Below, one piece after another: positions 1 through 64,000 of a stretch of 64,000 nucleotides of DNA. How positions within the stretch are numbered: position 1 is the stretch's first letter; the number at the start of each line of letters is the position of its first letter. The DNA is from Cladocopium goreaui. Taxonomy: Eukaryota; Sar; Dinophyceae; Suessiales; Symbiodiniaceae. Location: NCBI GenBank assembly GCA_947184155.2, contig CAMXCT020001757.1, positions 277,470 through 341,469 on the forward strand. Reading direction: 5' to 3'. A program made the translations under genes and the position numbers. Below the pieces are notes generated by a model, which worked only from the letters and a program-made list of their open reading frames with translations, did not search any database and was not told the origin of the DNA.

Positions 1-1410
1 TCTGCAAAAGTGTCTCTGTGTAAAAGCGTCTGTGTGTAAAAGTGTTAGTGTGTAAAAGCGTCTGTGTGTAAAAGCTTTTGTGTGCAAAAGTGTTTGTGTG
101 TAAAAGTGTTTGTGTGTAAAGGTGTTTGTGTATGAAAGCGTCTGTGTGTGTGCAAGCAACAGTGTGTAAAAGCTTTTGTGTGCAAAAGTGTCTGTGTGTC
201 AAAGTGTTTGTGTGTAAAAGCGTCTGTGTGTAAAAGCGTCTGTGTGTAAAAGTTAGCTAGGTCCAAGATAGGTGCTAGAGGGCTTAGCGAGATTTCAAGA
301 ATATATGGTACGGTACGGTTGGGAAATGTGTTTTCCCTGGTACGTACGGTTGGTATGGTTGGTTGGTACGGTTGGTACGGTTGGTTGGTGCGGTTGGTAC
401 GGTTGGTACCGTTTGTTGGTACGCTTGAACCGTACCAACCGTACCCAGAAACCGTACCAATGAACCGTACCACCGTACCGTACCAGATTAAGGGGGGGGT
501 CAAGGGGGGGCGTTTTGGATGTACCACTGGTACGGTACGGTGGTACGGTTCATTGGTGCGGTTTCTGGGTACGGTTGGTACGGTCGGTACGGTTGGTAAG
601 CGTACCAAGCGTACCTTACTAAGCGTACCAACCGTACCGACCGTACCGTACCAAGCGTACAAAGCGTACCAACCGCACCGTACCAAGCGTACCAACCGTA
701 CCAAGCCTACCGTACCTGGTTTCTAGGCGGATATCAAGCACCTATCTTGGACCTAGATAATGTAAAAGCGTCTGTGTGTAAACGCGTCTGTGTGTAAAAG
801 CGTCTCTGTGTAAAAGCTTTTGTGTGCAAAAGTGTCTGTGTGTCAAAGTGTTTGTGTGTAAACGCTTCTGTGTGTAAAAGCGTCTCTGTGTAAAAGCGTC
901 TGTGTGTAAAAGTGTTTGTGTGTAAAAGTGTCTGTGTGTAAAGCGTCTATGTGTAAAAGCTTCTGTGTGTAAAAGCTTCTGGGTCTAAAAGCGTCTGCGT
1001 GTAAACGCTTCTGTGTGTAAAAGCTCCTGTGTGTAAAAGGGTCTGGGTGTAAAAGCTTCTGTGTGTAAAAGCGTCTGTGTGTAAAAGTGTCTGTGTGTAA
1101 AAGCGTCTGTGCAAAAGCATCTGTGTGTAAAAGCTTCTGTTTGTAAAAGCTTCTGTGGGTAAAAGCTTTGTGTGTAAAAGCGTCTGTGTAAAAGCAACAG
1201 TGTGTAAAAGCGTCTGTGTGTAAAACTGTCTGTGTGTAAAAGCGCCTGTGTGTAAAAGCGTCTGTGTGTAAAAGTGCCTTGTGTGTAAAAGCGTTTGTGT
1301 GTAAAGTGTCTGTGTGTAAAAGCTTCTGTGTGTAAAAGCTTCTCTGTGTAAGGGGTTCTCTTTGTAAAAGCTTGCTCTGTGTAAAAGCTTTTGTGTGTAA
1401 AAGTGTTTGC
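1..1410. repeat. 15-16-bp minisatellite (TGTGTAAAAGCGTCTG type)
   Basis: Degenerate tandem array of a 15-16-bp unit, roughly GTGTGTAAAAGCGTCTG, with variants in which GCGTCTG becomes GTGTTTG or GCTTCTG. It fills 1-256 and 757-1,410 and is interrupted by a foldback element. The long open frames on the minus strand (repeated HTQTLLHTDAFTH) are products of the repeat, not genes. Confidence 0.9.
257..756. mobile_element. 500-bp foldback element inside the minisatellite
   Basis: A perfect 20-bp inverted repeat bounds the segment: CTAGGTCCAAG... at 257-276 and its reverse complement at 737-756. The interior consists of GGTACGGTTG repeats followed by their reverse complement (GTACCAACCGTACC), twice over, so almost the whole element can fold on itself. 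Minisatellite of the same type continues on both sides, as expected for an insertion. No convincing target duplication is visible and there is no coding capacity, so it would be a non-autonomous foldback or MITE-like element. Confidence 0.65.
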
Positions 1411-2755
1411 AATGCAAACTATTGTTTTGTACTTGTGCTATATTGTCTTGATACTCCTCTTCTCGACTGCCTATAATACATCTTTAATATATTGTTTTGT
1501 AATATGGTGTCTCCATACTAACAAGAAAAGACCCTGCTCCTCTACGCTCTCGGGCCATCCGTCGTCTAGTTTATTAGGGGGCGAAACCTTCAAATTTATT
1601 TCAAATTTGATATTGTATTTTAATTCGTCTTTAAAGGGATCAATTACAAATCAATTTGACCAACCTTGAATTTTCCCAAAGTTGGAAATGGGTACGTTTG
1701 GTAGTAGAGAGAGGGCTTTTTTGGTTTTCTTCGTGCACAGACATTCTTTGGATGCTAATTAATGCTCTCGCTGCAACAGTTTTGCCCAATGAATTTAGTT
1801 CTCTGTGTTGCGCATGAGGCGGCGCCAGTAGCTACTGAAACATTCAAGATGAATCCTGTGGCCGGATGCAGTTGTGCAGGCAAGCTTGCCAGCAGATACA
1901 GCAGATGTCACGGGCACCTCCAAGTCGGGACTCCCAGTGCCAAGCTGGTGGAAATTGTGTGAACATCACTTGGGACAAGTGGCAACTTGTGGAAGAATGG
2001 CAACGCATGAGTGGAATATTGGTGTGGCTGCATTGGACGAAGGAGACGCATCGACTTGGGAATGTTATAGTTATACATTTGTTTTCATCCCAGTGGAGGA
2101 AAATTGCTTAATTAAGTCTTAAGTTTGACACTGGTAAAGCTAGTATATTCGTGTAAAAGGGGTTGTTGAATTGACCAAGAGATGGGGGTACTTACGGAAA
2201 TGGAAAGAAAGCCTTACGAGAGGCTTTTGATAGTGCAATCTGAGGCTCAGGCCAATGTGCCCGGGGGGCACCTCTGTGAAAGGGGAGCGAAAGAGTGTAA
2301 TAGAGCGGAGGGAAAGAGAGGAATAGAAACATATGTGAAATTCGGGGGAGAGAGGATTTTGGAGGATATAGCCAAGGATTTTGATTCTGGAGTCGGATAG
2401 ATGATGGAATGCAAGATGGGATGACAGGATAAGAGAGGGAGAAGAGGTAGCGAGCAGGGTAGGGGCTTTTGATTGGGGAATTGCCTGAGGGGTTTGTAAT
2501 GAAGTGAGCCAATTTTAGAGGGTTGTCATGGAGAATAGATTTGTGATTCAGATCCGTGGGGGAGAATGGGTGTTATAGTTATACCAGTAGTACCGCACAA
2601 GGCGGTGGCGGAAGTTTGAAAAATAGGAAACCCTATAGGAGAGGTTGGTTGTTGTGAATCACGGATGGCAGAGCGAATCCACTGATGGACCGAAAGGTGG
2701 TTGGAGTTTAAACAGTTTGGTTTTTTGGAGCGGTTGCAATGATTGCAGTGGTCAC
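1411..2755. other. No recognisable gene
   Basis: Mixed-composition sequence with only short overlapping frames (under 110 codons) on both strands. None shows exon-like composition or a recognisable motif. Part of it (2,180-2,500) is purine-rich. Confidence 0.5.
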
Positions 2756-3299
2756 CTCACCACAACTGCTGGATGTAGTGTGGTGTAGCGCAGTTGTAGT
2801 TGCAGCTGTAGTGTGGCGTAGTGGAGTTGTAGGTGTAATGTAGTGTAATTAGTGTAGTGTAGTTGCAGTTGCTGTTGCAGTTGCAGCTGTGGTGTGGTGT
2901 AATTAGTGTAGTGTAGTGTAGTCTACTGTAGTGTTGTGTACTGTAGTGTGGTATCGTGTAGTGTAGTCGACTGCAGTGTAGTGTAAAGTGGCGTAGTTGT
3001 ACGGCAACGACATTCAAATATGTGGAGGGCGGGCCAGCCCCCGAGGCCCAGGAGGTAGTATAAAATACCAGTTCGTAAATTTAATGTAGTTACCGTATGT
3101 TTCAATGAATTGGATTCCGTATATTTAAATTGCCGGGCGGACCAAGGAAAACCTTCTCGGAGGTAGTCTTGAATACTTGCTCATGTATTTGGAAATCCGT
3201 ATGTTTAAATGTAGTTACCGTAGTTGTAGTTTAGTGTAGTGTAGTGCAATGCAACGTAGCGCAGTGCAATGTAGTGGTAGTTGCAGTGGCAGTGGCAGT
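2756..3299. repeat. Degenerate GTAGT/TGCAGTTG short-repeat tract
   Basis: Loose pentamer-like repeats (GTAGTGTAGT, GTTGCAGTTGTAG) with one more complex island at about 3,005-3,215. It grades into the trinucleotide array that follows. No gene seen. Confidence 0.7.
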
Positions 3300-3528
3300 T
3301 TTAGCAGTAGTAGTAGTAGTAGTAGTTGTTGTTGTTGTAGTTGTAGTTGTAGTTGCAGTTGTAGTTGTAGTTGTAGTAGTTGTAGTAGTTGTAGTAGTAG
3401 TAGCAGTAGTAGTAGTAGTGGTAGTGGTAGTGGTAGTAGTAGTAGTATTGGTAGTAATGGTAGTAGTAGTGGTAGTAGTGGTAGTAGTGGTATTGGTAGT
3501 AGTGGTAGGAGTGGTATTGGTGGTAGTG

Positions 3529-3571
<43 letters not shown>

Positions 3572-3690
3572 TGGTAGTAGTGGTAGTAGTAGTACTACTA
3601 CCACTACTACCACTACTACTACTACTACTTCTACTACTACTACTACTACTACTTCTACTACTTCTACTTTTTCTACTACTACTACTACTA
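3300..3690. repeat. (GTA)n array followed by inverted (CTA)n
   Basis: About 290 bp of interrupted GTA/GTT triplets turn at about 3,590 into about 95 bp of CTA/CTT triplets. This forms an inverted repeat able to fold into a long hairpin. Open frames of poly-Val, poly-Ser or poly-Leu across it are artefacts of the triplet period. Confidence 0.9.
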
Positions 3691-4436
3691 GTACTAAGTA
3701 GTACTAAGTAGTACTAAGTAGTCCTAAGTAGTCCTAAGTAGTACTAAGTAGTCCTAAGCAGTCCTAAGCAGTCCTAAGGAGTCCTGAGTAGTCCTGAGTA
3801 GTCCTAAGTAGTACTAAGTAGTACGAAGTAGCCCTAAGTAGTCCTAAGTAGTACTAAGTAGTACTAAGTAGTACTAAGTAGTACTAGGTAGTAATAAGTA
3901 GTACTAATTAGTACCAAGTAGTAGTAAGTAGAACTGAGTAGTACTAAGTAGTACTAAGTAGTACTAAGTAGCACTAAGTAGTACAAAGTAGTACTAAGTA
4001 GTTTTAAGTAGTACTTAGTAGTACTAAGTAGTACTAAGTAGTACTAAGTAGTCCTAAGTAGTAATAAATAGCCCCAAGTAGTCCTAAGTAGTCCTAAGTA
4101 GTCCTAAGTAGTCCTAAGCAGTACTAAGTAGTACTAAGTAGTACTAAGTAGTACTAAGTAGTACTTAGTAGTACTAAGTAGTACTAAGTAGTCCTAAGTA
4201 GTCCTAAGTAGTCCTAAGTAGTACTAAGTAGTACTAAGTAGTACTAAGTAGTACTAAGTAGTACTAAGTAGTACTAAGTAGTACTAAGTAGTACTAAGTA
4301 GTCCTAAGTAGTCCTAAGTAGTAATAAATAGTACTAAGTAGTCCCAAGTAGTCCTAAGTAGTCCTAAGCAGTCCAAAGTAGTACTAAGTAGTACTAAGTA
4401 GTGCTAAGTAGTACTAAGTAGTACTAGTAGTATTAG
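3686..4436. repeat. 10-bp tandem array GTACTAAGTA (about 74 units)
   Basis: Near-continuous array of the 10-mer GTACTAAGTA, with variants GTCCTAAGTA, GTAATAAGTA and GTCCTAAGCA. The unit shares the word TACTAAGTA with the subterminal arrays at 10.7-10.9 kb and 40.15-40.47 kb. Confidence 0.92.
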
Positions 4437-4442
4437 TGTAAT

Positions 4443-5729
4443 TTAGTATGAGTGTAATTTAGTAGTAGTAGTAGTAGTTGTTGTTGTTGTAGTAGTAGTA
4501 GTCGTAGTAGTGTAGTAGCGGCCTTTTCTTCTTTTTCCTCGACCTTTTCCTTTCCTTGATCTGAAGAGCCTTCGTCCTCCTCTGCCTTTTCCTTTTCCTT
4601 TTCTCTTTCCTTTACCTTTGCCTCGTTTGGTCTGTCTTCCTTGGAACCTTCTCTGATACCATGTGTAGTCAGCGGCATCATAAACCCAGAAAACCTCTTC
4701 TAAAGCATCCAGGAATCCTTCTGCGCCGTCTTCATCATCGTCGGCCCAATAGCCGTCGGTTCCTTCTAATTCTCCTTCTTCCAGAACGAAGAAAGATCTT
4801 CTCTGTCCAATGCCAGAGGGTTGCATCATAGGATTGTCTACTGCTGTTTTTGTCGTGCAAAACATTTCCAAGAAAAGATCTCTGAGTTCTTGCACATTGT
4901 ACTGGTCAAGTGTTCGTCCACGATATGTCATGATACTTGTGAGTGCGTTTCTCTGATCTTGCGTCCAATCTGCTAGACTTACAAAGATCAATGCTAGCAA
5001 GTTGCCATCTAAGGGGAATGCCATTCTCTGTTGTTGTCATCTGTTTTCATTGAGTTGTCTGAATGCTATCAAAGCATGTTCATCTGTCCATGGTACATTG
5101 ACATGTGGTTCTTGTCCTGGTGTTGCTGCTGCAAGGCCTGCAAGTTCAGCTTGATGTGCTTCATGATCTTGACGACATTGTGCAACGAATGCAATTGCAT
5201 CTGGACTCGGAATCAACAAATCTGGTAGAAGATCCATCCAAGACTCAATAAGTCTGTTTCCAGTCAGTTGAAATCTAGTCATCCATTTTTGTAGATCCAT
5301 GGTTTCTCTGTTGTACTTCATGAACTGCATGAAACGGTATAAGAACACGCTCTGGGCACCTTTCATTAAATGGGGTCGCAAGAATCTTTTGAAATAGTTG
5401 ACATCATCGTTGGGATCCCTTACCGGTAGCATTTCTCGATCCAGTAATCTCTTGTACTGTTGCGCTTCACCTTCTAATCTCTTCCTCAACGCAGGTCCAC
5501 GGTTTTCCGGTTCCAGCTCTGTGATGTCACACCAGTCATCGATTGCATCTTCAAATGCAAAGAAACTGGTTCTCCCGTCATATGCAGGGGCTACCTTCGT
5601 GGTCATCTGCTGCGTCATATGGATTGAGAGTTGTTGGAGTGCTCTTCTCATTGCATAAGAGTCACATTGATTCCATCCATCTGCATCGACAATGTCGAAG
5701 TCATCATCATCACAGCCATGGCGTGCCAT
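4443..5729 (-). pseudogene. Copia-like retrotransposon Gag with one in-frame stop
   Basis: Read on the minus strand from the ATG at 5,729 (MARHGCDDDDFD...), the frame stays open for about 230 codons and meets a single TGA at 5,037-5,039. It then continues in the same frame (MAFPLDGNLLALIFVSLADW) for about 195 codons. Visible features are a helical Gag-like body (GRTSFFAFEDAIDDWCDI; YFKRFLRPHLMKGAQSVFLY; MDLQKWMTRFQLTGNRLIE), an acidic stretch, and a basic KRGKGKGKRKGKGKGRGGRR tail in place of a CCHC knuckle. From memory this matches the Gag of Ty1/copia-like elements common in Symbiodiniaceae. The tail runs directly into TAC triplets (poly-Thr), so protease, integrase and reverse transcriptase are absent. 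It is a truncated, nonsense-bearing remnant; TGA readthrough is possible but unsupported. Confidence 0.75.
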
Positions 5730-5763
5730 ATCGGGCTCTGCCTGGAGCTCGCCTTCAATGAAA

Positions 5764-5786
5764 AGGATCACAGCCCCGCTACCACT
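5764..5786 (-). other. Possible primer-binding site upstream of Gag
   Basis: On the minus strand the bases just upstream of the Gag ATG read TGGTAGCGGGGCTG. This resembles the TGGTATCAGAGC of initiator-tRNA-Met primer sites used by many copia elements, with mismatches. Sequence above it (5,787-6,000) could hold LTR remnant, but no LTR ends were delimited. Weak evidence. Confidence 0.25.
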
Positions 5787-6019
5787 TGAAAAGGGGCACT
5801 AGCGTCTAGGTTAGATCAGCTAGAGCGTCTTCCCAAGACAGCTTCACACCTTCTATACTCGGCCAATAGCCAGTCGGTCCGATGTCCACAGGATTATTCT
5901 ATATTTCTCTTGAGCCTTGACAGCGTATGTAAATGTGCTCATTCATGCTATATCCACATAGGATCCAAGCTTAAACAAAAACATGGGGGGATGTTGTGGG
6001 GAGGGGCGTAATAACGTTC

Positions 6020-6255
6020 CTTGCGCTTGCACCCATGTTTCATGCTACGCTATGAGATCTTCTCTTGCACTTGCACCCACGTTTCATGTTACGCTATGAG
6101 ATCTTCTCTTGCACTTGCACCCACGTTTCATGCTACGCTATGAGATCGCACTTGTACCCACGTTTCATGCTACGCTATGAGATCTTCTCTTGCACTTGCA
6201 CGCAACGCTATGAGACGTTTCATGCTACGCTATGAGATCTTCTCTTGCACTTGCA
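6020..6255. repeat. 44-bp tandem repeat (about 5 copies)
   Basis: Units contain CTTGCACCCACGTTTCATG followed by CTACGCTATGAGATCTTCT. Starts at 6,026, 6,070 and 6,114 give a 44-bp period; later copies are shortened. Confidence 0.85.
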
Positions 6256-6599
6256 CTCAGAACAAGAGATCCAAAGGATCGACCTGTGGCCAAGCACTTG
6301 TTCGACACTGTCAAAAGTTTCATGTTCAGACACAACTGTGGACGCCAACTCTGGAGTCAGCTTGTCGAGTTGGCGAAAGAAAACGGTTGAAATATATTTT
6401 TTTACAGATGACCTTCAAAATACATGGAAAAACACAATCAAAATAGAAAAAAGGGTGTGCCGTCTCGCGCCTGCCATGCGAATTTCAAATAGAAACTTTG
6501 ACACCAGAGGCAAAAATGCTGTAAATACCACGATTTGTCTTCAGCGCCGCTGAAAAAAAGGTGCGTTTTCCCTGGGGTCGCTAACCACGCCGTAGCCTT
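6256..6599. other. No gene seen
   Basis: Unique-looking sequence between two tandem arrays. Short frames only, none convincing. Confidence 0.5.
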
Positions 6600-6935
6600 G
6601 TTTTGAGTGCTCCCTTCATGCGCAAAATCGTGCTTTTTGGTGTTTTCCTCGTGCAAAAAAGAATTGTGCTCTAGATCGTGCTTTTTGGTTCTCTCTCTTG
6701 TGCACAAAAGCGTGCTTTTTGGTACACTCCCTCGTGCCCAAAATCGTGCTTTCTGGCGCCTTCCTTTGTGCCAAAAATCGAGTTTCAAAAAACTCGTGCT
6801 TTTTTGCTGCTCTCTCTCCCTCGTGCCAAAGCTCGTGCTTGTTGGTGCTCCCCCTTATGCCAAGACTTGTGCTCTAGACTCTAGATCGTGCTTTTTGTCG
6901 CTCCCTTTCGTGCAAAAAATTGTGGTCTAGATCTT
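6600..6935. repeat. Degenerate TCGTGCTTTTTGG repeat
   Basis: About nine degenerate units of roughly 37-40 bp, each carrying 'AAATCGTGCTTTTTGG' and 'CTCCCTCGTGC'. Confidence 0.8.
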
Positions 6936-6968
6936 GCTCGCTTTCACAAGCATTAGGCTTGACTCAAA

Positions 6969-7039
6969 AGATGATGATGATGATGATGATGATCATGATG
7001 ATGATGCTGATGATGATGATGATGTTGAGAATGATGATG

Positions 7040-7071
<32 letters not shown>

Positions 7072-7200
7072 GATGATGAGGATGAGAATGATGATGATGA
7101 TGCTGATGATGATGATGTTGAGAATGATGATGATGATGATGGTGGTGATGATGATGATGAGAATGATGATGATGGTGATGATGATGATGATGAAGATTAG
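6969..7200. repeat. (GAT)n microsatellite
   Basis: About 230 bp of GAT triplets with scattered GCT, GTT and GAGAAT interruptions. The poly-Asp, poly-Met and poly-His frames are triplet artefacts. Confidence 0.92.
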
Positions 7201-7316
7201 GAGGAGGATGAGGCCCAGGAGGAGGAGGATGAGGAGGAGGATTATGCTGATGATGTGCTGGGGTCGTGTTGAACCCCGGCATTTGTTGTTGTTGTTGCTG
7301 TTGTGGATGTGTTTTT

Positions 7317-7416
7317 CCCAAAAGCATCTTCGATGCTTGGGTTCTCGTTTAGTTGTTTAACCGGGTGGGGAAGCGAGCTGGTTTGAACGGTGGTGTGCGG
7401 ACGGCGTGGGCGCAAC
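7317..7416 (+). repeat. Leader module of a composite repeat (copy 1)
   Basis: About 100 bp beginning CCCAAAAGCATCTTCGATGC, able to form a hairpin of CCCAA..GCATC with GATGC-TTGGG, then GTTCTCGTTTAGTTG...GAGCTGGTTTGAACGG. The same module begins at 40,665 and 45,760, always followed by purine GGAAAGGAAG sequence. Confidence 0.8.
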
Positions 7417-7655
7417 GGAAAGGAAGGGAAAGGAAAGGAAAGGAAGGGAAAGGAAGGGAAAGGAAGGGAAAGGAAGGGAAAGGAAGGGAAAGGAAGGGAA
7501 AGGAAGGGAAAGGAAGGGAAAGGATGGGAAAGGATGGGAAAGGAAGGAAAAAGGAAGGGAAAGGAAGGAAAAAGGAAGGGAAAGGAAGGGAAAGAAAGGA
7601 AGGGAAAGGAAGGGAAAGGAAGGGAAAGGAAGGGAAAGGAAGGGAAAGGAATGAG
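7417..7655. repeat. Polypurine array (GGGAAAGGAA)n
   Basis: About 240 bp with all purines on the plus strand, 10-11-bp period. Related arrays are at 45,410-45,520, 45,856-45,990 and 61,000-61,230. Confidence 0.92.
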
Positions 7656-9130
7656 TGGGAAAAGAAGCCGCTGGAGATCAGCGAGCTCGGCTGCGCGGAC
7701 GGCTGCGGACGGAAAATGGGTGGAGAATATGCGCGGACGGCTGCGGACGGCATGGGTGCAAGGGAGTGGCTGGAAATGGGTGAAGAGAAGAAGCCGCTGG
7801 AGATGAGCGAGCTTGGCTGCGCGGACGGCTGCAGACAGCAAATGGGTGCGGAGAATTGCGCGGACGGCTGCGGACGGCGTGGGTGCAAGAGAGTCGCTGG
7901 AAATGGGTGGGGAGAAGAAGCCGCTGGGGATGAGCGAGCTTATCTGCGCGGACGGCTGCGGACGGGAAATGGGTGCGGAGAATTGCGCGGACGGCTGCGG
8001 ACGGCGTGGGTGCAAAGAAGTGGCTGGAAATGGGTGGGGAGTAGACGCTGGTGATGAGCGAGCTTGGCTGCGCGGACGGCTGCGGACGGCAAATGGGTGC
8101 GGAGAATTGCGCGGACGGCTGCGGACGGCGTGGGTGCAAGGGAGTGGCTGGAAATGGGTGGAGAAGAAGTCGCTGGTGATGAGCGAGCTTGGCTGCGCGG
8201 ACGGCTGCGGACGGGAAATGGGTTCGGAGAATTGCGCGGACGGCTGCGGACGGCGTGGGTGTCAGGGAGTGACTGGAAATGGGTGGGAAGAAGAAGCGGC
8301 TGCTGATGTGCGAGCTTGGCTGCGCGGACGGCTGCGGACGGCAAATGGCTGCGGAGAATTGCGCGGACGCCTGCGGACGGCTGCGGACGGCGTGGGTGCA
8401 AGGGAGTGGCTGGAAATGGGTGGGGAGAAGAAGCCGCTAGTGATGAGCGAGCTTCGCTGAGCGGACGGCTGCGGACGGGAAATGGGTGCGGTGAAGTGCG
8501 CGGACGGCTGCGGACGGCACGGAGTGGCTGGAAATATTTGGAAATGGGTGGGGAGTAGACGCCGATGGAGATCAGCGAGCTTGGCTGCGCGGACGGCTGC
8601 GGACGGGAAATGGCTGCGGAGAATTGCGCGGACGGGTGCGGACGGCGTGGGTGCCAGGGAGTGGCCGGAAATGGGTGGGGAGAAGAAGCCGCTGGAGATG
8701 AGCGAGCTTGGCTGCGCGGACGGCTGCAGACAGCAAATGGGTTCGGAGAATTGTGCGGACGGCTGCGGACGGCGTGGGTGCAAGGGAGTGGCTCGAAATG
8801 GGTGGGGAGAAGAAGCCGCTTGGGATGAGCGAGCTGACGGCTGCGGAGGGGAAATGGGGTCGTGCAAGGGAGTGGCTGGAAATGGGTGGGGAGAAGAAGC
8901 CGCTGGGGATGAGCGAGCTTGGCTGCGCGGACGGCTGCGGACGGGAAATGGGTGCGGAGAATTGCGCGGACGGCTGCGGACGGCGTGGGACGTCATCGGA
9001 CGGCGTGGGTGCAAGGAGTGGCTGGAATCGGGTAGGGAGAAGAAGCCGCTGGGGATGAGTGAGCTTGGCTGCGCAGAAGGCTCCGGACGGCGTGGTTGCA
9101 AGGGAGCGGCTGGAAATGGGTGGGGAGAAC
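7656..9130. repeat. 126-bp GC-rich satellite (about 12 copies)
   Basis: Tandem units of about 126 bp carrying GAAGCCGCTGG, GATGAGCGAGCTTGG, GCGCGGACGGCTGCGG, AATGGGTGCGGAG and AGTGGCTGGAAATGGG. The element GCGGACGGCTGCGGACGG occurs twice per unit. A shorter array of the same family lies at 46,000-46,610. The long open frames (ARTAADGKWVRR and HPRRPQPSAQ types) come from the repeat period and are not proposed as genes. Confidence 0.92.
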
Positions 9131-9234
9131 GAGCATGGAAAATGGTTGCTTGTCGGCTGGCTATGTGCGCATATAGGTTAACCGATATAATAGATGCAAG
9201 GGGGTGGGGCCAGGGAATGGGTGGAGACATGGGG

Positions 9235-9261
9235 TACTTGGATGACCGGCTTGGTTGCTAT
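9235..9261 (+). repeat. Left 27-bp terminal inverted repeat
   Basis: Begins TACTTGGATGACCGGC and is the exact reverse complement of 40,557-40,583. It abuts G-rich satellite-derived sequence on its outer side. Confidence 0.75.
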
Positions 9262-9287
9262 CTAGATGGTGCTACTTAAGCTATATT

Positions 9288-10481
9288 TTAGGTAAACCCA
9301 AAGGGCTTCGTCTATAGGAACCAGATCTGAGGCTAAGAGCCTTACATAAACCAAAGACGTAAAGAACCAACATAAAACAACGTAAACGCAACATAAAAGC
9401 AAACACAAGTGAATCATAAACACATCGGAAACTCATCATAAACAGAACGCAAGTGAATCCACAATAAAACATAAAACGACTCATCAACAAAACACAAATG
9501 AATCCACAAACCATTCTGGCAGTCATGTGTCCCAACTGTCGCGCACGTGTTTCCATCTTCTCTGGAGGTGAGCGGAGTTATGTGACACAATGTTTGCTCT
9601 GTGTTTCACTTGTGTTTGAAATACGTTTTGTTTGCGCAGCACTTGCGTCAGGCAAAAGTCTAAGATCTTATTCTGGGAAAATAAGATCTTAGGATTTTGA
9701 CATACATAAAAAAAATACAAGCGAAACACAAACAAAACATAAACAAAACACAAATGTAGCATAATTTTGTTTATGTTTTTTTGTGTTCTGTTTATGTTTT
9801 GGTTTATGTTTTGTTTGTGTTTTTTGTGTCAATTATTTGCGTAAGGCCTTATTTTTTATGTTTTTTTTGTGTTTTTTTTGCAAACAAGCATAAAGAAACA
9901 CAAAAAAACATAAAAAAAAATAAGGCCATACGCAAATCATCGACAAAAAAACAAATCAAACATAAACAAAAAATAAACCAAAACAGAAACAAAACACAAA
10001 AAAACATAAACACGTTTATGCTACATTTGTGTTTTGTTTATTTTGTTTGTGTTTCGCTTGTGTTTTTTTATGTATGTCAAAATCCTAAGATCTTATTTTC
10101 CCAGAATAAGATCTTAGACTTTTGCCTGACGCAAGTGCTGTGCAAACAAAACGTATGTCAGACATATGTGAAACATGTGGGAGACATCAGTTTCACATTG
10201 GCTGCAGGTTTGTACCAGGTTTGGATTTCAAATTGGCAACTGCTTGACACAGGGGGGACGGCCAACTCATGTTTCACATATGTTGCAAATTTCACACACA
10301 TGTTTTGCTTTATGTGTCACTTATGTTTCAATTATATTCCATTTATGTTTCGTTTGCGTTCCACATATGTTTCGTTTATGTTTCACATATGTTTTTACTT
10401 ACGCCTAGACATAGTTTATGTTTACGTCATGCCCCGTCCACCCTCTATAGAAACCATCCCTGGAGCCCCTTTGGATCAAGC
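9288..10481. mobile_element. 1.2-kb foldback element with 11-bp target duplication
   Basis: The direct repeat TAAGCTATATT lies at 9,277-9,287 and 10,482-10,492. The enclosed AT-rich DNA is a giant imperfect palindrome centred near 9,890. For example, GTCTAAGATCTTATTCTGGG at about 9,658 is mirrored near 10,100, and TAAGGCCTTATTTTT... at 9,842 is mirrored near 9,920. Long arms with a 9-11-bp duplication are typical of Mutator-like foldback elements. It has no coding capacity and would be non-autonomous. It sits in the left subterminal region of the giant element. Confidence 0.7.
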
Positions 10482-10492
10482 TAAGCTATATT

Positions 10493-10940
10493 ATAAGTTG
10501 CTCACTAACATGTTCTAACCTAAGTTATATATTGGGTTAACATATGTTAAGTTCACCGGGCTTACTTACTATGTTGACGCTCTTGTGCTATGTAGATAGT
10601 ATGTTGGCTATTTAGTTGCGGCCTACTTAGACAACTTTTTGGTAAGTTCGCCATGTTAACTTAGAGTACTTACTAAACACATAGCCTACATACATATCTT
10701 GACTATTTAAGTTAACAAGTTAAATATTTAACTTACTAAGTACGCGGGGGCCTACTTACTAAGTACGCGGGGGCCTACTTACTAAGTATGCCGGGGGCCT
10801 ACTTACTAAGTACGCCGGGGCCTACTTACTAAGTACGCCGGGGCCTACTTACTAAGTATGCCGGGGCCTACTTACTAAGTACGCAGGGGCCTATTACTAA
10901 GTACGCCAGGACCTACTTACTAAGTACGCAGGGGCCTTGT
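10493..10940. repeat. Left subterminal repeats; 23-bp array of TACTTACTAAGTACGCCGG
   Basis: From 10,493 to about 10,730 there are scattered AACTTAG/GTTAACTT words. From about 10,730 to 10,940 there are about nine tandem 23-bp units, GGGGCCTACTTACTAAGTAC plus GC(C)G. The reverse complement of the right-hand array (40.15-40.47 kb) contains the same AAGTACGCCGGGGCCTACTTA. Confidence 0.85.
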
Positions 10941-11454
10941 TGAGATGCGCGTTTGGGTCGGTGCGCAAGTGCATGAGCTCGCTTCGCAACGTGGACGCGT
11001 TCAAGTGACAGAGGTGGTGATATCATTTTTGTCGAATTTGAATATCGTTTAGAGAGGTTTTGCTTTTCACTATGATTTACAATCTTAAGGTTGGACTGTT
11101 ATTTGAGCAGCGTTTTGGTTCGCTTACATGCGTAATCATATGCAAGCGTGTGTGAAATACAAGACGGGTCACATCATCCCTTATATGCGTTAGCTTTGGT
11201 TTTCGGTTTCTACATGTCAAGCGCCTCCCACTTGGACAGGAACATGTGGAAAATTTTGCTCAATCATGTTTGAAGATTGGATAGGAAAAACATTTTTTGC
11301 CTGTTTTGTCAATTTGGTTTTGTGTACTTGGGGTGGTTGATGCGTCAGAAAAGAACAAGCAGTTGGGTTAAACTACTCGCTGCTGCTTTCAAAATGTGCT
11401 GGCATGTGTCTCGCTTCGAAATAGCGTGCAAAACATCAAACTCAATTTTTATGA
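10941..11454. other. No gene seen
   Basis: Unique-looking sequence between the left array and the first coding exon. It may contain the promoter or 5' untranslated region of the next gene, but nothing can be delimited. Confidence 0.4.
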
Positions 11455-12712
11455 GTCATATTGGAAAAAATAGCAGCAACTCATCATGCGGGTTCATGTC
11501 CCGAAGTGTTTTTGGAAGGGATTTTTGGTCAACGAAAGAATCTGAGGCCTCATGGAACGCCAGAAGCAAGATACGCAAAAGTGAAATTTGTTTTGAACAA
11601 ACTTTGGAACGCCAAATCTCTCACAATGCCTTTTTGTTTTTGACTTTGTGAATTCAGTGGACGCGTTCACCAAACCGACATGTTTGAGACCATGTTTGAT
11701 TTCATGCTTGCTGAGTTGCGCATGTGAAGTCACCGTCTTGGCCTCTTGAACATGTGAGTTTCAGTTGCCATGCTTGTGAATTCAGAAAAACTACTGCAAC
11801 TGTCAATGATTGATGTTGCCAACCAAACTGACAGATTGCGTGAAGAACCTTGCCGTTCCCTGACTGAAGTGGCTCAAAGAGTTTGGGCAGACACAGTGTC
11901 AAAACTTAGACACAAACTGAGTAATCACTGCCGTGATGAGGTCATGGAGCTCCAGTTGACATGTTTGAAAGTCAGCTTGATGAGTCTATGGTGTGTATGG
12001 AATACTGCCTCCTCAAGAAGCCTGACGAACTCCCAAAAGCCAAGAACTTCGTGAATTTGTGGCCGGGGCAGTATGGACGAGTCTTGGCCTGTGACGACAT
12101 CTTCATGGCCAAGTTCTCACAAGGAGGTGGCAGCGCATGCAAGTACCAGTATATGGAGAGGAAGGAATGGAAAGGCAAACCGTTGCTGGTGTATGCTCAT
12201 TGCCAGAATAGATTCCCATACGTTGGTGTCTTGATCCACGAATTTCGACCGAAGATCGTGGTGGAGCAAGGGATATGCACTCGAGATGATGGCTTGGTGC
12301 ATGCAGTTTCATGGCGCTACAGCAGCTCAGGGGAGCACATCTGCACCAAGTTCTTCTACGCCAACGTTTCTTGCAAAAGGTTTGATAATTTTTCACTGTT
12401 GAAGTTCAAAGTTTTTTTTTGTCACATGTCCCATGTCACAGTTGGGAAAGTAACATATAGTGAATGTCTCAGATTTGGTGCGAGGATCGCATTACGCAGG
12501 GGAATGCCTTGAAATACTGTTTGGACCACCTCGTCCAAAACGGGGTCACCACATCGGTGACAGAATGCGTGCTGTCGGTGCCCTTTCAACCGAACCAGCT
12601 GTTATTCAAGCCCGACTATACGCACAGTCAGACGATTTTTGCGGAGAGCGAGTCTGTCCGGCCTTGGGGCATTGTTGATCAAGATTCCATTGGCAGTGGC
12701 TCGGTTTTGTAG
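11455..12712 (+). CDS. Uncharacterised multi-exon gene (probable frameshift)
   Basis: Three coding segments on the plus strand. (1) 11,455-about 11,630: contains AGSCPEVFLEGIFGQRKNLR and RYAKVKFVLNKLW. (2) About 11,787-12,378: begins after TTCAG, contains EEPCRSLTEVAQRVWADTVS, then changes frame near 11,955 to continue FESQLDESMVCMEYCLLKKP and RPKIVVEQGICTRDDGLVHA. (3) 12,473-12,712: begins after CTCAG, contains IWCEDRITQGNALKYCLDHL and ends ...DQDSIGSGSVL-stop. Codon composition looks real in all three. The frame change inside segment 2 is either a 1-nt lesion, a sequencing error or an unrecognised intron. The true first exon is probably upstream. I do not recognise the family; no signal peptide or membrane segment. 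Confidence 0.5.
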
Positions 12713-13604
12713 ATCGCTGAAGTCGAATCTGTGCAGGTTTTGATCAGGTTAACGCATCCATGAGTTTTCCAATCCTGCCAAAGACAAAGAACATATATTT
12801 GATTATGGGTTTGAAAATAAAAAGCTAAACCGAAGATGGAGATGAAGCCAATGGTTTAGATCCATTGATGAAGGCTGATTAGTTTGCTGTTTGAAGCGGG
12901 CATCATCCAACACGTGATTCGACGCACGTTTCCTTTCAAGAGTTCCTGTTCTCATGAGGTTGGGTTAAGCAAACGGTCAGTTGGTGCTATCCTTGAAAAC
13001 GTGCAGGTCGCTTTTTCAATGCCTATGGATGGTGCGAGTGATGGACTTTCAGATTGACTCTTGCAGCCGTCCACCTCAAAACGCCAGGAGGTCTGCCAGA
13101 GCTAGGTTTTTGATGTGGCAACGCGTTGTTCGCCAGATTTCCATTGCAATCAGCCGTCAAAAAAATGGATAGCATACTGGGTGCAGTTTGCTTTTCTTGA
13201 TGCAGCATGGACAGCATACTCAGTTCAGTTTGGTTTACTTGCTTGATGCAGCATTCGCAAAATTCTACGGTTGTCCATGTGTCTAAAAGTTAGAGGCCAA
13301 GATGAGTTTCAAGCAGATCTGTGCCTGCATGCTGTGCACGCTTGCACGCATGCATGATCTCCCACTTCATCACTGCAGCCATGCTAGCTCACACACTCAA
13401 ACTCTCAGATGCATGCTTTATATCGCATGAAATAGACATGCTTTGTGTGATTTTGTCAGGCATGTTATGTGATGTGGGCAGTGGCAAATCCTGTCATCAA
13501 GGCATTTCCACATTCAACAACGGAACATACACACTATAAGTACGGCTTTGCAAAAATGCGTCATATATAGTCAGGTCTGTGCTGGGAAATCCAGGTTCTG
13601 AGCA
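12713..13604. other. Intergenic; includes a TGCATGC hairpin
   Basis: No exon is convincing. At about 13,326-13,355 an inverted repeat (TGCATGC, T bulge, GTGCA, loop CGCT, TGCAC, GCATGCA) recurs in related form at about 35,184 and 35,318. Confidence 0.45.
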
Positions 13605-16000
13605 ATGAACCAGGCGCAGAAAGACCAGATCCAGAAGTACATTCAGGCCGCCGCGAATGAAGGCATGATGGCGATCTCCAAGAAGGTTTTGGACTACTTG
13701 GAGCAGGAGACTCTGAGCTACGTTCAGAGGATTAAATGCATCCACCTTGGGGTCCACCATGAAAACAGAGGCGGAATAGGAATTGACTTGAACCATATGG
13801 TGGATCTTGTGAAGAACATCTCAGCTGTGGGGTACGTGGATGACATCTCCGCACGCGTTTGCATCGAGTTGGATGGTTCACCAGCCTCGGAGTGCACAAG
13901 GCAGGGCGAAGTTTGTTCATGTAGCTCATCCCTCACCACCCTCACCGTTCTTATTCCGTTTGATGATGAAAAAAGTAGATGGTATGGGATGCATGACTGA
14001 TCTAGCCTTTCAAATTTGACAATCTTTCAAGGTGGGTCTCTCATGATCTTTCCTCACTTGCACTTCAATTGCCAACATTGTATCTAAAGGGACACATGAC
14101 GTTTTCACACATGATTGTCTGTCATCCCTACAATGGGCGCCAACACCTCCTAAGTTTAAATGTTAACTTGGCAGGGCTTTCAACCGAAAGCTGGCGATGG
14201 AGTCCAATGGAACCCTTCCAAGTTCGGAGGAGATCAGATTTGCGACCATTTGTGGAAGCCATGCCAACATGGCAGCTCGTGCAATCATGCATGGTAGCAT
14301 GGTTCACGACATACCGAATGAATGGAGACGAGCAATCCAAGATGGTGCAGAATGGAAGGTCATCAAAGCAGTGGTATGGCAGCAGTTCCCAGAGTTGGTG
14401 GACATGGTTTGCCAGAGTGGAAACACCAACCAGAGCATCTCCAAGCAGGAGGACGAGATGCAGCTGCTGAACAAGATAAGACAGGCATGCAAGGCTTATG
14501 GTGGCAGTGGAGCGCCGAAGTGGCAGGACGTGGCAGGCGCGGCTCTGCGCTCACGACCAAAGTGTGGACCTTCAGGTCCCGCAATCTTTGGCTTTGTGGT
14601 GAGATTTGGTGGCTCCAGCAAGTTGTTGGCGGACACACAAGCCTACGTGAGAGCGTGTGGCAAGGGGGGCCGAGAACTTGGGCAGGAAACTTGGGCCACA
14701 CTATCCCAAGAGATGAAGAACTTCCCCGACCACCTCCGTTGGAGACACGCATTGCTGAAGTATGGATTTGCTGGTGACACCACCTTGACAGTCACAGACG
14801 CCGCTCGGAAGCAATTTATATCAGTACGTACACACACATGTATTATATATATATATCAATTGTCATTGCTGTCAACCTCCCTGCAGGTTGGGCGTGTTGC
14901 TCGCTTGCTCTTTTTGGTTGAAGACTTGATCGCATATAATAACGTACGCTTCACAACGTCGGCTGAGATATGTTTCAATGAATTTCGCATGGGCAATTCC
15001 AAAGACATATGTGACAGCTACAAACAGTTCAAGATGCACAGCCCTGACATCCGAGGCCAAACGAGCGATGACAAACAGGGAGGTTCTGCAAAAGGCACTC
15101 TCCGCCATGAAACTGCTGGACCAGTGGACCACATTGACCAAAGCCTACGCCAACGATGACAACAAGCAGTTGAAGTTCCTGCGTGCACATGGCAGCTTAG
15201 AGGTGCACTTGGCAGCATGTGTGCTGGACAAGAAAAACAGAACGCACGACAAGATGGAAGATGCAGCCCGGCAGACACTGCAGGATTTTTCAAAAGAAGT
15301 TGGCGTGGCACTGGCGCCGCCAAGCCAATGGAGCCAGACTCAGACTGAGAAGAAGCCTCCTCCCAAGAAGCCATCCAACAACACTGTCGTGAGAGAATAC
15401 AACGACAAAGGTCAGCTGACAAACGCAACCGAAGTCTTGGCTTCGATGGGCTTCGCTGTTGGCTCTCAAGTGCAGCGCGGCCAGACCGTGGCGAAGATCG
15501 ATCGTGTCCAAGGTGACGAGGTGCACTTGATTGTGGAGAGCAACAAAGTCTTCGTGTCCACTGCCTCCTTCATTGGCAATGAGTGGAAGCAGTACAGCGA
15601 GCCTAAGCCACAGCTGGAGGTGACGTGGCTGCAGCATTCCCCACCTTCCAGCGTGGAGTTCCAACATTGTCTGTTGAAGGCCAAGGTCTTCGGTGCTATG
15701 GCAGAGCAGTGCAAGAAGTTGCAAGGCTGGGATGCTCTGCAGATCTTTACGAACCCAAAGGCTATCAAAGTCACAAAGCATTGGCCTGCCAAGAAGCTTC
15801 AATTGCCGTGCGCCAGTACTAGTGTCATGCTGATTGAGGCAAACAAAATCACCTCGGACCAGTTGCCCATTGGAACATTTGAGAACTTCATGGTCGTCAT
15901 CTGCAGCTATTCCAAGACTGGCAACGGCGCAGGCGATGGCTTCCAGAACCCCTTCTGGCTCGTACCCAGGACAAATGAAGCTGATGATGTGAACATGGAG
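13605..16000 (+). CDS. Dinoflagellate-type conserved protein, 5' exons (split by nested transposon)
   Basis: Exon 1 is 13,605-13,900 (MNQAQKDQIQKYIQAAANEG..., with the LGVHHENRGGIG motif). The donor is GC at 13,901 and the acceptor AG ends at 14,174. Exon 2 is 14,175-14,823 (AFNRKLAMESNGTLPSSEE; FGFVVRFGGSSKLLADTQAY), with a GT donor at 14,824. A further long coding segment runs from about 15,030 to 16,000 (NREVLQKALSAMKLLDQWTT ... NPFWLVPRTNEADDVNME) and ends in a GC donor at 16,001. The join between 14,823 and about 15,030 is unresolved: a small exon may start at 14,887 and the frame changes near 15,000. Pattern and motif order match, from memory, a family greatly expanded in Symbiodiniaceae with no known function. 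The terminal exon lies 9 kb downstream, beyond the inserted element. Confidence 0.65.
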
Positions 16001-16402
16001 GCAGGCTTTCGGGTTGTGTGGTGTCTTGGGATCGGCAGAGTTGACATTTCGAATCTTTAGCGTGCTAGCAGCTGGTTGGCTGATCGCTGCTCGTGATTTT
16101 ATACACATCCGAAAGTTGATTTTTCCATTGTACTCGCATAAAAATATGCTTAAGTACATGTCTTGGCTGCGTCCTTCCAATGTGCAATCCCATTCTTCGT
16201 GAATCAAATCAATGCTCATTAGTGTAAAAATAAACATTATGTGTCTTAATGTACATGTATATTTATCTAATATATATACACTGATATTAGAGATGTGTGC
16301 ATACACACAGAGGAAGCAAATTTGTGCGTACAAATTCAGCATAGATAAGCTTAGAGATATTCACAGATGCACCAATTGACTTGAATTACAAGCGCATGTA
16401 TA

Positions 16403-16530
16403 CCCAGAACTTCCATTCCTCCTTATTTAAGGAATTCCTCCTTATTTAAGGAATTCCTCCTTAAAATTCCTCCTTAAATTAAGGTGGAATTTTTCAAAAA
16501 TTCCTCCTTAAAATTCCTCCTTAAATTTTC
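16403..16530. repeat. Left TIR and subterminal array of nested transposon
   Basis: After the 28-bp TIR, the words GGAATTCCTCCTTATTTAA and AATTCCTCCTTAAA repeat about six times. Confidence 0.8.
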
Positions 16531-16607
16531 AATTGCAAGGAGATCTTGCACCTCCTTCAGCAGGAGACTTGAAACCTCCTTATCCCAGATCCTGGCAGCA
16601 AAACTTT

Positions 16608-18307
16608 TCACTTCAGCTCTGGAATCAATTGTGCTCGAAAACTTTGCAGAACACTCATGCCTATGGAATAAGGGTTGTGGCTTCCGCCTTTCACAGCTCC
16701 TAAGTGAGCTAGGAAGCCACCAAAGTCTTCGTCTCGATATGTCCAACTGTCTGATGGACAAGAGTTCTGGAGCAATAAATCTAAGAAGCTGTGGTGCTTT
16801 GGTTTGATCTTCCAAGTATGGTCAGTCTCGTTTTCCAAGCTCTTACACAACAGCAAAAACTTTCTGCCATGCAGCAGCATTGACCGGTGATTCCATAGAT
16901 TCTTGGACAAGAAAGAATAACATTGCCACAGTTCTGTGGCAGCCATCTTGATTGTATATTCAAGCACATTGTCATCATCCAAAAAATCATCGCAGATTTG
17001 TTTTGCAAAAGTAATCAACCCTCGAGCTTCTGCAGCTTTGGCTCGAAGTTTTGGACTTGAACTGGCTTTCTTTCTGATCATGAGGACTGTCAAAGTAGGA
17101 AGCTTGTTTTCCACACCTTCAGTCTTGTAGTAGCTTTGAATTTTGTGGAACAAGCTTTTCACCCTTTCTTTGACATTGTTGCCAGGCAAGTGTTTTCCAG
17201 AGGCAATTAAATGGTGAAAAACATTGCCCATAAAATCTGCTGCCACGCCCAAGTCCACAATGTGAAGCCAGTCCAAAAGAAATTGTTTGTTTGTCAGTCC
17301 TGGTGTTTGAAACAATTCATTGATGTCAATGCCAGAATTGGAAATTGATTGCAACAAAGTGAAATGGTCCAAAGGATCAAATGCCTTGCAGCTTTCAAAG
17401 TTTCGAATTTCAATTGGTTTGCACAAGCACAAATGGCAGCATCCTTGTTTGTCTCGCCATCCAGGAAATTGGAAAACTTCTTTTCTCATGGCCCAATCAC
17501 CTCTCACTTCAAGTAAAAAAGCAGTGAAAGGCAATGCCTTGCCATTGAATGTGCTTCGTTTTTTGTCGCCTGGGTGCCAAAAGCTGTCATCATGCCTTGC
17601 TGAAGGCCAAGTGCAATTGGCTAAGTGAATAAAAGACCAAGACAAAATTCCTAACATCTTTGACAAAGTTACTCCCTTGATGCACCAGTGCTTTGGAATA
17701 CAGCACAAAGGGATTCGCAAAGTACCATTAGGTGAAGTAAGCCAGGAAAATTCAATGAGATGCATTCCAAAGTTTGACTTCTGTCATAATTGTAAGGTGT
17801 GCCATCGATCCAAAGGCCAAGTCCTATGGCTTCTCGAACTTGGAACTGCATTTGCATGTTCGCCAAATGTTTCTTGCTGAGTTCACACATGCCACCAGTC
17901 TGCAGCAAGTCTTTCTTCTCAGAGCGCTTCGAGAAGACAAAAAGAATCTCATGTGGCAAAAGAAAAGGTATCTTCTTCATCTCTTCTGCTTGTGTTCCAG
18001 GATTGTAGCAAGGGATCAATGCAATGTATTCATTGAACCACAGGCAATTCTTCAACATTTTTCTTTTCATATCCCTTGCCAAATTCTTTTCCCAATTGGC
18101 TTGCTTCTCACCACTGCCAGATTTCTCTGCACCTTTGACCAAATCTTTCACACCAGTGGCTCCAGCTATTTGTGCATCTTTCATGAGCTCAATGGCTCTT
18201 CTAGCAGAGACAGTCTTGGTCAAAAACAAATTGGAAACATTGTGTCGAAACCTCTTCTGGTCAGGTTCCCTAAGGGTAGACAAATCTACCTTTCTCTTGT
18301 GAAACAT
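16608..18307 (-). pseudogene. CACTA-like DDE transposase of the nested element (one frameshift)
   Basis: Read from 18,307 down: a basic N-terminus (MFHKRKVDLSTLREPDQKRF), then the first acidic motif LWIDGTPYNYDRSQ. The frame shifts by one near 17,730, between ...SLNFPGL and TSPNGTLRIPLCCIPKHW. It then continues with RGDWAMRKEVFQFPGWRD, QGCCHLCLC (CxxC), the DWLHIVDLGVAADFMGN motif and a C-terminal KPKHH and YRDEDFGG. The order D...GD-xx...CxLC...DxxH resembles the Tnp2 catalytic core of CACTA transposases. About 570 residues in total. The single frameshift means either recent decay or a sequence error. Nuclear role: cutting and joining the 28-bp TIR ends. A short extension in another frame (16,474-16,815) reads through two tandem hairpins. 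Confidence 0.7.
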
Positions 18308-18609
18308 GGCTTGAGCTGGAAAAACATGTCAACATAAAAGTTCATAAGACCTCAGAAGACAAGAAATTACACATTGTATTTAGTTAATGCTAAATTTGGC
18401 CAATGCTTTGAAACAGGGCAACAGTAAAGGAGATCTTACACCTCCTTGAGTCTTGTACATCAGCTTAGAAGCAGGCTCTTTTTCCAGCGGCAGTTACCAT
18501 CTGCGCATCTTCCAAGCAGATCCCTGCGATATTTTTATCTGCATTTCCACATTCCAAAACTGACAACTGCACCAAATGCGCTTTCCAAAATCTAAGGGCC
18601 AAACAGCTC

Positions 18610-19545
18610 CTACAGCAATGCCTGGTGAGTTTTCACCTTGGCTTTTGCTTCTTGCAGCTTCTCTTGGCTGGAAGCAAGCCATGCTTTGGCAGCAGGCAAT
18701 GATTTCGAAAGGCTTTCAGGAGAAGTGTCCTCAGGAGCAAGATCTTCACTGGCTGCGACATAGGATCGAAGGTTGGCAATGGCTTTCAGCTGCTCTTGAC
18801 ACCAAGTCTGAAGACCTTTGCCTTTGGCATGGAAGCTTGGGTCACCTTTGATTTCCAAACGACAGGCCAGGTCCTGGGCCTTGGCAAGCTCCTTCTCCCA
18901 GGCATTCTTGCAGGAATTCAGTCTGTTGCACACATTCTGAAACTCCTTCAAAGGCTTACTGACCCCCTTGTCATCCAAAGCCTTGCCTGAGATCTGCAGC
19001 ACTTCAGAGCCACTGGAAGACATTGTCAAGTTATCCTTGGCTGCTTGGCTTTGGCTCACAGCAGACCATGTGCTCTTCAGCAAGGCCAAATTCCATCGCT
19101 GGAGCTTGGAAGCCTTGTAGCTCGCTTCCACAGGGTTCGTCTCATCCCAATTCAAGTCTACCATGTCTTTTTGCTTGGCCAAGTGCTTTTCAACAGCAAG
19201 AAACTCGTCAGAATCAGCTGTCATTTCGAGCATGGCGGCCACTTGGAATCTGGTTCCAAAACCAGCTCTTTCATTGACAGTTTCTTTCTTTTCAGTCTCC
19301 AAAGACTTGTTCCAAGTGCTGATCCACTTGCAAGTCTTGTCAGCCTTCCAAGCTTGGATCAAATCCTTCTTCTGCTGTGAGAAACGAGGCAAGGACTGGT
19401 AGAGCTGCAAGACTTGTTGGGCTTCCTCTGAGTTCGACTTCTTCAAGGAATTTCCAAAGTTGGCTTGGTCTTTCTGATCCACATTGGCCTTCTCCTTCTT
19501 GACTACAGCCTTGGGAGCAGGCTTAGGCTCAGCATTCCTGCCCAT
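18610..19545 (-). CDS. 311-aa uncharacterised Lys-rich protein of the nested element
   Basis: Single open frame with a clear ATG (MGRNAEPKPAPKAVVKKEKA) and a stop at 18,610. Contains LQLYQSLPRFSQQKKDLIQA and TCKWISTWNKSLE followed by GFGTRFQVAAMLEM, then a long, probably helical Lys/Glu/Ala-rich region (KEFQNVCNRLNSCKNAWEKE). From memory this layout is seen in dinoflagellate-specific proteins of unknown function. It lies between the transposase and the other minus-strand genes, so it could be an accessory DNA-binding partner like TNPA of CACTA elements. That is inference. Confidence 0.6.
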   Translation of the reverse strand: MGRNAEPKPAPKAVVKKEKANVDQKDQANFGNSLKKSNSEEAQQVLQLYQSLPRFSQQKKDLIQAWKADKTCKWISTWNKSLETEKKETVNERAGFGTRFQVAAMLEMTADSDEFLAVEKHLAKQKDMVDLNWDETNPVEASYKASKLQRWNLALLKSTWSAVSQSQAAKDNLTMSSSGSEVLQISGKALDDKGVSKPLKEFQNVCNRLNSCKNAWEKELAKAQDLACRLEIKGDPSFHAKGKGLQTWCQEQLKAIANLRSYVAASEDLAPEDTSPESLSKSLPAAKAWLASSQEKLQEAKAKVKTHQALL

Positions 19546-19734
19546 GTTTGCAGAAGCTGGAGCTTGGGAGCTGTCTACTGTGATCCTTGTAGTGGCTGCA
19601 ATGAAGAAATGTCTCAGCTGATCAGTTCCTGCAAGTCTTTAGCTTCTGAAAACGAATCAGCCAAGACAGTAGCATGCCCAGGACCAAGGAAGCCAGAAAA
19701 AGCAAGAGAGAAGGGAAGATGATGATATTGAAAA

Positions 19735-19815
19735 AAAAATATATATATATATATGTCTATATACATATATGTATATGTATATGTATGTGTGTATATATAT
19801 ATTTATATATATTCA
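19735..19815. repeat. AT microsatellite
   Basis: About 80 bp of TATATA/TGTATA repeats between two minus-strand coding regions. Confidence 0.85.
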
Positions 19816-20257
19816 AGTACTTGGCTCAAAAAGACAAGCTCCAAAATTGAGAATGCACCAAGCAGCACAAGCTTGCAATTGATTGCCACACCATAGGATC
19901 TCATCTATAAGGAGGTTGAAATACCTCCTTGGAAATAAAGGAGGACTCTGTTCTCCTTAAATATCATATGTCTTCACAACCCCCCCTGCCCAGCCACAAG
20001 TCCACAGGCATTTTCCCACACTAATTATCTTGCGGTAATTAATTGGCTTCTATTTACTTTGGCTCTGGTCTTTGCCACTTGTTTCTTTTCTAGGTACCAG
20101 AGGCTCAGTCTTCACACCTCTCTTGAACAAGCACTGCCTGAGGTAAAGTGCCAAATACTTTGTAGTTGCGCATTCCTGGGTTGGGCCACAGGTTCAAGGA
20201 TCTATATATGTAATTCTTTTCTCATCAAGCCAGCTTTATGAACAGAAACTATGAATT

Positions 20258-20980
20258 TCATCCATGAATAATGTGCTTACAAGTCTCAGATGTTCTCAGG
20301 TACTCATAGTGCTTCAAAAGCTTCTTTGTTGGCATACATTTGATCATTGCGATCTGCTTGTCCATTGGGTCCACAGGGTTCTTCTCAATGGTGGCCAGTG
20401 GCTGCTTCCTCCATGGAGGCAGTTCCTTTGGAGGTTCCATTGAACCTTTCATTGAATACTGAAAAGTGTAATGATGAAGTAAGTTGGGATGTCTATGAAT
20501 CTCCAGTTCCAAATCCAATGGTTTCTATTTTGGATCCAAAGTAATTTTTATTGGAGGTTAAAATTGGTTAAAATTAAAATTGCCAATTTTAATTTTAACC
20601 TGTCCTGCCTTTAAAAGTAATACATAAACGGGTTAAAATTAAAATTGGCAATTTTAACCTCCTTGTTTTTCCAATTTGAAACCTTTAGAGTCATCATGCA
20701 TGACCTGAATGAATTGTCTACAGAGTTGCCAAGAGCCACTCAAACAAAGGAAATGGATGGGCATCAGCTTCGGCCAAGGAGATCTTGCACCTCCTTTTTG
20801 ATTCCAGTACTGGACACTAGCGCAATGATTGTGATACCTCAGGTTGAGATCATCAGCTCTCATCATCATTCCAAAGCTGATCATGTGCATCCATGAAGGC
20901 TTGAAAAATGATTCTACAGGTCCATCACCACTACATTGATCAATATGGCTTGACAGCTTCAGCCATGCAGAAATGCTCAT
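20258..20980 (-). CDS. Possible exons of another nested-element gene
   Basis: Two minus-strand open stretches: about 20,800-20,980 (KLSSHIDQCSGDGPVESFF) and 20,258-20,470 (SMEPPKELPPWRKQPLATIE ... KKLLKHYEYLRTSETCKHI). A hairpin copy (20,776) lies between them. The second stretch has good coding composition; no start, stop or splice model was settled. It may belong to the gene upstream or downstream. Function unknown. Confidence 0.35.
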
Positions 20981-21441
20981 ATCACATATATCATGTTTTT
21001 CTTATATTTAAATTTAGTTTATCAAGGAGATCTTGCACCTCCTTAATGAGTCGCTTGCGCCCATAATCTCGAATCATTTTTCCAGGGAAGCTCAATTGAC
21101 TCAATCTACATTTGAATCCTCATCGGCTTGCTCTCCAGCATCAAGAGGTGATGTAGGAGAACATGGGGTTACAGCAGGACCTGATCAGGAGGCATGATGA
21201 TGAACATATTGCACAGTGCATGATTGACATGAGATAATTTCAAACCCACAGTCACAGAAAACTCCAGCCTGTGTAGATCATTCCTTCATCCAGGAGCTCC
21301 AATGGGGTAGCATGCGCAGTAGGTGCAGTAGGTGGTCCTCATGATGCATTGAAACTGAAACAAAGGAGGTGCAAGATCTCCTTATGCCCAAAACAAAAAA
21401 TCATCTGAGGAGGTCTTGCACCTCCTTCATAACATGATATA

Positions 21442-22910
21442 TCAAACCATATATGAAACAAAATCATTATCTAAATGATTCAAGTTTCCATAGATTTGAG
21501 AAGCTCTCACAGCATAGAGGATTCTCATTCGTCTTCTTGCTTCTTCAATTGAGATGACCCCCATGTCAGCCATGTAAGTGAGTTGGGCTGCTGCACCTCT
21601 CACTCCCTCCCCCAGTGGTAGACCTGCATCCAGTGTTGGAAAAAAAATATAAATATTCAAAACACAATCTATGTCCAATATGATACATCATAAAACATGT
21701 TTGCCACCTTGCAAGAGGGCTACCACAGCTGCCATCTGAGAGGAGGAAGGTCCTCCTTCGCCAGCACCAGGCAACACTTCAGGAGGATGGATAAATTCAG
21801 GAGATGCCAAGTCAACAGGAGAACCTGCCAGCACAACTATGCCATGCAGAAGTGAGCAATTGTGATATTAGAAATGGATGCCTCACATACTATGTGTACA
21901 TATACATGAAAAACACACATATATATATTACTGTAATATATATATATATATATCTATATCTATCTAACTATCTATATCTATCTATCGATCTATATCTACA
22001 TGACATGTCAAATATGCAGGGCCTTCACCAGGTGGAGCAGCAGCAACTTGCTCATCAGGGCGGCGGCGCTTAGGAGCAGGTTCTTTTCCTGCCAAAGTCA
22101 AATGGCTAGATTGTCTGAAGGAGATCTTGCACCTCCTTACTCAATGTACGGCATCAAAATTACACAACATAGCTTTGAAAGCATGCAATTTTCATCCATC
22201 AGTCCTGGCTGATTGTATGGTGTAAATCGTCTGGGAAAACGTTGCCTGTCTGCCCACCAATGGTTCAGTTCTCTCTTCTGGCCTCTGTTAGGCTTCCAGC
22301 GCTCCTGGTGCTTTTTTCCAACCTTCCATTTAAGGTTGTCATCATATTTCCCCCCCCAGGACTTGGCAGCATCTGCCAATGGTGCGTCTGCCCTGTACAC
22401 TGATACCTAGGCAGCAGGATGGAGTCCATTCTTTTTTGGCAATATACTATATCTTCAAAACACAGTAGTGCAGATATTTTGAGAAAGGAGATCTTGCACC
22501 TCCTTTGTAAAGATGAGAAACCTAAAACATAAATTGCAATGCATCAAAGTGCGATTTATTGAACGCCTGGTTGCAGTGCAGGCTGGGTTCATGCAGCACC
22601 CATTTCGCCAATACGCTTCTTCCCCACAAATTCTGCATGTTCTCAAGTAGCTTGTAGAAGGCGAGGTGGCAGGCGCTGGGGTACTTGGTAAGGGCACATT
22701 TGGAGGGGGCATTGCAGAAGCACCACCTGGAGGGGCACCTGAAGTAGCTGGAGGAGGTGTATTTGGAGGTGGTAAAGGTTGTGATTGGACATTGACATGA
22801 GGTGTCAATGCCTGGATCACCTGGGTCTGTACCCTGATCAGCTCCAAAACACGGTCAATCTCCTCATCTCCGGGCCTCCTGCGAGAGGAACTTGATTGTC
22901 CAGCTCCCAT
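21442..22910 (-). CDS. Five-exon nested-element gene with Cys-rich motif
   Basis: Exons on the minus strand: 22,910-22,546 (MGAGQSSSSRRRPGDEEIDR, a Pro-rich linker, then CRICGEEAYWRNGCCMNPAC); 22,392-22,205 (GKYDDNLKWKVGKKHQERW; HWWADRQRFPRRF); 22,088-22,029 (KEPAPKRRRPDEQV); 21,824-21,708 (SPVDLASPEF); and from 21,623 (GLPLGEGVRGAAAQLTYMAD). The phases agree at all four junctions (2, 1, 1, 1). Donors are GA, GA, GT, GT and all acceptors are AG. The C-x2-C...C-x4-C cluster suggests a zinc-binding fold, and KRRRP could be a nuclear localisation signal. The N-terminal MGAGQSSS could be myristoylated; that is speculative. Hairpins lie in introns 1 and 2. The 3' end is uncertain and may continue by splicing past 21,442. 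Confidence 0.6.
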
Positions 22911-23295
22911 AGCAACAGCAAGAACAAAATTCGAGCACTGAAACAGGAGCTAGAAAGCCAAAGCAGCTTCAGTTGTAAAATCCATTCTCAACACTGCAAT
23001 TTCCATGCCAAACCATTTCAACATTCCAAATTCCAGACAAAACTTCTCAAATCCAAAATTCCAATCCAACATTAAACATTAAAGCCGCATCCTATGAAAG
23101 TCTATAAGCCATGTTTGAAATCCACCCAGGCACTAAACGCTCAAGTTCCAAATGTCAGGAGATCTTGCACCTCCTTAAGACAGAAAAGTGGAAAGACTAT
23201 TTCCTATTTTCCTATAGAGAACTCTCAGGAGATTTTACACCTCCTTGAAACATGCAACAGAAATCAGCAGCAATTTTCTTGCATGTTCATCCAAT

Positions 23296-24526
23296 CTAAT
23301 CCACATCCTGTCCAACCTTCCACTTTCGAATTTCCTCATTCAAAAATTCAATCACAGATTGTTCAGTAGCACCATTGTGCAAATCAGCAATGCATTTCTT
23401 GGCCAAATCCAAGCCAACTTCTCTTGAAATTTTGTTCAAAGTGAAAGGTTTGATTTGTTTCTTGTCTCCAAAATTTCGTCTGATACCTAAAGCACCATAC
23501 TTTCGACTGCCTTTGGCAGGATAATCTTCCAAGCGATATTCAGGAGATGCCAAGTCAACAGAAGCAGGTTCAGGATCAGCAACTGCCACAGCCGGCCGAG
23601 CTTCAACATCCTCTTCTTCAGAAGTGCCAAGTGCTGCTTCACATGCAGAAGGCTTTTTCAAGATTGCAGCAGGCCTTTTCAAGACTGCAGCAGGCCTTTT
23701 CAAGACTGCAGCAGGCCTTTTCAAGACTGCAGCAGGCCTTTTCAAGACTGCAGCAGGCCTTTTCCCACCTGCAGATTGCCTATAGATCTTCAAAGATTCA
23801 TTGGGAATTTCAGATTCAAATTTGTTTTCACCAAAAGCAGCAATGGCAAAGCCATTTGGTCCTTCACTCATAGTAGCTTTCTCCACCTTGCTATCCACAA
23901 AGCGACATACCACCATGGCAGTAGAATCGATCCAGGTTCCAGCACTCACAGGCTTCTTAGGACTCGCTTGGCTCTCTTCACTCGACACTTCTATCAATTG
24001 ATGCTCTTGGCTATCCAATGTTTCTGAGCTGTGGCCTGGAGGAAATTTTTGCAAAAGTGGTTCATTCACAGGCAACTGTGGGATGGAGCTCGCATTGGAA
24101 CTTTGTCTCATGAGCCTTCGCTTGGCAATGGCTTTCTGAACAAACTTGCCTTTCTGCCGGTTCCCATGGAATTCTGAGCACTCCAGATAGATCTTCACAA
24201 GCTCACCCATCCAAGACTCATATTTCTTACTTGAAATTGACCATTTTGCTTTTGTTCTGATGTGTTGCACACATTCGACAATTGCAGAAGACCACTTCTT
24301 CGCTTCGTCACTCAAACAGCGAGGGTAGACTTTCAAGGCAGCTTCCTTCAAGCACTCTTTGGATGGTCGAATTGTTTTCTGGAACATCACGCCCAGAAAT
24401 TCGATAATGCTTGCAAACTTGATCAATTTCAACATCCAAGTACTTCTCGGGATCCAAACAAGCCACCTCTGCTTTCAAACATTTGCAAAGGTCTTGAACA
24501 GAAGCAGTGTTCTTAGCTCTAGTCAT
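23296..24526 (-). CDS. KRPAAVL-repeat protein of the nested element (frameshift near N-terminus)
   Basis: Starts at 24,526 (MTRAKNTASVQDLCKCLKAE...). It shifts frame by one near 24,445 and continues as IKFASIIEFLGVMFQ...WMGELVKIYLECSEFHG. The middle holds AGTWIDSTAMVVCRFVD. Then come KRPAAVL heptapeptide repeats (about 23,640-23,765, five near-identical 21-bp units), an acidic segment and a C-terminal stretch (GIRRNFGDKKQIKPFTLNKI), ending at 23,296. KRPAA repeats are frequent in dinoflagellate proteins and act like basic, nucleic-acid-binding tails. A role as an accessory transposition protein is conceivable. The segment SVDLASPEY is shared with exon 4 of the neighbouring gene (PVDLASPEF), suggesting duplication within the element. 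Confidence 0.6.
23640..23765. repeat. 21-bp coding tandem repeat (AAVLKRP)
   Basis: Five to six copies of CAAGACTGCAGCAGGCCTTT plus T, nearly identical at the DNA level, encoding KRPAAVL on the minus strand. Confidence 0.9.
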
Positions 24527-24689
24527 CTTGAGAAATCAACTGCAGATGCGATGCACAAACATTACATGCAGGAAATCAAAACACCAAAAGGAGATCTTGC
24601 ATCTCCTTGAAGCAACCTCCAAAGGTCGGTCTTGATGCAATGATGCTGTGAAAGATGTATCTAAAAACAGTGAAAAAAAATCTTCCTAA

Positions 24690-24874
24690 AAAAAAATAAG
24701 GAGGGAATTTCAAAAAAAAACGCCTTAATTAAGGAGAATTCCTCCTTAATTAAGGTGGAATTCCTGAATTAAGGAAAAATTCCTCCTTAATTAAGGGAAT
24801 TCCTCCTTAATTAAGGTGGAATTCCTTTAAAAAAAAACTCCTTAAATTAAATAAGGAGGAATGGAAGTTCTGGG
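24690..24874. repeat. Right subterminal array and TIR of nested transposon
   Basis: Words AATTCCTCCTTAATTAAGG and its complement repeat about six times in both orientations, followed by the 28-bp TIR at 24,847-24,874. Mirrors the left end. Confidence 0.8.
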
Positions 24875-24977
24875 TACATGCATACAAACACAAATACACA
24901 TGTTTGTTCATGTAAATCTGACTGAGTACGCTGTCTCCGTCCTTGAACGAACTTGAATCATGAGCTGCTCTGCGCAG

Positions 24978-25166
24978 GTCTACCCGTCCATCGATGTCTT
25001 GAAGACGAAGGTCATCAAGCTTGACAAGGAGATTGGTTTGCCAGTCCTTCGCAACTCTGACAAGTTGGAGGCAGGAGATGAGCTATTGCTGTACATGGAG
25101 AAAAAGGACAAGGCGCAGGGTGAGCCGTTGAGGGCTGGACCTTCCAAGAGGCTGCGAAAGACTTGA
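24978..25166 (+). CDS. Terminal exon of the transposon-split host gene
   Basis: Follows the acceptor TGCGCAG and reads VYPSIDVLKTKVIKLDKEIG, then LPVLRNSDKLEAGDELLLY, ending in a basic SKRLRKT and TGA. The phase (0) matches the exon that ends at 16,000. From memory, 'PVxxN....GDELL' follows 'FWxVxxT..ANM' in the same protein family, which supports joining the two. If not, it is a short orphan gene. Confidence 0.5.
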   Translation, partial: VYPSIDVLKTKVIKLDKEIGLPVLRNSDKLEAGDELLLYMEKKDKAQGEPLRAGPSKRLRKT

Positions 25167-25284
25167 GAAATTGTAAGTAAGGAACCTAATTGGCATTTTT
25201 CAGCCTTGGCCAGCAATTTGTCATTGTTATGAGTCCATGGCGTGGCCTGAACAGCTGTATTCGGTGACCGCGCGAGCATGTGCC

Positions 25285-25465
25285 CCAGCGCGTGAGTGAA
25301 AAGAAATGAATCCTAACATGATGCACAGCATTGAGTTTTCCAACCAAAGACTTGCTCTGTACTAGAATTCATGTTGTCCACATCATGAGTGAAAAAAAAC
25401 GAATCCTGACAAGATACACTGCATTGAGCTTTCCAATCACTGACCTGCTCTGTCCTATAACTCTG
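25285..25465. repeat. Imperfect tandem duplication of about 85-90 bp
   Basis: Two diverged copies, recognised by GAATCCTAACATGAT/GAATCCTGACAAGAT and CATTGAGTTTTCCAA/CATTGAGCTTTCCAA. Intergenic or 3' untranslated; sequence from 25,166 to 25,738 otherwise shows no clear exon. Confidence 0.7.
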
Positions 25466-25738
25466 TGACTACTGCCGGCTGCTGGGCTTTTTCCAAAAGC
25501 TCGCATGCTACTTTCATGACTGCAGGATGTCTGTGTGATCTCAGTGCAGCTGCATGCGTACAAACACATGCAGAAGGCTGCAGAAGGAAAGGGTTAAGAT
25601 TTGAAACTGGCTACACATGCACTCGTACCTGGAGAGGTCAACAGGACATATAGTGCTCCCAGGTCATATGGGCTAACTGATCATGCTTTGCATGGCTATG
25701 TGGAAGAGGTTGCAACACATAGCTATAGGACCTGGGCC

Positions 25739-26422
25739 ATGGCGGATGGCGCGCACGCAGAGATGGAGCCCGAAGAGCTTGAAGAAGCGAACGAAGAGCA
25801 AGAAGATGTTGGCAGATTGCCGCTGGTGATTGAGAAGGTCACCAGGGTGCAGTTGGGTGATCGGCGGCCTTGGTTCCCTCAGTGTCAGGAAGTGGATGGC
25901 CGAACCTTCGTGACCCTCTCGAAGAATGACCCAGGCCTGTGCTTCCTCGTGACAGGAAAGGGTCAAAACCGACACCAGAAAAGAGACCCTCACAGCCTCA
26001 ACGTCCAGTGGTGGGACGAGGCAAGACGCATGCGGCACCAAGCATGTAGTGCTTTGGTGAAGAAGAACATGCTCAGTGGGGTGCAGGAAGGGGAAGCTCC
26101 CCAAAAAATTCGCCCACCGCGCGAAGATGATAAGTGGTTCGTATCGCGCGTGGTGCACGTGGAGTTCCCGGAGGTGGAGGCCTTTGGCATGCCAGCCCGA
26201 GAGATGACCATGTTATGGTCCATCAGAAGCCGTGAGCTGGAGGTGGAGCTGGAGGAAGGCAATCTGCGGTACATCATCGCAGCGTTGTCAGCTTCGGATG
26301 CTGTGGTGAAAGCGGAGGCGCCTGCAGAACCAGTGGAGAAGCCATCTCCGAAACGAAAACGGCGAAGACTGAAGAAGCGCCCGAGCGCAGAAGAGGGTGG
26401 CGAGAAAACCGAGGATGGCTGA
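25739..26422 (+). CDS. Uncharacterised 227-aa protein with basic C-terminus
   Basis: The preferred start is the ATG at 25,739 (MADGAHAEMEPEELEEANEE). The frame is open further upstream, but that stretch looks non-coding. Acidic N-terminus, then IEKVTRVQLGDRRPWFPQCQ, a VNxWWDEARRMRHQ-like stretch (VQWWDEARRMRHQACSAL), FVSRVVHVEFPEVEAFG, and a basic tail KRKRRRLKKRPSAEEG that looks like a nuclear localisation signal. It ends in TGA at 26,420-26,422. No recognised domain. Same strand as its neighbours. Confidence 0.6.
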   Translation: MADGAHAEMEPEELEEANEEQEDVGRLPLVIEKVTRVQLGDRRPWFPQCQEVDGRTFVTLSKNDPGLCFLVTGKGQNRHQKRDPHSLNVQWWDEARRMRHQACSALVKKNMLSGVQEGEAPQKIRPPREDDKWFVSRVVHVEFPEVEAFGMPAREMTMLWSIRSRELEVELEEGNLRYIIAALSASDAVVKAEAPAEPVEKPSPKRKRRRLKKRPSAEEGGEKTEDG

Positions 26423-26810
26423 AGCAAGTGGCCTGCGTGAATTGGCTTGCCAAATCACACACGACTGCTGCGTGAGAAAGGGCATGCCAATAGATCTTCC
26501 TTAGCAAAGACTGGTGAGCTTCTGCTGGACAAGAAAATATAGCTGCTCCTCCCTCCAATTTGCCACTTGCATGTTGAAGCACAAGATGCATTTCACATGA
26601 TGCTGCAAGTTCATTGCATTCACTTTCAATTAAGTTGTCTCCAAAAGATCTATCGCTTGTTGTTCTGATTCGTTTGTGATTGCTGTCGCTTCATTGGCAT
26701 CCAGATGCGGTCAAGTCAACAAGGTCCATGAGATTGCCGATTGTGCTTCTGTAGCCGCATTCAAAACATTACAGTAAGAATCGTAGAAATCGTGCGCTTC
26801 CTGCTACATC

Positions 26811-27172
26811 ATGCCGCGTCTCTTGAAGCGCTCCATCAGCTCTGACGATGCCAGCAGGGTCATTTGGTCCTGCTCTTGGATCATGGACGATGGTCTCAAG
26901 TGGCGTGTTGAACGCCTTGATGGCTCGGTACGTTTGAGACTTGTTTATGAACACAACTTCATTCCAGAAAATCCGGTTCGTATGGGAAAACGTTGTTCCA
27001 TATTTTTGATGTGTACTTGTTCTCCCTTTCTAGTCGACCTTCCAGTGGTGATGTGTTTGTTTGCCCAGGATCCCTTTCGACGATGTCGCAGCAACCTGGG
27101 CCATGACGGATGCTGAGAAGAATCGTATCAAGCAGCTTATTGAGGCCAAAGTCACGCCTGAGACTCCGTGAG
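26811..27172 (+). CDS. Possible two-exon small gene
   Basis: A first segment at 26,811-26,927 (MPRLLKRSISSDDASRVIWS ... LKWRVERLDGS) is followed by GTACGT. A second segment after TTTGCCCAG (27,069-27,172) reads IPFDDVAATWAMTDAEKNRI and ends KVTPETP-stop. Both look coding, but the phases across the obvious GT-AG junction do not match, so a shifted donor or an extra exon is needed. Function unknown. Confidence 0.4.
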
Positions 27173-27528
27173 ATATGACAGCGTGAGGGCATGAAAGAAA
27201 AAATCTGTTTGTGCTTCTTGTGCCAGCACTTGCAATTTTCAGTCTCATTGCCAGTCATGTCGTGCATCTTCTGCATTTGTATTGTTGTTTTCGAGTTTTG
27301 CAGGAAACTTCACATCCTTAGGTCACATCTGGAACATATTGGGCCTTGAGCCACTATGTGTCGGCAGGTTTCCATTGCTTTGAGTTGTCATCGTTGCTTC
27401 CATTGGCCGCATCATGCTGTGCATACTGATGCACGCGTGAAAATCATGACTTCCTGCTGGTTTATGCACTTCAGTGATTGGCTCACACTTGCAAGTTTCA
27501 ACCAGAAAGTTCAACCTTTTGCTGCCTG

Positions 27529-28011
27529 ATGGCTGTGAAGAGAACGCCGGCGGCCAAGAAGGCGTTGACCAAGAAGGCTGCAATGAAGGTGCCAGCCAAG
27601 CAGGCGGCAATGAAGAAGATGCCAGCCGAGAAAGCGGGAATGAAGAACCACGCCATGAAATCTGTGAAGATGCCCAGGAGCCCATGGAATCAGATGACAG
27701 AGAAGAAGATGCGAGCAAGTGAGAAGATTGAGAAGGAACCTGCCCAGAAGCGCAGGTTTGTGTACTCCGTCAGTCGTATGAGTGCGCAGGAGAAGAAGCG
27801 TGTCTGGAACGAAGACATGGATGAATGTGTGGGGGAATGGGTGGAGGTTGTGAACTACAACAAGCGCTTTCGCGAACCACCGCCATGCCCACGCAAAAAG
27901 TGGATCCAGGCCTGTATGGAGGAACGTGGATGGTTGCTGTTGAAGGTGAAGCTGGCACACCGGCCAAGTGGATGGCTGAAGATTGAATCTCATGAGCTGC
28001 CGCATTTGTAG
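27529..28011 (+). CDS. Small basic protein with H1-like Lys/Ala N-terminus
   Basis: ATG at 27,529 (MAVKRTPAAKKALTKKAAMK), 160 codons. The first 50 residues are periodic K-K-x-A-M-K / A-x-K units, like the lysine/alanine tails of histone H1 and dinoflagellate basic chromosomal proteins. The rest (FVYSVSRMSAQEKKRVWNED; WVEVVNYNKRFREPPPCPRK; WIQACMEERGW) is not recognised. A nuclear, nucleic-acid-binding role is inferred only from composition. TAG stop at 28,009-28,011. Confidence 0.55.
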   Translation: MAVKRTPAAKKALTKKAAMKVPAKQAAMKKMPAEKAGMKNHAMKSVKMPRSPWNQMTEKKMRASEKIEKEPAQKRRFVYSVSRMSAQEKKRVWNEDMDECVGEWVEVVNYNKRFREPPPCPRKKWIQACMEERGWLLLKVKLAHRPSGWLKIESHELPHL

Positions 28012-30828
28012 GGCAAGTTGGATGTGTGATGCTTCTGACAGGAGTTTGAAAAAAAGCATTGCCAGTCTGGTCCAAGCATCGTTGATATTCGTGCGTTCAA
28101 GGTGCATAAGATCGAAATTTGTTTCAGTCGTTGGTTCAAACCAATTCTTGGAGTGTGATTCAAATGTCTCGTGATAGTCATTCTACGCTGTTGGGCCTTG
28201 GCTGTTGCTTTGCTGCGGTTTTTGAATGACTTTTGCTGCAAAACCGGTATACAGGCGTCGTTGGAGATGAAAATGGAATCAGATTGAGAATGTTGTTTTC
28301 AGCAAAGGTTCACTACTCTCAGTGGTTTCAGATTGATTGCGTGTTGCTGTGACTCTCTTCGCTGCCCATTTGTCGAGCGGATTTTGCTTACGCAGTTTCA
28401 ATCACACGCACGTCTACTTCAACACAGGACTGTGCGAATGTCTTGGCTGTTTGGCTTCATTCTGAGAAAGACGTACATGGTAGCTTGCTCATTTCGAACA
28501 TGATGTAAGTCAATTCTTTCAAAGCCTGCCTCGACGTTTTCGAATGTGTATCGGACAAGTTCATGTCTGTGGCGTATGTTTGAATGTATAGACATACTGC
28601 TTAGGACAATCAGGGTCAATGCAAAATGCACGCTCTATACATAAGTATGTTTTCTTGATACAGGAATTTGGACATTGTCAATGTAGCAGGCAACACCCTG
28701 ATCGTATGTGACGGACTGGCTCCTGAATTTTCAGGAGCCAGCGCTGCCAAAGCCAACAGAACACACAGGAGGACTGTTCTGCTTACGTTCGTTGCACTAG
28801 CATTGATGCTATGCGTTCGATGTTGGAATGTTGGAACTTCACAGAGATCCTGATATCATGTGTCCATCTCATTTAACCATTCGATGATGTTTTGACGATG
28901 ACTGAAGCTATCCTTGACGTATTTTTGGCTATACTATCCACATCGTTTATTGGTGCCTGCAGTCCTTAGCTTTTGGATGTCCATTTGTCATGGATGTTTG
29001 ATGAATCGAAGCACTCTATATCTTGATAGTTTCACTTCACGATGGCTTTCTATTTTGCGAGTTCAAGGTGTAAGCTGCATGTATTTTGTAATATGATGAT
29101 GCCTGCAAATTTGTCGAGGACATTGCGGCGTGTCGATGGGTCCACATTCGAGGTGCGTGTGCAGGTTCGTTTTTGGATTTTGAAGATGTTGCTTCTTCAG
29201 CTGAACACTTCAACGTAATTGCTGTTGAGTGCCTTGTGTTTGCATTGATGTGTTTGAAACCATGCGATCAAAATTGCATTCATTGTGTGTTTCTGGCAGC
29301 TGGGCATGGCTTGCTCGCTGCCGGCACTCATGCAATTCATCCCATTCTTTTTTTGTGTTGCCATGTGTATGTTGCAGGTGCGGGCTTTGCAGGCCGTCTT
29401 GGAAACTTCCGGGAGTGCATTTCCCGAGGCGATGATGGGTAGGAGGGAGTCATCTGAGCGCTATCTACCAAAGATTATCATAGAAAAAAGTCAAAAAATA
29501 GATTCAATTGGAAATCGAAAAAAAAACAAAAAACATAGGAACGGTATTGTGTTTTGCAATACTGGCGCCATTGGAAAAATCATCAAATTCAATTGAAAAT
29601 TTCAACATTTTTTCAAACATCAAAAAAAAAATTGCGAGAGTTCCCCCCTATTTTCTTCTATTTTTTTTGGAAAAACATTGATTTTTAAAATTTTGTGGAT
29701 CCACAAAATTTTGATACCGAAAATTGTGGATCCACAAAATTTGAAAAGTAGAATTAGAGATTTTTGTGGATCCACAAGTTGGCAAGTTGAAAAGTTGTGG
29801 ATCCACAAGTCTGATTTTCAAATTTTGTGATTCAGCAAGTTTTGAGATTCAGCTTTCTTGGATGATTGTCAGTTTCAAGATTGCAAAGGACTGAAAAAAA
29901 AAACAAAATCCATCCAACCATGGCCAGGCGGAGATGAGTTTTTCCTTTAGCCAACGTGGATGGATGAGGCTGGGACCACGGATTGAAATGTTTTCCTGGG
30001 ATGGCGCGAGCTAGCCCAGCACTGTGGAATGAGAGAGTGCGAGCTGTCCCAACGCCTGGTTGACTTGACATGATGCATTGTTTCGATTCGATTTTGCATT
30101 GATTTTTGTATCGTGTTCTTGTGCGTTCGGTGTGACAGGTTGGATTCTCGCCAAGCTTTTCCACAGAAGGCGTGCTTGGGATGGAAGAGAAGGGCCAGTG
30201 CATGTGGCTTCATGATTTGGGCTGGTTTTTGCGATTGGAGACATGCTTTGATGATTGCTTCAGTGCCTCACTTTGTTCGCAAACCGCAGACGGATGGCCC
30301 TTAGGCAACTTTTGAAACATTTGCCATGGGTTCACATGCACACGATGCACCACAGTTCACACACACACATACGAGCAGTTTCATTCGGTTGCCCTTCGGG
30401 GCCTAACAACTTTCATTGTGTTGGTGTCATGTTGTTTTATAAGGATGCAAAACATGTCAGTTCCATCATGTTGAACACAACTTCATGCATCCATGTGAAT
30501 GCACAGCAACCTCAAGCATCAGCAATGAAACTTCAACTTCAATCATGGGGTCACCTGTTGATGATGACATTCCTACAGGCATCCCAGCCACCTTTGATCG
30601 AGAACTAACTGTAACTGACGCACGCTAACCCTACATACATACTTCGCAATGAGTCAATAATTACGCCATTTCCATCATAGGCATATACGCCCACTGCATC
30701 ACACTTCACACAGTGCAAGTTCAACTTAGCATGGCCACGAATTGGTCATCGCATACCTAGACACGTCAGCCATTTGGCCATCCTAGACACTTTGCATGCG
30801 GTGCCTGATCCTGATCCTCTGCTGCGCC
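28012..30828 (+). other. Mostly non-coding; one or two candidate exons
   Basis: A plausible exon starts at 29,378 after TTGCAG (VRALQAVLETSGSAFPEAMM). A weaker one is near 28,734, after TTTTCAG (EPALPKPTEHTGGLF). Neither could be joined into a gene. From 29,460 to 29,830 the sequence is AT-rich with four palindromes; 29,830-30,828 shows no convincing exon. Confidence 0.4.
29693..29808. repeat. Four copies of palindrome TTGTGGATCCACAA
   Basis: Perfect 14-bp palindromes at 29,693-29,706, 29,724-29,737, 29,764-29,777 and 29,795-29,808. Starts are 31, 40 and 31 bp apart, embedded in AT-rich DNA. Confidence 0.85.
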
Positions 30829-33161
30829 ATGTCGTGGAGCTGGTGGTGGCCCAATAGGGGCCGTGATGACGATGAGAAGTGGGGCAAGTGGGGCCCGGGC
30901 GGCAAAGATCGTGAGCCGTCGAAGGACAGCTTCACTGTCATTCTTTTGAAGATATGATAACATGCATTTTTTTTGATACAAGTTTACTGCATGTTTTGTG
31001 GTTTGTGACAGTTGCTTGATATCTTAAGCCTGTGCAGGAGCCAGCCGAGGAGCCAGAGCCACCATGGCGCAACAAGGCTTGTGTTCACTTTTTGGTTTGA
31101 TCTTATCCTCATGTTTGGTCATCAGGGACAGCTTGAAACTGTTAGCGTGGAAGCCTAGCTACTGTTCATGTGACCCGTGAAGCCTTACTTGGTATCAGGC
31201 CAAGATGGAAGGGGTGGTGGAAGTGCCGGACGATGCCACTTTGTTGCACTACGGCTGCTTTGTTTACAGTAATTGAGCCGTATGTTTCAACTGGATGTGT
31301 TGCTGGCATTTTGACAATGCTTCTCATGCCCCTTGGCACGCGTCAGGACACTGGGGCAGGGTCTGCAAGTGACAAGCCGAGAGTGGCGTGCAAGGCAATG
31401 CCAAAGAAGCGAGTGGACACCCCAGGATTCCATCTCTGATCATGCAGTGGTGCTCTTACATGTTGCGCTGCTTCAAAAGTATATGGATGTATTGCATCAA
31501 AGGCTACCATTACAACTGAAATTGTTCTTTATTGCACCAAAAGGACGCCCTCATGATGTTGAGACATATACCCGTATATCAAAGTCAAATTTGATTCAGT
31601 GCAGTAAGATGTTCAAAATTTATTGTGACACTCAGGCGCCGCTGGATGAGGAGCGGTTGGTCACGACATCAACAAGGAGACATGTGGCCTTTGAGGCTCG
31701 ATTTGCAAAGCCCTGCTTCGATGAGTTATGTTTTTTCAATTCTTCTCACACTCTGTTGCAGGGGTCATCAAGCGTGGAGCGTGCGATGGATTCCTCCACG
31801 GACGAGGCCTAGTCAAAAGTTTGTTCATATTGAAAGTTTTGATGTATGTTTCAGCAGTGCATCGTTGTTGATAGCAGTCTATGAGTAGCGCATATAAGGA
31901 TGCTGTGCTGTTATAGCGTTTCCACGCAGGGATACCCGCTGATGAAAATGAAGAAGCCGAAGGTAAACCCTGCCGGCGATGGATGGCTGGCTGGGTTTCG
32001 AGCAGTCTACGGCCAGGCAGGGGATCATGCGCTCATATTGTAAGCATCGTTTATGTTCTTGGACCATGTCATGGCAGTTTCGGTGTGCAGTGTGGTCCCA
32101 GGATGCCAGACTGCCGGAGCAGAAGGACCTGACGCCTGCGTTCCTCCAGGATCTGGCGTTCAAGTACGCCGTGAAGCAAGCGGAACAGAAGGTCTATGCG
32201 AATCATTGCATTGTTGTGTCATTTCGTTCAATGTACAATTAATATCAATACACACCAACATATATTGGTGTGGATAGAAATTCAAAACAGCAAGTGCATG
32301 TTTTGTGCCAGTATCAGAACATATTGTGAAAGAAACCCATGTCCGGCAGGTGCAAGGGACCAATGCCTCCATGGCTCCGCCGGAACCGGCAATGCCGCCA
32401 CCACCACCGCCAGCACAGGTTTGGGCTTTTTTCTCAAACAGTTTGTGAGTTTGCAAGTTTTGTTTCATTTTCCTTTTGTTTTGCTTGACATCTATCTGAC
32501 GTGAATGGAGAACGAATCATGCCCAACAGGTGACTTCGGTGGTCCGGGTGACATGGCACAACCAAAAAAAGGCAGCTTGTCAGCGTTATAGAGTTTGCTC
32601 AAGCCTTCGGTTTCAGTTTTTCAGACAATCGCTTCACCATGTCAATTGACAGTGTCGACTTGCCTCCATGTTTGTTCAGGAGATGTGGATGTCCGACGGT
32701 ACCATCCGAGTTGATGGCAAGACCATCAGGGATGAGTACCAGCTGGAGGAGTACAGGCAGGGGACATCCAATCGCACGAGGGCGAGGACTCGTGGAGGTG
32801 CTGTTGTCCGAGCCAAAGACTTTCGATTGCACGTTGAAATGTTGAATTCATTTTGAGTTGCATGAATTATGCAAGAAGGTTTGAATGTGAATGGCTATAC
32901 TTCCTGAGGAACAGTACAAGGACCTCCACAAGATCCACACGCAGGTCTGGCCAGAAAGCTTGACAGTTTGTTAGTGAAGCATGTTTGTAACTTGTCAGTG
33001 ATGTTGCTTTCAAGAATTCACATGATTGGTTTTGAGTTTGTCGTGCTCGTGAGGCGACATCATCTGATCCGGCCAATGCCATGACACCTGAGGACCGGAG
33101 GTCCACCATCGCGGCTGTGCAAGATCTGGCAGCAGCGCTGAAGACTGCGACAAAGAGGTGA
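30829..33161 (+). CDS. Many-exon gene with phase-0 introns and GT/GC/GA donors
   Basis: Exons by eye: 30,829-30,924 (MSWSWWWPNRGRDDDEKWGK); 31,038-31,076; 31,199-31,231; 31,360-31,425; 31,636-31,659; 31,762-31,806; 31,930-31,962; 32,102-32,191 (DARLPEQKDLTPAFLQDLAF); 32,350-32,418 (Pro-rich); an uncertain one from 32,530; 32,680-32,817 (EMWMSDGTIRVDGKTIRDEY); 32,909-32,944; 33,054-33,161 (AMTPEDRRSTIAAVQDLAAA, TGA stop). Every settled junction is phase 0. Donors in order are GA, GC, GA, GA, GT, GC, GT, GT, GT, then (after the uncertain exon) GA and GT. Every internal exon begins with G after AG. The product (roughly 270-290 aa) has a Trp/Gly-rich start, a Pro-rich linker and an Arg-rich segment (SNRTRARTRGG), which suggests RNA binding, but I do not recognise it. 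Confidence 0.65.
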
Positions 33162-33899
33162 AAAGGTAAAGGGGCACATGGACAAAGCCTCCGAAAAAGG
33201 TAAAGGGGCACATGGACAAAGCCTCAAAAAAAATCAACAGGGCCGGTGTGCCCTAAAAAAAAAGGTACGCAGCTTGCGTCCTCAGCGGCATCGCCAGATA
33301 TCTATGAGGGATGGAGCCATGTGCATATGATGGCAGTTCATGAACACGACATGTGCAGTTCATGAACATCCTCTAGGATAAGGCATGCGAGGCTCCATCC
33401 TAATGTGTGGGAATTCTAGGCATTGCGTGGGTGATTAGACAAAAAATTGGTTTCTACTCAAGTCATTCTTTCAATTGCTGATTCATAATTTCAATTAGTG
33501 ATTCATATCGATGTTGAGGTCATGTGTTTCGCAATGCCTATATAATTAGCGATATCCATGGGCGGGTTTGCATGTGGCCTGGTCGTCAGTTCTGTTTGGT
33601 TTGAATGCTCGATGTGTTCTATATCTATAGTGGTGCCACTGTTTGTGATTGAAGATCTATAGGGTTTACAATCAAGGGCATTTCAACGACCAGGTCAGGT
33701 ACAGAGACCATGCCTGTGGTGGCGGGGATTGCAGCTGCTTCTACAGGAAAATTGCTGAGCTTCTCATTATGATATGGGTATGACCACAACTATACTTGGG
33801 GCACCAATGAGCATCACAAGTCATATGTATATGCATACCATGGTAACACAAGTCATGGAAACTAAATCGAACATGCATATGCCCATCATGCTGCAATCC
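33162..33899. other. Intergenic; short tandem duplication
   Basis: A 30-bp unit with GGTAAAGGGGCACATGGAC is duplicated at about 33,166-33,225, right after the stop codon. An inverted pair GGATGGAGCC / GGCTCCATCC lies at about 33,309 and 33,392. No exon seen. Confidence 0.5.
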
Positions 33900-34049
33900 T
33901 AAGCCAACTTGAATTCGCCCAATAGTGGCAAAAACTGCGTCCTCCACTGCATCGGTGTTGAGAAAATGGTCGAAGACAGTTTCAGCAATGTCCCATCTTG
34001 TCAGGCCATCATTGGCATCATGTTGTCGTAGTGCTGCTGTCCTTAAAGC
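33900..34049 (-). CDS. Possible minus-strand exon
   Basis: Minus-strand open stretch after TTGAG: ALRTAALRQHDANDGLTRWD, then IAETVFDHFLNTDAVEDAVF and ATIGRIQVG. Composition is protein-like, but no flanking exons were found and all neighbours are on the plus strand. It could be chance or an antisense remnant. Confidence 0.3.
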
Positions 34050-34206
34050 CTCAAGTTTTCATCAAGATGTTCCGTTTGTGAATCTTTCTCTTCCATCTAT
34101 GTTGATGTATTGCGACCATGCAGGCTTCCACTGATCGTCATCTTATTCTTCTACAAGGTGTGGGCAGCAACTTTGCTGTGATTCGCGCTGAAGGGTTTCA
34201 ATCAAC

Positions 34207-34470
34207 TTGACATGGATTTCACATGGATTTCACATGGACTTTACACGGATTTGTTCACATGGATTTCACATGGATTTCACATGGACTTTACATGGATTTG
34301 TTCACGTGGATTTCACATGGATTTCACATGGACTTTACATGGATTTGTTCACATGGATTTCACATGGATTACACATGGACTTTACATGGATTTGTTCACA
34401 TGGATTTCACATGGACTTTACATGGATTTGTTCACATGGATTTCACATGAGTTTCACATACATTTCACAT
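34207..34470. repeat. ACATGGATTTC minisatellite
   Basis: Units built from CACATGGATTTCACATGG and ACTTTACATGGATTTGTTC in a roughly 50-bp higher-order period, about five rounds. It lies between two copies of a duplicated segment. Confidence 0.9.
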
Positions 34471-34499
34471 GGTATGTCATAATATGTCGTTTTTCTTTG

Positions 34500-35103
34500 A
34501 TGAGTTTCAGCGTCGACCATGCAGGCTTCCACTGATCTTCATCGTCTTCTACAAGGTGTGGGCAGCAACTTTGCTGCGATTCGCGCTGAAGGGTTTCAAT
34601 CAACAATATTAGATATGTCATAATATGTCGTTTTTCTTTGATGAGTTTCAGCATCAACCTGTGCGCAGTGCGAGCTAAGGCCCAGCACTTGGGATGCCCG
34701 CGGGGTGCAGTCTCAATATCAGTGCCTTGGTCTGCGTGGTAGGTCTATGGTGCTTGCGCTCACGTGCTTCTTTTTTCAATGCTTTCACATTGTCATTCTG
34801 GTTTCGTTTCCGTTTGAGATAGCTTTGGCATCTTAAGAACTTTCAACTGTGTCCTGAGATCAACTCAGCCTGCCATGCGAGCCAAGGCCCAGCACAACGG
34901 AGATGTGTTGATGGTGTTTGAGATCAAGGTTGGAATCCTTTCCAAGATGCTTCATTCTATTGCTTGCACAAGAGTAATAGCATGATGCAACCCATGCGTT
35001 GTTTTGATACACATTTTCACAGCTCCTTGAGTTTGAACCGGCAGTTTCAATATGCCAGCAACCGTCAGGCAGCTCCACTCACATCTGATGAGGCCGACAC
35101 CTG
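34500..35103 (+). CDS. Possible multi-exon gene with a duplicated exon
   Basis: Candidate exons: from about 34,522 (ASTDLHRLLQGVGSNFAAIR); about 34,670-34,738 (CELRPSTWDARGVQSQYQCL); 34,869-34,928 (PAMRAKAQHNGDVLMVFEIK, donor GT); and a last exon to 35,103 (SLNRQFQYASNRQAAPLTSD, TGA). A second copy of the first exon lies at about 34,123-34,211 (ASTDRHLILLQGVGSNFAVI), before the minisatellite. Phases were not all verified. Function unknown. Confidence 0.35.
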
Positions 35104-35534
35104 ATTTCACTCTTGTTTAGATGTTGCACCAAGCAAAAACAAATTCTTGCATCCGTTTGCATCCCAGCTTCATTGCAGTCGGCTGCATGCTGTGTATGAT
35201 TGCACGCATGCATGAATCTCACCAGTGAACCGTTGTCTTCAGTTTAGTGTGTCGTGAAAGCAGTGCGTTGTTGAGAATGCCCGTGCATCACGCCACACTG
35301 GATTCGATATCTCGGCCGCATGTTGTGCATGATTGCACGCATGCATTGATCTTGAATGTGACCGCAGCCGTGTGACAGAAAGCAGGCATGAATCACGACG
35401 GCAGAAGTCACACTCGCATGACATGCAGTGTTTGCTACATGTCAAACGTCATCGAAGGCCAAACTGAACACATGGCATGGTTTGCGCTGATCTTGTTTTT
35501 GTCCTCAGAAGTTGAGGCAGGGCGTTTGATCCCA
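35104..35534. other. Intergenic; two TGCATG hairpins
   Basis: Two copies of an inverted-repeat motif (about 35,184-35,213 and 35,318-35,346), related to the one at 13,326. The last part may be 5' untranslated sequence of the next gene, with an acceptor CAGAAG/TTGAG near 35,510. Confidence 0.4.
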
Positions 35535-37390
35535 ATGGCTGCCAGCGGCTCCAGTGACACGCAGGGGGAGGTGTTCATCCAGGACCTGGAGAACATTCAA
35601 AGCTTCTTGGCCACGCAGAAGCGCACTGTGAAGAAGGAGTCGTTCAAGAAGATGCTGGACAACCAGGTGAAAGCCTGGGTCACAAGGATTCAGGAGATCA
35701 CCATCCTTCCACACGAAGCCAAGCGGGTGGGGGAGTTGCTGGGTGAGGGGCCGTGGCATGATGAGCACCACGAGCAGTTGGCGGAGGCTCTGGGATCCAA
35801 AATGGATCAAGCAGCTGGTGGCGGGCAGGCGAAGGTCAGACGACCTCTTCAGACCTTGACCTGCTTCGCGTCGTACCTGACAGAAGGTGACTGCAAGGTT
35901 CTATCGGACCCAGACGTTCACAACGTCAACAAGATCCAAAGGTTAGTTGCCAAGTGCGTGAAGATGGGTCTTCATTTGCCGAAAGAGACGACCACCAAGC
36001 AGATCATCAAGACCGCGATCGACTGCGCCTTGGATGCATCGCAACTTACATAAAGTGTTTGAAGCGCCTTCCATCTTCTCCTCTCAAGTTCTGTGTTGAT
36101 TTGATCAGTTTTCATCAATCTTGTGATTTTTTTGGAGCAGCTGTCCGTACTTCAGGCGGCATGAAAGTGGCAGACGCACCAGAGACCTTGAAGATGCTGA
36201 ACGAGTTCAAGCAGCAGTTGAAGGCCAAAGTTAAACACATGGAGAAGAAATCTTTGCTCGTTCAGTTTCCTGATGACCCGGAGAAGCTGCCAAAGGAGAT
36301 CTACGACAGAGTGTTTGGGGAGGAGTTGCCATCACCGCCCAAGGGCAGTGCCGGGGGGGAGTCATTGAAAGTGGTTGCGAGAAAATCACATGGTTTGGTG
36401 AAGAAGCAGTTGTCATTCAGTGACGCCAGTCCCATGGCCAATATGATGCAGCAGATGGATCAGATGATGAGGTCTAACATGGGTGGTGGAATGAACCCTA
36501 TGATGTTGATGATGGCTGGCATGCAGCAGCTTATGGGTGCAGACAGCGGTGCTGCTGGTGCGCCTAATTTGCAAATCTTTGGTACCAAGAGGAAGCAGAA
36601 GGCATTGGCAGATACTGCAGAAGCCGACCAAACGCCGACAGAGCAGAAAGCTTTGACGGACAAGGCTAAGGATGAATTGCGTGATACCCAGGAAGAAGAA
36701 AAAGAGCCAAGTGAAAAGACTCAGCGAAGCGAGGCCGGCAAGAAGCCGCCAAACAAGAAATCATCTTTTGAAATGTTTGTGGGCGATGAACCTGAAGCTC
36801 CAGCATCAGCTCCCGCCAAGGCGAAAGGCAAGAAGACACCAGAGGAGTACGTGAAGCTCTTCAAGAGTGGCGTCAAGAACCGTGAACGAGCTCGCGCAGA
36901 GGCAAAGAAAGAAGATGTGGAGATGAAGTCGGAGGATGACGATGAAGCTGAGGCTTCAGAGCCGGAAGAAAAGCAGCCCAAGACAAAGAAGAGAAAGTCA
37001 GAACCAAAAAGTGCGGAGACACCGCCCGCCAAGAAGCCCAAGGAAGCAACCCCCAAGAAGAAGGTGAAGGCTGCGCCGAAGACAGTCGCAAAAGCTGCTG
37101 CAAAGGAGAAGAAAGCTGCTGCCCCCAAGAAAGAGGCATCTGCGCCAGAGGAAGGCGCTGTGCCGCGAAAGGATTTGGGCCCCAAGCCTGATCCGCCAGA
37201 TCCTTGGACAGGGACGTTCTTCTGGGGGACTGGCAAGATCCACAAGAATCCAAAGTCCAATTCTTGGCGTGCCTTTGTTGAGAAGTCGGACAAGTGCGAT
37301 CGCAAAGTGAAGTTCGGTGATGATCACGTCGCATCGTTTCACCGTGCCCTTCAAATCATCGAGGAAGGCATGGCTGCCCGATGCTTATGA
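35535..37390 (+). CDS. Two-exon Lys-rich protein with conserved C-terminal module
   Basis: Start chosen at the ATG at 35,535 (MAASGSSDTQGEVFIQDLEN). Exon 1 runs to about 36,010-36,040 (LQTLTCFASYLTEGDCKVL; KMGLHLPKETTTKQIIKTAI). A short intron ends near 36,140-36,156; its exact donor is unresolved (a GC donor after ...KTAID would restore frame). Exon 2 has MKVADAPETLKMLNEFKQQL, a Met-rich stretch (NMMQQMDQMMRSNMGGGMNP), a long Lys/Glu/Ala-rich disordered region with KKP-type basic clusters, and a final module GTFFWGTGKIHKNPKSNSWR ... FHRALQIIEEG. From memory, this terminal module recurs in dinoflagellate proteins and faintly resembles an AP2/integrase-arm-type beta-sheet DNA-binding fold. That is inference. 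Stop at 37,388-37,390. Confidence 0.65.
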
Positions 37391-37858
37391 GATTGCGCGC
37401 ACAAAATCATGGCAGAAAAAACATTTTTCTAGTTGCCGCCGTCACCGTGCTCAAGCAGATTTTTCTAGATTTGAAATGATAGACCTGTGCAGAAAAACAT
37501 ATATAGCCTTAGTAGGGTTTCTTGCAGCAAAGTATGTTTATCTGAAAGAGTTGCACTGCAAGCGCATGTCATTCTCAGTTGTTTTTTCATGTCAGATCGA
37601 TGGTGCCAGCAAACTGGTTGAACTCTTGGGTTTGCGGTGCTTGGTTCCAAAGCGGTAGGTGGCAGTTTAGAACGCAATGTCAGGTTTGAGAACAACATAA
37701 GTGATCAAAGAAATACTCGTAGATCAATAGACAAATGCACTCAAAGACACAGACACACGTATTTTCATATACACACATACCAACATATCGACCCCGTTTG
37801 CTTTCATGTAAGCTGCTTCACCTCCCAGCCGGGCGTTTCGCTCGCTGGGTTTTCGTCC
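37391..37858. other. Spacer between cargo and transposase; no gene
   Basis: No exon-like frame. Possible 3' and 5' untranslated sequence. Confidence 0.45.
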
Positions 37859-39893
37859 ATGGCCGTCAATGTGGGCCATCTTGGTAGGCGCAAGGGTATC
37901 TCTCGCTCTGGCTTGAGCACTGTTCTGGATGAATTGAAAAAGAAAAAATTCCAGATGCTACATCGAGACAAACCATCAAGAGACGCCGCGATGCAGACAT
38001 TGATGTGCAGACGCGCTATGGCAAACTCCTGCAAGACTGGAAGGTCACGCTTCTGCCAGTCGGGAAGAAGAAGAAAAAATCTGGCTCCGTGACCAAGCCC
38101 AAGCAAGTGAAGACTGTGGAATTTCCTTTTGTGCAGCCAATACCTTTGCTTTGTCACATGTGCCTTGAATGTCCAGAATTCTCGGCCATGATGTTGAAGG
38201 TTTTGGATCGGTATGCGCCGAGCCAATCATCCCCACTCAGCTTGATTTGCTACAGTGACGGTATATCGCCTGGCAACGTCCTGGCGCACAACCAAACCCG
38301 CAAAGTTGAATGTGTTTATTGGTCGATCAAAGAATTTGGTGATTTGGCTCTGTCTTTAGAAAAAAATGGTTTCTGCTTGGAATAGCAAGGACTGATCATG
38401 TCAAAAGGATGGCAGGAAAGATGTCGCAGTATTTCAGACATGCAGTGGAACGTTTTTTTTCTCCAGTGGATCTTCGACATGGAGTGCAGCTGGCATTCCC
38501 AAATGGAGAGCGGAGGATGCTATTCTGTGACCTGTCGATTGTAATAGGAGACGAGGTGGCTCTCAAAGAAAGCCTAGACATGAAAGGCGCTAGTGGAACA
38601 GTTTTGTGTCCACTGTGCCGTAATCTTGTCGACTGGAAGAGCAACCTTGACCACCATTCAACGGAGTTTGTTCCCAGCAACTCTACCACATTAGCTGGCG
38701 TGGATCTTCACTCGGATGAGACACTTTTGGAGACTGTACAATTTTTGGCAAGTCGTTCCAATGACGTGAGTAAAACAGCATTCAAAAAAATGGAGCAGGC
38801 GTTGGGCTTTAATCACAACCGTCATGGCCTACTGCAGTCAGATATCTTGACCCTCAAGCCTGTCAGCTTTTTGATGTACGACTGGATGCATACCTATGCA
38901 GTCGGAGGCCTGTGGAATGTTGAGCTCGGCAGTTTGGTTGCCAAGCTGTCTGCACATGGGGTGACGCAGGAAAGGCTGAACGACGAACTCAACAGATTCA
39001 CCTGGCCATCTTTCTTGGCCGGTCGAGGTGTGACCGGTGTCAACATCTTTTCAAAAGAAGATCAGGATGGCGACATCAAATGCAGTGCAAGTGAATGCTT
39101 GAGCGTTTACTCAGTCATTAGGTTCATTCTCTCTGAATTCCGGAAGAATGGGGAGCTTGAGGCCTTGAAACAAGAGTGTGACAGCTACTTCAGGCTTTGC
39201 AGAGTCTTGGATTTGCTTGCCCACCAAAAAAAACATGGCTGGGACCCTGATGCTCTTCGACAGGCAATTGAGAGGCACTTGAAAGGATATGTGGCTCTAT
39301 ATGAACGTTTCCTTCCAAAACATCACTACTCACTGCACCTGCCATCCCAGTGTGCCCAGCACGAGACACTCGTCTCGTGCTGGGTGCACGAGCGCAAACA
39401 CAAGGAGATCAAACGCCATGCAAATCTCATCACAAACACATGGTCAAATTTTGAAAGATCTGTCATAGTGGATGCGATGGGCGATAGTCTCGATGCTCTT
39501 GCGGGCACGCCTGATGAACCATACTATGGAGGCTTGTGCAGCCCAGCTGAAGCAGGGTCTGCAATTAGCCAGGAATTTCGAAAGCTTGGGTTCGATGAGC
39601 AAATTTTTGTGAGTCGAACTGCCTTTTTCAGTCCTGGCGCAAAAGCTTCAGCTGGCGATGTCGTCAGGCTGGTTGATGATGTGGGTGAGCAGTGCTTGGG
39701 CGAAGTGAATTTCTTTGCGACAACCACGGGCCAAAACTTCTGCTGCATTACGCATTGGAAAGCCAAGGGCAACAACAAATTCCAGAAGAGCGGAACGAGT
39801 TTTGTGGCAGAGCTGTCTCAGGTTATGGACGTTTGTATTTACCGTGATGGCGCCACCTCCAGCCCGTCAGTGGTTTCATCCACTACTTGGTGA
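37859..39893 (+). pseudogene. CACTA/CMC-like DDE transposase of the giant element (two frameshifts)
   Basis: ATG at 37,859 (MAVNVGHLGRRKGISRSGLS...). The frame shifts in an A-rich run near 37,936-37,948 (into ATSRQTIKRRRDADIDVQTR) and again near 38,361-38,372, at an A7 run (into GIARTDHVKRMAGKMSQYFR). Both lesions are in poly-A, so they may be sequencing errors. Motifs in order: ICYSDGISPGN (first Asp), DLSIVIGDEVALKESLD (second Asp), VLCPLCRN (CxxC), MYDWMHTYAVGGLWN (third Asp), PKHHYSLHLPSQ and VHERKHKEIKRHA. This is the order expected of Tnp2/CACTA-type transposases. The last about 110 residues (GDVVRLVDDVGEQCLGEVNF) may be a small beta-barrel accessory domain. About 670 residues. It ends 0.66 kb from the right terminal repeat. 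Confidence 0.7.
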
Positions 39894-40149
39894 CGTGGAC
39901 CCCAAAGGGGTGCTGCGACTTTGCTGGAAAAACAAGTCCCGCCATTTGCCTTGGCATCTTCAGCACGTATCAGAGTTTTTGGGTTTGTTTTGATTTTTTT
40001 CGCAGAGAACGTTTTTCAGAAAGCGAGCGAGCGAGGGCAGCCACCCGCAGAACCAAAACAAAAAATATATATATAATGTATATAGCTTCAGACGGTGCGA
40101 CTTGCTACATCCGGTAATTGCGCATAGCTTAGCTTCATACGATACTCAA

Positions 40150-40480
40150 GTTTACACACTCTGCGGCTTACTTAGCGCATGATAGGTAACTAAGTTAAAC
40201 TACTTACTAAGTAGGCCCTGGCGTACTTAGCGCATGATAGGTAACTAAGTTAAACTACTTACTAAGTAGGCCGCGGCGTACTTAGCGCATGATAGGTAAC
40301 TAAGCTAAACTGCTTACTAAGTAGGCCCCGGCGTACTTAGCGCATGATAGGTAACTAAGCTAAACTACTTACTAAGTAGGCCCGGCGTACTTAGGGCATG
40401 ATAGGTAACTAAGCCAAACTACTTACTAAGTTAACCGCGGCCTACTTAGCGCCTACTTATAGGTTCACATAGTAAGTTGG
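40150..40480. repeat. Right subterminal 55-bp array
   Basis: About five units of 55 bp (starts 40,171, 40,226, ...), each with CTTAGCGCATGATAGGTAAC, TAAACTACTTACTAAGTAGG and CCCCGGCG. The reverse complement shares AAGTACGCCGGGGCCTACTTA with the left array. Confidence 0.88.
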
Positions 40481-40556
40481 CCTGTAACTAGTTACTAAGT
40501 TCGCCTCGTATGTTCGCCAAGTCAAATAGTATATTACTCTAAGTTGCTGTAAGTAA

Positions 40557-40583
40557 ATAGCAACCAAGCCGGTCATCCAAGTA
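40557..40583 (-). repeat. Right 27-bp terminal inverted repeat
   Basis: Exact reverse complement of 9,235-9,261. Outer flank GGATGATTTGC. Confidence 0.75.
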
Positions 40584-40664
40584 GGATGATTTGCTTTTTT
40601 TGGGTTCTCGCTTGGCAACTGCATTTTTTGTATCTAATTATTTATTAAATTAAATTGTTGCTTT

Positions 40665-40815
40665 CCCAAAAGCATCTTCGATGCTTGGGTTCTCGTTTAG
40701 TTGGTTAACCGCGTGGGGAGCGAGCTGGTTTGAACGGTGGTGTGCGGACGGTGTGGGCGCAAGGGAAAGGAAGGGAAAGGACGGGAAAGGGAGGGAAAGA
40801 AAGGGAAAGAACAAG
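40665..40815 (+). repeat. Leader module (copy 2) with short purine tail
   Basis: Same CCCAAAAGCATCTTCGATGC start and GAGCTGGTTTGAACGG core as 7,317, followed by only about 50 bp of GGAAAGGAAG/GAAAGAA. It lacks the 126-bp satellite. Confidence 0.8.
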
Positions 40816-43385
40816 AGCCCACGAACCCGAATGCTCACACGTATCTTACTTATATTTAGCTGTATTTTTGTAGTTTTTTTTTTGGGGCCGTCAACGAGAA
40901 ATCCAACAAAAAGGAAGAGGTGCAAACGAGAATAACAAATATCTTTCACATCTTTCTTCCTTGAACTTTGCCGCAACATAACAAGAGGGGCTTTACAATA
41001 AACCACCTTGAAGTAGAATGTAAAAGACCAACGCAAACTTAAGACTGCAACTTAGTCGCGACAAAGATATGCGACACAGTGCTCAACACCAACTTTGAGA
41101 AAAATTCTCAAGAGCCGTGGCCACGCTTTTTCCCCCGGTAGCAGACGAGTTTTGCAAATATCTTTTTGCGTTTTGATTGAAGCAATTGGGTTAAAAACTG
41201 AAACAGACCTGTTGATGGCCGAACCAGCCACCATCCAACAAATCCGACACAGACCTTGGCTGAAACAGCCACGGTTGGAATACCAAGCCGACTTCAGCTT
41301 TGGCAAAGTCATCTTTGGCCCCTCTTTCTTAATATGCAACATAGGCGGCCCACGAGATCCCCACTTGCTGCATTTCAACTTGCGGTGCTTCTGAAACCGC
41401 TTTTCGAGCCCCAAAGTTCCAACTATCCGTATTTGGACTAAGCGCAGATCTCTTTCAGCTTGCTTGATTTAAAGGGTCCTTAGCACTACAGAGCGCACAG
41501 CTGGCCGATTCTGAGTCAGCTTTCTTGGGCTGAAACAGCTGCAGAAGGAAACGCCTTGCAATTGAAATTGAAATTGAAATTGCACCTGTTATAAATCAAT
41601 TGCTGTTTGCTGAACTGAGTCTACAGGGTGTCTGCAGCTGCCGCAACGCATGTTTATCCACTTTTCCACTTGTCATTTTTTTGCATCTCACATCCGACTT
41701 TGAAGACAGCACCCCGCCGCAGTCTATGTGGCTAAGATCCGGCCCTTTCCAGCTGATCTGACATTGGTCGATGCCGCGGTGGCATACTTGTGGCCAAAGC
41801 AGCCACCAAAAGCCGAAGCAGCTAAGTGGCTGAAGCAGCTACAGGCTACAGTAGCCGAGACAGTTGCCACCTCTTTGGCGTAGAGATGGTGTGGCCAGTT
41901 TTCAGCCACAAGCTTCCGTGAAGTGCTTGAGCCGAGGCTCCTGAAGCGAAGCGGATCTCAGGCATGCTCCTTAGGAGGTTCAAGGACGTCCCCGAGGCTC
42001 CTAAGGACAGGACAACAATGGGACAAAGGCCTTTGAAAAACTCATACTTAAGAGTATTCCAGTTTCGTCCCCTTGTCGTCCTCCCCTTAGGAGGTTCAAG
42101 GACAACCCCGAAGCTCCTAAGGAGAGGACATTCCCACCCGTTGATTCGAGGTCCGTTGATTTTTTTTTGATGCTCCTAAGGAGAGGACAAAAAAGCACAT
42201 ATTAAGTAGCCAAGACTGTCTCCAAATCAAAGCTTTCGTTGAATCTCCCAATATTTGTGGGTAATCGTCTCTTAGATTCAACCCATTGGTAGATTCGACC
42301 AGAAACCCCAAGTCTTTACCCTGACGCTTCAACCCACCCCAGCCAATTCCTATTTTTGCGAAAAGTCCATCGCGACCTGCTATGTACAAAAACTGACTAA
42401 GTATGTAACGCAGCTTCAAAGTAAGAAGTCGGAACAGCGTCAAAAACAAGCCAAAGCAGCTTTGACAGCCGGAAGCAGCTTACCTGATGCTGCAAGGGCT
42501 TGGCTGAAACAGCTACCGCTAATGCCGAAGCAGCCTCACTTGAGGTCAAAATTTGAAAACACTTCGCAAGCAGGAGCCGAGTCTGAAGGGCCGAAACAGC
42601 CCTCCTCGCTGCGTGGACATGCTGAGCCGAAGCAGCCGAACAGCCACCGCCCTCCTGAAGCTCCAGAGCCCGCCTTTGTCCTTTCATGCTTTTGGATTTT
42701 TTTTTTGCATGTAAATGGGCTTTGTGATTTCATTGTTTGCTCAGACGCTTGTCAATCCGCTTTGGCTAGAACCCTGCAGTCAACACCCCATGGCGTGCGC
42801 AACCAAGTTCCCAGCTCTGGGTGATGACACGAAATACGGAACCGTGAGCCCCATTTCAAGCCCAAGACATGCCACTTGGATCGAAGCCATCTGCCATTGC
42901 AAAAGCAGCAATGCTGCTGTTGTGTTTGACAGCTACTGACCCAAATTGCAAACGAGAAATAAAAATAAACCAGCAATAATTTCAAATACCTCTTCAGCTG
43001 CCTCGACGAGAAAATTGAAAGAGCCAATGGAAAGTGGAAAAAAGTGTACGAATATGTATGAAATTTGCAAAGGAAAGGACCAAGGAAACAAAAAAAATGT
43101 TCCGTACATGTCTTAGATGTCACAAGTTAGGGTTGCAAAGGGTATTCCAAATCAGCCATTGTTGAAGCAAACGAGATTCTCAAATAGCTTAGCCAAACAA
43201 AAAAATACAAAAAAATATCTCAGGCCCAAAAAAAAATAAAAAATACAAAAATACAGCTAAATATAACTAAGGTATGTTAATGATGGTGATGTCGAAACAC
43301 ATGGATATGCAGTCACGCAGAACACTTTTCTGCAATAGTTTATTTGAACAGTCTTGTATATACATATTTCCCCTGTTACCAGTCT
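40816..43385. other. No gene; scattered GGCTGAAACAGCC-like palindromes and 'CTCCTAAGGAG' repeats
   Basis: At least nine variants of GGCTGAA(A/G)CAGCC lie between 41,259 and 42,640. Three copies of a segment with TTAGGAGGTTCAAGGAC and CTCCTAAGGAGAGGACA lie at about 41,968, 42,084 and 42,171. Small frames here (at most 124 codons) lack protein-like composition. Confidence 0.5.
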
Positions 43386-44635
43386 GCAGTGTGTAGTGGA
43401 AAGTGCAGAGTGTAGAGTGTAAAGTGTAGAGTGCGGAGTGTGGAGTGTAAAGTGTGGAGTGAGGAGTGAGGAGTGTAAAATGTAAAGTGTGGAGTGGGAA
43501 GCGAAAAATGTACAGTGTAGAGTGTGGAGTGGAAACTGTAGAGTGTGGAGTGTGGAGTGTAATTAAAGGTGTAAAGTGTGAACTGTGGGGTGTACAATGT
43601 AAAGTGTGGAGTGTGGAGTGAGGAGTGGAAAGTGTGAAGTGTGGAGTGAGGAGTGGAAAGTGTAAAGTGTGGAGTCTAAAGTGTAGAGTGTGGAGTGAGG
43701 AGTCTAAAGTGGAAATTGTGGAGTGTGGAGCGTAAAGTGTAAATTGTGGAGTGAGGAGTGTGGAGTCTAAAGTGTGGAGTGTGGTGTGTGCAGTGGGTAA
43801 AGTGTGGAGTGTGGAGTGTAAAGTGTCGACTGCGGAGTGTGGAGCGTAAAAGTGTGGAGTGTAAAGTGTGGAGTGTAAAGTGTGGAGTGTAAAGCTTGGA
43901 GTGGAAAGCGCGGAGTGTAAATTGTGGAGTGTAGAGTGTAAAGCGTAGAGTGTGGAGTGTAAAGTGTGGAGTGTGGAGTGTAAAGTGTGGAGTGAGGATT
44001 CTAAATTGTAAAGTGTGGAGTGTAGTGTAAAGTGTAGAGTGTAAAGTGTAGACTGTGGAGTGTGGAGTGTAAAGTGTGGAGTGTAAAGTGTGGAGTGAGG
44101 AGTGTAAGTTTAAAGTGTAGAGTGTGGAGTGAGGAGTCTAAAGTATAAATTGCGGAGTGTGGAGTCTAAACTGTAAATTGTGGAGTGTGAAGTGTGGAGT
44201 GGAAAGTGTAGTTTGTGGAGTGTGGAGTGTAAAGTGAGGAGTGTGGAGTGTAAAGTGTGGAGTGAAGAGTGTGGAGTGTGTAAAGTGTAGAGTGTGGTTG
44301 AGTGTGGTGGAGTGTGGTGGAGTGTGGGGTGTAGAGTGTGGAGTGTGGTGGAGTGTGGTGGAGTGTGGGGTGTAGAGTGTGGAGTGAGGAGTCTAAAGTG
44401 TAAATTGTGGAGTGTAGAGTGTAAAGTGTAGAGTGTGAAGGGGGAGTGGAAAGTGTGGAGTGTGGAGTGTAAAGTGAGGAGTGTGGAGTGTAAAGTGTAA
44501 AGTGTGGAGTGAGGAGTGCGTAAAGTGTAGAGTGTGGTGGAGTGTGGAGTGTAGAGTTTGGAGTGTGGAGTGTAGAGTGTGGAGTGTAGAGTGTAGAGCG
44601 TGGAGTGTAAAGTGTAGAGTGTAAAGTGTGGAGCG
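43386..44635. repeat. GTGTGGAGTGTAAA minisatellite (copy 1)
   Basis: About 1.25 kb of 7-bp-based units GTGTGGA, GTGTAAA, GTGTAGA, GTGAGGA in irregular order. Minus-strand TLYTLHSTLHTPHST frames are repeat artefacts. Confidence 0.93.
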
Positions 44636-45660
44636 CATTGTTGCGCCAGCCTTACAAAAGAATTTATGACACGGTATAAAGCAGGTTGGAATGTCACAAA
44701 GTGCCACCCCTGCCACGCAAAACGACATGACAACCTGCTTGGAAACCTTCGAAAAGGAGAGATTTTGCAGCTTCCCCCATAGACACGGCGCAGGAAAACC
44801 AGAGACTCGAGACGAGAGACGTGGGAGCATCAAAACGAGCCTTTCGTGCAAGACTTCCTCCAATTTTCACACTTTGTAGCTTCAGAATCGACGTATTCCT
44901 ACGAGTTTTCATAGGGGCCTCTAAATTTGATTAAATTTGCTACCTCAAAATTTCGTGCGAGGCTTCCGTCAATTTTTCAGCACATCTCACAAAATGCCAC
45001 GCTTGCCACGGAATCTGCACCTTGTCGCCACTTGACGCAGCCCTGCCAATGCGATTCGCAAAAAACCAGCAACACGACGCGTCTAAAGTGCTGCGCCTGC
45101 CACGAAAACTGCAACGCATCTTCTGAAAACGTTGCAAAAGTTTTTGTGCCTGCCACACAAAATGATTTTCGACACGTTACAAAGCACGTCTGAATGTCAC
45201 GAAGTGCCATGCCTGCCACGCGAAACGAAGCAACGCGACGTTGGAAACATCCAACATGACCCCTTCTGGAGAACTTACGCCATATAGCAATCGCGTGGAC
45301 GGTTGCGAAGGTTGCGGGCGGTTGGGTAACGTCGAGCGAACACACCCTCAACCCCCAGACCCCCAGAGTGAAACGGGAACCCTCGCTACGCATTCGGGAA
45401 AGAAAGGCCCAGGAAGGGAAAGGAAGGGAAGGGAAGTGACAGGAAGGGAAAGGAAGGGAAGGAAGAGAAAGGACGGGAAAGGAAGAGAAAGAAAGGGAAA
45501 GGAAGGGAAAGGAAAGGAGAGGTTGATTTGGAAATCAGCCGCCATCGCATGACCGTGCCCAAATGAGCTTGCTTGGCTATTGTACACTGTCACTCAATGT
45601 TTCCGTGCAGAGATGAAAAAAATGAAATTTGCAGTGAATGCGTCCATACGGTTCATCTTC
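44636..45660. repeat. Composite repeat unit (copy 1): spacer plus purine array
   Basis: About 0.75 kb of spacer (GCGCATTGTTGCGCCAGCC..., ACGGTATAAAGCAGGTTGG, GCCTGCCACGCAAAACGA repeats), then a (GGGAAAGGAA)n tract at about 45,410-45,520, then GAGAGGTTGATTTGGAAATC... and a tail ending CATCTTCTAAAAAAAGCTGG. The same order recurs at 60,026-61,379. Confidence 0.85.
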
Positions 45661-46610
45661 TAAAAAAAGCTGGCAAGAGGCGAAAAGGAAATACACCAAT
45701 TATTACTCAAATTTGTTTGCTGTCGTTTTGCTTTTGGGTTCTCAGGCCCCCCCTTGTTTCCCAAAAGCATCTTCGATGCTTGGGTTCTCGTTTAGTCTTT
45801 TAACCGCGTGGGGAGCGAGCTGGTTTGAACGGTGGTGTGCGGACGGCGTGGGTGCAAGGGAAAGGAAGGGAAAGGAAAGGAAAGGAAGGGAAAGGAAGGG
45901 AAAGGAAGGGAAAGGAAGGGAAAGGAAGGGAAAGGATGGGAAAGGAAGGAAAAAGGAAGGGAAAGGAAGGAAAAAGGAAGGGAAAGGAATGAGTGGGAAA
46001 AGAAGACGCTGGAGATCAGCGAGCTTGGCTGCGCGGACGGCTGCCGACGGGAAATGAGTGCGGATTTGCGCGGACGGCTGCGGACGGCGTGGGTGCACGG
46101 GAGTGGCTGGAAATGGGTAGGGAGAAGAAGCCGCTGGTGATGAGCGAGCTTGGCTGCGCGGACGGCTGCGGACGGGAAATGGGTGCGGAATTGCGCGGAC
46201 GGCTGCAGACGGCGTGGGTGCAAGGGAGTCGCTGGGAATGGGTGGGGAGAAGAAGTCGCTGGTGATGAGCGAGCTTGGCTGCGCGGACGGCTGCGGACGG
46301 GAAATGGGTTCGGAGAAGTGCGCGGACGGTTGCGGACGTCGTGGGTGCAACGGAGTGGCTGGAAATGGGTGAAGAAAAAAAAGCCGCTGGTGATGCGAGC
46401 TTGGCTGCGCGGACGGCTGCGGACGGCAAATGGCTGCGGAGAATTGCGCGGACGGCTGCGGACGGCGTGGGTGCAAGGGAGTGGCTGGAAATGGGTGGGG
46501 AGAAGAAGCCGCTGGAGATCAGCGAGCTTGGCTGCGCGGACGGCTGCGGACGGGAAATGGGTGCGGAGAATTGGGCTGCGGACGGCGTGGGTGCAAGGGA
46601 GTGGCTGGAA
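45661..46610. repeat. Composite repeat: leader (copy 3), purine array, short 126-bp satellite
   Basis: CTGGCAAGAGGCGAAAAGGA (also at 63,028) leads to the hairpin leader at 45,760, the purine array at 45,856-45,990 and about five 126-bp satellite units to 46,610. Confidence 0.85.
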
Positions 46611-48222
46611 ATGGGATGGCCCAGCATAGAACCCAGGAACGCCCAACATAGTCCCAAGCTGGGCCAACATAGGGCCAAGACGACCCAACAAAACCCAACA
46701 TAGTCCCAACATAGTCCCAATATGGCCCCAAGATAGGCCAACACAGAGCCAAGATGGCCCACATAGAACCCAGGAACGCCCAACATAATCCCAAGATGGG
46801 CCAACATAGGCCCAAGACGACCCAACAAACCCCAACATAGTCCCAACATAGTCTCAAGATGGTCCAACATAAACCTAAAATAAAGTGAACATAGGCCCGA
46901 AGCAACCCCAGGGCAGCAACATAGTCCCAAGATGGGCCAAAGACAACCCAACAAAACCCAGCATAGGCCCAAGACAACTCAACAAAACCCAACGTAGTCC
47001 CAACAAAAATAAAGTGAACATAGGCCCAAAGCAACCCAACAGTCCCAACAGTAGCTGCAACAAAGAAGTTTTCACGTGCGTTTGGCTATATTAGTCTTCC
47101 TCCTCTAGAAAAGGGGGGAGTGGGGGAGGACGGTGTAGGTGAGTGCGGGGGCCCGGTTTGACGAGTGTTTAGCCGCTGCATCCACTTGGTTAAGAGTTCA
47201 TGCGTTCACAGTACGAGCAGCAAAGCAGCAAACGGAACATACTAGCATATTCCGAGACGCACCGCAAAGAATAGCACCAACAACATCAACGAGCTCAACA
47301 GCACAACAACCTCTAAGACAACGAGAACAGAAACAAGGATAACCAGAAGACAACAAGAACATCAGCAAGAACAAGATTGGCACTAACATAGTCCCAAGAT
47401 GGGCCAACATAAACCCAAAATAAAGTGAACGTAGGCCCAAAGCAACCCAACACTAGCTGCAACAAATAAGTTTTCACGTGCGTTTAGCTATAGTTTTCCT
47501 GCTCTAGAAAAGGGGGGAGTGGGGGAGGACGGTGTAGGTGAGCGCGGGGGTTACGGAAAGCGTTTCAAACGCTTGGAAGTTTGCCGGTAGGTGAAAAGGG
47601 GGGGTGTAAATCACTTTTGGGGACGTGTCTACACAATGCATGCATGACAGTTTGCATGTTGTACATGACATTTTCATAGAATTCATTATTTCCACTGCGC
47701 CACTTCGCTGGCTCAAGACTACCGCATTACCGCGTAGAAAAGAGTGCAGCGGCCTCTGTTTGACCACAAGGGTTTCCCGTGCCATCGAAAAACAACATGG
47801 TTTCAATGCATGTCACATACTGGCACGCTTTCCGTTTTTTTCCGAACCGGTTTGCAGATTTTGGGGTTCCAAATGGGTGTTGAGGAGGTGCAAAAAACAT
47901 TGTAAATAACAGTAAAAGCTGCTCTTTGGGCAGAATTACAAGGAGTCAAGTTGCTGCAAAAAGTGCGTTTTACCTGCACGAGAGCCAAATTTTGTCGTTT
48001 TTGTTGTTTCGAGGGAGGCGGACCTAAAACGTGCTATCTGCAAAAAACACTGCAAATACCGTGAAAAACTGGCTTGGAAACATGTTTTCATACAACTTTT
48101 GCACTTTGATATCCTTTCTTCGTTCTACATAGTCCCAAGACGGCGCAACATAGCCCCAAGACAGGCCAACACAGAGCCAAGATGGCCCAACGACGCTTGG
48201 AAGTTTTTCCGGTAGGTGAAAA

Positions 48223-48250
48223 GGGGGGGGGGGGGGGGGGGGGGGGGGGG
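48223..48250 (+). repeat. G28 homopolymer
   Basis: Uninterrupted run of 28 G at the junction between truncated module copies. Shorter G runs occur near 49,945, 50,920, 51,310 and 52,080. Confidence 0.9.
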
Positions 48251-51200
48251 TACAGATTTGCAGATTTTGAGGTTCCAAATGGGTGTTGAGGAGGTGCAAA
48301 AACATTGTAAATTACATTAAAATTTGCTCTTTGGGGAGACTTGCAAGGAGTCAAGTTGCTGCAAAAAGTGCGTTTTACTTGCACGAGAGCCAATTTTTGT
48401 CGTTTTTGTTGTTTCGAGGGAGGTGGGCCTAAAACGTGCTATGTGTAAAAAACACTGCAAATACCGTATACCGTGAAAAACTGGCTTCTTTGCACTTTGA
48501 TGTCCTTTCTTCGCTCTACATAGTCCCACGACGGCGCAACATGGCCCCAAGATAGGCCAACACAAAGCCAAGATGTCCCAACATAGAACCCAGGAACGCC
48601 CAACATAGTCCCAAGATGGGCCAACATAGGCATAGGCCCAAGACGACCCAACAAAACCCAACATGGTCCCAACATAGTCCCAGGATGGCCTCAAGATAGG
48701 CCAACAGAGAGCCAAGATGGCGCAACATTGACCTCAGCAACACCCAACATAGTCCCAAGATGGGCCAACATAGGCCCAAGACGTCCCAAGATGGTCCAAC
48801 GTAAACCTAAAGTAAAGTAAACGTAGCCCCGAAGCAATGAAATAAAGTGAACATGGGCCCGAAGCAACCCCGGCGAGGCAACATAGTCCCAAGATGGGCC
48901 AAAGACAACCCAACAGAACCCAGCATAGGCCCAAGGCAACTCAACAAAACCCAACCTAGTCCCAATATAGTCCCAAGATGGGCCAACATAGACCCAAAAT
49001 AAAGTGAACATAGACCCAAAGCAACCCAACAGTAGCTGCAACAAATAAGTTTTCACGTGCATTTGGCTATATTAGTTTTCCTCCTCTAAAAAAGGGGGGA
49101 GTGTGGGGGAGGACGGTGTAGGTGAGTGCGGGGGCCCGGTTTGACGAATGTTTGGCCGCTGCATCCACTGGGTTAAGAGTTCATGCACTCACAGTACGAG
49201 CAACAAAGCAACAAACGGAACATACTAGCATATTCCGAGACGCACCGCAAAGAATAGCACCAACAACATCAACGAGCTCAACAGCACAACAACCTCTAAG
49301 ACAACGAGAACCGAAACAAGACAACCAGAAGCACAACAAGAACACCAGCAAGAACAAGATTGGCACCAACATAGTCCCAAGATGGGCCAACATAAACCCA
49401 AAATAAAGTGAACCTAGGCCCAAAGCAACCCAACAGTAGCTGCAACAAATAAGTTTTCACGTGCATTTGGCTATATTAGTTTTCCTCCTCTAAAAAAGGG
49501 GGGAGTGTGGGGGAGGACGGTGTAGGTGAGTGCGGGGGCCCGGTTTGACGAATGTTTGGCCGCTGCATCCACTTGGTTCAGAGTTCAAACATAAACCGAA
49601 AATAAAGTGAACGTAGGTCCAAACCAACCCAACACTAGCTGCAACAAATAAGTTTTCACGTGCGTTTGGCTATATTAGTTTTCCTCCTCTAGAACAGGGG
49701 GGAGTGGGGGAGGACGGTGTAGGTGAGTGCGGGGGCCCGGTTTGACGAGTGTTTGGCCGCTGCATCCACTTGGTTCAGAGTTCATGCACTCACAGTACGA
49801 GCCACCAAGCAAGAAACGGAACACTGACGGAAAGCGTTTCAAACGCTTGGAAATTTGCCGGTAGGTGAAAAGGGCGGGTGGGGGGGGGCGGCACAGATGA
49901 CGGAAAGCGTTGGAAACGCTGAGACGTTTATCTGCGGGAGCCATGGGGGGGGGGGGGGTGGGGGGGACAGGGTGATTTGCAGACTTTTGGGGTCAAAATC
50001 GGCGTTGGAAATTTTGCTATAAATTACAGTAAAAACTGCTCTTTGGGGAGAATTACAAGGAGTCAAGTTGCTGCATCGCGCAACATGCCCCAAGATAGGC
50101 CAACACAGAGCCAAGATGGCCCAACATAGAACCCAGGAACGCCCAACATAGTCCCAAGCTGGGCCAACATAGGCCCAAGACGACCCAACAAAACCCAACA
50201 TAGTCCCAAGATGGCCCCAAGATAGAGCCAAGATGGCCCAACATACAACCCAGGAACGCCCAACATAATCCCAAGATGGGCCAACATAGGCCAACAAACC
50301 CCAACATAGCCTCAACAAGTAGTCCCAAGATGCTCCAACATAAACCCCAAGACGGCGCAACATGCCCCAAGATAGGCCAAGCAAAGAAGCACCAACAACA
50401 TCAACGAGCTCACAACAACCTCTAAGACATTACAGTAAAAACTGCTCTTTGGGGAGAATTACAAGGAGTCAAGTTGCTGCATCGCGCAGCATGCCCCTAG
50501 ATAGGCCAACACAGAGCCAAGATGGCCCAACATAGAACCCAGGAACGCCCAACATAATCCCAAGCTGGAACATAGGCCCAAGACGACCCAACAAAACCCA
50601 ACATAGTCCCAAGATGGCCCCAAGATAGAGCCAAGATGGCCCAACATAGAACCCAGGAACGCCCAACATAATCCCAAGATGGGCCAACATAGGCCAACAA
50701 ACCCCAACATAGCCTCAACAAGTAGTCCCAAGAAGCTCCAACATAAACCCCAAGACGGCGCAACATGCCCCAAGATAGGCCAAGCAAAGAAGCACCAACA
50801 ACATCAACGAGCTCACAACAACCTCTAAGACAACGAGAACCGAAACAAGACAACCAGAAGCACAACAAGAACACCAGCAAGAACAAGCACCAACATAGTC
50901 CCAAGATGCACCAATGGGGGGGGGGGCAGGGTGATGACGGAAAGCGTTGGAAACGCTGAGACGTTTTCTCTGCGGGAGCCATGGGGGGGGTGGGGGGGGA
51001 CAGGGTGATTTGCAGACTTTTGGGGGTCAAAATCGGCGTTGGAAATTTGCTATAAATTACAGTAAAAACTGCTCTTTGGGGAGAATTACAAGGAGTCAAG
51101 TTGCTGCATCGCGCAACATGCCCCAAGATAGGCCAACACAGAGCCAAGATGGCCCAACATAGAACCCAGGAACGCCCAACATAGTCCCAAGCTGGAACAT

Positions 51201-53459
51201 AGGCCCAAGACGACCCAACAAAACCCAACATAGTCCCAAGATGGCCCCAAGATAGAGCCAAGATGGCCCAACATAGAACCCAGGAACGCCCAACATAAGG
51301 AGCCATGGGGGGGGGGTGGGGGGGGCAGGGTGATTTGGGTGTTGGAAATGGAAAAAACACCGTAAATTACAGTAAAAATTGCTCTTTGGGGAGAATTACA
51401 AGGAGTCAAGTTGCTGCATCGCGCAACATGCCCCAAGATAGGCCAACACAGAGCCAAGATGGCCCAACATAGAACCCAGGAACGCCCAACATAGTCCCAA
51501 GCTGGGCCAACATTGTAAATTACAGTAAAAACTGCTCTTTGGGGAGAATTACAAGGAGTCAAGTTGCTGCATCGCGCACCATGCCCCAAGATAGGCCAAC
51601 ACAGAGCCAAGATGGCCCAACATAGAACCCAGGAACGCCCAACATATATAGTCCCAAGCTGGGCCAACATAGGCCCAAGACGACCCAACAAAACCCAACA
51701 TAGTCCCAAGATGGCCCCAAGATAGAGCCAAGATGGCCCAACATAGAACCCAGGAACGCCCAACATAATCCCAAGATGGGCCAACATAGGCCAACAAACC
51801 CCAACATAGCCTCAACAAGTAGTCCCAAGATGCTCCAACATAAACCCCAAGACGGCGCAACATGCCCCAAGATAGGCCAAGCAAAGAAGCACCAACAACA
51901 CCAACGAGCTCACAACAACCTCTAAGACAACGAGAACCGAAACAAGACAACCAGAAGCACAACAAGAACACCAGCAAGAACAAGCACCAACATAGTCCCA
52001 AGATGCACCAATGGGGGGGGGCAGGGTGATGACGGAAAGCGTTGGAAACGCTGAGACGTTTTCTCTGCGGTAGCCATGGGGGGGGTGGGGGGCACGGTGA
52101 TTTGCAGACTCTTGGGGGTCAAAATCGGTTGAAATGTGCAAAAAAACGCTGTAAATCACAGGAAAAATTGCTTCTTGCGCATGTTTGCGGGGATGCATTC
52201 GCGTCAAAAAAACGCGTTTTTCCTGCATGGGAGCTCAATTTTTGAATTTTTGGTGCTATGTTGCATGCAGCCTTTGGGATGTGTGACGTGCAAAAAACAC
52301 TGTAAATTACAGTAAAAACTGCTCTTTGGGGAGAATTACAAGGAGTCAAGTTGCTGCATCGCGCAACATGCCCCAAGGTAGGCCAACACAGAGCCAAGAT
52401 GGCCCAACATAGAACCCAGGAACGCCCAACATAGTCCCAAACTGGGCCAACATAGGCCCAAGACGACCCAACAAAACCCAACATAGTCCCAAGATGGCCC
52501 CAAGATAGAGCCAAGATGGCCCAACATAGAACCCAGGAACGCCCAACATAATCCCAAGATGGGCCAACATAGGCCACCAAACCCCAACATAGCCTCAACA
52601 AGTAGTCCCAAGATGCTCTAACATAAACCCCAACATGCCCCAAGATAGGCTAAGCAAAGAAGCACCAACAACATCAACGAGCTCACAACAACCTCTAAGA
52701 CAACGAGAACCAAAACAAGACAACCAGAAGCACAACAAGAACACCAGCAAGAACAAGATTGGCACCAACATAGTCCCAATATGCACCAATCAAGGGGGCA
52801 GGGTGAATTGCAGACTTTTGGGGGTCAAAATGGGTGTTGGAAATAGTCCCAAGATGGCCCCAAGATAGAGCCAAGGTGGCCCAACATAGAACCCAGGAAC
52901 GCCCAACATAATCCCAAGATGGGCCAACATAGGCCAACAAACCCCAACATAGCCTCAACAAGTAGTCCCAAGATGCTCCAACATAAACCCCAAGACGGCG
53001 CAACATGCCCCAAGATAGGCCAAGCAAAGAAGCACCAACAACATCAACGAGCTCACAACAACCTCTAAGACAACGAGAACCGAAACAAGACAACCAGAAG
53101 CACAACAAGAACACCAGCAAGAACAAGCACCAACATAGTCCCAAGATGCACCAATGGCGGGGGGCAGGGTGATGACGGAAAGCGTTTGAAACGCTGAGAC
53201 GTTTTTTCTGCGGTAGCCATGGGGGGGGTGGGGGGGGCACGGTGATTTGCAGACTCTTGGGGGTCAAAATCGGTTGGAAATGTGCAAAAAAACGCTGTAA
53301 ATCACAGGAAAAATTGCTTCTTGCGCATGTTTGCGGGAATGCATTCGCGTAAAAAAACGCGTTTTTCCTGCATGGGAGCTCAATTTTTCAATTTTTGGTG
53401 CTATGTTGCATGCAGCCTTTGGGATGTTTGATGTGCAAAAAACACTGTAACTACCGTGA

Positions 53460-54770
53460 AACCTTCGGAGCAATGTAGAAGCATTTTTTCAACCCCAACG
53501 GGAGAGTAACGTTATTAAGATTCATTTGGGGTGTATTTTGGGCCTATCCTGCGTCATGTCAGGGTCAAGTTGGGGGTTTTGTTTGGCAATTTACGATTTT
53601 GTTGGGCTTATATTGGGCCACTTCGGGCCTATGTTCGGCCCTACAACATATTGGGTCAGTTGGAGGGCTATATGTTGGCCTGATCTTGGCCCAAGTAGCC
53701 ATATTGGGTCATTTCAAGGCTATGTTGGGCCTATCTGGGGTCATGTGCAGGCGTATTGGGCCACTTGGAGGGCTATGTTGAGATCTTGGAGGGCTATAAG
53801 GCCATATGCGGCTAGCCAAGTGTGCTAGAACTAGAACGTTCTTTTTGGCATCAACATAAAGACCTAAAGGAAGATGTGCGTTGACGCGATGCGGGGGCTT
53901 TTTTATTTTGAGGTCTTGGAGGGCTATGTTGGGTTTGTCTAAGACCATTTTTCCTGCATGGGAGCTCAATTTTTGAATTTTTGGTGCTATGTTGCCTGCA
54001 GCCTTTTGGATGTGTGATGTGCAAAAAACACTGTAACTACCGTGAAACCTTCGGAGCAATGTAGAAGCATTTTTTCAATCCCAACGAGAGAGATTGCTTC
54101 TTGCGCATGTTCCTTCGGAGCAATGTAGAAGCATTTTTTCAACCCCAACGGGAGAGTAACGTTATTGAGATTCATTTGGGGTGTATTTTGGGCCTATCTT
54201 GCGTCATTTCAGGGTCAAGTTGGGGGTTTTGTTTGGCAATTTACGATTTTGTTGGGCTTATATTGGGCCACTTCGGGCCTATGTTCGGCCCTACAACATA
54301 TTGGGTCAGTTGGAGGGTTATATGTTGGGCTTATCTTGGCCCAAGTGGCCATATTGGGTCATTTCAAGGCTAGGTTGGGCCTATCTGGGGTCATGTGCAG
54401 GCGTATTGGGCCACTTGGAGGGCTATGTTGAGATCTTGGAGGGCTATAAGGCCATATGCGGCTAGCCAAGTGTGCTAGAACTAGAACGTTCTTTTTGGCA
54501 TCAACATAAAGACCTAAAGGAAGATGTGCGTTGACGCGATACGGGGGCTTTTTTATTTTGAGGTCTTGGAGGGCTATGTTGGGTTTGTCCAAGACCATTT
54601 TTCCTGCATTGGAGCTCAATTTTTGAATTTTTGGTGCTATGTTGCATGCAGCCTTTGGGATGTGTGATGTGCAAAAAACACTGTAACTACCGTGAAACCT
54701 TCGTAGCAATGTAGAAGCATTTTTTCAATCCCAACGGGAGAGTAACGTTATTAAGATTCATTTGGGGTGT
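53460..54770. repeat. Tandem duplication of about 0.6 kb with satellite in reverse orientation
   Basis: Two and a part copies. Landmarks: GGAGAGTAACGTTATTAAG at about 53,503, 54,150 and 54,740; GGCCATATGCGGCTAGCC at about 53,802 and 54,452. The internal TATGTTGGGCCTATC words are the reverse orientation of the surrounding satellite. Confidence 0.85.
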
Positions 54771-57700
54771 ATTTTGTTACGCTGTGCCCCCTTGCTGACT
54801 CGCTTTCCGCTTTCTTCCGGACTGGTTTGCAGATTTTGGGGTTCCAAATGGGTGTTGAGAAGGTGTAAAAAACATTGCAAATTACAGTAAAAACTGCTTT
54901 TCCGGCAGAATTACAAGGAGTCAAGTTGCTGCAAAAAGTGCGTTTTACCTGCATGAGAACCAAATTTTGTCGTTTTTGTTGTTTCGAGGGAGGCAGACCT
55001 AAAACGTGCTATGTGTAAAAAAATGCAAATACCGTGAAAAACTGGCTTGGAAACATGTTTTCATACAACTTTTGCACTTTGATGTCTTGTCTTCCTTCTA
55101 CATAGCCCCAAGACGGCGCAACATAGCCCCAAGATAGGCCAACACAGAGCCAAGATGGCCCAACATAGAACCCAGGCAGGCCCAACATAGTCCCAAGATG
55201 GGCCAACATAGGCCCAAGACGACCCAACAAAACCCAACATAGTCCCAACATAGTCCCAAGATGGTCCAACATAAACCTAAAATAAAGTGAACATAGGCCC
55301 AAAGCAACCCCGGGGGGGCAACATAGTCCCAAGATGGACCAAAGACAACCCAACAAGACCCAACATAGGCCCAAGACAACTCAACAATCTCAACAAAACC
55401 CAACAGTCCCAAGATGGGCCAACATAAGCCCAAAATAAAGTGAACATAGGCCCAAAGCAACCCAACAGTAGCTGCAACAAATATGTTTCCACGTGTGTTT
55501 GGCTATATTAGTTTTCCTCCTCTAAAAAAGGCGGAGTGGGGGGGGGCGGTATAGGTGAGTGCGGGGGCCCGGTTTGACGAATGTTTGGCCACTGCATCCA
55601 CTTGGTTAAGAGTTCATGCATTCACAACGACATAAAGACAGTACGAGCAACAAAGCAACAAACGCAACATACTAGCATATTGCGAGACGCACCGCAAAGA
55701 ACAGCACCAACAACATCAACAACCTCAACAGCACAACAACCTCTAAGACAACGAGAATAGAAGCAAGAACAACCAGAAGCACAACAAGAACACCAGCAAG
55801 AACAAGATTGGCAAATAGCTGCGTCACGGGGAGCGGCATTTGCCTAAAATAAAGTGAACATAGGCCCAAAGCAACTCGGGCAAAATAGTCCCAAGATGGG
55901 CCAAAGGCAACCCAACAAAACCCAACATAGGCCCAAGACAACTCAACAAAACCCAACATAGTCCCAAGATGGGCCAACATAAGCCTAAAATAAAGTGAAC
56001 ATAGGCCCAAAGCAACCCAACAGTAGCTGCAACAAATACGTTTTCACGTGTGTTTGGCCATATTAGTTTTCCTCCTCTAAAAAAGGGGGAGTGGGGGGGA
56101 CGGTATAGGTGAGTGCGGGGGCCCGGTTTGACGAGTGTTTGACCGCTGCATCCACTTGGTTAAGAGTTCATGCGCTCACAACGACATTAAGACAGTACGA
56201 GCAACAAAGCAACAAACGCAACATACTAGCATATTGCGAGACGCACCGCAAAGAACAGCACCAACAACATCAACAACCTCAACAGCACAACAACCTCTAA
56301 GACAACGAGAACAGAAGCAAGAACAACCAGAAGCACAACAAGAACACCAGCAAGAACAAGATTGGCAAATAGCAGCGTCACGGTCACATCTACTCAAAAT
56401 ATAGATCACCATTGTGTTGCATACAATACACTCTACACTACTTCGACCACCTCCAATCGACTCCTCATAGGCACTATATAGATACACCTATGGCATCCAG
56501 CACATGCTGCTTCCAGCGCCGTCTCACCACTTCCCACAGTTCCCGCGCCATCGAACAACAACATGGTGCCAATGCATGCCACATACTGGCACGCTTTCCG
56601 TTTTTTTCCGAACTGGTTTGCAGATTTTGGGGTTCCAAATTGGTATTGAGGAGGTGCAAAAAAACATTGCAAATTACAGTAAAAACTGCTTTTTGGGCAG
56701 AATTACAAGGAGTCAAGTTGCTGCTAAAAGTGCGTTTTACCTGCACGAGAGCCAAATTTTGTCGTTTTTGTTGTTTCGAGGGAGGCGGACCTAAAACGTG
56801 CTATGTGTAAAAAAACATTGCAAATGCCGTGAAAAACTGGCTTGTAAACATGTTTTCATACAACTTTTCTACATAGCCCCAAGACGGCGCAACATAGCCC
56901 CAAGATAGGCCAACACAGAGCCAAGATGGCCCAACATAGAACCCAGGCAGGCCCAACATAGTCCCAAGATAGGCCAACATAGGCCCAAGACGACCCAACA
57001 AAACCCAACTTAGTCCCAACATAGTCCCAAGATGGTCCAACATAAACCTAAAATAAAGTGAACATAGGCCCAAAGCAAGCCAACAGTAGCTGCAACAAAT
57101 ATGTTTCCACGTGTGTTTGGCTATATTAGTTTTCCTCCTCTTAAAAAGGCGGAGTGGGGGTGGCGGTATAGGTGAGTGCGGGGGCCCGGTTTGACGAGTG
57201 TTTGACCGCTGCATCCACTTGGTTAAGAGTTCATGCGCTCACAACGACATTAAGACAGTACGAGCAACAAAGCAACAAACGCAACATACTAGCATATCGC
57301 GAGACGCACCGCAAAGAACAGCACCAAGAACATCAACAACCTCAACAGCACAACAACCTCTAAGACAACGAGAACAGAAGCAAGAACAACCAGAAGCACA
57401 ACAAGAACACCAGCAAGAACAAGATTGGCAAATAGCTGCGTCACGGGGAGCGGCATTTGACCCAACAAAACCCAACATATATAGTCCCAACATAGTCCCA
57501 AGATGGTCCAACATAAACCTAAAATAAAGTGAACATAGGCCCAAAGCAACCCTGGGGGGGCAACATAGTCCCAAGATGGGCCAAAGACAACCCAGCATAG
57601 GCCCAAGACAACTCAACAAAACCCAACATAGTCCCAAGATGGGCCAACACAAGCCCAAAATAAAGTGAACATAGGCCCAAAGCAACCCAACAGTAGCTGC

Positions 57701-58299
57701 AACAAATACGTTTTTACGTGTGTTTGGCTATATTAGTTTTCCTCCTCTGAAGAAGGGGGGAGTGGGGGGGAACAGTATAGGTGAGTGCGGGGGCCCGGTT
57801 TGACGAGTGTTTGACCGCGGCATCCACTTGGTTAAGAGTTCACGCGCTCACAACGACATTAAGACAGTACGAGCAACAAAGCAACAAACGCAACATACTA
57901 GCATATTGCGAGACGCACCGCAAAGAACAGCACCAAGAACATCAACAACCTCAACAGCACAACAACCTCTAAAACAACGAGAACAGAAACAAGAACAACC
58001 AGAAGCACAACAGGAACACCAGCACGAACAAGATTGGCAAATAGCAGCGTCACGGTCACATCTACTCAAAATCTAGATCACCATTGTGTTGCATACAATA
58101 CACTCTACACTACTGCTACCTCCAATCAACTCCTCATAGGCACTATAATATAGATACACCTATGGCATCCAGCACATGCTGCTTCCAGCGCCGTCTCACC
58201 ACTTCCCACAGTTCCCGCGCCATCGAAAAACAACATGGTGCCAATGCATGTCACATATTGACACGCTTGCCGTTTTTTTTTTCGAACTGGTTTGCAAAA

Positions 58300-58560
58300 A
58301 AAAATCTGAGAAATTTGCCGTCTGCTAGGATTCTGGGGAATTTACCAGGGAATTTGCAGGGATTGCCCAGGAATTTGCTAAGGGAATTTGCTGGATTTTT
58401 TTCCGGGGATGTGCTGGGAAATTTGCCACGCGATTTGCTGGTGAATTTGCGTGGGAAATATGCCAGTGAAAATTGCTGGGAAATTGCTGGAAAAATGCCG
58501 GGGAATTTGCCTGGGGAAATTCACAGAAAATTTTGCTGGAGAAATTTTCACCTTTTTCCC
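58300..58560. repeat. Degenerate GGGAATTTGC repeat
   Basis: About 15 variants of GGGAATTTGC(C/T)GG in tandem. The open frame across it (58,084-58,761) is mostly a product of the repeat. Confidence 0.75.
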
Positions 58561-59055
58561 TTCACCCCTGTGCTATTGTGGGAAGGGATCCAACAGCAAT
58601 CCGCACAAACATTAACAGGCCTTTTGTTTGCGAAAAGTAGCTGTCGTGGAATTATGGGAATCCCTATTTGTCGTGATGAATATGTTTTTTTGAATCCTGA
58701 GAACATCATCTTGCCTTATTTGGCCAACTGTGTTTTCTTCATGAGGAAGGTGAAAAAATAAGAAAACACCTTGATTTGAAGCTTCATAACCCCTTATTCA
58801 AAAACAGCATATGTGCTTATTTGGACCCCTGATTCTTATTCAACGGAACCATTTTTTATTCATTGCCTAATAAAAACTGAATAAGGGTATGCCTCCTCTG
58901 AATAAGAAGAATTGCCAAATAGCAACTAATAGCAGCTAATAATTTTTCAAAATAGCTTAAAAGCAGCTAATAAGGTGCAAATAAGGATATGTATGTTTCC
59001 CCAAAAAAACAGCCCTGACCTGGGGGTGGTTCGACTTGGGGGTGGTTTGATAACC
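58561..59055. other. No gene seen
   Basis: AT-rich, with loosely repeated CTTATT/AATAAG words. No exon-like frame. Confidence 0.45.
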
Positions 59056-60025
59056 CATGAGTGTAGTGTGTGGAGTGGAAACTGTAGAGTGTGGAGTGCG
59101 GAGTGTAAAGTGAGGAGCGTGGAGTGTAAACTGTGGAGTGCGGAGTGTAAATTGTAGAGTGTGGAGTGTAAAGTGGGAAGTGTGGAGTGTAAAGTGCCGA
59201 GTGAGGAGTGAAAAATGTAAAGTGTGGAGTGAGGAGTGAAAAATGTAAAGTGTAGAGTGTGGAGTGTAAAGTGTAGAGTGTGGAGTGTGGGTGGAAAGTG
59301 TGGAGTGTGGAGTGAGGAGTGTAGAGTGCGGAGTGAGGAGTGTAAAATGTAAAGTGTGGAGTGTGGAGTGAAAAATGTAAAGTGTGGAGTGAAGAATGTA
59401 AAGTGTAGAGTGTAAAGTATAGAGTGTAAAGTGTAGAGTGTGGAGTGTGGAGTGTAAAGTGTGGAGTGTAAAGTGTGGAGTGAGAAGTGTAAAGTGCAAA
59501 GTGCAAAGTGTAAAGTGTAGAGTGTGGAGTGAGGAGTCTAAAGTGTAAATTGTGGAGTGTGGAGTCTAAACTGTAAATTGTGGACTGTGGAGTGGAAAGT
59601 GTAGTTTGTGGAGTGCGGAGTGTAAACTGAGGAGTGTGGAGTGTAAAGTGTGGAGTGAGGAGTGTGTAAAGTGTAGAGTGTGGTGGAGTGTGGTGGAGCG
59701 TGGTAGAGTGTGGTGGAGTGTTGGGTGTAGAGTGTGGAGTGTGGAGGAGTGTAAAGTGTCGAGTGCAAAGTCTAGAGTGTGGAGTGTAAAGTGTGGAGTG
59801 AGGAGTCTAAAGTGTAAATTGTGGAGTGTAGAGTGTAAAGTGTAGAGTGTGGAGTGTGGAGTGTAAAGTGAGGAGTGTGGAGTGTAAAGTGTAAAGTGTG
59901 GAGTGAGGAGTGTGTAAGGTGCAGAATGTGGTGGAGTGTGGAGTGTAGAGTGTGGAGTGTGGAGTGTAGAGTGTGGAGTGTAGAGTGTGGAGTGTAAAGT
60001 GTAGAGTGTAAAGTGTGGAGCGCAT
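59056..60025. repeat. GTGTGGAGTGTAAA minisatellite (copy 2)
   Basis: About 0.97 kb, same unit family as 43,386-44,635, and followed by the same spacer. Confidence 0.93.
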
Positions 60026-61379
60026 TATTATTGCGCCAGCCTCACAAAAGAACTTATGACACGGTATAAAGCAGGTTGGAATATCACAAAGTGCCTCGCC
60101 TGCCAAGCAAAACGGCATGACAACCTGCTTGGAAACCTTCGAAGGAGAGAGTTTGCAGCTTCCCCCATAGACACGGCGACGCCACAGGAAAACCAGAGAC
60201 TCGAGACGAGACACGTGGGCGGAGCAAAACGAGCATTTCGTGCGAGACTTCCTCCAATTTTGACACTTTCGACGTGTTATCAAACAGGTTGGAATGTCAC
60301 AAAGTGCTTCGCCTGCCACGCAAAACCACATGACAACCTGCTTGGAAACCTTCGAAAAGGAGAGGTTTTGCAGCTTCCCCCATATAGACACGGCGACGCC
60401 AGAGGAAAACCAGAGACGAGAGACGTGGGAGCATCAAAACGAGCCCTTCGTGCGAGACTTCCTCCAATTTTCACACTTTGTAACTTCAAAATCGACGTTT
60501 TCCTACGAGTTTTCGTAGGAACCTCTAAAATTGCTACCTCGAAATCGATGTTTCGTGCGAGGCTTCCGTCAATTTTCAGCACATCTCACAAAATGCCACG
60601 CTTGCCACGGAATCTGCACCTTGTCGCCACTTAACGCAGCCCTGCCAATGCGATTCGCAAAAAACACGCAACACGACGCGTCTAAAGTGTTGCGCCTGCC
60701 ACGCAAAATGACGATGGACACGTCCAAAGCTCTGCGCCTGCCACGAAAACTGCAAAACGCATCTTCTGAAAACGTCGCAAAAGTATTGCGCCTGCCACAC
60801 AAAACGACTTTCGACACGTTACAAACACGTCTGAATGTCACGCCTGCCACGCGAAACGAAGCAACGCGAGGCACGGCCATATAGCAATCTCGCGGACGGT
60901 TACGAACGGTTGCGGACGGTTGGGCAACGTCGAGCGAACACACCCGCAACCCCCGGACCCCCAGAGTGAAACAGGAACCCTTGCTACACATTCGGGAAAG
61001 AAAGGGAAAGCAAGGGAAAGGAAGGGAACGGAAGGGACAGGAATGGGAAAGGAAGGGAAAAGAAGGGAAAGGACGGGAAAGGAATGGAAAGGAAGGGAAA
61101 GAAAGGGAAAGGAAGGGAAAGAAAGGGAAAGGAAGGGAAAGAAAGGGAAAGGAAGGGAAAGAAAGGGAAAGGACGGGAAAGCAAGGGAAAGGAAGCGAAA
61201 GGAAGGGAAAGGAAGGGAAAGGAAAGGAGAGGTTGGTTTGGAAATCAGCCGCCGTCGCATGACCGTGCTCAAATGAGCTTGCTTGGCTATTGCACACTGT
61301 CACCCAAGGTTTCCGTGCAGAGCTGAAAAATTGAAATTTGCAGTGAATGCGTCCATAATGTTCATCACATCTTCTAAAA
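60026..61379. repeat. Composite repeat unit (copy 2)
   Basis: Parallels 44,636-45,660: GCGCATTATTATTGCGCCAGCC, a spacer with one internal duplication (about 60,050-60,470), the polypurine array at about 61,000-61,230, GAGAGGTTGGTTTGGAAATC, and the tail to CATCTTCTAAAAA, where a mobile element interrupts it. Confidence 0.85.
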
Positions 61380-61383
61380 AGAT

Positions 61384-63022
61384 AAGGTTTTGCAGCCGAT
61401 ATGGGTCTTTGGAATTTGATTCTAGGGTCCTTGGTGATTTAGTTCTACCTCTGATTGTGTGATATATGTTTTCCATTATTTAGTTCTTTATCTATCTTAT
61501 CTATCAAGGTAGGTGGCCTTGGTATATACTAGTGAAAATGATCCCAAAGGAAAGATCGTCTTGGGTTAGTGTCCCTTGTCCCTTGGACGTTTCAATATTG
61601 TTAATTCTTATCCGTCCTTCGGTAGTCATGCCAAGGTGGGGATTGATATAATTAGTCTCTCCATCCATTTACCCTTCTATTCGTGGAAGTGCTAGTCAGA
61701 ACAATCGATCACCAAGTTCAGATAGTTCTTTTTTGGGGTTGGGTACTTCGATATTTAAAATATTATATCTATGCTTTGCAAATGATCTGGGGACTCTGGA
61801 AATGGATTCTTGGGTCTTTCCAAATATTTTATATATGGTGGAATTGAATTGTATTAACGGTACCTTATTGAGGTAACCAATTGGTTGATTAAATGGGTAT
61901 TATCTTACCATTGGTTATTTAATGTAACTTTTTGTTTCCACCATGCTCATAGATAATTATATGTGCATTATAGGCAGCCACTTGGTTGGTTAAATTGATA
62001 TCATCCCAGTATCGGTTACGGTTATTTTTTCTATTATATTCTTTGGATTATCTGAGGCCCACTACCATTACTGAAGGGTACCCAACCCTTAGCTGGATCA
62101 AAATGGAAAAGGTATCAACCACGCTCTTGTTTTTTCTAGGGTGGTGCCCCCATATACCTTTGGTATAAAGCCACCAATGTTATCCCTGATGATCACTCTT
62201 TTTTTCAAGTGCTAAATTTCCCCCATTATTTCTACGTCTACATCATATATCCTTCAAATGCAATGTCCAAGTATGAATTTGGCGAACTCAGGGCGCAGAA
62301 ATCTGCACCCTGATTTAGGCCAAAAAAAACATGCCGATATCCTAGGTGCTTGGTGGGGTATTTCCTAAGTTAAGTTGCAAGAATCTGCATTTAGACTTGG
62401 GCAATACAGAGGTTGCACCCTGGGATTTAGGAAAAAAAAATTGCCGATATCAGGGTGCAGAAATTTGCATGTGGACATGGGAAACAGCCTTACTATTGTA
62501 TTCTGCCATGATTTTTGCCGCACTGGATTCGGGGTCCTTGATTTTCAGATTTAGGCAGAAAAAATTGCCGATCTTTTGGCTTGAGGGATCCCGTATCCAT
62601 CGCAACCACAAATCCGTCGCATAACGCAATTTTATTTTATATTTTATCGAAGAACCCAACCCCAAAAAAACCTATCTGAACTACGATCGAATGATAATCG
62701 TTTGTTCTGACTGGCACTTCCACGAATAGAAGGGTAACTGGATGCAGAGACTAATTATATCAATCACCATCTTGGCATGACTACCGAAGGACGGATAAGA
62801 ATTAACAATATTGAAACATCCAAGGGACAAGGGACACTAACCCAAGACGATCTTTCCTTTGGGATCATTTTCACTAGTATATACCAAGGCCACCTACCTT
62901 GATAGATAAGATAGACAAAGAAATAAATAATGGAAAACATATATCACACAATCAGAGGTAGAACTAAATCACCAAGGACCCTAGAACCAAATTCCAAAGA
63001 CCCCTATCGGCTGCAAAACCTT
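61384..63022. mobile_element. 1.64-kb element with about 330-bp terminal inverted repeats and AGAT duplication
   Basis: The left arm (61,384-about 61,712, starting AAGGTTTTGCAGCCGAT) and the right arm (about 62,690-63,022) are reverse complements with only scattered mismatches. AGAT flanks both ends (61,380-61,383 and 63,023-63,026). The flanks rejoin as CTTCTAAAAAGATGCTGGCA, which matches the uninterrupted CTTCTAAAAAAAGCTGGCAAG of the copy-1 repeat near 45,660. The interior of about 1 kb has no gene. Non-autonomous long-TIR element; superfamily unknown. Confidence 0.85.
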
Positions 63023-63026
63023 AGAT

Positions 63027-63330
63027 GCTGGCAAGAGGCGAAAAGGAAATATTCCAATTATTACTCAAATTTGTTTGCTGTCGTTTTGCTTTTGGGTTCT
63101 CAGGCCCCCCTTGTTTTGTTATGTTCGTTATGTTTGTTTTCGTGGTTTCTTGTTTTCTTGTTTTTTGTTCTTCGTGTTTTTTTTGTTTGTTTTGGTTCTC
63201 TTGTTCTCTCGTTTTTTTGTTTTTGGTTCATGATGTTTTTGTTCTTGTTTTTGTTGTCGTTGTTGTTGCTGTTGCCATCGTTTCTTCTAGTGGCAAAAAC
63301 CCCTGCTGAGGCAAGATTCACCTTTACAAC
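63027..63330. repeat. Continuation of composite repeat, then TTTGTTTTCGTGG low-complexity tract
   Basis: 63,027-63,115 continues GCTGGCAAGAGGCGAAAAGG...GTTCTCAGGCCCCCC as at 45,672. It then passes into T/G-rich low-complexity DNA. Confidence 0.75.
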
Positions 63331-64000
63331 CTGGAGCTCTCTCAACAACATCTATTTCAATTGCGCAGGCTGGGACAAGGAGCAACGGGCCACGAGAGTT
63401 TCAAAGAAGGGAACCCAAAAAAAAATGTGAAGGAGCAATTGAAGGGAGAAACCTGGAAATGGATGGACACGATGGTTGCATCGTGATAGTTCACAACCGA
63501 TTAAATAGCCAAGATTGACTGACAAATGTGATTATGCTCAGAATCAGTTTCTGTTTTGGAAAACTTGATGTTGCGCTCGCATGAGACACAAAAGATTGGC
63601 TCCGCACCCCCCACCCGAAGCAAAACAAAAACAATGCAAAAACGCTAAGCTGATCAGAGAAAGGCGAAAGGATCGGGACAGAAGTAAGTAGAACCCCAAA
63701 GCAACGAAAATAAACGCAAAAGAGAACCAATTGAAAAGGATTTGCAGAGAATCAGTTGGAGATGCAAGACATGTTCGGACGTGAAGTATGGACATGTGGA
63801 AGTACACATGATTTACAATTTCTTTATTATCTATATATATATATATAATCATCTATAAATATATAATATATACGTATATATAATTATCGAAGGAAGTTTA
63901 GAAGTCAAACTTCCGACAATATGGACAGAGGAAAAGCAGAGTAGGGCAGAGGCAGAGAGAAGAGAAAGATTAGAAGAGAGAAGAGTAGAAGAGAAAGAGT
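63331..64000. other. No gene; AT microsatellite and purine tail
   Basis: No convincing exon. A (TA)n tract lies at about 63,828-63,885, and AGAG-rich purine sequence begins near the window end. Confidence 0.5.

Follow-up and report, generated by a model that had tools for sequence, protein, structure and literature searches.

A 31-kb unit of Cladocopium goreaui read as a new, modular form of large multi-gene DNA transposon

Results

Borders and gene content of the unit

The window, by which we mean the whole analysed stretch of 64,000 nucleotides from the dinoflagellate Cladocopium goreaui, contains two 27-bp stretches, 9235-9261 and 40557-40583, that are exact inverted repeats of each other, as noted in a preliminary description of this DNA. 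Since ten of ten empty sites of relatives read flank-TA-flank (see below), the outer TA on each side (9235..9236 and 40582..40583) is assigned to a 2-bp target-site duplication, and the true terminal inverted repeat is 25 bp long (left, 9237..9261, plus strand; right, 40557..40581, minus strand). The element proper thus spans 9237-40581, and with TA given to the target its ends are CTTGG..CCAAG. The ends had first been taken as CACTT without target duplication, which was ruled out by the TA at the empty sites, and no duplication of 3 bp or more was present among nine end pairs compared. Inside the repeats lie the mirrored arrays that had been described, consisting of about 9 units of 23 bp on the left (10731..10937, plus strand) and about 5.3 units of 55 bp on the right (40164..40452, minus strand). 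They share the 23-mer CTAAGTACGCCGGGGCCTACTTA in inverted orientation, and both are also present in another copy, C4379.

The element's own genes between the ends are on the plus strand. The LAP gene region (13593..16060) has at least three conserved coding blocks, at about 13.60-13.87, 14.17-14.79 and 15.03-15.99 kb in hand-converted coordinates, which are 31-36% identical to those of an element on contig C125. It is followed by the MP gene (25601..26419; 273 aa in this frame, with a basic C-terminus), which has relatives and no Pfam match, and by an open frame with lysine/alanine repeats that may be coding (27478..28011). Further right are TAP, a transposase-associated protein (35388..36050, preceding the searched transposase frame by about 2.4 kb), a basic low-complexity protein (36191..37390), two blocks of which are kept in the element C2 (40% and 63%), and the transposase gene near the right end (37859..39893). 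About four or five of the plus-strand genes have relatives, and the earlier figure of about eight was probably too high. Pfam gave weak matches only, below the curated cut-offs, for the ORFs scanned (some small exons lay outside the scan). LAP had no match to PDB sequences, and MP had only weak ribosomal-protein matches there (E 0.13-0.34), which we take as chance. In the window, neither Rfam nor a tRNA scan returned anything. The 21-nt sequence that we take to be the spliced leader has 172 exact matches in the genome (control 0), as suits a dinoflagellate, and none in the window or in the 84 loci examined for it.

The window copy and copy C4379

Copy C4379 is 21.7 kb long and lacks insertions of 8.5 kb and 1.2 kb found in the window copy. 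Between the two copies, three aligned segments that total 16,540 bases are 99.55% identical, a value that excludes the repeat-rich stretch at 29.7-34.3 kb, which itself is about 88% alike. The shorter insertion (9294..10481, about 1.2 kb) is a dispersed repeat with a roughly 17-bp imperfect flanking duplication. The longer one (16403..24874, minus strand) is a nested element with 28-bp repeats (CCCAGAACTTCC) and TA duplications at 16401-16402 and 24875-24876, and its site is empty in C4379. It has its own minus-strand genes at about 16.6-24.5 kb, for transposase-like and KRPAA-repeat proteins, one of which matches 113 stretches of the genome; BLASTP found no significant similarity between the outer and nested transposases. 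Judged against C4379, the surplus length of the window copy is mostly these two later arrivals, amounting to about 10 kb of 31.3 kb and leaving about 22 kb for the element itself.

The transposase frame, correctly placed near the right end by the preliminary description, is broken twice in the window copy (at about 37.94 and 38.36 kb), so that this copy probably cannot move unaided. Its counterpart in C4379 is an unbroken frame of 757 aa. Across seven relatives, three of them from one subfamily, D134 (covered by six only), D232, C251-x2-C254, H490-x3-H494 and E512 are invariant. This D-D-C2C-H3H-E signature is that of the CACTA/Transib group and fits the motif of the CMCT group as far as it is described in PMC12730594, namely a DDE in which the second D and the E enclose C(2)C and H(3-4)H. 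None of the seven relatives matched Transposase_21 (PF02992); a genome search with PF02992 also had no match, but neither did the control genomes. The transposase profile found nothing among PDB sequences, and Pfam and PDB sequence searches gave no named superfamily, which leaves the spacing of the motif and the TA duplication as the basis of the grouping.

Paired ends and empty sites in the genome

With no more than 3 mismatches, the window end has 28 occurrences in the genome (1.166 Gb) and none in a reversed control, well beyond chance as had been argued; 18 of these ends fall into nine pairs. A broader pattern found 42 related ends (control 0), 24 of which form 12 inward-facing pairs spaced 7.5-37.3 kb apart, 10 of them at 15-37 kb. 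The paired ends predicted from the window were thus present, and the outcome that had been named as contrary to a transposon, ends that are mostly unpaired, was not seen. For nine of the 18 unpaired ends the contig stops in the direction of the element after less than 25 kb, and their partners may therefore be absent from the contigs. The ends of C1606 and C2927 show no difference across 107 bp and may represent one insertion assembled twice.

Flanking dinucleotides agree in 11 of the 12 pairs (10 TA, 1 TG) and differ in one, C2 (CA versus TA). The TG/TG pair, from C4379, is a direct and not an inverted repeat, which places these bases outside the inverted repeat. The empty sites called for earlier were searched with five insertions other than the window copy and recovered for two of them, C4013 and C1168. 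All 40 listed matches cross a flank junction with the genome 2 bases longer than the query. The ten that were read out are all flank-TA-flank, and the filled sites are flank-TA-element-TA-flank.

Genes that travel together and blocks that differ

With second fragments dropped, the genome holds at least 84 transposase, at least 40 LAP (counted with frame 14978-16057) and at least 45 MP loci, along with 49 stretches matching TAP, in line with the earlier proposal inasmuch as the protein families of the element are numerous. At 24 of the 84 transposase loci, both LAP and MP precede the transposase on its strand by no more than 40 kb, and 22 of these 24 also have TAP on that strand; neither LAP nor MP was found at 46 of the 84, among lists of best candidates only. 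Because the four searched genes recur together in many divergent copies, they appear to be a core set belonging to the element itself and not captured cargo, and the former view of them as cargo is not upheld.

The gene blocks do not share one degree of likeness. A 2.85-kb block (25443..28295, plus strand), including MP and the lysine/alanine-repeat frame, is 89% identical in DNA to its counterpart at this position in the element of C125, which belongs to subfamily 2, while LAP is only 34% and the transposase 50% identical between the two subfamilies. Coding and non-coding DNA of the block are both alike, its borders are sharp, and its main frame has dN 0.072 and dS 0.071, near equality that argues against selection holding the block. 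MP is present at 86% identity on six different contigs of subfamily 2 and at 99-100% on three of subfamily 1. Moreover, C4013 and C125 have end and right-arm sequence in common, but not MP, and both C3179 and C4780 contain MP stretches that score nearly like that of C4013. The elements therefore look mosaic, and gene blocks appear to have been swapped between them.

Discussion

Our results make it very probable that window positions 9237-40581 hold one copy of a DNA transposon of the cut-and-paste type, which belongs to or stands close to the diverse CMCT group (around CACTA, Transib and ESTA), and we read the 31-kb unit as a new, modular form of large multi-gene element. In this view the 25-bp repeats and mirrored arrays would let a transposase of DDE type recognise the ends; it would cut the unit out and reinsert it at TA (mostly TAG), so that the TA is doubled. 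At least four core genes in one direction (LAP, MP, TAP and transposase) extend over about 22 kb, the three non-transposase proteins most likely serving as transposition helpers or counter-silencing proteins. Recombination between subfamilies may then move gene blocks among end pairs and so cause the mosaic.

A CACTA/EnSpm element of the usual type that had grown by taking up host genes as cargo would also have subterminal repeats on both sides and a DDE motif with C2C and H3H, and CACTTGG can be read at 3 of the 28 ends when target bases are included. The preliminary description was right to propose a giant CACTA-like transposon insofar as the element is large and gene-carrying, with paired ends, empty sites and a CACTA-related motif spacing; the CACTA membership itself is opposed by the 2-bp TA duplication and by CT..AG ends, and PF02992 matched none of the seven relatives, nor any of the control genomes. 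Capture of host genes fits poorly with searched genes that travel with the transposase in divergent copies, and among the matches listed all MP copies of more than 47% identity lie within nine loci with a matching end, so we regard this explanation as very unlikely. A virus-like integrated element, a Polinton or similar, would share the inverted repeats, several genes and the size of 10 of 12 pairs, and is extremely improbable given a duplication of 2 bp and no Pfam match to DNA polymerase B, capsid, ATPase or integrase in the ORFs scanned (some small exons fell outside); a pattern search of IMG/VR gave 13 matches, none confirmed as a transposase relative.

The mosaic itself might be imitated by uneven selection or chimeric contigs, so that the likeness of the 2.85-kb block would reflect strong conservation, and the different middle of C4013 an assembly error. 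Beyond its right arm, what was read of the interior of C4013 comes to 2.0 kb close to its left end and 3.0 kb surrounding MP, which leaves some room for this explanation. Against it stand the likeness of non-coding as well as coding DNA, the sharp borders and dN about equal to dS, and the same MP types recur on separate contigs. We consider it unlikely, though less so than the two alternatives above, and keep to exchange of blocks between these CMCT-like transposons.

Among known systems, the CMCT group shares with our element the C(2)C/H(3-4)H motif and a 2-5 bp target duplication (here TA), but the 5'-CA..TG-3' ends ascribed to most members in the part of PMC12730594 on this group are absent. 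The same source describes ESTA as fungal EnSpm-like transposons with TA duplications and possible extra genes; compared by that description only, ESTA resembles our element in its target duplication and differs in that ours has CT..AG ends, subterminal tandem arrays, at least four core genes and a dinoflagellate host. Zisupton (KDZ) elements, given an 8-bp duplication there, contrast with the 2-bp TA. EnSpm/CACTA elements proper have a 3-bp duplication and CACTA or CAC..GTG ends, neither of which is present here. Those of the red alga Chondrus crispus, of 16-20 kb with 4-5 ORFs as cited in PMC6431247, are likewise large, algal and CACTA-like with several ORFs; by that brief account they differ from ours, which has TA instead of a 3-bp duplication, reaches 37 kb and shows apparent block exchange. 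Fungal Starships, classified by a tyrosine recombinase according to the opening of PMC12134995, are also large gene-carrying eukaryotic transposons. However, as characterised there they combine that recombinase with accessory genes, and the window element has a DDE-type motif and core genes. No window ORF scanned matched a tyrosine recombinase in Pfam, and the earlier Starship comparison does not extend to mechanism, for which a DDE-type signature and TA duplication are seen instead. The introner elements of Amoebophrya are also repeat-bounded mobile DNA of a dinoflagellate, but in the portion of PMC7789003 that treats them they are without internal transposase genes and reminiscent of non-autonomous elements, unlike our element. 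Our literature search, with most subscription journals outside its reach, found no report of such an element in dinoflagellates.

A bolder and rather doubtful idea is that fast-evolving LAP-MP middle cassettes circulate among end pairs by recombination in this dinoflagellate family, and that MP, whose dN/dS is about 1, would act against silencing by reading the subterminal tandem arrays of its own element, like VANC of VANDAL. The transposase of VANDAL elements is of the MULE type. These Arabidopsis transposons encode an anti-silencing protein whose targets are often tandem repeats, as outlined in PMC5735166, and judged by that description MP or LAP together with the arrays may be comparable. 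If the idea were true, a swap of cassettes would alter which elements escape host control.

Finally, dinoflagellate genomes have many genes that are specific to the lineage and of unknown function. In the genome studied here, four protein families of this sort, each with 40 to 84 loci or stretches, prove to be carried jointly between inverted repeats, and part of the lineage-specific gene set is therefore probably transposon machinery. Genes of these elements could wrongly pass for ordinary dinoflagellate genes. Elements of up to 37 kb, two of them with textbook empty sites, and with apparent exchange of whole blocks provide a testable eukaryotic system, and elements of the window type could serve as a model for the assembly and remodelling of multi-gene transposons.

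Results

The window (C1757:277470-341469) belongs to a 1.166-Gb assembly in which the 21-nt spliced-leader core, a dinoflagellate mark, is matched exactly at 172 places and its reversed control at none, so the host is a dinoflagellate. The preliminary description was borne out in its exact 27-bp inverted repeat, its two subterminal arrays and its transposase near the right end, where a transposase-like frame was found. The unit is a mobile element. Its 27-bp end occurs 28 times in the genome at up to three mismatches (control, 0), and 18 of these occurrences make up nine inward-facing pairs. With a broader end pattern the count rose to 42 (control, 0), and 24 of these ends form 12 pairs, with 7.5 to 37.3 kb between partners, while a majority of unpaired ends had been named as the outcome that would speak against such a unit.

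Among the 18 unpaired ends, nine have a contig edge less than 25 kb away on the element side, five fall into a one-mismatch set of lower similarity, and four have more room (C152, with 32.5 kb; C558; and two at C2446). C558 carries only the right part of the element, from window position 29477 on, within the 45 kb read. The two left ends at C2446 (L065, C2446:1311918-1314280) are separated by 2.2 kb and share one flank sequence, and this locus is a tandem duplication of the end without a right partner. The unpaired right end on C2927 (L093) is identical to the paired one on C1606 (L087) over 107 bp including the flank, and contig C2927 stops about 190 bp beyond this stretch; the two may be a single insertion assembled twice. 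Four ends on C123, C3546, C5814 and C5843 (L094-L097) have the form TA-CTTGGATGGCCCGCGGGG... and likely represent a further family with the same TA and CTTGGATG start.

No duplication outside the 27-bp repeats was visible at first inspection. Empty sites, which the preliminary description had proposed to look for, were searched for five pairs out of the nine by joining the two flanks of each, and this gave at least 40 matches, each across the junction and with the genome two bases longer than the query. All 40 came from two of the five insertions queried, C4013 and C1168, both located in multi-copy sequence. The ten of the 40 that were fetched all read flank-TA-flank, and filled sites read flank-TA-CTTGG...CCAAG-TA-flank; therefore, the outer TA is the target's, which leaves a true repeat of 25 bp. 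TA stands on both sides in 10 of the 12 pairs, the others being C4379 (TG/TG) and C2 (CA and TA). At the right end, the base after TA or TG is G in all 12 right ends of subfamily 1 (that of the window) and subfamily 2 and in C982, C1606 and C2927, and C in C5993 and C693.

The ends of the claimed 31.3-kb unit (9237-40581 without the TA) hold, but roughly 10 kb of its length is later insertion. The copy at C4379:380589-402273, 21,685 bp with duplications included, shares 99.55% identity with the window across three segments that total 16,540 aligned bases, a figure that omits a repeat-rich stretch at 29.7-34.3 kb with about 88% likeness, and it lacks two insertions, from which the inflation follows. 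One is a nested 8.5-kb element (16403-24874) with 28-bp repeats CCCAGAACTTCC... and TA duplications, which encodes transposase-like and KRPAAVL-repeat proteins on the minus strand; its family thus also uses TA. It has 113 matched stretches in the genome, and the first 38 are 93-100% identical, pointing to a recently expanded family. The other is a 1.2-kb dispersed repeat (about 9294-10481) with an internal 78-bp inverted repeat, whose left part recurs in at least 30 other places at 96-100% identity.

Around the element, a satellite-like repeat of 125-127 bp occurs on both sides (7650-8835 and 45988-46615). Directly to the right lies a 2.4-kb stretch (40845-43271) bounded by an inverted repeat of about 40 bp, 92.5% alike. 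A 1.64-kb unit at 61383-63023, with inverted arms of about 370 bp that are 94% alike, is a fold-back or MITE-like element.

Three non-transposase genes, LAP (14978-16057), MP (25601-26419) and the transposase-associated protein TAP (35388-36050), were used in whole-genome searches. The transposase gave 92 matched stretches with identity down to 26%, which make 84 loci after removal of eight second fragments. At least 24 of the 84 have both LAP and MP at most 40 kb upstream of the transposase and on its strand; among the matches listed, five have LAP only, nine MP only and 46 neither. Conversely, a listed transposase lies downstream of at least 29 of 40 LAP and 33 of 45 MP loci, and TAP accompanies at least 22 of the 24 (17 upstream and five downstream of the transposase). 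These counts are lower bounds because only the best candidates were scored. Having been described as cargo, LAP, MP and TAP instead recur with the transposase and look like the element's own core genes. None of the three has a Pfam match above the curated cut-off, and the frame at 11940-12512 has no counterpart in the part of C125, a subfamily-2 element, that was read.

The transposase of C4379 is an uninterrupted 757-aa frame, which is broken twice in the window copy and once in the compared part of C558. Seven relatives, of which three come from one subfamily, were aligned, and all of them keep D134, D232, C251-x2-C254, H490-x3-H494 and E512, except that one is a fragment not covering D134. 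This agrees with the motif described for the CMCT group in PMC12730594. Pfam and PDB searches with the transposase gave no match.

Comparison with 8.5 kb from the left half of C125 (L082) revealed one long common DNA block at 25443-28295, 89% identical over 2,942 aligned positions, with sharp borders and likeness spanning coding and non-coding DNA. Other DNA matches are simple AT repeat, and the adjoining LAP is 34% identical and the transposase about 50%. The main frame in the block has a dN of 0.072 and a dS of 0.071, so its likeness reflects recent shared descent rather than selection. None of the nine loci with 86-100% identity interrupts the MP frame, namely six of subfamily 2 (86%) and three of the window's subfamily (99-100%), and its dN/dS of about 1 between the two subfamilies means fast change or relaxed constraint. 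Conversely, C4013 matches C125 at 99.3% along 578 bp by the left end and at 99.7% along a 2.9-kb stretch in the right arm, whereas their MPs are 37% identical and the 3 kb read around the C4013 MP gave no DNA match to the C125 stretch. About 0.4 kb downstream of this MP shows 81% likeness to C2, an element of subfamily 2, so the sequence of that subfamily may start again there. LAP at C4013 is absent among the matches listed, with 3.25 kb between the two stretches read left out. Both patterns therefore occur: elements with like ends that differ in the middle, and elements with unlike ends that have a block in common.

Discussion

By its motif and duplication rather than a tree, we place the element beside ESTA, the EnSpm-like transposons with TA duplications of fungi, within or near the diverse CMCT group around CACTA, Transib and ESTA. 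A mechanism can be proposed from what was observed, namely the ends with their duplication, the copies and empty sites, the core genes and the mosaic pattern. The transposase would cut at CTTGG/CCAAG and insert at TA(G), and the subterminal arrays may be binding sites for it or a helper. LAP, MP and TAP may act as helpers or against silencing, as the analogy with VANDAL elements suggests, for which PMC5735166 describes VANC targets as often forming tandem repeats. Homologous recombination between co-resident elements would account for the exchanged blocks.

Large multi-ORF CACTA elements of a red alga, cited in a passage of PMC6431247, measure 16-20 kb, whereas the dinoflagellate elements reach 37 kb. 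Our literature search for a multi-gene TA-duplicating element of this kind found no report among the papers listed. The combination of a duplicated TA, CT..AG ends accompanied by mirrored arrays, sizes to 37 kb, block exchange and at least four core genes without an assigned fold appears to be new.
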